Shown here in pieces: positions 1 through 47,464 of a DNA stretch of 47,464 bases; within the stretch, counting starts at the first letter, position 1, and each line of letters starts with the position of its first letter. The stretch is from an uncultured Bacteroidales bacterium. GTDB taxonomy: Bacteria > Bacteroidota > Bacteroidia > Bacteroidales > Paludibacteraceae. The notes under the pieces are model-generated. The model was not told the DNA's origin. It did no database searches and saw nothing but the letters and a program-made list of their open reading frames with translations. Both the position numbers and the translations under genes were made by a program. The DNA is taken from positions 1 through 47,464 of the forward strand of contig CACYGT010000006.1 in assembly GCA_902774075.1 (NCBI GenBank), written 5' to 3'.

Positions 1-1
1 C

Positions 2-184
2 GAGATCGAGATCCGTACGCTCTTCACCGAGCGTCTGGAGTGGGTGAATACCCGCGCGAAGAACCTGAGTACGCTGAGTCAGGACCAAGTGGCCTACCTC
101 GCGCAGAAGGACCAGCCGGGTGGCGCGAAGACCTGGAAGTCCTACCTCTGGAAGCTCGCGAAAGCAGCCGTCACAGGCGAGTAA
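2..184 (+). CDS. C-terminal fragment of an unrecognised protein (5' end outside window)
   Basis: An open frame enters from the left edge and ends in TAA, giving about 60 residues that finish with LWKLAKAAVTGE. The frame is chosen because it is open to the edge, has codon use like the neighbouring genes, and is followed after 19 nt by a strong rho-independent terminator. The fragment is polar, rich in Lys, Glu and Gln, with a predicted helical end and no membrane segment. I do not recognise the family and no function is proposed. It converges with the minus-strand genes that begin to its right. Confidence 0.55.
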   Translation, partial: EIEIRTLFTERLEWVNTRAKNLSTLSQDQVAYLAQKDQPGGAKTWKSYLWKLAKAAVTGE

Positions 185-203
185 TCGCTACCCACCTATC
201 GAA

Positions 204-232
204 GAGCACCTCAAGCGAGGTGCTCATTTTTT
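204..232 (+). terminator. Rho-independent terminator of the leftmost gene
   Basis: A perfect 8-bp stem (GAGCACCT / AGGTGCTC) with a 6-nt loop is followed by A and six T. It lies 19 nt after the stop of the plus-strand gene. Its T-tract touches the stop codon of the convergent Sel1-like gene, so the two transcription units meet here. Confidence 0.9.
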
Positions 233-410
233 ATCCGTTATTGTCGGGGTTGGAGTGGTAGTCGAGGTAGCGCTGGGCGTCGTAGTTGCCTAAGCGGGCG
301 GCTTCGTGGATCATATCGACGCCTTTCCATTGCTCGGATTTGACCGGGCCATCCGCGAGACGAAGACCTTCTTCGAACAGCTCTTGTGCTTTGTCAATAG
401 TCTTACTCAT
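231..410 (-). CDS. Small Sel1-like repeat protein (59 aa)
   Basis: The protein starts MSKTIDKAQELFEEGLRLAD and holds one clear Sel1-type helix pair, about residues 32-52 (KGVDMIHEAARLGNYDAQRY), with the usual Ala-Ala, Gly and Ala-Gln-Tyr positions. Sel1 repeats are TPR-like scaffolds for protein interaction. A longer reading from 443 would overlap the upstream gene and adds residues unlike the family, so the ATG at 410 is preferred. It is the last gene of the long minus-strand block, 17 nt after the amidase-like gene. There is no signal peptide, so it is probably cytoplasmic. A single repeat is too little to infer a partner. Confidence 0.7.
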   Translation of the reverse strand: MSKTIDKAQELFEEGLRLADGPVKSEQWKGVDMIHEAARLGNYDAQRYLDYHSNPDNNG

Positions 411-427
411 ATGCTTTGGATTATATA

Positions 428-2623
428 TTATTCTAACAGCCACTCAATGGAGCGTTTGTATATCTTCTCGAAGTCCGTTACGGCCTCGAGCGGGAAGCCA
501 TAGACGAGGGATTTATGCGGCACTCCGACTGCTGCCGTACAGCGCATATCCATGTACTTGGCCATTGGAACGGCCTCTTCTGATTCGGGCTTGAGACCCT
601 CCGGCGTGCAGGTGAAGAGTTGTTCTTCGTTGGGCGTCAATACCAGCTGGTAGAAGCGATGGAGCGGGCTGGTGATATGGCCGTTATGCGTTGCTTTTGC
701 GGCATAATAGGAGGTGTGCAGTACCTGTTTGGTCCACACGGGATCGATAGCGCTCAGGTGGTCGGTGCTGAGCAGCAGACGTCCTCCGGTATGGAGGTAG
801 TTCGCCAGTTCAAGGCTGCTCTTGAAGGGTATCGGCTGACGTTGCCGTCCGCAGATATAGTCCACCAGCGCAAAGGTGCTGTCGGCCCGGAAGAAGTCCG
901 CGGTGCAGCTGACATAACTGATGCGCATCTTACGCAGCACATGTCCGTGCCGGGTACTCCAGTCGCGGGTGTTACCGATAGTGAGTTGGCCTGCGTGGTC
1001 GCGGTAACACGATCCCCAGCCGCAGTTATCGTCATTGAGCCACATACAGCTGCGGGTGAAGTTCCACTGCTCGCCGATATAGGCACAACTGAAGCGGTCC
1101 TCGCAGGCATAGCTGCCCGGCACGATACCGGCATAGGTCGAATCGGCGAACCACTCCGGACCATAGACATCGTCGAAACCGTCCACGATGAGGGCTGTAG
1201 GACTCTCGTCGCGCTCGCTCCAATAAGCGCTGATGACCGGCGAGGGTAGGCTCAGACCGCCGTCATCGCCTGCCACAACGTAGTAGTTATACTGCACGCC
1301 GCGCAGGAAAGGCAATTGGATCTCTGTTTTCTTCTCTACCTGCAGTACGTTCCACTCGTCCTCGTTGGCCTGCACATAGACCATGTAATAGGATGGGGTG
1401 GCCGTCGGCTCGAGTGTGTCAACAGGCGCCTGCCAACGCAGGATACCTTTGGTGTCGATGGCTAACTGCTGCACGGGAAGGGGCTGCACGACGGCGGATT
1501 TACCGTTAAGGTACTTGAGGATACCTTTGTAGAGCGCCCGCGCGGCGGTGAAACGGAACTTCGGGTCCAGACCGTATTTCATATCCGCCATGTTCTTGTG
1601 GCTGAGCAACTCCATCAGTACGCATGGAACGACCGGCACACGGCTCTCGCAGTAATTGGCTTCTTTGAGTTGGCGGCGTGTCCATTCGGGCGCTATATGG
1701 CGCACATCCTGTGTGAGTTGGGTCTGTATGAAATCGCCTAAGTTACGGTTGATACGCTCTCTGTCCCGGCCGTCTCGCAGCACGGTGTGACCGCTGTCAT
1801 CCTTGGCGGTGTAGATACAGAGCGAGCCGACGATGGTGCTGTCGTCTCCGCTGTCCAGACCGTCCGTGTGCAGGGCCATACAGAGGTCGATGGGCACATC
1901 AAGCGAGTTAACCCACAACGCCCGACATTTCATGTCGTCTTTGTATTCATCGCCCTCGTAGAGGTCCCAGATGGTGGAATCGGCTCCTTGTGCGATGAGC
2001 CAATAGCGTGCGCCCTCGGTCCACTGCGGCATTCCGGACTGGCCCTGTTCCTGATGCTCAAGTCCTGCGCGGGGCATATAGACGGTCGCGCCGGCGTTCT
2101 CTAACATCTTACGCACCAGACGGATATACTCCTGCGAGTAGAGGTCTTCGACGGTCGTCCAGAGGGTGGCACGCTGCCATATCCACTCGTTGCGGTCTCT
2201 ATTAAAATAGAGACCATGACTCGGCCAGAGCGCTATGTTCCGTTCCGTAAGGTCATTCTGCTTTCCGGTTACCAGGATGCCTTTGGCGCAGTCGGTGACG
2301 AGCGTCTCGATATCGGTATTGGCGCTGTAAATGGTGACGATACCGTTCTCATGGCCCAGTACCCACCGACTCACATCGCGCTTGATATCACGTATAAGCG
2401 CCGAGGTCCACCGCACATCTTTGAGCGTCGCGTTGGTCCTGAGCGTCACCTTATTGCCGTTCACCCGCATACTCTTCACACGTACAGGCGGAGACCACAG
2501 GCTGGAGAAGCCCGTGAAGGCAGTCAATGAATCGCCTAAATGTTCCAATTCTCCATGTGCCTGTACCGGTAGGACAGACAGGAGGCACAAGATAGCTATG
2601 ATTAGTGCACTAATTCTTCTCAT
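428..2623 (-). CDS. Secreted amidase_3-like protein of the Bacteroidota 'xanthan lyase' family
   Basis: The ATG at 2623 gives a signal peptide starting MRRISALIIAILCLLSV and a mature protein of about 700 residues. The N-terminal half resembles N-acetylmuramoyl-L-alanine amidases of the amidase_3 type: a WPSHG motif, a TVEDLYSQEY helix, an ALHTDG segment and LMELLSHKNMADM, which would supply zinc-ligand histidines and the catalytic glutamate. A fibronectin-III-like segment follows (about residues 385-470), then a long C-terminal domain I cannot assign. Homologues are often called xanthan lyase in Bacteroidota genomes, a name with little biochemical support; peptidoglycan hydrolysis is an inference. 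The start overlaps the end of the TraB-like gene by 14 nt, which suggests translational coupling. Confidence 0.75.
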   Translation of the reverse strand: MRRISALIIAILCLLSVLPVQAHGELEHLGDSLTAFTGFSSLWSPPVRVKSMRVNGNKVTLRTNATLKDVRWTSALIRDIKRDVSRWVLGHENGIVTIYSANTDIETLVTDCAKGILVTGKQNDLTERNIALWPSHGLYFNRDRNEWIWQRATLWTTVEDLYSQEYIRLVRKMLENAGATVYMPRAGLEHQEQGQSGMPQWTEGARYWLIAQGADSTIWDLYEGDEYKDDMKCRALWVNSLDVPIDLCMALHTDGLDSGDDSTIVGSLCIYTAKDDSGHTVLRDGRDRERINRNLGDFIQTQLTQDVRHIAPEWTRRQLKEANYCESRVPVVPCVLMELLSHKNMADMKYGLDPKFRFTAARALYKGILKYLNGKSAVVQPLPVQQLAIDTKGILRWQAPVDTLEPTATPSYYMVYVQANEDEWNVLQVEKKTEIQLPFLRGVQYNYYVVAGDDGGLSLPSPVISAYWSERDESPTALIVDGFDDVYGPEWFADSTYAGIVPGSYACEDRFSCAYIGEQWNFTRSCMWLNDDNCGWGSCYRDHAGQLTIGNTRDWSTRHGHVLRKMRISYVSCTADFFRADSTFALVDYICGRQRQPIPFKSSLELANYLHTGGRLLLSTDHLSAIDPVWTKQVLHTSYYAAKATHNGHITSPLHRFYQLVLTPNEEQLFTCTPEGLKPESEEAVPMAKYMDMRCTAAVGVPHKSLVYGFPLEAVTDFEKIYKRSIEWLLE

Positions 2624-3518
2624 CTTTCTTAAATCGTATTCCTCTGTTGACGGGCCGAACACGGTATCCCGCCGCTCTCAATTGTTGGATCAGGCCCTTG
2701 TCCCCGCCCAGATAGATGGCATTGAGCGTAATAAACGCTCTGCCTTCCAAGAGGTAGGGCTGCAGGCGCTTGACCCATTCTTTGTTGCGTTGACAATAGA
2801 CCTTATAGTCCGAAAAAGATATACTCGTTGTGTTATTCGGTCCCTCCACCTGGAACGCTATATCCGTCAGACGTCCGTCTCGATACATGTCCCGGATCGT
2901 GCGTTCCTGCTTGACCTCGTTCTCCGGATACTCGATGACCTTGAGCAATTCTTTGCATTGCCAGTGAAACGGCTCGCGGTCAAAAAGCATATACATCGTC
3001 TCTCCGATATTGTCCAGACCGATGACCGGTATGTTGCGTTCTGCCGCTACCGATTCAAAGAAACTCTCCATCGATTTCTGCTCGTCAAACTGCAGCCATT
3101 GCTTGAGCAATTCTACCCGAAACATCTCCGTCAGATAGGACGGTTTCATTCTACACAACTTATCCAAACCGAGCCCTAAGTTAATGCGAAGGCTATTGTC
3201 GATATACTCATACTCCTTTTCGCTATAAAAATTACTCAGTTTGACTGAGTCGGGTAGCACGGCTGCCTGGCGTAGTGCAGCGATGGCTTGGTAGTCCTGC
3301 ATGGCGAACTCCGTGATGACTTTGTTGCACTTGCTAAAGCACTTGAAGACGTTCGGTATCGTGTCCAGAAACTGCATAGGCACGAGGCGATTTGTGGCCA
3401 ATAAATACGACTTCTGCTTGCTACTACGCCCGCTGATCTCGTAGAGGACTTGAGCGTTGCAAACGGAAAGCTGAAAACTGAAAACGGAAAGGACAAATAT
3501 GTATCGTAGGATTCTCAT
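2610..3518 (-). CDS. TraB/GumN-like secreted protein with degenerate histidine motifs
   Basis: 302 residues with an N-terminal signal peptide (VLSVFSFQLSVCNAQ) and the overall layout of the TraB/PrgY/GumN family. The C-terminal RNKEW and GLIQQLRAAGYRVRPVN segments match the family end. The two histidine motifs expected in the family (a GT-x-H near the N-terminus and a G-x-x-H-L near the C-terminus) read LLATNRL and LNAIYLGG here, so both histidines seem lost. A changed or lost enzymatic role is therefore likely. The start overlaps the TPR gene stop as ATGA. The signal peptide is encoded by repeated GGAAAG/TGAAAAC words (complement), part of the low-complexity family described in the findings. 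Confidence 0.7.
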   Translation of the reverse strand: MRILRYIFVLSVFSFQLSVCNAQVLYEISGRSSKQKSYLLATNRLVPMQFLDTIPNVFKCFSKCNKVITEFAMQDYQAIAALRQAAVLPDSVKLSNFYSEKEYEYIDNSLRINLGLGLDKLCRMKPSYLTEMFRVELLKQWLQFDEQKSMESFFESVAAERNIPVIGLDNIGETMYMLFDREPFHWQCKELLKVIEYPENEVKQERTIRDMYRDGRLTDIAFQVEGPNNTTSISFSDYKVYCQRNKEWVKRLQPYLLEGRAFITLNAIYLGGDKGLIQQLRAAGYRVRPVNRGIRFKKDEKN

Positions 3519-5473
3519 TTAAATCTTGTTATCAAGTTATATGCCTGGTAGATGCCGAGTTCGCCGGCTTTACTGAGGTCCGCGAGACCTTTCTCGTTCT
3601 CGCCGATATAAATATAGGTCAGACCTCTATTGAAATAGGACTCAGCAAAGTCCGCGTCTTTGTCTAAGGCCAGGCTGTAAAAACGGATGGCCTCGGTGTA
3701 GTCGCGTTGGGAACAGAGGATATTGGCTTTGTTGTAGTACGCAAAACTGAAGTTAGGCTGCAGTGTCAACACCTGGTTATAGTCCCGCAGGATCAGTTCG
3801 CGGTCTATCTCCTCCATGTGACAGCGCCAGTTGGCTCGGCAGAAACAGATGATCGGTTCCAAGTTCGCGTCTGCTATCACAACGGCCTTGGTGCAGTCAT
3901 CCACGGCGCTGGCAAAGTCCTTGATGATCGCAAACTCCATCGCCCGCGTGAAGTATAAGATAGCGCTGGGTGCCTCGTCGATGAGCGCAGAAAGGCGGTT
4001 GATCTCCGCAAAATGGAAATCCACCATCTCCGCCGTGAGAGCAAGTTCCTGATTCGTGAACTGCAGCGCAGCCGGCAGTGCCTCTTGCTTGTTGAGCGCT
4101 TCTACCAAAGGGTGGTAGTAGTTCGTGCGCCTCAGACTCAGGTCTTGGCTGTAATAACTGAGTCCGATATTGGGCTCGTTCACAACGTCTTGGTACTTTC
4201 TCTGCACTTGTCCGCGTGTCTGCGAGTCGTATTTCTGCTCCTCGTCGGGTATGTCCGTTTGATTCTGTGCCGTAGAGGTAGAGAACTCCTTACGGCGGTC
4301 TTTCTTCTGCGGCTGGGCGTTAGCAATGAGCATATCGGTCTTTGGCTGCGCCGCTTGTTGGGCCTGTATCGCTTCTTTCTTAGCCTCTAAGTCATGCGCT
4401 TTCTGGCGGTATTTGTACGCCGCTACTTGATTTCCTTGTTGCGTCTTGGCCTGCGCCGCCAGGTAATAGCTCGGCAGGAAATACGGATAGCGGGCGATCA
4501 TGGAGTCCATGTCCACGACGACCTCATTCCATTGCTTGAGCTGCATGAGTACCAAGCCACGCTGGTAACGTAACTCGGTGCGTTCCGGCGCCAAAGAGAT
4601 GGCGGTATTGAAGTCCTCTAAGGCCTTGTTGTAGTCACCCACTTCCTGGCGCATGATACCTCTGTTGTAGTAGCAGTCCGCATCGCGCGGGGCGATCTTA
4701 ACGGCTGAGTTATAGTCACTTAGCGCACCGCGGTAGTTGTGGCGACGATAATGAATCACGCCGCGGTTGATATAGTCTCCGGCCCATTTGCTGCCGAGGT
4801 TGATGGCTTGGGTGAGTTGTACGTAGGCTTCGTCTTCTTTATTAAGCATCAGATTCGTCACGCCTAAGGCAGACCATATGGCAGGGTTGGTCTTATCGTA
4901 TTTGGCAGCCTGCTCAAAAGCCTCGAGTGCTACTAAAGTATCTCCTTTGAGGATGCAGACATGTCCTTTCTCGCTCCATGTGGAGGCAGAGTGGGGTTCA
5001 CGACGCAGCAGTTGGTCGATATCGTCCAGCGCCGCCTCGTACTGCTTACGCTGCGCGCGCGTGTCTGCACGCAATAATAAATAGGTGTGGTTCTCCGGCG
5101 AGAAGATCAGTGCCTGTGTGTAGTCCTCTTCCGCTTTCTCCAGTTCGTTGAGCTGCCGGTAGATATAGCCGCGGGCATAGTAACAGCCGGGAGAGAAGGG
5201 GTTGCGTTCGATCGCGGCATTGCAGTCCCTGAGTGCGCCTTGGTAGTCCTCCAGTTGTATCTTGGCGATCGCGCGGTAGAAATAGGGCTCGCTTAAATAG
5301 GGCTTAAGCCGTATGACCTGGTTGAAGTACTGGATGGAGAGGACGTAATCCTCAAAATACAAGGCGTTCCTACCGATCGCGGTGATGCGTTCGGTATTGA
5401 GCTGAGCCTTTGCCGGAGCAAGGAATAAGGACAAAAGACAAAGGACGAATATGTATTTACTTACAGCCTTCAT
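3515..5473 (-). CDS. Secreted tetratricopeptide repeat protein (652 aa)
   Basis: An N-terminal signal peptide (YIFVLCLLSLFLAPAKAQ) is followed by a tandem array of at least ten TPR units up to about residue 360. They show the usual A-Y-x-N-R-G, YxxALxDY and P-x-x-A/P pattern, such as YYNRGIMRQEVGDYNKALED. A polar, Gln-rich linker near residues 365-430 leads to a second block of TPR units at the C-terminus. Such proteins are periplasmic or surface scaffolds in Bacteroidota; no catalytic motif is visible. The start lies inside the end of the PBP transpeptidase fragment (17-nt overlap), so the gene is cotranscribed with it and may be linked to envelope assembly, which is inference. Confidence 0.85.
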   Translation of the reverse strand: MKAVSKYIFVLCLLSLFLAPAKAQLNTERITAIGRNALYFEDYVLSIQYFNQVIRLKPYLSEPYFYRAIAKIQLEDYQGALRDCNAAIERNPFSPGCYYARGYIYRQLNELEKAEEDYTQALIFSPENHTYLLLRADTRAQRKQYEAALDDIDQLLRREPHSASTWSEKGHVCILKGDTLVALEAFEQAAKYDKTNPAIWSALGVTNLMLNKEDEAYVQLTQAINLGSKWAGDYINRGVIHYRRHNYRGALSDYNSAVKIAPRDADCYYNRGIMRQEVGDYNKALEDFNTAISLAPERTELRYQRGLVLMQLKQWNEVVVDMDSMIARYPYFLPSYYLAAQAKTQQGNQVAAYKYRQKAHDLEAKKEAIQAQQAAQPKTDMLIANAQPQKKDRRKEFSTSTAQNQTDIPDEEQKYDSQTRGQVQRKYQDVVNEPNIGLSYYSQDLSLRRTNYYHPLVEALNKQEALPAALQFTNQELALTAEMVDFHFAEINRLSALIDEAPSAILYFTRAMEFAIIKDFASAVDDCTKAVVIADANLEPIICFCRANWRCHMEEIDRELILRDYNQVLTLQPNFSFAYYNKANILCSQRDYTEAIRFYSLALDKDADFAESYFNRGLTYIYIGENEKGLADLSKAGELGIYQAYNLITRFK

Positions 5474-6740
5474 TTGGGTTAAACCATGCCGGCACGTCGA
5501 ACTCCTCTTCGGGGTTATAACCTAACTCTTCATCGGCCAGCACTTTTTGCATATACAGTGCGCAGACAGGTAGGGCCATAGCGGCGCCTTGACCTTCGGC
5601 CATGTTATCGAAATGGATACCGCGGTCCTCGCCGCCTACCCAGGTACCGCAGACGAGCGAAGGGGTGAAGCACATGAACCAACCGTCGGAGTTGTTGTTC
5701 GTTGTGCCGGTCTTACCGCCCATCGGGGCCTTGATGCCATAACGGTAACGCATACGTACGCCTGTGCCGTGGTCGAGCACCTCGCGGAGCATATAAATCA
5801 TCTTATATGCCGTCGTCTCGCTGATGATCTCGTGCGTACGCGGGGTGAAGGTACCGATGACATTGCCTTTGTTGTCCTCGATATGCGTCACATACAACGG
5901 CTCGGTACGGATACCCTTGTTAGCAAAGGTCGTATAGGCGTCTACCATCTCTTCCACGCTCACCTCGCACGGTCCTAAGCAGAGCGAGATGACAGGGTCT
6001 AACTGGCCTTGGATACCAAACGAGCGCATCATCTTGACGAGCTGTTCGGGCGTGAACATGGACATCAGATAAGCCGACATCCAGTTGGAGGACTCTTTTA
6101 AGCCCCACGCCAAAGTAACGGTGTCGCCTACGTATTTCTCGTGCGTGTCACGCGGTGCCCATACGTCTCCGTTGGGCAGTACGACCGATATCGAGTCATA
6201 GACCCATGTCTCGCAGGGCCATAAGCCTTCGTCCATCGCCAGCGTGTAGAGGTAGGGCTTGACGGTAGAACCGACTTGTCGACGACCTTTGGTACACATA
6301 TCGTACTGGAAATGTGCGAAGTTAGGACCGCCTACATAGGCCTTCACATGCCCCGTATGCGGGTCCATGGACATGAAGCCGCAACGTAAGAAACTCTTCT
6401 GCCATTTGATGGAGTCGAACGGTGTGAGCACGGTGTCTATCATGCCTCTGTCGTAGGTGAAGACCTGCATCTCACGCGGAATACGGAACGATTTGAGGAT
6501 AGAGTCATTGCTGATACCCGCACGTTTCATATTACGATAACGGTCCGTCTGACGCATCGAGCGGTTCATGATACCGTCTATCTCTTCTTTGCTGAGCGAG
6601 GACGAGAACGGTGCGGTCTTTTTTCTCTTCAGTTCCTTAAAGAACGCTGTCTGCTGGGCCTGCATATGTTCGCTCACCGCCTCTTCGGCATAACTCGTAC
6701 TTAGTGCCGTCCGGCTTGCGGGTCTTCTCGATGAAGCCAT
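5457..6740 (-). CDS. Penicillin-binding protein 1A, transpeptidase part (downstream fragment of a broken gene)
   Basis: This frame carries the complete transpeptidase domain of a class A PBP. The SxxK box is GSTVKPY (Ser about residue 158), the SxN box is ESSNW (about 217-219) and the KTG box is GGKTGTT (about 343-345). These residues bind the peptide stem and cross-link peptidoglycan in the periplasm. Authentic homology starts only at YAEEAVSEHM near 6692; the residues before it are the upstream gene read in the wrong frame. The conserved segment that normally joins the glycosyltransferase to this domain, around an IYTTID motif, is absent from all three frames, so the gene has lost about 50 nt and not just one base. 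Whether the fragment is translated by reinitiation is unknown. Confidence 0.85.
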   Translation of the reverse strand: MASSRRPASRTALSTSYAEEAVSEHMQAQQTAFFKELKRKKTAPFSSSLSKEEIDGIMNRSMRQTDRYRNMKRAGISNDSILKSFRIPREMQVFTYDRGMIDTVLTPFDSIKWQKSFLRCGFMSMDPHTGHVKAYVGGPNFAHFQYDMCTKGRRQVGSTVKPYLYTLAMDEGLWPCETWVYDSISVVLPNGDVWAPRDTHEKYVGDTVTLAWGLKESSNWMSAYLMSMFTPEQLVKMMRSFGIQGQLDPVISLCLGPCEVSVEEMVDAYTTFANKGIRTEPLYVTHIEDNKGNVIGTFTPRTHEIISETTAYKMIYMLREVLDHGTGVRMRYRYGIKAPMGGKTGTTNNNSDGWFMCFTPSLVCGTWVGGEDRGIHFDNMAEGQGAAMALPVCALYMQKVLADEELGYNPEEEFDVPAWFNPNEGCK

Positions 6741-7674
6741 AGAGCGCGTTGTTCTCCCACTGCCACAGGTCTAACTTATACTGCTGTTTATTCCACTCGG
6801 AATAGTCGCTCTCTTTGGGCTCTTTGGCGGTCAGGATACCGCGCAGATACTCGCGGAAATAGGGTGCAGGACCTTGTTTGTGGTCCAAGGAACGGAAATG
6901 CAACTCCAGCGGTAAGGCTGCCACCGAGTCACGGGTCGCTTGGTCAATGAAGCCGTATTTCTCCATCTGGCTCAGCACCGTGTTACGGCGGTTGGTCGCA
7001 CGTACCGGATGGCGTACAGGGTTATAGAGCGAGGGGTTCTTACAGAGACCCACTAAGGTCGCCGCCTCTTCTAACTTCAGCGCACGCGGTGTGGTGGAGA
7101 AATAGACCTGCGAGGCCGACTGAATACCTACGGCGTTATAGAGGAAGTCAAACTGATTGAGGTACATGAGCAGGATCTCGTCCTTCGAATAGAGGCGCTC
7201 CAACTTGGTCGCGATGATCCACTCGATAGGTTTCTGCATGGCGCGCTCGAGTTTGTTGTTCGCGCGGGGCGACCATAACTGCTTGGCGAGCTGCTGGGTG
7301 AGGGTAGAGCCGCCACCTGCACGACCGAGTTTAAGGATCGCACGGAACATGGACTTGAAGTCCACGCCCGTATGCTCGTAGAAACGCACGTCCTCGGTAG
7401 CGATGAGCGCGTTGATAAGGTCCGGCGCGAGGTCATCGTACTGCACACCGATACGGTTCTCGTAACGGTAATAACGTCCCAAGGACTGCATGTCCGACGA
7501 GATGATCTCGCTGGCGAAGGTGTTCTTCGGGTTCTGTAACTCCTCCAAAGGCGGCAGATAGCCCAGCGCACCTTTTATGATCAACCACATCACTAACCAA
7601 ATGACCAAAATGCCGCCAAGGAATAGCCCCCAGAACCATAGCATAAATGGCTTGTACCACGATTTCGTTTTCAT
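6637..7674 (-). CDS. Penicillin-binding protein 1A, glycosyltransferase part (upstream fragment of a broken gene)
   Basis: The fragment has a short cytoplasmic N-terminus, one membrane helix (about residues 11-34) and a complete GT51 glycosyltransferase domain. That domain shows ATEDVRFYEHTG with the catalytic Glu near 94, GGSTLTQQLAKQLW (about 121-134) and a YLNQFDFLYNAVGIQSAS helix. It polymerises lipid II into glycan strands. Homology continues to the Lys-Pro-Asp-Gly segment near 6705, then the frame runs out of register and ends with CRRGGERTYAGPADSVL, which is not PBP sequence. Start codon and hemW stop overlap as ATGA. A membrane-bound glycosyltransferase alone might remain active, but cross-linking would depend on the separate downstream fragment. 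Confidence 0.88.
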   Translation of the reverse strand: MKTKSWYKPFMLWFWGLFLGGILVIWLVMWLIIKGALGYLPPLEELQNPKNTFASEIISSDMQSLGRYYRYENRIGVQYDDLAPDLINALIATEDVRFYEHTGVDFKSMFRAILKLGRAGGGSTLTQQLAKQLWSPRANNKLERAMQKPIEWIIATKLERLYSKDEILLMYLNQFDFLYNAVGIQSASQVYFSTTPRALKLEEAATLVGLCKNPSLYNPVRHPVRATNRRNTVLSQMEKYGFIDQATRDSVAALPLELHFRSLDHKQGPAPYFREYLRGILTAKEPKESDYSEWNKQQYKLDLWQWENNALYGFIEKTRKPDGTKYELCRRGGERTYAGPADSVL

Positions 7675-8735
7675 ATCATCAAATCTTCAATTATTCTGTT
7701 TAATATATGTAGTCCCTGCCGGGTCGCTACGATATGTCCGTCTGTTGTCTGATGCAATAGTCCCGCTGCTATCTGTGCGCTTATGTCGGCTCGTATCTCC
7801 GAGCGCAGGATGCCTTTGTTGGTGCGGAGCCCTAACATAATGCGCTCGTTATACCGGTCTTTCTCTGTGAGCGTCTCGCTTCCCCGCACGAAATCCCCTT
7901 GCATATATGCGTTCAGATCTGAGGGATTCCAACTACGCACGGCATTTATATAACTATGTGCACCCGCGCCTATGCCTATGTACGGCGTGCCGTCCCAATA
8001 AGCGCTGTTATGCTGTGCCTCTCTGCCCGGCAAGGCAAAGTTACTGACCTCATAATGCACGAACCCCGCTTGTTGGAGACGCTCACACAGGTAGTCGCAC
8101 ATGCTGATCTCCGTCTCTTCATCGATCGCCTCTATCTGCCCTGCCTCCAGACGCCGGGTCAGCACCGTCCCTTCTTCGTACATCAAGCCGTAACACGAGA
8201 TATGCTGTATGTTCAAGCCTAATGCGGTCTCAATATCTTCTTTCCACTGCTCCATCGTCTGTGTCGGAAGGGCGTAGATGAGGTCGATGGAGATATTGTC
8301 AAATCCTGCCTCTTGTGCCCAACGCACGGCGTGGATGGCTTGCTCGGCATTATGTCTTCGTCCGATCAAGGATAACAAGTTATCCTGAAAGGTCTGAATA
8401 CCTATCGACAGCCGGTTGATGCCTATGCGTCGCAGGGCCTGCAGGTACTCGAGGTCGGCATCTCCCGGGTTGAGCTCCATCGTCACTTCCTTGGCGTTCG
8501 GTGCATCGATGGCCTCCAGGATCCGCTGTATCGCCTCGATAGACAAGGTACTCGGTGTTCCGCCGCCTATATAGATCGTCTTGATCGGTTCACCTGCCTC
8601 GTCTCTGCGTGCGGCTATCTCTTTGAGCACCGCATCGATATACTCCGCTCGTCTCTCCAACTGCGTGGTAGAGAAGAAATCGCAATACAGACACCTCTTC
8701 TTGCAAAACGGAATATGTACGTACAGGCCTGCCAT
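7671..8735 (-). CDS. hemW: Radical SAM heme chaperone HemW
   Basis: 354 residues starting MAGLYVHIPFCKKRCLYCDF, which contains the radical SAM cluster motif CxxxCxxC at Cys11, Cys15 and Cys18. It is followed by IYIGGGTPSTLS (SAM binding) and the HemW-type TVLTRRL and AYWDGTPYIGIGAGAHSY segments. HemW proteins bind heme and deliver it to membrane enzymes; older annotations call them oxygen-independent coproporphyrinogen oxidase. The start at 8735 is chosen because it overlaps the rarA stop as TGATG, a coupling arrangement, and fits the usual family start; an upstream ATG at 8750 would add five residues. Confidence 0.9.
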   Translation of the reverse strand: MAGLYVHIPFCKKRCLYCDFFSTTQLERRAEYIDAVLKEIAARRDEAGEPIKTIYIGGGTPSTLSIEAIQRILEAIDAPNAKEVTMELNPGDADLEYLQALRRIGINRLSIGIQTFQDNLLSLIGRRHNAEQAIHAVRWAQEAGFDNISIDLIYALPTQTMEQWKEDIETALGLNIQHISCYGLMYEEGTVLTRRLEAGQIEAIDEETEISMCDYLCERLQQAGFVHYEVSNFALPGREAQHNSAYWDGTPYIGIGAGAHSYINAVRSWNPSDLNAYMQGDFVRGSETLTEKDRYNERIMLGLRTNKGILRSEIRADISAQIAAGLLHQTTDGHIVATRQGLHILNRIIEDLMI

Positions 8736-9955
8736 CAGTCTTTCTTCCAAAATACCGTGCCGACCAACTCGTCCGGCAGGTACTGCTGCGCTATCCAGTG
8801 ATTCGGATAGTCATGCGGGTACTTATAGCCGTCCGCATAGCCCAGTTCTTTCATCAGACTTGTCGGCGCGTTACGTAAATGCAGCGGAACGGGTAGATTG
8901 CCGGTCTCCCGCACTTTGGCTAAAGCCTCATCGATGGCCAAGTAGGCAGAGTTATCTTTCTTGCAGGTCGCTAAGTATATGGTCGTTTCAGCCAGCGGTA
9001 TTCGTCCTTCCGGCCAGCCGATCTTATTCACTACATCAAAACAGGTGTTGGCGAGCAGCATCGCATTCGGATTCGCCAAACCGATATCTTCGCTGGCTAA
9101 GATAACGAGCCGGCGGGCAATGAACTTGGGGTCCTCACCGCCTTCTATCATACGTGCCAGCCAGTAGATCGCCGCTTGCGGGTCACTGCCGCGTACCGAC
9201 TTGATGAAGGCGGAGATGATGTCGTAATGCATCTCACCGTCCTTATCGTAGGCGACAGGATTCTGCTGCAACTGCTTGGTAACGGTCTCGTTATCAATGA
9301 TTTTTGCACCGCTATTACTTACCAACTCCAATATGTTCAGTAATTTACGGGCATCACCTCCGCTGTATCGTAAGAGCGCTTCCGTCTCTTTGGCTTCTAT
9401 TCCTTGTGCACGCAGCACCTCGTCTTGCGTCAAGGCTCTATGGAGTAACTCAAGCAGGTCCTCTTTGTCCAAGGATTTGAGGACATAGACCTGACAGCGG
9501 CTCAAGAGAGGCGTGATGACTTCGAATGAAGGGTTCTCAGTCGTAGCGCCTACCAGCGTGATGACTCCTTCTTCGACCGCACCTAACAAGCTGTCCTGCT
9601 GGCTTTTGCTGAAACGGTGTATCTCGTCGATGAAGAGAATAGGAGAGCGACCGTCAGTAGGCGCAAAGAGTCCGCTGTTGAGACTTGCGTTCCGTTTGGC
9701 TTTATCGATCACGTCGCGCACTTCTTTCACGCCGCTTGTTACGGCACTGAGCGTATAGAACGGACGTTGCAGTTGGTGCGCAATGATGCGCGCGAGCGTC
9801 GTCTTACCCACACCCGGAGGACCCCATAAGATGAAGCTGGCGATATTACCGCTCTCTATCATCTGCCTCAGGATCGCTCCCTCTCCAACCAGATGTTTCT
9901 GTCCTATGTACTCGTCCAATGTCTTTGGACGCATTCGTTCTGCTAATGGCAACAT
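8735..9955 (-). CDS. rarA: Replication-associated recombination protein A (MgsA/RarA AAA+ ATPase)
   Basis: 406 residues, full length for the family. Visible are the Walker A box GPPGVGKT (residues 45-52), Walker B with sensor LFIDEIHRFSKSQQD, the ATTENPSFE sensor-1 region and the C-terminal MgsA tetramerisation part (HLRNAPTSLMKELGYADGYK). RarA acts at stalled replication forks together with SSB. The start overlaps the recN stop by 13 nt, so the two DNA-repair genes are translationally linked. Confidence 0.95.
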   Translation of the reverse strand: MLPLAERMRPKTLDEYIGQKHLVGEGAILRQMIESGNIASFILWGPPGVGKTTLARIIAHQLQRPFYTLSAVTSGVKEVRDVIDKAKRNASLNSGLFAPTDGRSPILFIDEIHRFSKSQQDSLLGAVEEGVITLVGATTENPSFEVITPLLSRCQVYVLKSLDKEDLLELLHRALTQDEVLRAQGIEAKETEALLRYSGGDARKLLNILELVSNSGAKIIDNETVTKQLQQNPVAYDKDGEMHYDIISAFIKSVRGSDPQAAIYWLARMIEGGEDPKFIARRLVILASEDIGLANPNAMLLANTCFDVVNKIGWPEGRIPLAETTIYLATCKKDNSAYLAIDEALAKVRETGNLPVPLHLRNAPTSLMKELGYADGYKYPHDYPNHWIAQQYLPDELVGTVFWKKD

Positions 9956-11547
9956 AATAGTTCTTTTGCTGTTTTAAGGGCTGCGTCTGTGACGTTCTTT
10001 CCGCTAAGCATGGTAGCTATCTCGGTGACGCGCTCTTGTTCGTTGAGCCGGCTGATATGCGTCTCCGTGCGGGTCGCTGTGTCGGCCTTATAGACCTTAT
10101 AGTGGTGCGTACCTCGTGCTGCAATCTGCGGCAAGTGGGTGATGGCAATGATCTGTCTGTGACTCGCCATTTCGTTCATGATAGCAGCCATCTGGGTCGC
10201 AATATCGCCGCTTACACCCGTGTCTATCTCATCAAAGATGATGGTAGGCAGACCTTTCGTGCTGGCAATAAGCGCCTTGACGCAGAGCATCAACCGACTT
10301 ATCTCACCGCCTGAAGCGACCTCGCTCACGTTGCGCAGGCTCTGGTTGAGGTTCGCGGCAAAGAGCAGTTGTACCTCGTCGCAGCCGGAAGGAGTAAAAT
10401 TATCGTGCCTCGAAGGGGCTAAGAAGTCCGGGGTGGGTAGGATAGGTATCTCCACTTTTGCGTGTGCGACGCCTAAGCGTGTGAGTCCGCTCATTAGTTT
10501 CTCGCATATAGACGGGATCACTTTTTTTCGGCTCTCTGTAAGGGCTTTGGCATCCTTGGTTAGGGTAGCTTTCTCGCTCTCTACCGCTTTCTTGGCTTGC
10601 TCGATATCGTATTCGAAGCTATCGAGGCGGTTCACTTGTTCGGCCAACTCATCGCGGGTCTTAATCAGTTCCTCTACGGTCTCGGCATTGAACTTATGCA
10701 GCAGGCTGTTCAGGGCGTCCATTCGTTCTTCGACCCAACTCAGGCGTTCCGGATCCATCTCTATGCGTCCGGCCAGACGATCTACCTCATGCGCTATATC
10801 CTGTATCTCGATGCGGGCACTGTCTATACGTTCTTGTAAGTCCGGCGCGGCATCTTCGAGCCGACATGCCCGCAAGGCTTCGTTGGCACTGCCTTGTTCT
10901 CCGCTCAAAGCTTCCAGAGCCGTCTCCAAGGCTGCTTTGATCTCTTCGGCGTGACTCAACTGATACTGCTCCGTCTCCAGACTCTCCATCTCGCCTTCTT
11001 GCAAGTTCGCTTCGTCGAGCAGTTGGTAACGGTACTGGATATAGTCCGCGTCTTGTTGGCTCTTCTTGGCTAAGGTCTGCAAGCGTTGTAACTCCTCTAC
11101 GGCTTTTGTATATCGCTCGTATTGGGCTTGGTACGCCTCTAAGACAGGCGTGTTGGCTGCAACGGCATCTATGACTTCCAATTGGAAGTCTGCGTTCTCT
11201 ATGAGTAAGTTCGCGTGCTGGGAGTGGATATCAATCAATTTGTTCGCCAGCACTTTCAGTTCTTGAAGCGTCACTACACTATCGTCCACAAACGAACGAC
11301 TCTTGCCATTGGCGTACAGTTCGCGGCGAATGATATAGTCGGTGAACTCCGCCTCTATGATACACTTGTCCTCGCCGTCGGTGATGGCTTTGCTATCCGC
11401 ACGAGCACCCAGCACGAGCGCAAGCGCCCCTAAGATGATACTCTTACCGGCACCTGTCTCACCGGTCATTACGGAGAAGCCGTCTTCGAAGTCGATATCC
11501 AAATGACTGATCAGGGCGTAGTTCTGTATGTGTAAATGCTTAAGCAT
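9943..11547 (-). CDS. recN: DNA repair protein RecN
   Basis: 534 residues. The SMC-like head shows Walker A GETGAGKS (residues 29-36); a long heptad-rich coiled coil occupies about 150-360; the signature ASGGEISRLMLCVKAL and Walker B IIFDEIDTGVSGDIATQMA close the ATPase. RecN acts in double-strand break repair. The ATG at 11547 (MLKHLHIQNYALI) is preferred over the TTG at 11559, which lies in repeated AAATTTGAG words and adds four residues. The recN, DUF4835 neighbourhood is common in Bacteroidota. Confidence 0.95.
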   Translation of the reverse strand: MLKHLHIQNYALISHLDIDFEDGFSVMTGETGAGKSIILGALALVLGARADSKAITDGEDKCIIEAEFTDYIIRRELYANGKSRSFVDDSVVTLQELKVLANKLIDIHSQHANLLIENADFQLEVIDAVAANTPVLEAYQAQYERYTKAVEELQRLQTLAKKSQQDADYIQYRYQLLDEANLQEGEMESLETEQYQLSHAEEIKAALETALEALSGEQGSANEALRACRLEDAAPDLQERIDSARIEIQDIAHEVDRLAGRIEMDPERLSWVEERMDALNSLLHKFNAETVEELIKTRDELAEQVNRLDSFEYDIEQAKKAVESEKATLTKDAKALTESRKKVIPSICEKLMSGLTRLGVAHAKVEIPILPTPDFLAPSRHDNFTPSGCDEVQLLFAANLNQSLRNVSEVASGGEISRLMLCVKALIASTKGLPTIIFDEIDTGVSGDIATQMAAIMNEMASHRQIIAITHLPQIAARGTHHYKVYKADTATRTETHISRLNEQERVTEIATMLSGKNVTDAALKTAKELLCCH

Positions 11548-11581
11548 TTCAAATCTCAAATTTCAAATTTCAAATATCGAA
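11548..11581. repeat. Low-complexity 8-9 nt word repeat filling the recN/DUF4835 spacer
   Basis: The whole 34-nt spacer is iterations of TTTCAAATC/TTTCAAAT words (four or five copies with small changes), running up to the stop codon of the DUF4835 gene. One of a dispersed family in this window. Confidence 0.85.
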
Positions 11582-12508
11582 TCATTCATTGATTCGATCA
11601 TATGTTGCTTGTCGGGTGGGGTCGATATCGTTGAGGACCTCATAGACTGTTTTCTTCTCGGAGGCAGTACCTTTCTTGAAGATATCCACCAACTCTTCGG
11701 CTTTTGCATCAAGGAAAGTGTTGATCACATAGGTCGCAGGACGCGCTCTGTAGGCTTCTTTGAGGACGGGAATACCTTCCGCGATACGTGCACGACCGTT
11801 TGTCACGTTGCTGCTCATCTCGTCCAGGCCCAAACGGTGGTACTCGTAGTAATAATTGCGGTATTTTTTGAAAGCTTCGTCCAAGATGTTGTTAATCAGT
11901 GCGTAACGGTTTCTGTTGCTATCAAAAGCGACCCAACCTTTCTGCTCCAAGGCCTCCATGCTGGCTGCCTGACACACGGTCACGATCTCTTCACATTGTT
12001 TGAAGAACGGCGTGCCGCCCAGACGTTGGAAGCTGTCTTGGTCGTGTCCAATGATGAGGTAGCAGTAATAGGCCAACATCGCCGTGAGGTTCGTGGTGAA
12101 CGTACTCTGTTGCCAGTCGAGACGATCGTACTCCTGGTAGTAGAAATTGAAGTTATTGTCCTTGAAGTTCAGCAGCGGGGTAGTATAGGTCGTACCATAG
12201 ACCGGTCGACGGCTCTGCAGGGTCATCTCGCAGGTCCATAAGTTATCCGCAAAGGCTTTCACCAAGATCAACATGCTGCACTCGATCTTCTCCTGCTCGG
12301 CATAGGTCATGTTCGTCCAGCGGTTTTGGTTCATGTATTCTTCGATAGACGTGCGCAGGGTTTCAAAAACCTGCTTACTCGAACCATCTATCAGGTCCGA
12401 GTTGACTGTTACCGTGCAATGAATCTCTTGCGCCCTGGCGGGACTAAAGACCGCTACGCTCAAGGACAAAAGACAAAGGACTAAAATGTGTTTGGAATCA
12501 AAAATCAT
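11582..12508 (-). CDS. DUF4835 family protein (putative type IX secretion accessory protein)
   Basis: 308 residues with a signal peptide (KHILVLCLLSLSVAVFSPARAQ). The mature protein carries the family-typical EIHCTVTVNSDLI start, the RNRWTNMTYAEQEKI region (written NQNRWTNMTYAEQEKI), YYCYLIIGHDQDSF and a C-terminal helical part ending DPTRQATYDRINE. From memory the family is linked to the type IX secretion system under the name PorD; I cannot confirm that here. It is expected in the periplasm or outer membrane. The start ATG lies inside a run of AAATC-type repeat words. Position next to recN matches the usual Bacteroidota order. Confidence 0.82.
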   Translation of the reverse strand: MIFDSKHILVLCLLSLSVAVFSPARAQEIHCTVTVNSDLIDGSSKQVFETLRTSIEEYMNQNRWTNMTYAEQEKIECSMLILVKAFADNLWTCEMTLQSRRPVYGTTYTTPLLNFKDNNFNFYYQEYDRLDWQQSTFTTNLTAMLAYYCYLIIGHDQDSFQRLGGTPFFKQCEEIVTVCQAASMEALEQKGWVAFDSNRNRYALINNILDEAFKKYRNYYYEYHRLGLDEMSSNVTNGRARIAEGIPVLKEAYRARPATYVINTFLDAKAEELVDIFKKGTASEKKTVYEVLNDIDPTRQATYDRINE

Positions 12509-12540
12509 AAATCTTAAATATCAAATCTCAAATATCAATT
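12499..12540. repeat. Low-complexity word repeat covering the DUF4835 start and spacer
   Basis: Repeated ATAAATC, TTAAATATC, AAATCTC and AAATATC words with a period of 7-9 nt fill the 30-nt gap and contribute the start codon and first residues of the DUF4835 gene, and the last bases touch the DUF4831 stop. Confidence 0.8.
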
Positions 12541-13585
12541 ACTTAGTAATTGATTCGATATTTCCGGTTTTGTCACTAATGATGATCTGCGGCAGTTCTT
12601 TGTCCGTAAACATATTCTTCGGCAGCGCTACGTCCACACCGAACTGCGCTACAGGGATCGTACGGCCGGCTAATGTATGGTCTTGGTACACCACACTCAC
12701 CTCGCATCGTCCGGGTACGTTATATACGATAGGAGATAACTCAATCGGCGCTGTCTTCTTCTTACCTACCGGCTCTTCCGCTGGCTGTTTGTACTGACGC
12801 TCACACACCATACGCACTTCGATCGTATCCGCCTCAATATTATCCGCGTCCGTAAAACCATTCTCCTCCGAGAAGAAAAGCATCTGGGTAATCTCACTCG
12901 GCTCTATCTCAATGGTCTTGTGCTCGTGACGAATCGTTTTCTTGCCTACGAATAACTCCGTAAGCGCTTTTTCTTGTTGTGCTAACTCTTCCAGCACCAG
13001 ACGCATGGCTTCGCCGTCAGCGGGGGCGTGCTCTACCTCGCCGGTGAGGATATATCCTCTTGTCTCGCGGATATGCAGGATCTGTTTGGCTACTACTTCG
13101 GCCTGCGCTTCAGGCGTCGCGACCATCATGACATCTTCTGTGAACGGTGCAGCCTTGAAGGAGATGGATCTTGGCTGCTTGCAATCTTTGGGCATATTAG
13201 GACGACGCGGCTCACGAGGCAGAGCAGCTACGTTGTATCCGGTCAACAAGCCTTTGTCGTTGATACGCAGCAACATCGGTATGCCGTCTTCGGCACTCAC
13301 TTTGTGTACGCGGTCGAAGTCCGTTTGTGTCTGTGTGTGTATCTTCACGTCCTTGAGTTCATAGGTCGTACTGCTTTCTGTCACGAAGTCGTGTACCTCT
13401 AAGAGGCTCTCTGCAAACTCTGCGTACGGACCTTTCTCCAGCGTGGTGACAGTATAACTGAAGTCCAGACACAACATGGTCTTCGGACTATAGTACACCA
13501 GTGCCGACTCCCCTTCTACCAATACTTGTGCGTTCAGCACGCTACATAACACCGCTCCTACGAGCACTAAAAAGATTTTTTTCAT
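12539..13585 (-). CDS. DUF4831 family protein
   Basis: 348 residues with signal peptide MKKIFLVLVGAVLCSVLNAQ. The mature part resembles the Bacteroidota family DUF4831: an early ESALVYYSPKTMLCLDFSYTV strand region (given here in part), a middle PRSISFKAAPFTEDVMM segment and ILHIRETRGYILTGEVEHAP. It looks like an all-beta secreted protein and no catalytic motif is apparent. Function is unknown. The ATG at 13585 overlaps the aroE stop as ATGA and directly precedes the signal peptide, which is why it is chosen over the codon at 13594. Confidence 0.7.
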   Translation of the reverse strand: MKKIFLVLVGAVLCSVLNAQVLVEGESALVYYSPKTMLCLDFSYTVTTLEKGPYAEFAESLLEVHDFVTESSTTYELKDVKIHTQTQTDFDRVHKVSAEDGIPMLLRINDKGLLTGYNVAALPREPRRPNMPKDCKQPRSISFKAAPFTEDVMMVATPEAQAEVVAKQILHIRETRGYILTGEVEHAPADGEAMRLVLEELAQQEKALTELFVGKKTIRHEHKTIEIEPSEITQMLFFSEENGFTDADNIEADTIEVRMVCERQYKQPAEEPVGKKKTAPIELSPIVYNVPGRCEVSVVYQDHTLAGRTIPVAQFGVDVALPKNMFTDKELPQIIISDKTGNIESITK

Positions 13586-14292
13586 TTGTTCCATATTTTC
13601 CAGGCCGCTTTCGCTTGGCCATATAACATTTCTATTCCGTTTTGGGTTTTTGCTCCCTGTGCCGCCCCTTTGCGTAAGAAAAGGGTCTCCTCGGGGTTGT
13701 ACACGCAGTCAAACAACAAATGTCGTGCCGAAAGGTACTCGTACGGTATCTCCGGACAGTTTTCTATTTGCGGATACATACCCAGCGGCGTACAATTGAC
13801 GATCACGGTATAGGCTGCCATTACCTCTTCTGTTAGTTCGGCATAGGTCAACACTCCTTCACGCTTCGTACGACTGACGAGAGTAGGGGTGAGTCCTAAT
13901 TGTTGGAGACCGTAACAAACGGCTTTGGACGCTCCGCCTGTACCGAGTACCAAGGCTTTTTGATCGTTTGCTCGCAACAAAGGACGTATTGACTCCATAA
14001 AACCAATGCAGTCCGTGTTGTAACCTATACGCTGGTGTACGACGTTTACTGCGCCTACTGCTTTGGCCGTTTCGTCCAATGCGTCCAAGTACGGTATGAT
14101 GGCTTGCTTGTACGGCATGGTCACATTGAATCCGTCCAAACGATTCAACAGCTCTTCGATCTGTGATTTCAGATCTTCCATCGGGTAGAGTGAGTACTCC
14201 GCGTCAATGCCCTCACGGGCAAATTTCTGAGAGAAATATCTCGCGGAGAAAGAGTGCTGTAATGGATATCCTATTATACCGTAGTGACGCAT
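13582..14292 (-). CDS. aroE: Shikimate dehydrogenase
   Basis: 236 residues, slightly short for the family (about 245-280) but with the key parts. These are GYPLQHSFS near the start, the catalytic Lys62 in NVTMPYKQ, Asp94 in YNTDCIGF, the nucleotide-binding GTGGASKAV (about 118-126) and CTPLGMYP, with the C-terminal NGIEMLYGQAKAAWKIW. It reduces 3-dehydroshikimate with NADPH in aromatic amino-acid synthesis. The start overlaps the tilS end by 19 nt. No other shikimate gene is nearby. Confidence 0.93.
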   Translation of the reverse strand: MRHYGIIGYPLQHSFSARYFSQKFAREGIDAEYSLYPMEDLKSQIEELLNRLDGFNVTMPYKQAIIPYLDALDETAKAVGAVNVVHQRIGYNTDCIGFMESIRPLLRANDQKALVLGTGGASKAVCYGLQQLGLTPTLVSRTKREGVLTYAELTEEVMAAYTVIVNCTPLGMYPQIENCPEIPYEYLSARHLLFDCVYNPEETLFLRKGAAQGAKTQNGIEMLYGQAKAAWKIWNK

Positions 14293-15152
14293 AATTTTCC
14301 TTTCTTGATCGTTGCTTTGTGGGTCCTTGAGGTGAATGTCTTGCCCCCTTCTCCCTTCTCCAAGGCATCGTAAATCTTATCTATTTCTGCAAAGCCGTAT
14401 TCACGAAGACGCTCGTAGAGTGACACAACACCTGCTTCGCGCGTTTCCCGACCCTCTACTATATCTACATAGCCCTGCATGATCTCTGCTGTCTGTGCCA
14501 TATGTTCGATCTCCGATTTGGAGTACGAACGTAGTTGCTCGCGGATGGCGTTGCGAGTGATCGAGGTGTCGTTGTTGGTACTATCTACGACCCATGAAAG
14601 CTGCCGTTTATCGCGCAGGTAATGCTCTATATAATCGCGTGTTGTGCAGAGTAAAGGACGAACGATAGGCACACTCTCCGGCGCCATCGGGTTAGGGCTT
14701 ATCGGACGGATACCGGCTAAACCTCTAAGCCCTGTACCTCGTTTGAGATTGAGCAAGAGCGTCTCCGCCTGGTCGTTCTGATGATGGGCTACACATATCG
14801 CTTGGCAGGCATGTTGGCGGGCTATCTCATCGAACCACGCATAGCGTAATTCCCGTGCAGCTACTTCGATACTCACCTTATGTTCGCGCGCGTAAGAGCG
14901 CGTGTCAAAATGCGTTACCTCTAACGGCACATTCATCGTAGCGCATAGTTCGCGCACAAACGCCTCGTCGCGGTCACTCTCTGCACCGCGTAGTGCAAAG
15001 TTGCAATGCGCCGCGATACAGGTGTAGCCGGCACGAACCAGAACATCCAACAGCGATACGCTGTCTGCGCCTCCACTAAGGGCTACCAACACCGGCTTAT
15101 CTTTGGTTAATAAACCGTGCTTGCGGATATATGTCGTAACGCGTCTAAGCAC
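14274..15152 (-). CDS. tilS: tRNA(Ile)-lysidine synthase, short form
   Basis: 292 residues. The N-terminal PP-loop ATPase domain is complete: SGGADS (residues 26-31), the AHCNFALRGAESDRDEAF segment and CVAHHQNDQAETLLLNLKRG. TilS modifies the wobble C of the tRNA-Ile CAU anticodon to lysidine so that it reads AUA. Many homologues are over 400 residues with extra C-terminal domains; here the protein stops just after the catalytic core and a short tail (KATIKKGKLCVTTV). Single-domain enzymes are known in other phyla, so it is probably functional. The start overlaps the ettA end by 8 nt. Confidence 0.9.
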   Translation of the reverse strand: MLRRVTTYIRKHGLLTKDKPVLVALSGGADSVSLLDVLVRAGYTCIAAHCNFALRGAESDRDEAFVRELCATMNVPLEVTHFDTRSYAREHKVSIEVAARELRYAWFDEIARQHACQAICVAHHQNDQAETLLLNLKRGTGLRGLAGIRPISPNPMAPESVPIVRPLLCTTRDYIEHYLRDKRQLSWVVDSTNNDTSITRNAIREQLRSYSKSEIEHMAQTAEIMQGYVDIVEGRETREAGVVSLYERLREYGFAEIDKIYDALEKGEGGKTFTSRTHKATIKKGKLCVTTV

Positions 15153-16821
15153 CTAATCCTCTATATTTGACCCGTTTTGGTTGGCAAGCTTCTTCGCCTA
15201 ATCGCATTTTCTTGTTCTCCTCGTACTCCGAGTAACTTCCTTCGAACCAGAAGACTTTGCCGTCTCCCTCGTAAGCGAGGATATGGGTACAGATACGGTT
15301 TAAGAACCAACGGTCGTGACTGATGACTACCGCACAGCCGGCGAAGTTCTCTAAGCCTTCTTCCAATGCACGTAAGGTGTTGACATCGATATCATTCGTC
15401 GGCTCGTCAAGTAAGAGCACGTTAGCTTCGGACTTGAGTGTAAGGGCCAAGTGCAGACGATTTCTCTCACCGCCGGAGAGTACACCGCATTTTTTCTCTT
15501 GGTCAGCGCCCGTAAAGTTAAAACGACTCAAGTAAGCACGGGCATTGATCTCTCGTCCTGCGACACGAATGAACTCCGTTCCGCCGCTAATGGTCTCGAA
15601 TACTGATTTGTTGGGGTCAATATCCGTATGTTGCTGATCGACGTAGCCGATCTTGACCGTCTCGCCGACGGAGAAGGTACCTTTGTCGGCTTTCTCGCTG
15701 CCGATGATCATACGGAAGAGAGTAGTCTTACCGGCTCCGTTCGGACCGATCACACCTACGATACCGTTCGGCGGTAACATGAAGTTAAGGTCCTCAAACA
15801 AGAGACGGTCACCAAAGGACTTAGCGACGCCTTCGGCGTTAATGACCTTATTACCCAAACGCGGTCCGTTGGGAATAAAGATCTCGAGTTTCTCCTCGCG
15901 TTCCTTCTGCTCCTCGTTCAACATGCGGTCATAGGACTCCAGACGAGCTTTCTGTTTGGCGTGACGGGCTTTGGGTGCCATACGAATCCACTCCAACTCG
16001 CGTTCAAGGGTCTTACGACGTTTGGAAGCCTGTTTCTCTTCTTGGGCCATACGGTTTGTCTTCTGTTCGAGCCAAGACGAGTAGTTGCCTTTCCAAGGAA
16101 TTCCTTCACCGCGGTCCAGTTCGAGGATCCAACCGGCTACGTTATCCAGGAAGTAACGGTCGTGGGTGATGCAGATGACTGTGCCGGCATATTGCTGCAG
16201 GTGTTGCTCCAACCAATCGATACTCTCCGCGTCGAGATGGTTAGTCGGCTCGTCGAGAAGCAGCACATCGGGCTGCTGGAGTAGTAAGCGGCAGAGGGCT
16301 ACACGACGACGTTCACCTCCGGAGAGTGTAGTGACGTTCGCGTCATCTGGCGGACAACGGAGTGCGTCCATCGCTCGGTCGAGTTTCTGGTCAATGTTCC
16401 AAGCGTCCGCGGCATCGAGTTTGTCTTGCAGTTCTGCCTGACGGGCTAAGAGCTTATCGAAGTCCGCATCGGGCTCTGCAAAAGCCATGTTGATATCGTC
16501 ATACTCCTTGAGCATGTCCATGATCGGCTGTACACCTTCTTGTACTACCTCGCGAACGGTCTTTGAAGGGTCCAGTTTAGGGTCCTGCTCCAAGTAGCCT
16601 ACGCTGTATCCGGGCGACCAAACGACTTCACCTTGGTATTCTTTCTCAATACCGGCGATGATTTTCAGAAGGGTCGATTTACCGGCACCGTTGAGACCGA
16701 TGATGCCGATCTTAGCGCCATAGAAAAAACTAAGGTAGATGTTTTTTAGTACCTGTTTCTGCGGACCAAAACTCTTGTTAAGGCCCACCATGGAAAAGAT
16801 GATTTTCTTATCGTCTGCCAT
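15145..16821 (-). CDS. ettA: ABC-F protein, energy-dependent translational throttle EttA
   Basis: 558 residues with two ABC domains and no membrane segment. Domain 1 has GLNGAGKST (42-50), LSGGERRRVALCRLL and LLLDEPTNHLDAESIDW. Domain 2 has GPNGAGKTTLFRMI, LSGGERNRLHLALTL and LLLDEPTNDIDVNTLRALEE, the last typical of the EttA subgroup. The charged linker with KARHAKQKARLESYDRML lies between them. EttA binds the ribosomal E site and gates entry into elongation according to ATP/ADP. The ATG at 16821 (MADDKK) is preferred over the TTG three codons upstream. It overlaps the folA end by 14 nt. Confidence 0.94.
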   Translation of the reverse strand: MADDKKIIFSMVGLNKSFGPQKQVLKNIYLSFFYGAKIGIIGLNGAGKSTLLKIIAGIEKEYQGEVVWSPGYSVGYLEQDPKLDPSKTVREVVQEGVQPIMDMLKEYDDINMAFAEPDADFDKLLARQAELQDKLDAADAWNIDQKLDRAMDALRCPPDDANVTTLSGGERRRVALCRLLLQQPDVLLLDEPTNHLDAESIDWLEQHLQQYAGTVICITHDRYFLDNVAGWILELDRGEGIPWKGNYSSWLEQKTNRMAQEEKQASKRRKTLERELEWIRMAPKARHAKQKARLESYDRMLNEEQKEREEKLEIFIPNGPRLGNKVINAEGVAKSFGDRLLFEDLNFMLPPNGIVGVIGPNGAGKTTLFRMIIGSEKADKGTFSVGETVKIGYVDQQHTDIDPNKSVFETISGGTEFIRVAGREINARAYLSRFNFTGADQEKKCGVLSGGERNRLHLALTLKSEANVLLLDEPTNDIDVNTLRALEEGLENFAGCAVVISHDRWFLNRICTHILAYEGDGKVFWFEGSYSEYEENKKMRLGEEACQPKRVKYRGLGA

Positions 16822-17296
16822 ATTCTGCAAATGTATAATCGTAAGGATTCTTATCGTCTGCGCTGTGATGTTCTGCGCTCAGTTGTTTCCAAATAGCGGG
16901 GTCAATGACGGGGAAGAAGGTATCCGCGTCAGGCCAGGAGTGATGGATATGCGTGATATAGAGTTTGTCTGCCCGCTCCATCATCTGGCGATACACCATA
17001 CCGCCTCCGATGACGAAGGCTTCTTCTTCGCCTTGTACGGCATGTACCATCTCGTCTAAGGAATAGACGGATTCAGCGCCTTCGAAGGTCTTACCGGGGA
17101 CATCTGTTAAGACGATGTTACGGCGATTTGGCAGCGGGTGTTTGGGAAGTGAGAAGAACGTTCGCTCACCCATCATGACCGTTTTTCCGCTCGTGATCGT
17201 TTTGAAATGCTTCAGGTCCTCCGGCAAATGGCATAAGAGGTCCCCTTTCTTGCCGATCGCATAGTTCTCAGCTATTGCTACTATAATCGAAATCAT
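16808..17296 (-). CDS. folA: Dihydrofolate reductase
   Basis: 162 residues, the normal size. The N-terminal [30 protein letters not shown] holds the substrate pocket (quoted parts: [20 protein letters not shown]), followed by [13 protein letters not shown] and [16 protein letters not shown] for NADPH binding and [17 protein letters not shown]. It reduces dihydrofolate produced by the neighbouring thymidylate synthase. Start and thyA stop overlap as ATGA, so the two steps are coupled at translation. Confidence 0.95.
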
Positions 17297-18087
17297 ACAG
17301 CTACAACGCCCGCGATATGAGGATGCGGGTCATATCCCTCTAATGTAAAATCTTCGTATTGGAACCCAAAGAGGTCTATGACCTCCGGGTTGATGAGCAT
17401 CTTCGGTAAAGGACGAGGCTCACGGGTCAACTGCAGTTTTACTTGGTCCAAATGGTTCAAGTAGATATGTGCATCACCGAGCGTGTGCACAAAATCACCG
17501 CACTCGAGGCCTGTCACCTGCGCCATCATCTGAAGGAGTAGGGCATAGGACGCGATGTTAAAGGGCACACCCAAGAAGATATCCGCGCTGCGCTGATAGA
17601 GTTGGAGCGAGAGTTTGCCGTCTGCCACATAGAACTGGAACAAGCAGTGACAGGGCGGTAAGGCCATTTGATCCACTTCTGCTACGTTCCATGCGCTGAC
17701 GAGCATACGACGGCTGTCGGGGTTCTTCTTGATCGTCTCGACGATATTGGCTATCTGGTCTATTGTTCCGCCTTTATAATCAGGCCAAGAGCGCCATTGA
17801 TGGCCATAGACCGGCCCCAGTTCTCCATTCTCGTCCGCCCATTCGTTCCAGATACGTACACCATGTTCCTGCAGGTACTTGACGTTGGTGTCGCCTTGGA
17901 GAAACCATAACAGTTCGTAAATGATGGACTTGAGGTGCAGTTTCTTGGTGGTCAAGAGCGGAAAGCCGTCTGCCATGTGGAAACGCATCTGGTGTCCGAA
18001 CACCGAGATGGTTCCTGTGCCTGTGCGGTCATGTTTAACGGTGCCTTCTTCGAGCACACGTTTGCATAAATCCAAATATTGTTGCAT
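17293..18087 (-). CDS. thyA: Thymidylate synthase
   Basis: 264 residues starting [20 protein letters not shown], exactly the length and start of the Escherichia coli type enzyme. The catalytic cysteine is Cys146 in [14 protein letters not shown], with the arginine pair [10 protein letters not shown] upstream and the C-terminal [14 protein letters not shown]. It methylates dUMP with methylene-tetrahydrofolate, making dTMP and dihydrofolate. The frame continues upstream to 18234, but those residues overlap the OmpA gene in another frame and are not thymidylate synthase sequence. The start lies 1 nt after the stop of the OmpA-like gene. Confidence 0.96.
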
Positions 18088-18088
18088 G

Positions 18089-20170
18089 TTAATACAGTTT
18101 ATACGTTGTTCGTAATACCTTGAACTCCGTGCGGCGGTTGATCTGGTTACAGATCTCCTGTTTGTCTGCGGTGAGGGTACTGATGAACGCCTCGTCCAGA
18201 CGTTGTTCCAGGGGTATCCAAGGATACTTGTCATGGAGTTGTTTCGTACCTACCATCGGCATCGTTTTGCCGTATCCTACAGGAGTCAGGCGTTCGCGTT
18301 CGATGCCTTGCTTCACGAGGTAGTCACAACAACTCTGCGCACGTTTTTGGCTCAGTTCGTTGTTATACTCGTCCGTACCTTTCATATCGGTGTGGGCACT
18401 GAGTTCGATGGTGATATTGGGATTTTCGTTGAGTAGTTTCACCAAGCGGTTGAGTTCCTCTTCCGAAGCCTTGGTGATGTCCCATTTGTCGAACTCATAG
18501 AAGATATTCTCCATGGTTACGGGACGCGAGATCGGGTTGAGGATAAAGTCCACGTTGTAGGACTTGCTGTCCTTGAGGTTGAGCGTGTTGAGTTGCTCTT
18601 TCAGGTTAAGGAAACCTCGTGCGGTCGCGAGCATGACATATTTGACGTCCTTATGCAGTTTGATTTTGTATGTACCATCTCGGCGGGCATTGACGCGGCT
18701 GTTCGTACCATCACTACCTACCAAGCGCAACTTGGCATCAGAGATGATATTATCCAATTCGTCTTTGACTGTTCCTTCTACGATGAACTCCATCTCCGGT
18801 AGCCAGAAGCGGTAGATCTTGTCAAAACCTTTCTTGTCGCCTTTGTTGGACGAGAAGAAACCGTCTTGGGTGTTACCGGCAAAGGTGATACCAAAGTCAT
18901 CTCCGATACCGTTGAAGACCGGCCCCATATTGTAGAGTTCCCACACCACACTATCTTTGATCGTTGTATCGCGGTTGGCTTTGTAGATATCCAATCCGCC
19001 GTATCCCGGGTGACCGTTGGACGAGAAATAAAGGGTGCCATCATCGTGTACATACGGGAACATCTCATCGGCAGCGGTGTTGATACCTTTCCCCAGCGGC
19101 TGAGCGTTGACCCATTCATCGCCATCGTGTTCTGCGAACCAGATATCCTTTCCGCCTTGTCCGCCCGGTGCGTCACTTGCGAAATAGAGTGTATCTCCGG
19201 AAGGGCTAATGGCAGGATGCCCTACTGTGATCGTGCTGTCTTTGAAGAGCCTCACTTCCTGCGGTTCGCCCCATTCACCACTTGCCCGCTCACTCTTGTA
19301 TATCTTTGCCCCGAGGTCCTTGCCATTGATAGGCTTGGAGTAGGTGAAGTACATCGTTCGGCCGTCTCTGGTGAAGCAGCATGCTCCCATCTCCGCCGTT
19401 CCGGCTTGTTTGAGGGCCGAGTCGTTCTGCTCGGTCTCGGGGCTGTCATATAAGCCTTCCGCCAAACTGATCTCTTCCCATTCTCCCGCTGCGTTCTTGC
19501 GTGTCTGGTAGAGTTGGAAGAGTTGTTGTCCGGTGACGTTGCTGGGTCTTTTGAGTTTCTTTGTGCCGCTTCCTTGCTTCTCTTGACGGTTTGATGTGAA
19601 CATCAATGCATCGGTCTGATCGCCGATAAACATCGGTGCGAAGTTGCTTGTGCGTTTTTGGTTAAATGGCTTCGCTTCCTCGGTTTTGTAACGACTCGAC
19701 TCTTTGCGCCAAGCGTCTATGTGCTCGCAAGCATACTTTCCGGCCTGCGCTACATAGTTATCCGGATGAGATTCCAGATAGAGAGCATAGCTCTTGGCTG
19801 CATCTTTGTATTTACCTTGGTATTGAAGCGCGAGGCCGCAATGAAGGAAGATCGTGGAGTCCTGCAAGTGGTACTTACAACGCAACGCACTCTGGTAGGC
19901 ATTTACAGCACGGGGATTATTGATGAGTCGGTAACACTCACCTTGCTGATACGCAACGTAGCCTTTGAGCGCACGATCTTTTTTGGTGCTTAGGTGGCTG
20001 TAACACTGCTTGTAGAGATCAGCGGCGGTGTAATATTCGCCGATCGCGAACTTCTTATCCGCCCGCTTAATACGTTGCTGGATAGAGCAGCCGCTCAGAA
20101 GAATTGAAAATTGAAAAATGAAAATTGAAAGGAGAAAACTTTTCACCTTTAACCGTTCACTTTTCACCAT
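18089..20170 (-). CDS. PorE-like lipoprotein: TPR, PD40 propeller, carboxypeptidase-regulatory-like and OmpA domains
   Basis: 693 residues. A lipoprotein signal ends in LLSGCS; TPR units span about 40-160; a PD40/WD40-like propeller about 175-440 (repeats such as [21 protein letters not shown]); a small beta domain about 450-540 ([18 protein letters not shown]); and a C-terminal OmpA peptidoglycan-binding domain ([31 protein letters not shown]). This order matches PorE of the type IX secretion system, though Bacteroidota also have paralogues with other roles. The ATG at 20170 follows an AAAGGAAAT ribosome site; the earlier GTG at 20191 lies in repeat. Repeated AATTGAAA words (complement) encode the signal peptide. 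Confidence 0.85.
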
Positions 20171-20199
20171 ATATTTCCTTTCACTTTTCACCTTTCAAC
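20101..20199. repeat. Low-complexity word repeat across the PorE-like gene start
   Basis: About 100 nt of near-tandem words, first AATTGAAA/AATGAAA (inside the signal-peptide codons), then CTTTTCAC/CCTTTAAC (start region and the 29-nt spacer to the DUF1015 gene). It crosses the coding boundary without a change of style. Confidence 0.85.
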
Positions 20200-21447
20200 T
20201 TAATTAAGTTCATGTATGACTAATCCTGAACGTAATTTGGGCTCGAACCACGTGGTCTTAGGCGGCATAATATTGCCAGAGTCCGCGATATCGATGATTT
20301 GCTTCATGGTGACAGGGTAGAGGGCAAGCGCCATCTTCATTTCTCCGCTATCCACACGACGTTTGAGTTCGCCGAGTCCGCGAATACCGCCTACAAAGTC
20401 GATACGCTTGTCGGAACGCAGGTCTTTGATGCCGAGGATCTTGTCGAGGATGAGGTTACTGGAAATAGTAACGTCCAGCACTTCGATGGGATCGGCATCG
20501 TTGTAGCGTCCTTTCTTGGCAGTAAGCGAGTACCATTTGCCGCCGAGATAGAGCGAGAAGTTATGCAAGCCTTGCGGTTTGTAGATATCAGCGCCTTTCT
20601 CTTCTACTTTGAAGTCGGTCTTGAGGGCCTTGAGGAATTGCGCCTCGGTCAGACCGTTGAGGTCCTTGACTACACGATTATAGTCGATGATATTGAGTTG
20701 ATTATCCGGAAAACAAACCGCCAAGAAGAAATCGGACTCGGGATTCTTGATCTTTGCGTTCTGATTCTTAGCTTTCAGTTCCTCGCCTACACGAGCGGCG
20801 GCAGCAGAGCGGTGGTGCCCGTCTGCGATATACATCGCCGGTATCTCTTCGAAGATGGCCGTAATACGATCTATGGTCGCTTTGTCGTTAATGATCCAGA
20901 ACGTATGTCTAAAGCCTTCCGGCGCCGCTACGAAATCATATTCGGGCTTGGCTTTGCAGACGTCAGCTACGATGGCATCGAGGTCAAAGCGGTGAGGGTA
21001 GGCAAAAAAGACGGGCTCCATGTTCGCGTTGAGTGTACGCACATGTTTCATGCGGTCCTCTTCTTTGTCGCGGCGCGTGAGTTCGTGTTTCTTGATACGT
21101 CCCTCGAGGTAGTCATCTACCCATGCAGCGACTACCAGACCATACTGCGTCTTACCGTTCATAGTTTGGGCATAGACGTAGTAATGCTCCTTTTCGTCCT
21201 GCACGAGCCAGCCTTTGATTTTAAAACGCTGATACTGCTGTTTGGCCTCCCCATAGACGCGCGGGTCGTGTTCGTCGGTGCCGGGTTCGAAATTGATCTC
21301 AGGTTTGATGATATGATAGAGGCTCATATCGTTGCCTGCCGCTTCTTTGCGTGCCTCGTCAGAGTTGAGCACGTCATACGGCCGGCTACTGACCTGTTCC
21401 ACCAATTCTTTTGGCGGCCGAACACCTTTGAAAGGTTTGATTTTCAT
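20200..21447 (-). CDS. DUF1015 family protein
   Basis: 415 residues starting MKIKPFKGVRPPKELVEQVS, the classic DUF1015 opening (FKGxRP). Further family marks are the RPYDVLNSDEAR segment, DGHHRSAAAARVG near the middle and YPVTMKQIIDIADSGNIMPP near the end. No signal peptide. Members are often beside serine biosynthesis genes and some relatives are serine kinases, but no such neighbour is seen here, so the role is open. Near residues 225-240 lies AKNQNAKIKNPES, encoded by repeated GATTCTT/GATCTTT words (complement), which looks like an in-frame member of the low-complexity repeat family. Confidence 0.85.
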   Translation of the reverse strand: MKIKPFKGVRPPKELVEQVSSRPYDVLNSDEARKEAAGNDMSLYHIIKPEINFEPGTDEHDPRVYGEAKQQYQRFKIKGWLVQDEKEHYYVYAQTMNGKTQYGLVVAAWVDDYLEGRIKKHELTRRDKEEDRMKHVRTLNANMEPVFFAYPHRFDLDAIVADVCKAKPEYDFVAAPEGFRHTFWIINDKATIDRITAIFEEIPAMYIADGHHRSAAAARVGEELKAKNQNAKIKNPESDFFLAVCFPDNQLNIIDYNRVVKDLNGLTEAQFLKALKTDFKVEEKGADIYKPQGLHNFSLYLGGKWYSLTAKKGRYNDADPIEVLDVTISSNLILDKILGIKDLRSDKRIDFVGGIRGLGELKRRVDSGEMKMALALYPVTMKQIIDIADSGNIMPPKTTWFEPKLRSGLVIHELN

Positions 21448-21450
21448 AAC

Positions 21451-21464
21451 TCAGAATATTCTGA
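21451..21464. promoter_or_regulatory. 14-bp perfect palindrome in the bactofilin/DUF1015 spacer
   Basis: TCAGAATATTCTGA is a perfect palindrome, followed by TTAATCTGATT, in the 36-nt gap upstream of the DUF1015 gene. It could be a protein-binding site or only part of the repeat words filling this gap; no promoter is visible beside it. Confidence 0.35.
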
Positions 21465-21483
21465 TTAATCTGATTTTTCGGAA

Positions 21484-21849
21484 TTATTTAACGGGTGTAG
21501 CCGCAGGTTTTGCTTCATTCATAGCGCATGTGCCGTTGAAGATAGCGCCCGGCTCCACGATGAGGGTCTTGGTGTGTACATCGCCTTGGATCTTACCGTT
21601 CGCACGCAAGCTGAGCTGCTGATGACATGTTACCTTGCCGTCGAGCAGCCCCAGGATCTCTGCCTGCTGGCATACAATAGTACCTTTTACTTTACCTGCC
21701 TCACCGATAACGACCTTACCGGAACATGTCAAATCACCTTCGATCAAACCGTCAATACGGAAGTCGCTGTCTGCTGTGATCGTTCCTACGATTTTACTGC
21801 CTGCGGTCAATGCGTTGAACATCAATCCGCCTTGTTTTTCATTTGCCAT
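21484..21849 (-). CDS. Bactofilin (polymer-forming cytoskeletal protein)
   Basis: 121 residues. The core from about 15 to 110 is a right-handed beta-helix pattern with regular small and hydrophobic residues every 5-6 positions and turns at Gly, such as IVGTITADSDFRIDGLIEGD and GEAGKVKGTIV. Short flexible tails lie at each end. Bactofilins polymerise without nucleotide and scaffold envelope enzymes. It heads the long minus-strand block and has its own well-formed promoter about 40 nt upstream, so it is probably the first gene of that transcript. Confidence 0.93.
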   Translation of the reverse strand: MANEKQGGLMFNALTAGSKIVGTITADSDFRIDGLIEGDLTCSGKVVIGEAGKVKGTIVCQQAEILGLLDGKVTCHQQLSLRANGKIQGDVHTKTLIVEPGAIFNGTCAMNEAKPAATPVK

Positions 21850-21887
21850 AATTATATCCGTTTAATTTAAATTTTCAAAATCGGGCG

Positions 21888-21919
21888 CAAAGTTACAACT
21901 TTTTTTTGACATACGCAAA
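21888..21919 (-). promoter_or_regulatory. Bacteroidota-type promoter of the bactofilin gene
   Basis: On the minus strand TTTG, 20 nt, TAACTTTG, matching the -33/-7 elements TTTG and TAnnTTTG. The start of transcription should be near 21881, about 30 nt before the ATG. The sequence from TTTG to beyond the -7 box is almost identical to the promoter facing the other way at 22209-22239. Confidence 0.8.
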
Positions 21920-22099
21920 TGTTTGTATATTTTTATACAAAATAAGCACTAAAAATGGCGTCAAATTGAATGGTAAAAAAGTGCAAAATGAAAATTCAAA
22001 AATGCGCATTTTCTGCAAATTTTGATATGCTTGTAATATGCACAATACCAATGAATTATATAATAAAATTTTTAATAAAGTCTAGGACGCGTTATAAGG

Positions 22100-22132
22100 G
22101 GTGTATAGACGGTGTATAGCGGGTGTATTTCG
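22100..22132 (+). repeat. Three-unit 11-nt phased direct repeat
   Basis: GGTGTATAGAC, GGTGTATAGCG and GGTGTATTTCG follow each other with an exact 11-nt period. They lie about 75 nt upstream of the predicted -33 box of the LRR gene promoter. One-helical-turn spacing suits cooperative protein binding, which is inference. Confidence 0.65.
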
Positions 22133-22208
22133 GGGCGTCTGAATGCAAGAAAAAAAATGATAAAAAATTTAAAAAAATAATAAAAATTATGGAAAATCGC
22201 GCGTGCGC

Positions 22209-22239
22209 TTGCATATGTCAAAAAAATGTTGTATCTTTG
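22209..22239 (+). promoter_or_regulatory. Bacteroidota-type promoter of the LRR/exopolysaccharide operon
   Basis: TTG, 20 nt including an A7 tract, TATCTTTG. Transcription should start near 22246, about 19 nt before the LRR start. It probably drives LRR, gmd, fcl and perhaps the full run to the DUF1846 gene, since no second promoter was seen in the short gaps. Confidence 0.82.
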
Positions 22240-22264
22240 CGGCCGATTTAAAAAATACGACATT

Positions 22265-23536
22265 ATGAAGCGACTTTCTCTATTGCTTTTGGCGGCTTTC
22301 TGCTGCCTGGTGGTTTTTGGTGCTCCGCATGGTAAATGCGGTAAGAACCTGAAGTGGTATTATGACAAGAGGAGCAAGACTCTCTCTATCACCGGTTCCG
22401 GCCCAATGGACGATTACCAGAGCGATTACAATTACACCACCGGTAAGTCCGTTTATAAGACCCCGTGGAAGAAGTACCACACACAGATTGAGAACGTCAT
22501 TATGGCGGAGGGAATCACACATATCGGAAACGAGGCTTTTGAGGACGATGAGGCGCTACGTAACTGTAAGATACCAGGTACGGTAGTGACGATCGGAAAG
22601 AGTGCTTTCTCCGGCACAGGCTTGACGCGTGTTGTCTTGCCGCCGAGTGTGCAGAAGATAGGTCGTTATGCCTTCTCCCGTTGTTATGAGTTGACGCGTA
22701 TGGATATCCCCGCGAGTGTGACGGAGATAGAACCCTGGTTCGCTTTTGCCGATCGTAATATTACGGCCTTCTACGTGGATCCTCAGAACCCGCGTTATTG
22801 CTCGGTAGGCGGTGTGTTGTTTGACAAGCCAATGACCCGGCTGTTGATGTATCCGTTGGGTAATCCTGCGACAAGTTATACGGTTCCTGATGGTGTAGAG
22901 AAGATCGAAGAGGTTTCTTTCTACCGTGCAGAGAAACTGAAGACGCTTGTGCTGCCTGAGTCGCTTAAGAAGATCGATAGCAAGGCGTTCGAGTACTGCG
23001 GTAATCTGGAGTCGGTTAATATCCCGGGTTCGGTTAGTCGTATTGAGTCGGAGACTTTCGGCTCGTGCTATAAACTGCGCGATTTGAAGTTGTCAGAAGG
23101 TCTGACGTATGTTGGTAAAGGCGCGTTTGAATACTGCAAAGCGTTGACGGAAGTAGAAGTACCGACGACGGTTAGTGAGATCCATGCGGATGCTTTCAAG
23201 AACAGCCCGAATGTGAAGCTTCGTAAGGCCGTTAAGCAGACAGAAGCTGTAGCACAGGCTTCGCCGAAGAAAACCCAGCAACAGACCAGACAGCAGACTA
23301 AGTCGCAGGGTCAGGCTCAGAAAGCCGCTACTCCAGCAAAGGCAAACACCGTATCCAAAGCAGCTACAACCACCAAAGCTGCTACTACTGCGACCGCTAC
23401 TACTGCTGCCACTAAGGCAGAGCCTGAGAAGAAAGAGACAAAGGTTTATCCGCGAACCACTAAGTACGGCGGACCGATCACACGTCACAGAGGATTAGCG
23501 CCTTGGACCGGCGTGGTAGGTTCCGGTGTATATTGA
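22265..23536 (+). CDS. Secreted BspA-like leucine-rich repeat (LRR_5) protein
   Basis: 423 residues. Signal peptide [19 protein letters not shown], then a [20 protein letters not shown] segment common at the start of Bacteroidota LRR proteins. About nine LRR_5 units follow ([40 protein letters not shown] and similar) to about residue 320. A low-complexity Gln/Ala/Thr/Lys tract (about 325-395) leads to a short tail [18 protein letters not shown]. No type IX C-terminal signal is evident. Such proteins usually bind host or bacterial surfaces. The ATG at 22265 follows the promoter closely; gmd begins 13 nt after the stop, so it heads the operon. Confidence 0.88.
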
Positions 23537-23549
23537 TATAAGGAAGAAT

Positions 23550-24623
23550 ATGGCAAAGACAGCATTAATAACGGGTGTAACGGGACAGGACGGAAGTTAC
23601 TTGTCCGAGTTCTTGTTGGAGAAAGGCTACGAGGTACACGGCATTATTCGCCGCAGTTCGGTGGACTTCCGCGAGCGTATTGCTCATCTGGAGGGCACTC
23701 CGCATTTCCATTTGCATTATGCGGACATGGGTGACTCGATGTCGCTGGTGAAACTGGTAGGCAAAGTTCAGCCGGACGAGATATATAACTTGGCTGCGCA
23801 GAGTCATGTGCAGGTTAGTTTTGATGCCCCGGAGTTTACGGCTGACGTGGACGCCGTAGGTGTACTGCGTGTGCTGGAGGCGGTACGAACAAATCATCTC
23901 GAGAAGACCTGTAAGATTTACCAGGCTTCCACTTCGGAGTTGTACGGCAAGGTGGAGGAAGTGCCGCAAAGCGAGACCACCCCTTTTCACCCGTATAGTC
24001 CGTACGCTGTAGCGAAATTGTATGGCTATTGGATCATTAAGGAGTACCGTGAGGCGTACGATATGTTCTGCTGCTCGGGTATCTTGTTTAACCACGAGAG
24101 TGAGCGTCGCGGCGAGACGTTTGTGACAAGAAAGATCACGTTGGCGGCGGCTCGTATTGCGCAGGGACTGCAGGAGTGCGTCTATCTGGGCAACCTGGAT
24201 AGTTTGCGCGATTGGGGATATGCCAAGGATTACGTGGAGTGCATGTGGTTGATTCTGCAGCAAGACAAGCCGGAGGACTTTGTCATCGCGACGGGCGTAC
24301 AACATACGGTTCGTGAGTTCGCGACACTGGCCTTCAAGCATGCGGGGATTGATTTGAGATGGGAAGGCAAGGGCATCGACGAGAAGGGTATTGATGTAAA
24401 GACGGGTAAGGTCGTTGTGGCTGTGAGCCCGGATTTCTATAGGCCGACTGACGTGGTGAATCTGTTGGGCGATCCGAGTAAGGCAAAGAGAGAACTTGGC
24501 TGGAACCCGCAGAGCACTTCGTTTGAGGAACTTGTCGAGCTGATGGTTAAACACGATATGCAGAAAGTGACGCGCGAGCATTTTAATGCCGCAGAGTATT
24601 TGGAAAAAGGCATAGTTAAATAA
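23550..24623 (+). CDS. gmd: GDP-mannose 4,6-dehydratase
   Basis: 357 residues. Rossmann motif [15 protein letters not shown] (residues 9-23), [27 protein letters not shown] and the catalytic YSPYAVAK (Tyr-x-x-x-Lys) are all present. The enzyme converts GDP-D-mannose to GDP-4-keto-6-deoxy-D-mannose, the precursor of GDP-fucose. The ATG at 23550 follows AAGGAAG; the earlier GTG at 23526 overlaps the LRR gene and adds no family sequence. Stop and fcl start overlap as TAATG. Confidence 0.96.
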
Positions 24624-25564
24624 TGGAGAAGAATTCAAAGATATATGTAGCCGGGCATAGAGGCATGGTAGGTTCTGCTATCGTGCGGGAGTTGGAACGG
24701 CAGGGATACACGAATATCATTACTCGAACGCATAAGGAGTTGGACCTGTGTCGGCAGGAAGATGTAGAACGTTTCTTTGAAACGGAGAAACCGGAGTATG
24801 TGTTTCTGGCTGCCGCTAAGGTCGGCGGTATCATCGCTAATGAGCGTCATCTGGCGGACTTTATGTACGACAACATGATTCTGGAGATGAATGTGATTCA
24901 TGCGGCGTGGAAGAACGGCGTGAAGAAGTTGGAGTTCTTGGGTTCGAGTTGTATCTACCCGCGTCTCGCTCCGCAGCCGATGAAAGAGAGTTGTCTGCTG
25001 ACGGGTGAACTGGAGAAGACCAACGAGGCGTACGCGCTGGCCAAGATATCCGGCCTCAAATACTGCGAGTTTCTCAATCGCCAGTACGGCACGGATTATA
25101 TCTCCGTCATGCCGACAAACCTGTACGGTCCGAACGATAATTATCATCCTGAGCATAGCCATGTGTTGCCTGCGCTCATACGTCGTTTCCACGAAGCGAA
25201 AGTAGAGGGAAAGAAAAGTGTGACGTGCTGGGGAACCGGAAGTCCGTTGAGAGAGTTCTTGTATGTCGATGACCTGGCTAACTTGTGCGTGTTCCTGATG
25301 AATAACTATAGCGGCAATGAGACCGTGAATGCCGGAACGGGAAAAGAGTTGACGATCAAGGAGTTGACGGAACTCGTAGCGAAGGTCGTAGGCTATGAAG
25401 GCGAGATACAATGGGATACGACGCGTCCGGACGGCACGCCAAGGAAGTTGCTGGATGTAAGTAAGGCGACGGCGTTGGGCTGGACATATAAGACAGAACT
25501 CGAAGACGGTATTCGGCTGGCGTACAAAGATTTTTTGGAGAATCCCATGCGGGCTGAACGATAA
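24623..25564 (+). CDS. fcl: GDP-L-fucose synthase
   Basis: 313 residues. GHRGMVGSA near residues 11-19 binds [20 protein letters not shown] and [13 protein letters not shown] carry the Ser-Tyr-Lys catalytic set; [19 protein letters not shown] is typical of the family. It epimerises and reduces the Gmd product to GDP-L-fucose, so the pair forms a complete two-step route. L-Fucose is a common sugar in Bacteroidales capsules and glycoproteins. Translation is coupled to gmd by a one-base overlap. Confidence 0.96.
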
Positions 25565-25579
25565 CCGGTTTAGAACCGG
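25565..25579 (+). other. Hairpin between fcl and the deacetylase-like gene
   Basis: CCGGTT-TAG-AACCGG, a 6-bp stem with a 3-nt loop, directly after the fcl stop and without a T-run. It is more likely an mRNA processing or stability element than a terminator. Confidence 0.5.
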
Positions 25580-25591
25580 AGCAAAATAACC

Positions 25592-27366
<1,775 letters not shown>

Positions 27367-27370
27367 CGCG

Positions 27371-27413
27371 TATTTGTCATTTGTAATTTATGATTTATGA
27401 TTTATAAATTCAA
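27371..27413. repeat. Low-complexity word repeat at the first export gene start
   Basis: TATTTGTC, ATTTGTA, ATTTATG, ATTTATG, ATTTATA words with a period of 7-8 nt fill the 30-nt gap and form the start codon and first residues of the export lipoprotein. Confidence 0.8.
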
Positions 27414-28269
27414 ATATTTATTGTTTTTGGCATTAGTGAGCTGGGCATTGTCGTCCTGTGTGACAGCGCGGAAAGTGAACTACATGCAGAATCCGGACAA
27501 GCATATCCCGCATTACGCGGATACCTTATTGTTTACGGACTACGAACTGCGAATTGGAGACCGGTTGTATGTGACTGTCTATTCGATGGACGAAACCATC
27601 ATGAAGATGTATAACGCCGGCGGAACGAGCGCAAATATCCGTCAGCAGATGGGAGTAGGGTACTCGAACGGTTCGTATGACCTCTATACCTATCTGGTGG
27701 ACGAGGAAGGTAACATCGATTTTCCGACGATCGGTAAGATCTATGTGCAGGGAAGTACCTCGCGTGAGGTAAAGCGTAAGTTGGAAGACGCGTTGGGTAC
27801 GTTACTTCGTGAGATACCCGGATATAGCACGATCTCGGTGGAGGTGTATATCGTGAACCGCAGTTTCTCGGTAGTAGGTGCACAAAGCGGCCGTTATCCG
27901 ATCACGAAGGAGAAGATGACTATTTTTGAGGCCTTGGCGCTGGTGGGAGACTTGAAAGAATTCAACAGCCGCAAGGAGATTAAGCTCGTTCGCGAGAAGA
28001 ACGGCGTAACGACGATCAAGACGTTTGATGCCCGTTCGAAGGAGATCGTTAACTCGGAGTATTATTATATTGAGCCCAATGACATCATCTATATCCGCCA
28101 GATACCGGGATATAGCTTCGGTATCAACTCGGCTTCGACGGTAGTGGGTGTGACGGCGGCGACGATATCGTTTGGTGCGTTCATCTACACCATTATTCAG
28201 ACAGGTATTAACCATGTGCGCAAACACTACGGTTCGGGCACATCATCATCGGAAGGAGGTACCAAATGA
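27397..28269 (+). CDS. Polysaccharide export outer-membrane lipoprotein (Wza/BexD family), copy 1
   Basis: 290 residues. Lipoprotein signal ending LSSC near residue 20; a poly_export domain (about 48-155: ELRIGDRLYVTVYSMDE, VDEEGNIDFPTIGKIYVQG) and an SLBB domain (about 158-240: FSVVGAQSGRYPITKEKMTI). A hydrophobic C-terminal helix (about 248-272) may cross the outer membrane as in Wza. The protein would form the export channel for the polysaccharide. The next gene is a paralogue that starts within the last codons (ATGA). Confidence 0.92.
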   Translation: MIYKFKYLLFLALVSWALSSCVTARKVNYMQNPDKHIPHYADTLLFTDYELRIGDRLYVTVYSMDETIMKMYNAGGTSANIRQQMGVGYSNGSYDLYTYLVDEEGNIDFPTIGKIYVQGSTSREVKRKLEDALGTLLREIPGYSTISVEVYIVNRSFSVVGAQSGRYPITKEKMTIFEALALVGDLKEFNSRKEIKLVREKNGVTTIKTFDARSKEIVNSEYYYIEPNDIIYIRQIPGYSFGINSASTVVGVTAATISFGAFIYTIIQTGINHVRKHYGSGTSSSEGGTK

Positions 28270-29036
28270 GACGATTAAGCATTGTATTATTGGGCCTTGT
28301 AGCGGTGTTGATGACCGGTTGTTACAGTCACCGTCAGATCGGTTACCTGCAAGAGCCGACGAAAGCGAACAAGTTGCCGGTTTATGACTCGGTTGCGTAC
28401 GAGCCGTATCGTATCCGCGTGAACGATGAGATCATCTACCGTCTGATTACCTTGGACGAGAAGATGATGAAGATGTTTGAAGCGAATAATAATGTGGCGA
28501 ACGGTCAATATGCCAACTCGTACCGCGTATATGCCGACGGAACGGTAGATATACCATTCTTGAAGCCGGTTAAGTTGGTTGGCTTGACAGAAGCGGAAGC
28601 GCAGGACACCTTGAAAGCTGCGTTCCGCGAGATCATACCGGACGCAGATGTCAAGTTAGCGCTGTATAACAAGTATTTCTCTGTCATCGGAGACGCGCGT
28701 GCAGGTCAGTTCTTTATTTATAAAGAGAAGATGAATATCTTCCAGGCGCTGGCACTGACGGGTGACGTGATGAACAGCGGTGACCGCAGGCATATCCGTA
28801 TTATCCGCCCGCGGGACGGCGGACAAGAACCCGAAGTGCTTGAGTTTGATATGCGTACCAACACGATCATTGACAGTAAATATTACTATATTTACCCGAA
28901 CGACGTCATCTATGTGGCACGCACCAAAGACAGTTTCTACAAGGTGCCGTCATACACAGGCTTTATCGCTCTGGTGACGAGCAGCGTGGCATTGTTAACT
29001 TCCGTATTGAATTATCTGGCTTATCTGTATAAATAA
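28266..29036 (+). CDS. Polysaccharide export outer-membrane lipoprotein (Wza/BexD family), copy 2
   Basis: 256 residues. Lipoprotein signal LVAVLMTGC, then the same poly_export plus SLBB layout as copy 1 (YRIRVNDEIIYRLITLDE, YADGTVDIPFLKPVKLVG, FSVIGDARAGQFFIYKEKMN) and a C-terminal hydrophobic stretch ending in NYLAYLYK. It is clearly homologous to copy 1 but diverged through its length, so the duplication is old or the pair form a mixed channel. Two nt separate its stop from the co-polymerase gene. Confidence 0.92.
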   Translation: MRRLSIVLLGLVAVLMTGCYSHRQIGYLQEPTKANKLPVYDSVAYEPYRIRVNDEIIYRLITLDEKMMKMFEANNNVANGQYANSYRVYADGTVDIPFLKPVKLVGLTEAEAQDTLKAAFREIIPDADVKLALYNKYFSVIGDARAGQFFIYKEKMNIFQALALTGDVMNSGDRRHIRIIRPRDGGQEPEVLEFDMRTNTIIDSKYYYIYPNDVIYVARTKDSFYKVPSYTGFIALVTSSVALLTSVLNYLAYLYK

Positions 29037-29038
29037 AA

Positions 29039-31684
29039 ATGAGTAAGAATAATCCCTATTACAACCCGGGTGGTAACAACCAGTACTACCAACCCGGAGG
29101 CAATAACCACTATTATCAACAAGGCGGTAACGGTCAGTACTATTACCAAGCAGGTGGGAATCAGCAGTATTATCAGCAAGATCCGCAGCAGAACGACGAT
29201 GACGAGGAGAGTTCGTTGAACTTCAATCCGCTGGAGTGGTTGTTCACGTTCCTGCATTACTGGTACTTGTTCGTGATTGCTATCGTGATCGCATTAGGTC
29301 TGGCGATGCTCAAGAACCGTCGTTGGATACCGACTTATTACTCGCAAGGCACGATCGTCATCAAGGAGAGCAGCACGTATGGTTCTTCGACCTCGATGTT
29401 GATGCAAGGCTTTGGTGTAGACGCTGTCTATAAGAACGTCAACAACCAGATGATTATGCTCGGTTCGTACGACTTGATGAGTAGGGTGGTTGACTCTTTG
29501 CCGTTCCTTAACGTTGAGTATATCACGCAAGGCCGTTTCAAGACCCGCCAACTCTACCGTCAAACACCGGTGCTCGTGGAGAGTTCGCGTCTGGACGCAC
29601 GTGCGTACGGAATCCTTTATCAGTTGTCGTTTGGTAAGGAAGGAGCTCTGCATATATCTTCTACGGACGAGAATACACCGCTGGAGATCGACACCAAGTA
29701 TGGTGAGCCGATACATTGTTCGCTCTTTGATATCGTCATCTGGCCGACCGAGTTCATGACAACCAACGGTAAGATTTACTTCCGTTTCCGTACACACGAG
29801 TCGCTGGTGGACGAGTTCATGAGTCGTCTGCAACTCTCGTTTGTGACTGAAGGATCTACGGTATTGGCTTTGTCGCTGGTGAGCGAGACGCCGCAACGTG
29901 ACTGCGAGTTCATTGATATGCTGGCTAAGATATACCTGCTGCAGAACCTCGAGCAGAAGAACGAAGTGGCAGAAAACTCCATACGTTTTATCAACGAGCA
30001 GTTGAAGAACTTGCAGGCTTCGCTGGAGGTGAGTGAAGGCGCCATGACAGACTTCCGCCAGGAGAATAAGTTCGTTGATGTCAATTCCTATGCCGGTCAG
30101 TTGATGAGCCAGATCACTACTTATGACCAGCAAGCACTGGAGTTAAGACTAAGGGAGACTTATTTTGACTACTTGACCAATTATCTGAATAAGAACATTG
30201 AGAACGACGCGGTGATAGCTCCGGCAACCTTAGGAGTGTCTGACCCGATGTTGATGACGCTGGTGACTCAACTCAACGACCTTCGTATTCAACGCGGAGA
30301 GTTGACGGAGAAGAACGTCTACTACGCCAAGTATACCAAGGACATGGAGAACGTGAAGACGGCCATGGCGGAGGTGGTGAAGACGATGCAGGCATCGCTG
30401 GAGATAGAGAAAGCGGACCTTCAACGTCGTTATAGCGAGGTAGAAAAGGCCATCCAGCAGTTACCGCAGAAAGAGTTGCAGATGGTAGCCATCGAGCGTA
30501 ACTATCGTATTGATGATAACTATTACACTTTCTTCCTGCAGAAACGCGCCGAGGCGGAGATTCAGAAAGCGTCTAACACGCCGGATAACAGCATCATGGA
30601 CAAGGCCCGCACGACCTCGATCATGAACTCTAAGGCCAAGAAACAGACGACAACGACTTATTTGATCGTCGGTTTCCTGATTCCGTTGGTACTTATTATC
30701 CTAAGCGAGTTGCTCAATAACAAGATTCGTTCGCCGAAGGATGTGATCAAATTGAAATCGTTCCGTTTGATCGGTACTTTACGTCACGCTAAGAACCAGA
30801 ACCCAACGCTCGTACGTGCCTCGCCTCGATCTTCGTATGCGGAGATGCTACGTGCTATCCGTACACGTATGGAGTTCATTTTGCGCCGAAAAGACAAGAT
30901 GGTGATCTGCACCACTTCGACTGAATCCGGTGATGGTAAGACGTTCCTTAGTACTAACCTCGCGGCGCTCTATGCCATGACAGGCAAGAAGACGCTGCTT
31001 GTCGACCTCGATATCCGCAAACCGAATATCCACACGAAGTTAGGTCTGGAGAACGGTAACGGTATATCCAACTACCTTGTAGGAGATTGTACGCTCGAGG
31101 AGGTGATGGTGAAAGATACCCCGTTTGGCTTTGACTTCCTGCGTGCCGGTACTATACCGCCTAACCCGGGTGAGTTGGTGCACTCCGATAAGTTAGCCGA
31201 ACTGTTCAAGAATATGCGTGAACAATATGACTTCATCGTTGTCGATACGTCGCCTATCGGTCTGGTACCGGACGCTTATGCCATCATCGAGCAGAGCGAT
31301 GTATGTCTGTTTATTATCCGCTGTATGCAGACCAATAAATCCTTCTGCAAGCAGACCTTGCAGCAGATGGAAGAAGTAATTGATATGCCGGAGAAAGTGC
31401 AGATCGTGCTCTCTGATATCCCGACCGAAGGACGTCACTCGTACGGTTCCGGTTACGGATATGGTTACGGCGGATACGGCGGATACGGCTACGGACACCT
31501 CGGATATGGTGGTTACGGTGGCTATGGCTACGGTTACGGCGGTGACAGCAGTCTTTCGAGGCGTTATGGCAAGTTGTATGGCAAACTCTATGGTAAGTTC
31601 GTCAAAGACGATAAGGCCTACCGCTCGTATTACTACTACCATCATGATGAAGATGATGAGGAAGGTGCTAAAGTTGAAAGTTAA
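29039..31684 (+). CDS. Wzc-like polysaccharide co-polymerase with bacterial tyrosine kinase domain
   Basis: 881 residues. Residues 1-52 are a low-complexity N-terminus of near-repeats NQYYQPGGN, NHYYQQGGN, GQYYYQAGGN, followed by an acidic DDDEESS. Then a first membrane helix (about 75-92), a periplasmic Wzz-type domain with coiled coil, a second helix (about 540-560) and a BY-kinase domain with STESGDGKTFLSTNLA (about 625-640), LVDLDIRKP (about 652) and FIVVDTSPI (about 730). The C-terminus is a Gly/Tyr-rich cluster of over twenty tyrosines, the expected autophosphorylation tail. It controls polysaccharide chain length and export. The N-terminal tract is not usual for the family. Confidence 0.93.
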   Translation: MSKNNPYYNPGGNNQYYQPGGNNHYYQQGGNGQYYYQAGGNQQYYQQDPQQNDDDEESSLNFNPLEWLFTFLHYWYLFVIAIVIALGLAMLKNRRWIPTYYSQGTIVIKESSTYGSSTSMLMQGFGVDAVYKNVNNQMIMLGSYDLMSRVVDSLPFLNVEYITQGRFKTRQLYRQTPVLVESSRLDARAYGILYQLSFGKEGALHISSTDENTPLEIDTKYGEPIHCSLFDIVIWPTEFMTTNGKIYFRFRTHESLVDEFMSRLQLSFVTEGSTVLALSLVSETPQRDCEFIDMLAKIYLLQNLEQKNEVAENSIRFINEQLKNLQASLEVSEGAMTDFRQENKFVDVNSYAGQLMSQITTYDQQALELRLRETYFDYLTNYLNKNIENDAVIAPATLGVSDPMLMTLVTQLNDLRIQRGELTEKNVYYAKYTKDMENVKTAMAEVVKTMQASLEIEKADLQRRYSEVEKAIQQLPQKELQMVAIERNYRIDDNYYTFFLQKRAEAEIQKASNTPDNSIMDKARTTSIMNSKAKKQTTTTYLIVGFLIPLVLIILSELLNNKIRSPKDVIKLKSFRLIGTLRHAKNQNPTLVRASPRSSYAEMLRAIRTRMEFILRRKDKMVICTTSTESGDGKTFLSTNLAALYAMTGKKTLLVDLDIRKPNIHTKLGLENGNGISNYLVGDCTLEEVMVKDTPFGFDFLRAGTIPPNPGELVHSDKLAELFKNMREQYDFIVVDTSPIGLVPDAYAIIEQSDVCLFIIRCMQTNKSFCKQTLQQMEEVIDMPEKVQIVLSDIPTEGRHSYGSGYGYGYGGYGGYGYGHLGYGGYGGYGYGYGGDSSLSRRYGKLYGKLYGKFVKDDKAYRSYYYYHHDEDDEEGAKVES

Positions 31685-31700
31685 AAGTTGAAAGTTTAAG
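31670..31700. repeat. Low-complexity word repeat at the kinase stop and DUF1846 leader
   Basis: AAAGTTGA, AAGTTAAA, AGTTGA, AAGTTTAA words form the last codons of the Wzc-like gene (KVES), its stop and most of the 21-nt spacer, ending in the AAGGAAAT ribosome site of the next gene. Confidence 0.85.
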
Positions 31701-31705
31701 GAAAT

Positions 31706-33187
31706 ATGGCATTAGCTTTTGATAATGATAAATATATCCGGATACAGTCGGAGCATATCCGCGAGCGGATTGCGCAGTTTGGTAACAAGCTGTATTTGGA
31801 GTTGGGTGGTAAGCTCTTTGATGACTTACATGCGAGCCGCGTACTACCGGGTTTTCAACCGGATAGTAAGCTGCAGATGTTAACCCAACTACAGGACTCG
31901 CTGGAGATCCTGATCGTGCTCTCAGCCTTGGATATCGAACGCAACAAGGTGCGTCAGGACTTGGGTATTACGTATGATGAGGATGTACTACGCTTGCGCG
32001 AAGAGTTTACGCAGCGCGGGTTTTATGTATCTTCGGTTGTTATTACCCACTATTCCGGTCAGCGTTCTGCAGACGCATATAGGCAACGTCTGGAGCGTAA
32101 GGGAATCCGCGTGTATTACCATTACACGATAGAGGGTTACCCGCATAACGTGGACTTGATTGCTTCCGATGAGGGCTTCGGACACGATGACTATATTGAG
32201 ACGACACGCCCGTTGGTAGTAGTCACTGCACCGGGACCGGGTAGTGGTAAGATGGCCGTTTGTTTGAGTCAACTCTATAATGAGCAGAAACGCGGACACG
32301 AAGCCGGATACGCTAAGTTCGAGACCTTCCCCGTGTGGAACTTGCCGCTTAAACACCCGCTCAACGTGGCTTACGAAGCAGCGACAGCGGACCTCAATGA
32401 CGTGAATATGTTGGATCCTTTCCATCTGGAAGCGTATGGTAAGACGGCCGTTAACTACAACCGCGATATTGAGATCTTCCCCGTACTGGACGCCTTATTC
32501 ACCTCTATCTACGGCAAGAGTCCGTATAAGTCTCCGACGGATATGGGTGTGAACATGGTGGGATTCTGTATCAGCGACGATGAAGCGGTACGTGAAGCCA
32601 GCAAGCAAGAGATCATTCGCCGTTATTTTCAGGCCCTTTGTCATCTGGCAAATGGCAAGTGCAACGACGCGGAGATCAAAAAGTTGGCACTCTTGCAACA
32701 ACAAGTAGGTATTAACACAGCCTACCGTCGTACAACGGTGGCTGCTCGCGAGAGACGTGCCCTGACAGGCGCGCTCCATGATGGTGCTTTTGCTCACGCC
32801 GCGGCTATTGAACTTCCTAACGGTAAGATCATTACAGCCGAAGCAGGACCGCTGTTGGGTTCTTCGGCGGCATTACTACTGAACGCCATGAAAGAGTTGG
32901 CGGGCATTGACCATTCGGTTCGCTTGATACCGGAGAAGTTTATCGAGCCTATTCAGCAGACTAAGATAGGGTACTTGCACGGCCAGAACCCACGCTTGCA
33001 TACGGACGAGGTGCTCGTTGCACTGTCGGTGCTCTCGCTGCAAGACGAGAACTGCCGCAAAGCCCTTGAGACACTGCCTTTGCTCAAAGGCTGCCAGGCG
33101 CACTCGACCGTGATGCTCAAAGAAGTGGATTGGAGAACCTTTAAGAAACTTGGTATAGATTTAACAACAGACCCCGCGAAAAAATAA
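31706..33187 (+). CDS. DUF1846 (UPF0371) family protein
   Basis: 493 residues, the standard family length, with the opening FDNDKYIRIQSEHIRERIAQ (in part) and the conserved VVVTAPGPGSGKMAVCLSQL loop resembling a phosphate-binding turn. PTDMGVNMVGFCI and ALTGALHDGAFAHAAAIELP are further family marks. It is predicted cytoplasmic. Function is not established. It follows the kinase gene by 21 nt and ends only 9 nt before the cobalamin riboswitch core, so it separates two operons without a visible intergenic promoter region. Confidence 0.88.
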   Translation: MALAFDNDKYIRIQSEHIRERIAQFGNKLYLELGGKLFDDLHASRVLPGFQPDSKLQMLTQLQDSLEILIVLSALDIERNKVRQDLGITYDEDVLRLREEFTQRGFYVSSVVITHYSGQRSADAYRQRLERKGIRVYYHYTIEGYPHNVDLIASDEGFGHDDYIETTRPLVVVTAPGPGSGKMAVCLSQLYNEQKRGHEAGYAKFETFPVWNLPLKHPLNVAYEAATADLNDVNMLDPFHLEAYGKTAVNYNRDIEIFPVLDALFTSIYGKSPYKSPTDMGVNMVGFCISDDEAVREASKQEIIRRYFQALCHLANGKCNDAEIKKLALLQQQVGINTAYRRTTVAARERRALTGALHDGAFAHAAAIELPNGKIITAEAGPLLGSSAALLLNAMKELAGIDHSVRLIPEKFIEPIQQTKIGYLHGQNPRLHTDEVLVALSVLSLQDENCRKALETLPLLKGCQAHSTVMLKEVDWRTFKKLGIDLTTDPAKK

Positions 33188-33195
33188 AAGCCTCT

Positions 33196-33274
33196 AGGTA
33201 AGAGAACTCGGGTGAAAATCCCGGACTGACCGGCAACTGTGATGGTCTAAGGACCTAAGTCAGATCGCTTACCT
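33196..33274 (+). promoter_or_regulatory. Cobalamin riboswitch
   Basis: The closing stem AGGTAAG (33196-33202) pairs with CTTACCT (33268-33274). Between them are GGTGAAAATCCCGGACTG and CCGGCAACTGTGATGG, the hallmark conserved core of B12 riboswitches, and AGTCAGATC in place of the classic B12 box, as in Bacteroidota variants. A small hairpin TCCT-CC-AGGA lies between the aptamer and the btuB ATG at 33316, so control may act on translation. It governs the downstream cobamide uptake genes. Confidence 0.93.
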
Positions 33275-33315
33275 CCAGCGCTCTATTGATAGTCCTCCAG
33301 GATTAGGGCGAAGCA

Positions 33316-35343
33316 ATGAACAAACATATTCTTGTAATAGTATTCTTGGCGCTGATGGCGCATATGGCTCTTGCTGTAGAACAGGCAGAGCTCGATTCCT
33401 TGTATCGCGACTTCCATATCGAGGAGGTCGAGGTGACAGCGCGTGCATTAGCCAAGGATATCATTGTTCCGCAGACGCTCAAAGGGGCGGAGTTAGAACG
33501 TCTTAATGCGTTAAGTGTTGCGGATGCTTTGCGGTATTTCTCCGGTATCCAGATCAAGGACTATGGCGGGGTAGGCGGTATCAAAACCATCAATGTGCGT
33601 TCGATGGGAAGTCAGCACACTGCCGTCTATTATAACGGCGTGCAGATCGGGAATGCGCAGAACGGACAAGTGGACCTGGGACGTTACTCGCTTGATAACA
33701 TGGAGGAGATACAGCTCTATAAGGGCCAGAAATCCGATATCTTTCAGTCAGCGCGTGAGTTCGGAGCAGCCGGCAACGTCTATCTCACTACGCGTAAACC
33801 TTATATTAAAACGGGCGAGCGCGCGCATGTGCGTGCGAAAATGCGCTTTGGTTCGTTTGGTCTGGCAAATCCGAACGTAGGTGTCGATGTGAAGTTGGCG
33901 GAAGGCTTGTCCATTAACCTCGATGCCGAATATGTCTATGCTAACGGTAAATATCCGTTCCGGTATCGGCGCGTGTTGCCATCCGGCGAGACGGCCTATG
34001 ACACGACAGCTGTGCGGCAGAACGGAGATATCAATGCTGTAAGGACAGAGATGGGGCTACATTATTACTACCGCACGACAGGATTCTGGCGCATGCACGT
34101 CTATAACTACTACTCCGAACGCGGTGTGCCCGGCGCTATCGTCAACAACGTCTGGCGCAACGGTGAGCGACTTTGGGACAGGAATACCTTCGTGCAGGGA
34201 ATATGGCAGGAGGAGTGGTTTGATCGTTGGAGCACGCGCGTGTTGTTCAAATACGCGAACGACTATACGCATTACAAGAACTACGATGAGCGACTTCTGC
34301 CGTCCGACAATGAGTACCTGCAGCAGGAGATCTATCTGTCATTGGCCAATAAAGTGCAGATCTTCAATTGGTGGGACGTCTCGCTTGCCTACGACTACCA
34401 GTATAACACGCTCAAGCGAGATGAATGGGTGAGCCAACTGACCGATCAGTGTTTCTATCGACACACTCATTGGCTCTCTGCCGCTACGGCACTCAATATC
34501 AAGGAATACCTACGTGCACAGGCTTCTGTGCTGATGACCCACATCACAAATGACAAATCACAAATTACAAACAAACCGAAGGTGACCCCGGGTGTATTCT
34601 TGTCCTTTAGACCGTATCCGGCTATTGATCTCAGTCTCAATGCGTTCTATAAGCAGAGTTACCGCTATCCGACTTTCAATGACCTCTATTATACGGACTT
34701 AGGTAACGCCTCGCTGCGCCCTGAGTTGGCACGTCAACATAGCGTGGAGTTGGCGTATAGAAAAGCATCTAACAAATACGATCTATCTTTCTCCGCGTCG
34801 TATTATTATAATAGAGTGACCGATAAGATCATTGCTTACCCGAAAGGCCAGCAGTTCCGCTGGACGATGCTTAACCTTGGTACGGTCAAGATTAACGGTG
34901 TGGATGCCAAAGCCGATATGTCCTTTTATCTGCCGCTTCGATTTGTGTTGCGCACACGGCTTAACTACACCTACAACACGGCTATCGATGTGACGAACCA
35001 AAACGATACCTATTACGGTCATCAGATACCGTATATCCCTTGGCATAGCGGTAGTTTTGTGTTTGGACTCGACTATAGCAGCAAACGCGGTGACCATTAC
35101 GGCCTCAGTTATTCGTTCATATATGTGGGCGAGCGGTATAGCCAACAGGAGAATATCATTTATAACTACGTCCAACCTTGGTACACGCACGACCTGACGC
35201 TCTTTGGGGAGTGGAAGATACAACGATACGGACTCAAAGCCAATATAGAAATCAATAACTTGCTCGGACAGGATTATGAAGTGATACAGAACTATCCGAT
35301 GCCCAAACAAAACGTACGATGCACGCTCGCTTTCACATATTGA
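33316..35343 (+). CDS. btuB: TonB-dependent outer-membrane cobamide receptor BtuB
   Basis: 675 residues. Signal peptide MNKHILVIVFLALMAHMALA; an N-terminal strand VEEVEVTARA that may serve as TonB box; plug domain (about 45-160: GVGGIKTINVRSMGSQHTAV, YNGVQIGNAQNGQVDLG); then a 22-strand barrel ending with the aromatic terminus VRCTLAFTY. The assignment to cobamides rests on the riboswitch and downstream genes. An odd segment THITNDKSQITNKPK near residue 410 is coded by repeated ACAAAT words and probably sits in a loop. The stop overlaps the next gene by 25 nt. Confidence 0.93.
   Translation: MNKHILVIVFLALMAHMALAVEQAELDSLYRDFHIEEVEVTARALAKDIIVPQTLKGAELERLNALSVADALRYFSGIQIKDYGGVGGIKTINVRSMGSQHTAVYYNGVQIGNAQNGQVDLGRYSLDNMEEIQLYKGQKSDIFQSAREFGAAGNVYLTTRKPYIKTGERAHVRAKMRFGSFGLANPNVGVDVKLAEGLSINLDAEYVYANGKYPFRYRRVLPSGETAYDTTAVRQNGDINAVRTEMGLHYYYRTTGFWRMHVYNYYSERGVPGAIVNNVWRNGERLWDRNTFVQGIWQEEWFDRWSTRVLFKYANDYTHYKNYDERLLPSDNEYLQQEIYLSLANKVQIFNWWDVSLAYDYQYNTLKRDEWVSQLTDQCFYRHTHWLSAATALNIKEYLRAQASVLMTHITNDKSQITNKPKVTPGVFLSFRPYPAIDLSLNAFYKQSYRYPTFNDLYYTDLGNASLRPELARQHSVELAYRKASNKYDLSFSASYYYNRVTDKIIAYPKGQQFRWTMLNLGTVKINGVDAKADMSFYLPLRFVLRTRLNYTYNTAIDVTNQNDTYYGHQIPYIPWHSGSFVFGLDYSSKRGDHYGLSYSFIYVGERYSQQENIIYNYVQPWYTHDLTLFGEWKIQRYGLKANIEINNLLGQDYEVIQNYPMPKQNVRCTLAFTY
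34541..34573. repeat. In-frame low-complexity repeat inside btuB
   Basis: CACAAATGA, CAAATCA, CAAATTA, CAAAC words (period 7-9 nt) within the barrel-coding region, translated as HITNDKSQITN. Same style as the intergenic family. Confidence 0.75.
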
Positions 35344-37172
35344 TCTTTGTTCTTTGTTCCTTGCTCCTATGGTCCTGTAGGGGCGACGAAGTCATCTATC
35401 CGACGATCGGTACGCATGTCACGGACGATGTGCGTGAGGGCGGGTTATACGTGCTCTGCGAGGGTAATATGGGGTCGAACAAAGCGCGTATGGACTATAT
35501 CAACCTGGAGAAAGGCGACTATTACAGCAACTGGTATGGGGCAATGAACCCCAAGCAACTGAAGGAACTCGGTGATGTGGGTAATGATATCCAGCAGTAC
35601 GGAGGACGCTTGTACGCGGTCATCAACTGTTCGCACAAGGTCGAAGTGATGGATCTGCAGGCACGGCATATCGGTAAGATAGACCTGCCAAATTGCCGGT
35701 ACGTAGCGTTTAAGGGCGACAAACTGTACGTGAGTGCATATGTGGGTTCAGCGGCAGATCCGGAACTGTTAGGCGCTGTGTATGAAGTAGATACAGCGAG
35801 CTTGATGGTAACGCGTGAAGTCAAAGTGGGCCATCAGCCCGATGAGTTATGCGTGGTAGGAAACAAACTCTATGTGGTCAACTCCGGTGGTTACCTCACG
35901 AATCAATATGACTCGACGGTATCGGTCATTGACTTGAGTTCATTTACCGAGATAGAGAAAATAAACGTAGGCCTTAACCCGACGCGTATCCGAGTAGATG
36001 AGCAGAAACGACTTTGGGTGTGCTGTCAAGGTAATTACAAAGATATCCAACCGCAAGTAGTTATTATCGGAGGACCGCGTATCGAGACGCCTTGTGCCAA
36101 TATCTCCATACAAGGCGCGACAGCCTATGTCATGGACAATAAAAACAAGCAGCTCAGAGCATTCTCGACGATAGATTTTACGGAGCAAACACTGCCTATC
36201 GATATATCCGCTTACGAGAACCCGTACGGACTCTTGGCTACCAACGAGGCACTCTATGTCACCGATGCCAAGAACTATGTCTCTTCGGGTGTGCTGCATT
36301 GTTATAGCTATGACGGCAAGGAGCATTGGAACGCCAAGACAGGCGATATACCCGGACATCTATGCCGCGTGACAGGTGCGTACGACATACATGGTGACAC
36401 AACCCATCAGGACACGACGCGCTCTGCGTATATCTCGCGCGTGTATGAGTACCTGCCGGCGATGGGACAGTTCGTCAATGTGCTCCCCAAATACGAGGAG
36501 GGTGATGATGCTGAAACGATGTGCCGTAAGTGCGAGCAGGCACTTGTGAATAATGCTGGCGGAACGGTGACGCTCGGAGGCTGGGGTGGGTATATTACCT
36601 TTGGCTTTGACCACGCGATAGAAAACAAAGAAGGCCGTGATATTCAGATTCTTGGTAATGCGTTTCTGATGAGCGAAAACGAGGCGTATGGTAGTAGTGA
36701 ACCGGGCATTGTGCTAGTCAGCCGCGATGAGAACCAAAACGGACTTCCTGATGACACATGGTACGAATTGAAGGGCAGCCTCTATAGCGAGCAACAGTAT
36801 ATTTCCCGCACCTATACGCGCGAGGGAGACACGTTGCAAAATCCCTTCCATCAACAGCCCTATTACCCGCAATGGATAACGTCCGACCAATACACGCTTT
36901 ACGGCGCCAAACTGCCGCCACAGACGGAAATTATCAACGGGCAGTATGTGCAGCGGATATTGGAGTACGGCTATGTGGACAACAAACCAAACAAAGATAT
37001 AGAAGGTACCAGTTTTGATATCTCATGGGCTGTAGATACAAACGGCCAACCGGTGAGCCTACCGTCCATTGACTTCATCCGCGTCTATACTGCGGCAGAT
37101 GAGATACTCCCCACTACTGGCGAACTGAGTACTGAAATAACAGGAGCTATTGATTTACACATCAATATTTAA
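35319..37172 (+). CDS. Surface lipoprotein: BtuG-like beta-propeller fused to a btu-locus 'cell surface protein' domain
   Basis: 617 residues. A lipoprotein signal ends in LLLWSC. Residues about 40-350 form a YncE-like seven-bladed propeller (GNDIQQYGGRLYAVINCSHK, VGHQPDELCVVGNKLYVVNS, GLNPTRIRVDEQKRLWVCCQ), like BtuG, the surface B12-binding lid of Bacteroides BtuB. Residues about 375-617 match a separate secreted family often encoded in Bacteroides btu loci (QFVNVLPKYEEGDDAE, GGWGGYITFGFDHAIENK, QNGLPDDTWYELKG). The fusion is visible as one uninterrupted frame. It probably captures cobamide at the cell surface and passes it to BtuB. The start overlaps the btuB end. Confidence 0.82.
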   Translation: MHARFHILIFVLCSLLLWSCRGDEVIYPTIGTHVTDDVREGGLYVLCEGNMGSNKARMDYINLEKGDYYSNWYGAMNPKQLKELGDVGNDIQQYGGRLYAVINCSHKVEVMDLQARHIGKIDLPNCRYVAFKGDKLYVSAYVGSAADPELLGAVYEVDTASLMVTREVKVGHQPDELCVVGNKLYVVNSGGYLTNQYDSTVSVIDLSSFTEIEKINVGLNPTRIRVDEQKRLWVCCQGNYKDIQPQVVIIGGPRIETPCANISIQGATAYVMDNKNKQLRAFSTIDFTEQTLPIDISAYENPYGLLATNEALYVTDAKNYVSSGVLHCYSYDGKEHWNAKTGDIPGHLCRVTGAYDIHGDTTHQDTTRSAYISRVYEYLPAMGQFVNVLPKYEEGDDAETMCRKCEQALVNNAGGTVTLGGWGGYITFGFDHAIENKEGRDIQILGNAFLMSENEAYGSSEPGIVLVSRDENQNGLPDDTWYELKGSLYSEQQYISRTYTREGDTLQNPFHQQPYYPQWITSDQYTLYGAKLPPQTEIINGQYVQRILEYGYVDNKPNKDIEGTSFDISWAVDTNGQPVSLPSIDFIRVYTAADEILPTTGELSTEITGAIDLHINI

Positions 37173-37200
37173 CATTATTAACTAAAAAAACAAAACATTT

Positions 37201-37890
37201 ATGAAAAAATCATTCTTTTTCGTAGCTGCTTTGGCACTGACCTTTGCAGCTTGTAACCAAAACGCCCCGGAACAGGGCCTGAAAGTAGCTGATTTCGAGA
37301 ACATCACGATCGCAGCTCAAAACAGTGAGTTCAAACTGGACACCACCGGTACGTTCACGAGCGGTGACTTTACTTTCAAACAGACCGCGATGCCGAGTTC
37401 TGAGTATTATTCCTGCAATGTGGTAACCAACCACACGGACACGGAGTTCAAAAATTGGAACGATGCTTGGAAATCTGCTATTGGCGGAGCACACGCTGGT
37501 AAGAACTATGTTACTTGGAACATGGACTTCTACGGTCAAGACACCATTACTCTCAAAGAGGCAGCTATTATCCCGGGCTTCTATGTAACGAACTGCATCT
37601 ATGCGTACAAGTCTATCACAGAAGGTGATGCCTACGAAGAGGCCTTCAAAGAGGGTGACGAGTTCTTGCTGACCATCAGAGGTTCGTTGAATGGTACGGC
37701 TGTCAACAACGAAGTTAAGTTCTATCTGGCTAAGGACACTGAGGCTGTTAAAGACTGGACGTATGTTGACTTGAGCGAACTTGGTAAAGTGGACGCTATC
37801 ACTTTCTCGCTCACCGGTACCCGTACCTCTTACGGCTATCTGAACACCCCGGCTTACTTCTGCTTCGATGACCTCGGTGCTAAAAAATAA
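37201..37890 (+). CDS. DUF4465 lipoprotein of the cobamide-uptake locus
   Basis: 229 residues. A lipoprotein signal ends in ALTFAAC. The mature protein is an all-beta DUF4465 domain with VADFENITI at the start and NTPAYFCFDDLG at the end. Proteins of this kind are accessory surface lipoproteins in Bacteroidota B12 loci; some such accessory proteins (BtuH) bind cobamides, but I cannot tell from sequence whether this one belongs to that class. It lies 28 nt after the propeller fusion and its stop codon is the first base triplet of a 25-nt tandem repeat. Confidence 0.8.
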   Translation: MKKSFFFVAALALTFAACNQNAPEQGLKVADFENITIAAQNSEFKLDTTGTFTSGDFTFKQTAMPSSEYYSCNVVTNHTDTEFKNWNDAWKSAIGGAHAGKNYVTWNMDFYGQDTITLKEAAIIPGFYVTNCIYAYKSITEGDAYEEAFKEGDEFLLTIRGSLNGTAVNNEVKFYLAKDTEAVKDWTYVDLSELGKVDAITFSLTGTRTSYGYLNTPAYFCFDDLGAKK

Positions 37891-37941
37891 TCGTGCCTTT
37901 ATGGCTAAGAAATAATCGTGCCTTTACGGCTAAGAAGTAAT
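37888..37941 (+). repeat. Two-copy 25-nt tandem repeat between the DUF4465 and btuF-like genes
   Basis: Unit 1 (37888-37912) and unit 2 (37913-37937) both read TAATCGTGCCTTTAyGGCTAAGAAr in short form, differing at two positions, and a third copy begins with TAAT. The unit includes the DUF4465 stop codon, so the repeat reiterates stop codons and a small ATG-GCT-AAG-AAA-TAA frame before the next start. Confidence 0.9.
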
Positions 37942-37943
37942 TG

Positions 37944-38969
37944 ATGAAACGGTTTGTACCGATATTAGTTTTACTGCTTTGCTTTGCGGGCTGCGCTAAA
38001 CAGTCCGCAGAGCAGGGTAGTTTGCCTGCTGGGAACAAGTACGCAACAGGCTTTCAGATCACTCAGACGGATTCCGGCGTGGTCGTGGAGGTCTTTCAAC
38101 CTTACCAATCTCTGTGCGTCAAGGAACCCTTACACCGACTCGGAACGATGAGTACCGTGCAGGTAGGCTTCCTCTATGCCATTGATGCCATCGACCACCT
38201 CGTGGCGGTTTGTAACCCCGAATTGATCTACACGCCTGTCAAGGGCGACGAGATAGACCTTGGTGACTCGATGAAACCGAGTGCCGAACGTGTGCTGCAA
38301 GCAGGCTTGGAAGCCTTATTAGCCGTCAACTACGGGCAGTACGATAACTTGGAAGCGGCGCGTCTGGAGAAGTTAGGCGTGCTTACACTCTATATCAACG
38401 AATGGCAAGAAGGTTCGCCGCTCGCTCGTGCTGAATGGATTCGTGTCCTCGGCGCTTTGACCGGCCGTCTTCACGAGGCAGATTCGGTCTTTAATGAGGT
38501 AGAGACGAAATATATAAATCTCAAATCTCAAATCACAAATCACAAATCCTCTAAAATTATGAGTGGAAATAATTTTAGAGGAACTTGGTACGTACCGAGC
38601 GGCAAGAACTATCTCGCCTACCTCTTCAAGGACGCTGGCGCGGACTATCCGTTCTATGACAACGAGCGCGAGACTTCTATCCCCTTGACGATCGAGGAGA
38701 CCTTGCATTATTTCCACGATGCCGATGTATGGGTCGGAGCCGGAGGAAACAGCCTCCAGGAACTTGCGGACCTAGACGAGAAACATACGTGGTTCAATGC
38801 TTATCAGAACGGTCGCGTCTACAACTGGCGCAAACAAATCAAACCTTCCGGAGCCAATAACTTTTGGGAGCGTGGGGTAGTGCACCCCGAGGAGATGTTA
38901 GAGGACGTTATCCATATCCTGAATAACGCCCCCGATTCAACTTTGCATTTCGCGAGCCACCTCAAGTAG
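37944..38969 (+). CDS. btuF: BtuF-like cobamide ABC transporter binding lipoprotein
   Basis: 341 residues. Lipoprotein signal VLLLCFAGC; then the fold of periplasmic iron-siderophore/B12 binding proteins: HRLGTMSTVQVGFLYAIDAI, VLQAGLEALLAVNYGQYD, GNNFRGTWYVPSGKNYLAYL and the C-terminal WERGVVHPEEMLEDVIHIL. It would deliver cobamide to an inner-membrane BtuCD, which is not in the window. NLKSQITNHKSSK near residue 190 is coded by repeated CAAATC words and interrupts the usual linker. The ATG at 37944 is preferred over the TTG just before. The 3' end overlaps the convergent CWC gene by 33 nt. Confidence 0.85.
   Translation: MKRFVPILVLLLCFAGCAKQSAEQGSLPAGNKYATGFQITQTDSGVVVEVFQPYQSLCVKEPLHRLGTMSTVQVGFLYAIDAIDHLVAVCNPELIYTPVKGDEIDLGDSMKPSAERVLQAGLEALLAVNYGQYDNLEAARLEKLGVLTLYINEWQEGSPLARAEWIRVLGALTGRLHEADSVFNEVETKYINLKSQITNHKSSKIMSGNNFRGTWYVPSGKNYLAYLFKDAGADYPFYDNERETSIPLTIEETLHYFHDADVWVGAGGNSLQELADLDEKHTWFNAYQNGRVYNWRKQIKPSGANNFWERGVVHPEEMLEDVIHILNNAPDSTLHFASHLK
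38512..38549. repeat. In-frame low-complexity repeat inside the btuF-like gene
   Basis: TAAATCT, CAAATCT, CAAATCA, CAAATCA, CAAATCC words with a strict 7-10 nt spacing, translated as INLKSQITNHKSS. It falls where the helix linking the two lobes is expected. Confidence 0.8.
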
Positions 38970-39128
38970 GCAGGCCCGACATAAGCAATCTGAATAATGC
39001 GTGCGCAGATAAGCGCGCGCTTTTTCATTCAGTTCAATCCCCGCGCACTGACAGATAGCAGGGTTCTCGTGATGACAAATAAAAGGCGCACCACAACGAG
39101 GGCACGCCTTTTTTATTCCTTGATTCAT
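38937..39128 (-). CDS. Cysteine-rich CWC-type zinc-ribbon mini-protein (63 aa)
   Basis: Contains CPRC, CHH, CQC and CLCRAC, eight cysteines and two histidines in 63 residues, the pattern of the Cys_rich_CWC family, probably binding one or two zinc ions. The start overlaps the end of the GH13 gene as ATGA, so it is translated from that mRNA, and its end overlaps the convergent btuF-like gene by 33 nt. Function is unknown. The coding region also contains hairpins that serve the opposite strand as terminators. Confidence 0.75.
   Translation of the reverse strand: MNQGIKKACPRCGAPFICHHENPAICQCAGIELNEKARAYLRTHYSDCLCRACLLEVAREMQS
38999..39025 (+). terminator. Rho-independent terminator of the cobamide-uptake operon
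   Basis: Stem GCGTGCGC / GCGCGCGC (8 bp with one G-U pair), loop AGATAA, then five T. It lies 29 nt after the btuF-like stop but inside the convergent CWC gene. Confidence 0.82.
39081..39112 (+). terminator. Second possible terminator on the plus strand
   Basis: AAAAGGCG pairs with CGCCTTTT around a 16-nt loop, followed by more T. It lies inside the CWC gene near its start and could act as a backup for the cobamide operon. Confidence 0.55.
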
Positions 39129-40981
39129 TTCGTCAACTTAACAACGAGCGTACTCAAGCCGGGTACCTCAATATCCGTGCGGTTCAGGTCGATCGTCTCG
39201 CCGGACAGCGGACTGAAACCAACGGCATTGTACTTACCCAATATCTCCGCATAGGTAGCGGTCGGGATAACACGCGGCTCCTCAGCAGCATTCGCAAACA
39301 CAAACACAGCCTCGTTCTCGTTATAACGGAAGAAAGCGTAGGTGTTATTACGCGCCATAAAATGCATCGTGCGACCGAAATGCAGCACTTGCTCGTCCTT
39401 TCTCCATTGGAACAAGCGGCTCTGGAAGTCATACATATCCTGCATCTCTGCGGTTACCTCTGCGCCCTGAGGCAACGGAGCACGCAGATACGAGTGGTTG
39501 TTCGGGTCCTGCGTGTTAGCAGAAACCATCGCGTACTCATCGCCGTAAAGGACCTGCGGTATACCACGCATCGTAGCCAACAGTACATAAGCCAGTTTCA
39601 CACGACGGATATCTTTGTCTTTCACCGCGTCGCGGATACGACTCATATCGTGGTTGCCAAGGAAAGTCAGCAACTTGTTCACGTCGGCGTACATATAGTC
39701 CAGCGTAAGAGCGTCATAAACGCGAGTCAGACCACCGCCCCAATAGTTACCGTCGTTCTCCAAAGCCTGACGAATAGACTCTTCCGTCGGGAAGTCCATC
39801 ACGGTCGGCAGGTTGCTATCAAAACCGTCGAAGTTCTTCGTTCCGCTCTGCCAATAAGCAACCGCCGGCGCAGGACGAGTCCAGCACTCACCTACGATAT
39901 TGATATTCGGATATTCGTTGCGAATAGCAGCAAGCCATTCACTGCCCGGTATTCTCTCAATATACGGATACGTATCTACGCGAAGTCCATCAAGGTCAGC
40001 AAACTCAATCCACCAGATCGCCCACTGTTGGAAATATTTCAGCAGATCGGGATTCTCCAGGTTCATATCCGGCATCGGGTGGTCGAACCAACCGCGGTTG
40101 GAAAGCTGGCGATCGTACTCCGACGCATTGATGTCATAGTTCGCCGTGAAGACGTTGTTGGTGTTTGTAAACTCCGGGAACTGGTTGATCCAATTCTGAT
40201 AAGGCAGGTCCTGCATCCACCAGTGCGCACCGCCGCAGTGGTTCGGTACCATATCCATTAGGAACTTCAGGCCCTTCTCGTGTGCTTTCTGTACCATCTC
40301 TGCATAGAGCGCATTCGAACCGTAACGCGGGTCGATATGGTAATAGTCCGAGCAAGCGTATCCGTGATAGCTCCAAGCGGCTTCGTCGTCGCCTAACAGC
40401 GGGGTAGGCCAGATAGCGGTACAGCCTAACTTGGCAATATGGTCCAACGAGTTGATAATACCCTGAATATCACCGCCCCAACGACCGTTCACATTGCTCT
40501 TATCGGCTTTCTCGCGGGTGTCTTTCGTGCTGTTATTGCTCTCATCGCCATCTACAAAACGGTCCGACATGATCAGATAAATCACATCAGCAGCCGTAAA
40601 ACTCTGGCGCTCGCGGCTACCTGCACGACGCTCGTTGATCGTATAGTCGTACGTTGCGCGCTTGTTACCTTTCTTAAGCGTGATACGATAGGTGCCCGGC
40701 TCGTTAACCGCCAAGTCCACAAACAGGTAGTTCGGGCTCTCTGCGTTATGCTGGCCTTTTACCTCCAGGCCATGACATGCCCCACGCATGACCTTGCCGC
40801 GTACGACTTGTTGAATAGTCACTTGAGCATCTTTGAGGTCCTGACCATGAAGCATCAACGTCAACGGTGTCTCCATGTTCGTCCACCAACTAAGAGGCTC
40901 TACTTGTTGAATCTTCGGGGCCGCAAAAGCCAATTGGCTCATCAATAATGCGGCTACAAAAAAGAAGCTGTGTTTTTTCAT
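39125..40981 (-). CDS. Secreted neopullulanase/cyclomaltodextrinase-like GH13 amylase
   Basis: 618 residues. Signal peptide MKKHSFFFVAALLMSQLAFA; an N-terminal beta domain (about 22-115) of the cyclomaltodextrinase type; GH13 barrel with DVIYLIMSDRFVDGD, MVPNHCG, the nucleophile in GLRVDTYPY, the acid/base in NIVGECWTR and the third acid in FLGNHDMSR; and a C-terminal beta domain. It resembles SusA-type periplasmic enzymes that cut malto-oligosaccharides and pullulan. No SusC/D or regulator lies beside it. It is separated by only 2 nt from the YihY gene upstream. Confidence 0.93.
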   Translation of the reverse strand: MKKHSFFFVAALLMSQLAFAAPKIQQVEPLSWWTNMETPLTLMLHGQDLKDAQVTIQQVVRGKVMRGACHGLEVKGQHNAESPNYLFVDLAVNEPGTYRITLKKGNKRATYDYTINERRAGSRERQSFTAADVIYLIMSDRFVDGDESNNSTKDTREKADKSNVNGRWGGDIQGIINSLDHIAKLGCTAIWPTPLLGDDEAAWSYHGYACSDYYHIDPRYGSNALYAEMVQKAHEKGLKFLMDMVPNHCGGAHWWMQDLPYQNWINQFPEFTNTNNVFTANYDINASEYDRQLSNRGWFDHPMPDMNLENPDLLKYFQQWAIWWIEFADLDGLRVDTYPYIERIPGSEWLAAIRNEYPNINIVGECWTRPAPAVAYWQSGTKNFDGFDSNLPTVMDFPTEESIRQALENDGNYWGGGLTRVYDALTLDYMYADVNKLLTFLGNHDMSRIRDAVKDKDIRRVKLAYVLLATMRGIPQVLYGDEYAMVSANTQDPNNHSYLRAPLPQGAEVTAEMQDMYDFQSRLFQWRKDEQVLHFGRTMHFMARNNTYAFFRYNENEAVFVFANAAEEPRVIPTATYAEILGKYNAVGFSPLSGETIDLNRTDIEVPGLSTLVVKLTK

Positions 40982-40983
40982 AA

Positions 40984-42306
40984 TTATAATTCGTTTACAT
41001 AAATTTTGTCCAATGATGTATGTGCTTTTTTAGCCTGCACATAATGCTCCCAGAACGCCTGCATCTCAGGGGTGGGGGACTGTAAGAATTGCTCCGTACC
41101 CTGTGCGTCGATGCGGTCTAAAACCATGCCCACACTGATCTTATGTGTATCCAGCGCAGGCTGGAAAGTCCGGTCCTCTTTGCCTTCTACATACACCTCT
41201 CGAAGGATCCCTGTCTCTGTCATACGACTCAACAACTGATTGACCAAACGAATAGGCAGATGGTCGCGAACGGCAAGTTCATGTGCTGTCAAGGGCTCTT
41301 CGTCTGCCTCGAAGCGCTTAATCACAATAGAAAGCAGGTACAGCATTACGAAGTCTTTGTAGCGGCGGGACATACTGTTCAAGTCCTGCTCGTACTCAAA
41401 CTCAGCGTTGTTTTGTATAGCAAAACTCATCTGCGCACCGATCAGAATAAGCAGACTCGCGTACTGCAAAAACGTCATCAAGATAGGGAGCGTCGCAAAC
41501 GCACCATAGACGATACTCGTGCGGCTCAACAGCGCGATCAGATAGACGGAAAACATCTGCAAAAGCTGGAAAAATGTTCCCATCAGAATACCCGGAATAA
41601 GAGCACTCATAAACCGCACTTTGGTGTTCGGAATAGCAACATACATGCAGATGAAAAACAGCCAGCAGATCACAAACTGCAGGAACTTAACCCCGCTCGT
41701 CTGCATAAAATTGCGCAGCACCTCTACATGCACGTTGCTCTCTACCGCCGAATGAACGAAGATATTGATACCTGCGCTGCAAACAAGCAGTACCGGAATA
41801 AGCACTACGATCGCGATATATGTTGTCGCCTGCCGCAGGATAGAACGCGACTTCTGCACGTTCCATATAGTATTAAAAGCCGTCTCTACCGATTGAAAGA
41901 ACGAGTAGATCGCCCACAAAAGGATCAGAATACCGATACCGATGAAGAGCCCGTCCTGGGCGGTCTCCAGATACCGCTGTACCATTTCCATAATAGTAGG
42001 CACCAAACCCGTCTCGCCAATAAACGATGCATTGAGCTGTTTCTCGATCACATCAGCCACCCCAAAACCTTTCGCGACAGCCACTATCATCGCCAAGATT
42101 GGCACAATAGCAAATATAAGAGAGAAGGTGAGACTCTTGGCGGTCGCATTAAGGTTCTTACTTGTAAATCCGCGTACTACCAGAGCTATCGTACGCAATA
42201 TACCATAGCCCAAACGCTGAAAGAAACCGTCATACTCTGTCGCGGTCCTACGCCACATGTCGTAGCGCACGAAATTACCTATCTTGGAAATCTTTGTGTC
42301 TTTCAC
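40984..42306 (-). CDS. YihY/BrkB family membrane protein with C-terminal winged-helix-like domain
   Basis: 440 residues. The first 290 hold six membrane helices in the YihY order (LTFSLIFAIVPILAMIVAVA, GIGILILLWAIYSFFQSVET, IAIVVLIPVLLVCSAGINIF and further). The last 130 are soluble and look like a winged helix (LTAHELAVRDHLPIRLVNQL). The old name ribonuclease BN is wrong for this family; its role is unknown. It leads the GH13 and CWC genes. The leader is made of repeated TTTAACG words (complement). Confidence 0.88.
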   Translation of the reverse strand: MKDTKISKIGNFVRYDMWRRTATEYDGFFQRLGYGILRTIALVVRGFTSKNLNATAKSLTFSLIFAIVPILAMIVAVAKGFGVADVIEKQLNASFIGETGLVPTIMEMVQRYLETAQDGLFIGIGILILLWAIYSFFQSVETAFNTIWNVQKSRSILRQATTYIAIVVLIPVLLVCSAGINIFVHSAVESNVHVEVLRNFMQTSGVKFLQFVICWLFFICMYVAIPNTKVRFMSALIPGILMGTFFQLLQMFSVYLIALLSRTSIVYGAFATLPILMTFLQYASLLILIGAQMSFAIQNNAEFEYEQDLNSMSRRYKDFVMLYLLSIVIKRFEADEEPLTAHELAVRDHLPIRLVNQLLSRMTETGILREVYVEGKEDRTFQPALDTHKISVGMVLDRIDAQGTEQFLQSPTPEMQAFWEHYVQAKKAHTSLDKIYVNEL

Positions 42307-42336
42307 TTAACGGTTTAACGATTTAACAGTTTAACG
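42305..42336. repeat. Low-complexity 8-nt word repeat upstream of the YihY gene
   Basis: TTAACGGT, TTAACGAT, TTAACAGT, TTAACG in exact 8-nt steps, starting at the YihY start codon and filling most of the gap to rnpB. Confidence 0.88.
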
Positions 42337-42352
42337 TTTTCCCCAAAAAGGG

Positions 42353-42605
42353 AAGCAGGTCTATAAGCCGGGTTCTGTACCCTTGCGGGTGTCTGTCATT
42401 AATCTAACGCTTCCTACCCTCCGACTCGCGCGAGCAACGCTCAGACATCGGTTTACTTGGAATTGCAGCTCATAGTATGCTCGTTTCACATCTCTCGTCT
42501 CTGTAGCAGGGACCAAACATTACTGCCTGACGGCCGTTAACCGCTATGGTGCTCTATGCTGCCCGGACTTTCCTCACACTTGCGTGCGCGACAGACCGAC
42601 CTACT
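42353..42605 (-). ncRNA. rnpB: RNase P RNA (class A)
   Basis: On the minus strand the hallmark 5' core GAGGAAAGTCCGGGC (near 42577-42563) and the 3' core ACAGAACCCGGCTTATAGACC (near 42382-42362, given in part) are both present. The ends pair as P1: AAGTAGGTC (42606-42598) with GACCTGCTT (42361-42353). This is the catalytic RNA that trims tRNA 5' ends. Its 5' end coincides with the CCA of the upstream tRNA-Gly, so there is no spacer and the two must share a transcript. Confidence 0.93.
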
Positions 42606-42679
42606 TGGAGCGGTGTACGGGAATCGAACCCGCCTCCTTGGCTTGGGAAGCCAATGCACTACCGATGTGCTAACACCGC
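42606..42679 (-). tRNA. tRNA-Gly(CCC)
   Basis: Cloverleaf on the minus strand: acceptor GCGGTGT / ACACCGC, D-arm with CATCGGTAGTGCA, anticodon stem TTGGC / GCCAA with loop TTCCCAA (anticodon CCC, reading GGG), T-arm GGCGGGTTCGATTCCCGTA, discriminator T and an encoded CCA. The CCA touches rnpB. Confidence 0.95.
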
Positions 42680-42698
42680 AGTTTTTTAAAACTGAGTG

Positions 42699-42729
42699 CA
42701 AAAATACTACATTTTTTTCATATATGCAA
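42699..42729 (-). promoter_or_regulatory. Promoter of tRNA-Gly/rnpB
   Basis: On the minus strand TTG, 20 nt with an A7 tract, TATTTTTG. It lies 20 nt before the mature tRNA 5' end and is the only promoter seen for both RNAs. Confidence 0.8.
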
Positions 42730-43320
42730 GAGAATTGGCAAAAAAGAGAAAATAATGTGCAAATTAGTGGAAAATTAGCCCGAATTATTGCAAACACACA
42801 AAACCGCACAAATGCAAACAATTGTGACATACACAAAATGCAGCAAAACGTCCCGCAACTCAAAAATATGCCTTGTTCAGATCTATAGGGTAGAGTAGTC
42901 TTGTTATTCCAGATCTGCCTCACTCTGCCGTTCAAACAGCCTCTAGCGTCCCAGCTTCCGAATGTCAATAATGCGCCATATTGCAAGTTATAACTCATTG
43001 TATATCAGCATTTATGCAATTTACTTAAAATAAAACTTTGCGGCATTCTTAAAATAGTGCATATTTGTGTATTTGTTCCAATTCTATTTATTTAACAACT
43101 TTCTTAAATCGCTTATTTTGAGATATATACGTGTGCTATATAAAATAAAGCTACAAGTCTTTTTGTGCTTCTAACTTGTACTACCGCTCAGGTGGATGAA
43201 GTAGAGTAGAGTCCCTGGCGTAAATTGTTCCACGGTATATCCCGGAAGTTCACAATTCACAATTGAAAACTTTACATATTTGCAAATGTGAAAATATTTT
43301 TGAAAAATTTTATGCAAACA

Positions 43321-43352
43321 TTTGTGTATTTCACATTTATTTTGTATCTTTG
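43321..43352 (+). promoter_or_regulatory. Promoter of the HTH regulator gene
   Basis: TTTG, 20 nt, TATCTTTG; transcription should start near 43359, leaving a leader of only about 12 nt with no evident Shine-Dalgarno site. Confidence 0.8.
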
Positions 43353-43370
43353 CAGCGATTTTTTAATGCT

Positions 43371-43772
43371 ATGAGTGAAAAAGAAAGAATAGAAGCGATT
43401 ATGAAGTCGCTAAATCTGTCGGCACGTCAGTTTGCTGAACAGATTCATGTACAGCCGGGCACAATCAGTAATATGATGTCCGGACGTAATAATCCCAGTT
43501 ATGAAGTCATCAAGCGTATTCTGATTCGTTATCCGGAACTGAATCCGGAGTGGCTCATCAATGAACAAGGAGACATGTGGCGTACGCCTCCCGGTAAAGA
43601 AGCAGGCTTGTTTGATGCCCAGCCGCCTGAGGCTACACGACGTGCTAGCGCACCGCAACAAAAAGAAGAGCCGCAGACTCCTGCAGCTCCTCCTAAACAA
43701 ATCGCGCGTATCGTGGTGTATTATACGGATAATACTTTTGAGGAATTCACCTCTAACCCACTAATCCACTAA
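43371..43772 (+). CDS. Helix-turn-helix (XRE-type) transcriptional regulator
   Basis: 133 residues. An HTH_3 domain at residues 1-65 (IEAIMKSLNLSARQFAEQIH, VQPGTISNMMSGRNNPSYEV) with the PEWLINEQGDMWR end common in Bacteroidales one-domain regulators, then a Pro/Ala/Gln-rich linker and a short beta tail ARIVVYYTDNTFEEFTSNPL. The ATG at 43371 is chosen because the promoter lies just upstream; the open frame extends back to 43263 across that promoter. It converges on lon with a 5-nt gap. Target genes are unknown. Confidence 0.85.
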   Translation: MSEKERIEAIMKSLNLSARQFAEQIHVQPGTISNMMSGRNNPSYEVIKRILIRYPELNPEWLINEQGDMWRTPPGKEAGLFDAQPPEATRRASAPQQKEEPQTPAAPPKQIARIVVYYTDNTFEEFTSNPLIH

Positions 43773-43778
43773 TCCACC
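43756..43778. repeat. Low-complexity 9-nt word repeat at the HTH gene stop
   Basis: CCACTAATC, CCACTAATC, CCAC in 9-nt steps carry the last codons and stop of the HTH gene and reach the lon stop codon. Confidence 0.75.
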
Positions 43779-46171
43779 TATACCAACGCGATTTCCAGCA
43801 CCTCGCTGATATCGTGCACATAGTGCAGCGTCAAGCCCTTCAGATAGATATCTGCGATCTCCTTCACGTCCTTACGGTTGTCCTCGCACACGATGATATC
43901 CGTGATACCTGCTCGTTTTGCCGCGAGCAGTTTTTCTTTTACACCGCCGATAGGCAGTACCTTTCCGCGCAGCGTCATCTCGCCCGTCATAGCTATCCGA
44001 GGCTTCACGAGGCGCTTGGTAAACGCACTCACGAGCGCAGTGGTCATCGTGATACCGGCACTCGGGCCATCCTTGGGGATAGCGCCTTCCGGCACATGGA
44101 TATGCACGGCTGTGGTCTCAAACACTTCCGGATCGATGCCTAACTCCTGCGCATGTGCTTTCACATAGCCTAACGCCAGCGTCGCCGACTCCTTCATCAC
44201 GTCGCCTAAGTTACCCGTAAGGGTAAGGGTAGGTGTCTTGGACGAAGACAGACTCGTCTCAATAAACAATATCTCACCGCCGACCTGCGTCCACGCCAGA
44301 CCTGTCACTACGCCCACATACTTGTTCGTCTCCCAACTGTCGCGGCTGAAACGGGCCTGGCCCAAGTACTCGCGCACGTCGTCCAGCGTCACAGACACGT
44401 TGTATTCCTCGCCCAGCGCCAGTTTGGTATCCACTTTTCGGCATATCGTCGCGATCTGTCGCTCCAGGCTACGAACACCCGACTCACGCGTATAATCATC
44501 GATGATATGTCCGATCACATCCTTCTTGAACTTCAGCTGACTCGCCTTCAGACCGTGATTTGCCAGCTCTTTCGGGATCAAATGCCGTTTGGCGATCTCC
44601 TCTTTCTCTTCCTGCAGGTAGCCCGTCATCTCGATCAACTCCATGCGGTCCAAGAGTGGTCTCGGCACGGTCTCCAGACTATTGGCGGTCGCGATAAAGA
44701 GCACCTTGCTCAAGTCATAATCGACGTCCAAATAGTTGTCATGGAACGTGTTGTTTTGTTCCGGATCCAGCACCTCTAACAGCGCCGACGTCGGGTCGCC
44801 CTTATAATCCGCGCCGATCTTATCGATCTCATCGAGCACAAACACAGGGTTCGAAGTGCCGCATTTCTTGATGTTGTCGATGATACGACCGGGCAGCGCT
44901 CCGATATACGTTCTGCGGTGTCCGCGGATCTCTGCCTCGTCGTGCAGACCACCCAGCGAGATACGCGCATACTTGCGTCCCAAGGCCTCTGCCACACTCT
45001 TACCCAGGCTCGTCTTACCGACTCCAGGAGGGCCGTAAAGGCATAGGATAGGGGACTTAACTGGATGATTTTCTTTCTCTTTCTTGCTGCGAAGCGCGAG
45101 TTGACGCTGTACGGCCAGATATTCGACGATACGCGCCTTCACTTTGTCTAATCCGTAATGATCACGGTTTAGCACTTCCTGAGCGTGCGTCATATCGAAA
45201 TTATCCTCCGAATAAATACCCCAAGGCAACTCCAGCATCGTCTCCAGATACGTCAGTTGCGTAGCGTATTCCGGCGACATGACATGCATGTGCTCGAGCT
45301 TTTTCAGCTCTTTCTCAAACGTCGCGCCAATAGCCTCCGACCACAATTTCTCCTTAGCCCGCTCGCGCAGTTCCTTGATCGTTTTCTCATTCTCGTCGTT
45401 GTTACCAAGGTCCCTCTTGATGGTCTCCATCTCTTGTTGCAAGAAGTACTCGCGCTGCTGTTTGTCGATCTTCTCGGCCGTCCTTCTACGGATATCCGCC
45501 TTGATCGTCAACTCCTCAAGATCCTTCTCGAGTATCGTCAACAGGGCCTCTGCGCGCTCTACCAGCGAGTGGATCTCCAGCAGACCTTGTTTCTCTTCGG
45601 TCGGCATTTGGTAGATCGAGCACACATAATTGACCATTGTCGGGTCGTTATTCAGGCTCTTGATCGACATCTGAAGGCCGGCAGGGGAGTCTTCACGCTC
45701 GTTAAGGATCTTCACAACCACCTCACGGATTCGCTCTGCGGTCGCTTTGAACTGTTTGTCGCTCTTGAGCGGCATATGTTCCTCCATAGTGAAAGCCTGC
45801 GCCTTCAACTGCCCGTTTTCTTCGATGAAATCGGAAGCTTGCACACGCTGAAAACTCTCAAAGATCGTCATCATCGTGTCTTTGCCCATCTCCGGAACAG
45901 GAATAACCTGTATCACATGCGCCAACACGCCGGTAGAGTACAGGTCTTCTGCTTTCGGCTCGGCCACTTTGCCGTCTTTCTGTGTCAGCAGGATTAACGT
46001 CCTGTTGTCTTTGTTAGCAGCCTTAATCAACTTCAGGCTGTTTTTCTTCGACACTGCGATCGGCAGCAACACGCCCGGAAACAACACCGTGTTCTTAATA
46101 GGGAGCACGTCATAAAGTTCTTTCTGAACTTCATCGCACTTCACATCTTCTATATATTTATTTTCTTCCAT
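43778..46171 (-). CDS. lon: ATP-dependent protease Lon (La)
   Basis: 797 residues, usual length. N-terminal substrate-binding domain (about 20-215), coiled coil (about 225-300), AAA+ domain with Walker A GPPGVGKTS (380-388) and Walker B VFVLDEIDKIG, and the C-terminal protease with the catalytic serine in PKDGPSAGITM and a lysine in the following TGEMTLRGKVLPIGGVKEK region (quoted in part). It degrades misfolded and regulatory proteins in the cytoplasm. The leader contains a tight hairpin and a 16-bp palindrome. Confidence 0.96.
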   Translation of the reverse strand: MEENKYIEDVKCDEVQKELYDVLPIKNTVLFPGVLLPIAVSKKNSLKLIKAANKDNRTLILLTQKDGKVAEPKAEDLYSTGVLAHVIQVIPVPEMGKDTMMTIFESFQRVQASDFIEENGQLKAQAFTMEEHMPLKSDKQFKATAERIREVVVKILNEREDSPAGLQMSIKSLNNDPTMVNYVCSIYQMPTEEKQGLLEIHSLVERAEALLTILEKDLEELTIKADIRRRTAEKIDKQQREYFLQQEMETIKRDLGNNDENEKTIKELRERAKEKLWSEAIGATFEKELKKLEHMHVMSPEYATQLTYLETMLELPWGIYSEDNFDMTHAQEVLNRDHYGLDKVKARIVEYLAVQRQLALRSKKEKENHPVKSPILCLYGPPGVGKTSLGKSVAEALGRKYARISLGGLHDEAEIRGHRRTYIGALPGRIIDNIKKCGTSNPVFVLDEIDKIGADYKGDPTSALLEVLDPEQNNTFHDNYLDVDYDLSKVLFIATANSLETVPRPLLDRMELIEMTGYLQEEKEEIAKRHLIPKELANHGLKASQLKFKKDVIGHIIDDYTRESGVRSLERQIATICRKVDTKLALGEEYNVSVTLDDVREYLGQARFSRDSWETNKYVGVVTGLAWTQVGGEILFIETSLSSSKTPTLTLTGNLGDVMKESATLALGYVKAHAQELGIDPEVFETTAVHIHVPEGAIPKDGPSAGITMTTALVSAFTKRLVKPRIAMTGEMTLRGKVLPIGGVKEKLLAAKRAGITDIIVCEDNRKDVKEIADIYLKGLTLHYVHDISEVLEIALV

Positions 46172-46197
46172 ATGCTATTAAATCTCCGTCCATTCCC

Positions 46198-46214
46198 ATC
46201 GGATTTCATCCGAT
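46198..46214 (-). promoter_or_regulatory. Hairpin in the lon leader
   Basis: ATCGGAT-TTC-ATCCGAT, a perfect 7-bp stem with a 3-nt loop, 27 nt before the lon ATG. No T-run follows. It could influence message stability or temperature-dependent translation; this is inference. Confidence 0.5.
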
Positions 46215-46296
46215 ATTAAAATTCTATCCTTATAAATAGGGTCCCTCCCAAATATGCTATTTTACATAATCGCGATTAGGTTTGAATTCCTATATT

Positions 46297-46312
46297 CCTT
46301 ATATATATAAGG
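46297..46312. promoter_or_regulatory. 16-bp perfect palindrome upstream of lon
   Basis: CCTTATATATATAAGG reads identically on both strands, about 125 nt before the lon start and 40 nt after the upstream gene. It may be an operator; no TAnnTTTG promoter was found in this gap. Confidence 0.45.
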
Positions 46313-46352
46313 TCTACAAGAATTATACCATTCTCATTTCTCTGCCATTATG

Positions 46353-46847
46353 TCAGTTATTCTGTGCTAATCTTGCACGCTCACGCAGTATGGCTTGTAT
46401 AAACGTATCAATCTTCGAATATTGTTTGCGCAAGCGCTTAGTTGAGCCTGGACGCGGACTTTTCTCAAACGGTGCCTCCGGATCCGGCTTTGTAAACTGT
46501 GCATAGAAACGTTTCTTAAACCCGGCAAAGACTTCCCGTAACTCCAGGATCCGGGCACGTTCTTCCTCCGGCAGTGCGGCTACTTCTTCCTCACTCATCT
46601 TTCCGGCACGTATCAACGCACTCGATGCCAAACTCGCGTCACCAAACGAACGCATATTAGCCAACTCAGCGCCCTGCGGCGGAGTCGCATCAAAATCACG
46701 AGGCTCACGCTCGAATGCCTCCTGTGCACCAAGTCGCATCACTTTACCGCTCTCTGCGCAGAATTTCTTCTGTCGCATAACCATCTTACTGCGCTTGTTC
46801 GGCTTCCCGTGCGCGCCCTCAATCCCATATCCTAAATCTACTTTCAT
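46353..46847 (-). CDS. Unrecognised charged protein (164 aa)
   Basis: A well-formed frame with ATG start, coding-like composition and its own promoter 190 nt upstream. The N-terminal third is basic (GKPNKRSKMVMRQKKFC), the middle is acidic and helical (MSEEEVAALPEEERARILEL), and the end is basic again (RPGSTKRLRKQYSKIDTF). There is no signal peptide or membrane helix and no motif I know. The charge pattern would fit a nucleic-acid- or protein-binding role, but this is a guess. The long leader carries an 11-nt repeat array. Confidence 0.7.
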   Translation of the reverse strand: MKVDLGYGIEGAHGKPNKRSKMVMRQKKFCAESGKVMRLGAQEAFEREPRDFDATPPQGAELANMRSFGDASLASSALIRAGKMSEEEVAALPEEERARILELREVFAGFKKRFYAQFTKPDPEAPFEKSPRPGSTKRLRKQYSKIDTFIQAILRERARLAQNN

Positions 46848-46936
46848 ATTCTCCGTTACTTATTTTTCTATGTCCATTGTGCGGGATGCTATCCCTGGTC
46901 TTTCATAGGTTTTTCCAGAGCTTTAAGCATAAAAAA

Positions 46937-46991
46937 GCGCGTTATTAGCGCGTCATTACCCGGTTCTTACCCTGTTATTAGCCTGTTATTT
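46937..46991 (-). repeat. Five-unit 11-nt tandem repeat in a gene leader
   Basis: On the plus strand the units are GCGCGTTATTA, GCGCGTCATTA, CCCGGTTCTTA, CCCTGTTATTA and GCCTGTTATTT, contiguous and exactly 11 nt each. In the direction of transcription (minus) the last two units form a short GC-rich stem followed by six T, like an attenuator. Confidence 0.85.
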
Positions 46992-47035
46992 TTTCGCTTT
47001 TAGACTCCTTATTTGTGTTTTTCTATTTCTGACTG

Positions 47036-47067
47036 CAAAGATAATAAAAATTTTTGATATTTGCAAA
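47036..47067 (-). promoter_or_regulatory. Promoter upstream of the 164-aa gene
   Basis: On the minus strand TTTG, 20 nt, TATCTTTG. Transcription would start near 47029, giving a leader of about 180 nt that contains the 11-nt array and a possible 13-codon frame at 46930-46889 (MLKALEKPMKDQG). Confidence 0.75.
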
Positions 47068-47135
47068 TTTTTTGCCGCAAAAAGTTCATTTTTCTTAACT
47101 TTTTGCATTTTTTACTTCCCCACTCCTATTATTTA

Positions 47136-47464
47136 TTATTTCCCGATTAAATCGTCGGTATCCAGAAGGATTGTCACCGGGCCATCGTTGATAAAATCAA
47201 CCTTCATATCTGCACCAAAACGGCCGGTTTCAACGCACAAATCGTAACAAGTCCGCAGCGTTTCATTGAAATAGTCGTATAACGGAGCAGCCACTTCCGG
47301 TCGTGCAGCACGGATGAAGGAAGGTCTGTTGCCTTTGCGGCAATCGGCATAAAGCGTGAACTGAGAGATACTCAGCACAGCGCCCCCTACTTCATTGAGC
47401 GCCAGATTCATCTTGCCTTCAGCATCCTCAAAGACCCGTAACTGTGCTATTTTCTTTGCTAACA
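47136..47464 (-). CDS. dtd: D-aminoacyl-tRNA deacylase, 5' end outside window
   Basis: About 109 codons; the usual length is near 150, so some 40 N-terminal residues lie beyond the right edge. The frame reads [20 protein letters not shown] at the edge, then the catalytic ISQFTLYAD (SQFTL motif), GNRPSF and the chirality-checking NDGPVTI with the Gly-Pro pair. The enzyme removes D-amino acids (and glycine) from mischarged tRNAs. It is followed by 288 nt to the 164-aa gene, which has its own promoter. Confidence 0.94.

Follow-up and report, generated by a model that had tools for sequence, protein, structure and literature searches.

Arrays of about 30 bases occupy many short intergenic gaps and some protein loops in a gut-type Bacteroidales bacterium. 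Here we report that these patches, first seen in a 47,464-nt stretch of its DNA (the window), are real and that most have a period of exactly 7 nt. A typical array consists of one 7-base word repeated four to five times. Because the word differs by site and by species, a mutation process that keeps recurring is a better reading than the copying of an element or a spacer made by design. Judging from sequence comparison, we give about an even chance to the reading that an array would be the scar of a recurrent insertion-type mutation, which adds several 7-nt copies and is filtered by purifying selection.

Period and location of the arrays

The eight stretches that the first-pass annotation had described as repeated words were indeed periodic, each with one lag far above 1000 dinucleotide shuffles (p ≤ 0.005, uncorrected for the reader's choice of sites; the genome-wide counts are independent of that choice). 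The lag was 7 at 11548-11581, 12509-12538, 27367-27396 and 43248-43270 (p = 0.001 each), at 20171-20199 (p = 0.003) and at 31685-31705 (p = 0.005), and it was 8 at 42305-42336 and 43756-43778 (p = 0.001 each). The tandem short words therefore stand, but not the unit length of 7-10 nt: six sites have period 7 and the other two period 8. The statement that nearly all operon gaps are periodic was too strong: among the 14 same-strand gaps of 15-80 nt in the window, lag 7 reached p ≤ 0.01 in six and lag 9 in one.

An excess over shuffled sequence was also found at genome scale. In 116 same-strand gaps of 10-150 nt (5,583 nt), lag-7 matching was 0.367 vs 0.289 in shuffled sequence (z = 12.6), with further peaks at lags 14, 21 and 28 and weaker signals at lags 8 and 9 (z = 3.9 and 4.6). 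At p ≤ 0.01, lag 7 was detected in 21 of the 81 gaps of 15-80 nt, lag 8 in five and lag 9 in two; none of these gaps reached this level at lags 5, 6, 10 or 11. Patches are present elsewhere in the genome, where a 447-kb sample contained 73 arrays at lag 7 vs 0-16 at each of lags 5-6 and 8-13. The 80 named Bacteroidota loci (1,519 kb) yielded 129 arrays at lag 7 vs 3-27 at other lags. Tandem 7-nt units exceed both chance and other unit lengths.

In the window, the strand given for each array is that of the DTTRWNA-like word. Between two minus-strand genes of our own gene calls (3515-5473 and 2610-3377), 4.3 copies of AAACGGA/AAAACTG lie at 3461..3490 (+). The DUF4835 gene (11582-12508, -) ends 34 nt before the ATG of recN (9943-11547, -), and a five-unit array of TTTGAAA and TTTGAGA at 11546..11583 (-) fills this space. 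The six-unit TTTGANA array at 12496..12541 (-) occupies the 30-nt gap between the DUF4831 gene (12539-13594, -) and the DUF4835 gene, whose first codons it enters. Four arrays are found at the recN locus of Prevotella communis E15-14, a rumen relative with a complete genome. Within the OmpA/PD40 gene 18089-20170 (-), an AATTGAA array (20102..20130, +) is located in an N-terminal hydrophobic segment, signal-peptide-like by eye, and a CCTTTCA array (20177..20201, -) lies in the 29-nt gap between this gene and the DUF1015 gene 20200-21447 (-). The ATTTATG/ATTTGTA array at 27372..27407 (+) lies between an oxidoreductase gene (26371-27366) and a polysaccharide export gene (27397-28269), the start codon of which it takes in. 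A GTTGAAA array (31670..31699, +) starts in the final codons of gene 29039-31684, includes its TAA stop and runs towards gene 31706-33187. The TonB-plug receptor gene 33316-35343 (+) carries an in-frame AAATCAC-type array (34540..34571, -), in a loop whose length and sequence differ between sister species; its stop and the gap to 35361-37172 are spanned by a TTTGTTC array (35340..35368, +). Another in-frame array, AAATCTC/AAATCAC (38516..38548, -), sits in a hypervariable loop of the periplasmic binding protein encoded at 37944-38969 (+). The strand was not assigned for the period-8 array TTAACGGT (42307..42340), immediately beyond the 3' end of the RNase P RNA gene (42348-42607, -) and preceding gene 40984-42306 (-), for a short CACAATT array with 2.3 exact copies (43249..43264), and for the period-8 array CTAATCCA with 3.1 copies (43753..43777), which adjoins the stop of gene 43778-46171 (-). 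The arrays within genes at 20102-20130, 34540-34571 and 38516-38548 and those at gene ends at 3461-3490 and 35340-35368 had been unlisted at first reading.

Words, turnover and array size

The view that a process is at work, and not the copying of one element, is well supported: 42 distinct words were counted among 68 arrays in the sample of this genome, and 28 of 33 species pairs had different words at an orthologous junction where both carry an array. The words are not arbitrary, since only 138 were distinct vs 223 ± 5 for letter-permuted words, and they share the grammar D-T-T-R-W-N-A, which plain slippage does not predict. Most are A/T-rich, with GGG or CCC in 9 of 302. The reversed pattern was unsuitable as a null, since a reversed word is again a heptamer and some congeners (G014, G016, G025) are rich in it; densities were therefore taken from lag counts instead. 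Hypervariability of single columns (TTTGANA, N being any base) at first looked striking (495 vs 383 ± 16) and fell within chance when each variant was counted once per column (81 vs 70 ± 7); it was dropped as evidence of error-prone birth, since most of it can be put down to variant units having been copied repeatedly.

At conserved operon junctions, sister species have different words or no gap at all, and some arrays are clean inserts between stop and start where other sister species overlap by 1 or 4 nt (junction alignments were informative for three of seven pairs, three giving no usable plus-strand result and one having no arrays). Junctions were nevertheless co-occupied above chance (33 vs 20.7 ± 3.4, p = 0.002). 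Density differed widely among congeners in a survey of 52 genomes with very unequal sampling: G028 had 0 arrays in 125 kb, and G082 had 12 in 25 kb. Copy number varies between close relatives: G017 and G075, whose genomes are 91-95% identical, differ by array steps of 14 nt and at one array by 58 nt, a difference that could reflect shrinkage of an older array instead of the birth of a new one. Single 7-nt indels between these two genomes were not in excess (three, vs four of 6 nt and four of 8 nt). Several other arrays are identical in both, and the arrays are degenerate, features noted in comparing them with phase-variation SSRs.

Four and five units were commonest (67 and 52 arrays, vs 43 with three) among arrays scoring at least 8, a cut that drops two-copy repeats when exact and three-copy repeats when degenerate. 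Per score point, lag-7 segments outnumbered those at other lags by about 9-12 between 6.5 (two copies) and 21, and by 3 at higher scores. As the distribution over all scores is flat and not peaked, a burst size is only suggested. Outside arrays, two-copy 7-nt repeats occurred at 7.0 per 100 kb, and those at lags 5, 8, 10, 11 and 13 at 3.7, 6.2, 6.6, 10.6 and 4.3 per 100 kb; no surplus of two-copy forms was seen, although short forms stand out poorly against the background.

An equilibrium of ordinary slippage on chance duplicates, with nothing lineage-specific and with 7 favoured because mismatch repair takes out short loops, is a possible but unlikely account of these data. It agrees with the 14-nt steps between near relatives and with the presence of MutS_V in all 22 congeners tested; the latter result also led us to reject mismatch-repair loss as the species difference. 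A 7-nt polymerase contact has, moreover, been put forward in the literature (PMC4679880, PMC4692102). Such an equilibrium, however, gives no preference for 7 over 5, 6, 9 or 10, expects a clear two-copy surplus, which was not seen among short forms that are hard to tell from background, and leaves unexplained both the shared word grammar and the contrast between G028 and G082 within one genus.

Placement relative to genes

One cause offered by the first-pass annotation was that selection keeps an unstructured spacer ahead of a start. Translation initiation free of SD sequences is found in Bacteroidota, and a weakly structured, A-rich, SD-free region ahead of the next start codon could be selected as spacer or leader; we consider this quite improbable. 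It would fit the 47 of 127 same-strand arrays whose ends lie no more than 10 nt before or after the next predicted start, and the sense-strand orientation of the motif in 87 of the 127 (p = 3.7e-5), a bias missing in the G034/G014 subset (15:14). Arrays, however, attach to stops: 91 of the 127 begin at -33 to +10 of the upstream stop, and in same-strand gaps of at least 100 nt the stop-side quarter held 22 of 48 arrays vs 10 in the start-side quarter (p = 0.01). Convergent gaps, which hold no start codon, are about as dense (22 arrays in 28.0 kb) as same-strand gaps (127 in 131.6 kb), and in divergent gaps arrays are about ten times rarer than in either; a start-preceding spacer is therefore not supported as the cause. 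Many sister species also lack any gap, and arrays of the same period lie inside genes. Design as gap filler was considered too, and gap-size distributions in array-rich and array-poor congeners, in small samples, showed no simple difference.

The attachment to stops could alternatively reflect a cassette in which stops spaced by 7 nt hit all three frames and halt read-through or frameshifted ribosomes. A stop codon is overlapped by 80 of 149 arrays and 28 more begin within 10 nt of one, a further stop occurs 7 nt on in 39 of 117 cases and 14 nt on in 37 of 116, and 89% of the 87 sense arrays have a stop within the word. This explanation is nonetheless very improbable: 40 of the 127 same-strand arrays are antisense and only 32% of those contain a stop in the sense reading, periods of 5 and 10 would serve equally and are not enriched, and arrays occur inside ORFs and, with period 8, 3' of the RNase P RNA.

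In total, 32 of the 68 arrays in the sample of this genome lie in called genes, and the period is still 7, with 32 arrays at lag 7 vs 3, 6, 4 and 3 at lags 6, 9, 12 and 15; selection alone would favour multiples of three there. The coding score exceeded 6 on both flanks in 22 of the 32 and was weak on one flank in the remaining 10, which may lie at mis-called gene ends. Median array length was 32 nt in coding sequence, 33 nt in same-strand gaps and 32 nt in convergent gaps, the difference between coding and same-strand arrays being slight (p = 0.011).

A reverse-transcriptase origin was rejected: RVT_1 does not track density, being present in 3 of 12 array-rich genomes (G015, G074, G082) and 3 of 10 array-poor ones (G002, G008, G012), and it was not found in nine array-rich genomes, the present one included, several of these MAGs being incomplete. 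A dispersed mobile element or templated insertion, such as by a reverse transcriptase with a short template, is hardly credible, for although species distribution is uneven and words are common to different genera (of 296 Bacteroidota genomes, 17 have AAAGGTG three times in tandem, in 11 of 140 genera, and 6 have the reversed word), one genome sample holds 42 words for 68 arrays, RVT_1 is distributed as above, and no common flank was seen by eye across 117 array sites.

Proposed origin and known heptamer arrays

Under recurrent insertion filtered by selection, each event would write a 7-nt word several times over, often to a total of about 32 nt, probably by reiterative slipped synthesis by a DNA polymerase in a 7-nt register. 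This may happen in one burst or a fast series, with the period presumably set by the copying enzyme. Purifying selection would then pick the survivors, just behind stop codons and 3' ends and in other tolerated places such as N-terminal hydrophobic segments and hypervariable loops, and rarely in divergent (promoter) gaps. The gap-filling look would arise because the space from stop to start is the only tolerated place in tight operons. Observations in support are the period, the locations, word swapping, insertion into junctions that overlap in sister species, similar length inside and outside genes, no short-form surplus and the density contrasts among congeners.

The annotation knew of no description of such repeats, but heptamer arrays are already described (PMC4692102, PMC4679880). 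Those of Xanthomonas and Nostoc (GGGAATC and GGGGA(C/T)T) lie beside stop codons and are rare between divergent genes (PMC4692102). As described there, they resemble the present arrays in their period of 7 and degenerate units, in lying near stops (there 0-50 bp away or overlapping) with under-representation in divergent gaps, and in varying in length and sequence among related species. They prefer four units; here four to five are commonest above the score cut of at least 8, which removes short arrays. If arrays that lack G-tracts have a similar number of units, the case for quadruplexes behind that preference for four would be weaker. Unlike those G-rich, quadruplex-forming words (PMC4692102), the words here number dozens and are mostly A/T-rich, differ at the same junction among sister species, and form many arrays in called genes; the published words GGGAATC and GGGGA(C/T)T were not found among the 302 array words.

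TAACTGA heptamers, recorded in Beggiatoaceae, Cyanobacteria and a few Bacteroidetes, likewise form arrays that are mostly intergenic and close to gene boundaries (PMC4679880). That system, as presented in the source, uses one word, mostly directly upstream of starts, whereas the present arrays look anchored at stops, with 47 of 127 same-strand ones ending near a start, and the word is absent (0 of 302 array words, 0 direct repeats in the window). In the genome chiefly analysed there, related heptamers seldom or never occur as repeats, and other heptamer repeats are mentioned for Bacteroidetes gaps (PMC4679880). Mrazek et al. 2007, as cited in PMC4679880 and PMC4692102, described long prokaryotic SSRs with units of 5-11 nt, heptanucleotides being the most abundant class in most genomes, and proposed polymerase contact length as the cause; these citing accounts make no mention of degenerate many-word arrays turning over at orthologous sites. 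In the literature searched, including that on Bacteroidales, no many-word, word-swapping arrays were found. The present arrays are best read as a many-word, fast-turnover variant of the Xanthomonas/Nostoc and Beggiatoaceae heptamer arrays.

A bacterial excess of heptamer repeats was already on record, without a proven mechanism. A product of about 32 nt and period 7, made with many unrelated words in genes and gaps alike, makes the period separable from the function of any word; the period becomes a property of the process, set apart from word functions such as quadruplex or binding site. More than tenfold density contrasts within one genus provide array-rich and array-poor congeners for comparison. 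There is a slim chance that these Bacteroidales possess a lineage-variable repeat-writing activity, that is, an enzyme or repair route stuttering in a 7-nt register for about four to five cycles per event, preferring D-T-T-R-W-N-A words and transcribed DNA, and gained or lost between congeners. If so, the heptamer arrays of Xanthomonas, Nostoc and Beggiatoaceae would have been made by an activity of this kind, and new spacers between genes, cores of signal peptides and loops of proteins would arise from it. Proteins seem to gain new linkers, loops and N-terminal stretches from the arrays.

Sampling and period of the arrays

The source genome is a 1.80-Mb assembly of 95 contigs, 86% complete, and was sampled as the window (contig C6, 47,464 bases) plus 20 further stretches of 20 kb. 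Genes in these 447 kb (332 in total) were predicted with a simple hexamer-model caller built for the analysis, so gene starts in this sample are estimates. By RecN (77-81% identity), the genome's closest named relatives are MAGs that carry a Paludibacteraceae or Bacteroidales label, several of them from ruminant gut.

The first-pass annotation had described short operon gaps as filled with periodic words. Each of the eight stretches it listed has one significant lag (p ≤ 0.005, 1000 dinucleotide shuffles each), which is 7 at six and 8 at two. Among 14 same-strand gaps of 15-80 nt in the window, p ≤ 0.01 was reached at lag 7 in six and at lag 9 in one. Autocorrelation against shuffled sequence, as the annotation had proposed, showed the lag-7 signal across the own-genome sample as well: over 116 same-strand gaps (10-150 nt) the match rate at lag 7 was 0.367 versus 0.289 (z = 12.6), with further peaks at lags 14, 21 and 28; lags 8 and 9 gave z = 3.9 and z = 4.6. 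Eighty-one same-strand gaps of 15-80 nt were significant at lag 7 in 21 cases, lag 8 in five and lag 9 in two. Segment counts gave 73 arrays (tandem runs of a short word) at lag 7, and 0, 5, 8, 16, 0, 12, 5 and 0 at lags 5, 6, 8, 9, 10, 11, 12 and 13.

Other repeats also occur. The intergenic gap at 37879-37941 contains 2.5 copies of a 25-nt unit, which is not a heptamer array, and 11-nt tandem repeats lie in long intergenic regions at 46936-46990 (five copies) and 22099-22128 (2.7 copies). In long and non-same-strand gaps of the own sample, lags 9-11 and 20-22 are raised, as helical phasing would predict.

Placement between and within genes

Placement was determined for arrays scoring 12 or more, taken from 80 named loci and two congeners as well as from the own sample. 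The 231 arrays fall in same-strand gaps (127), called genes (68), convergent gaps (22), divergent gaps (5) and contig edges (9), corresponding to 0.96, 0.78 and 0.09 arrays per intergenic kilobase for same-strand, convergent and divergent gaps. A stop codon is overlapped by 80 of the 149 same-strand and convergent arrays, another 28 start within 10 nt past one and 41 lie farther away, a proximity that is partly imposed by the shortness of the gaps; in same-strand gaps of at least 100 nt, 22 of 48 arrays lie in the stop-side quarter (p = 0.01). A stop codon is not required, because a period-8 array (42307-42340) lies 3' of an RNase P RNA gene. This RNA is of class A (42348-42607); a tRNA lies at 42609-42679. 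A short string with ACATAG, which may hold a start codon or be a motif, stands behind several stop-anchored arrays, directly ahead of the next gene (loci L035, L036, L046).

Called genes hold 32 of 68 own-sample arrays, versus 3 coding arrays at period 6, 6 at period 9, 4 at period 12 and 3 at period 15. Of these 32 arrays, 22 have a coding score above 6 on both flanks; ten have one weak flank and may be mis-called gene ends. Period 7 is awkward for the reading frame, yet it dominates in genes, which argues that the period reflects how arrays are made and not a function. In the genes for a TonB-plug receptor (33316-35343) and for a periplasmic binding protein (37944-38969), comparison with sister species places the array between conserved blocks, in a loop; in other species both loops carry inserts of differing length and sequence, some with a seven-residue periodicity by eye. 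Across all samples, 14 of 68 coding arrays begin no more than 30 residues from the predicted gene start, and the array at 20102-20130 codes for a hydrophobic segment that by eye is signal-peptide-like.

Peptides from heptamer arrays in called genes include GERLKVKGER, KNFKFQISNFKF and ITNDKSQITN; arrays encoding such peptides lie at L025:3343-3374, L018:4569-4608, L022:3746-3776 and window 34540-34571. Similar peptides are found among the proteins predicted for other uncultured phyla. The binding protein's hypervariable loop has other, longer inserts in several congeners (orthologues at L153, L155, L157 and L161); these inserts resemble each other as peptides (SVNERSY..., GPTAEGGQS...) and possibly form a second class of repeated insert. 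An AdoCbl riboswitch (33176-33320) lies ahead of the receptor gene.

Words, turnover and spread

Among 302 arrays, de-duplicated for exact duplicates only and thus retaining orthologous arrays, there are 138 words when rotations and strands are merged, versus 223±5 with letters permuted within words. A seven-column model, D-T-T-R-W-N-A, has a log-likelihood of -1825 versus -1955±3 for permuted words, and still fits when carried over from intergenic arrays to coding ones (z = 7.4; unseen words 2.6) and from Paludibacteraceae-type to other Bacteroidota loci (z = 6.4; unseen words 2.8). Of the 127 same-strand-gap arrays, 87 carry the motif in sense orientation, with sense:antisense counts of 21:8 in the own sample, 51:18 in the named loci and 15:14 in congeners G034 and G014.

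The words turn over between species. The window's 34-nt gap between a DUF4835 gene (11582-12508, minus strand) and recN (9943-11547, minus strand) holds a five-unit array; across congeners this junction has arrays of type TTTGAAA, AGTTGAA, GAGTGAA, GATTAGA or GCTATTG, or the gap is absent. In pairwise alignments (three informative pairs of seven) arrays are clean inserts between upstream stop and downstream start. For 16 junctions, each present in three or more of eight species, the same junction is occupied in 33 species pairs versus 20.7±3.4 with presence permuted (p = 0.002), and the words differ in 28 of the 33; some junctions are therefore favoured, while the word is short-lived in inheritance. 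G017 and G075, two close relatives at 91-95% identity over 112 kb of alignment, have several arrays in unchanged form; others differ by 14 nt and one by 58 nt, as gains or losses. Indels of 14 nt number four, versus 2, 0 and 2 of 12, 13 and 15 nt; those of 7 nt number three, versus four each of 6 and 8 nt, so there is no excess of single-unit changes.

Among the 80 named loci, arrays occur in Prevotella communis E15-14 and in a number of MAG Prevotella, among others; lag-7 arrays are absent from loci of Bacteroides and Phocaeicola (L053, L054, L057, L061, L065, L079, L091) and of other Prevotella (L056, L066, L067, L101). Three tandem AAAGGTG (one mismatch allowed) occur in 17 of 296 Bacteroidota genomes and 11 of 140 genera, and the reversed word in six of the 296. 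Densities were counted in 52 congeners, many sampled at less than 15 kb and hence not all rankable. At the low end are G028 with 0 in 125 kb and G008 with 0 in 52 kb, at the high end G034 with 25 in 100 kb and G082 with 12 in 25 kb. Within G017, one 20-kb stretch (C20, L237) has 8 arrays versus 11 in the other 219 kb. Density tracks neither reverse transcriptase (3 of 12 array-rich, 3 of 10 array-poor genomes) nor MutS (present in 22 of 22).

Heptamer arrays rich in G were described by Rehm et al. (PMC4692102); they lie by stop codons, are scarce between divergent genes and prefer four units. TAACTGA arrays were described by MacGregor (PMC4679880), who cites a 2007 survey in which heptamers outnumbered the other classes in most genomes and polymerase contact was proposed. 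The present arrays share place, period and, roughly, size with the known kind and differ in the word; they are thus a variant of known heptamer arrays.

Array length and proposed origin

Arrays scoring at least 8, a cut that drops exact two-copy repeats and on which the mode of four to five units depends, have four units in 67 cases, five in 52 and three in 43. Median length is 32 nt in coding, 33 in same-strand and 32 in convergent arrays. Per score point, lag 7 exceeds lags 5, 8, 10, 11 and 13 by 9.9 at two copies (scores 6.5-8), by 12.3, 12.4, 10.1 and 9.2 in successive bins to score 21, and by 3.0 above; the excess is flat and then declines, with no steep drop from two copies. No surplus of two-copy 7-nt repeats was found outside arrays (7.0 per 100 kb, bracketed by 3.7 to 10.6 at the same comparison lags). 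Slippage at equilibrium expects such a surplus; we therefore infer that arrays may be born in bursts, or from doublets that expand fast.

Beside the observed period, places, turnover and density differences of the arrays, DNA slippage as the step, its bursts and an enzyme-set unit of 7 form a proposal that, together with selection, leaves the word grammar, the divergent-gap shortage (promoters or lack of transcription being candidate causes) and the difference between rich and poor species outside its explanation. On this proposal, synthesis that slips recurrently by a 7-nt register would write the arrays, perhaps in bursts, and purifying selection would then act on those written.
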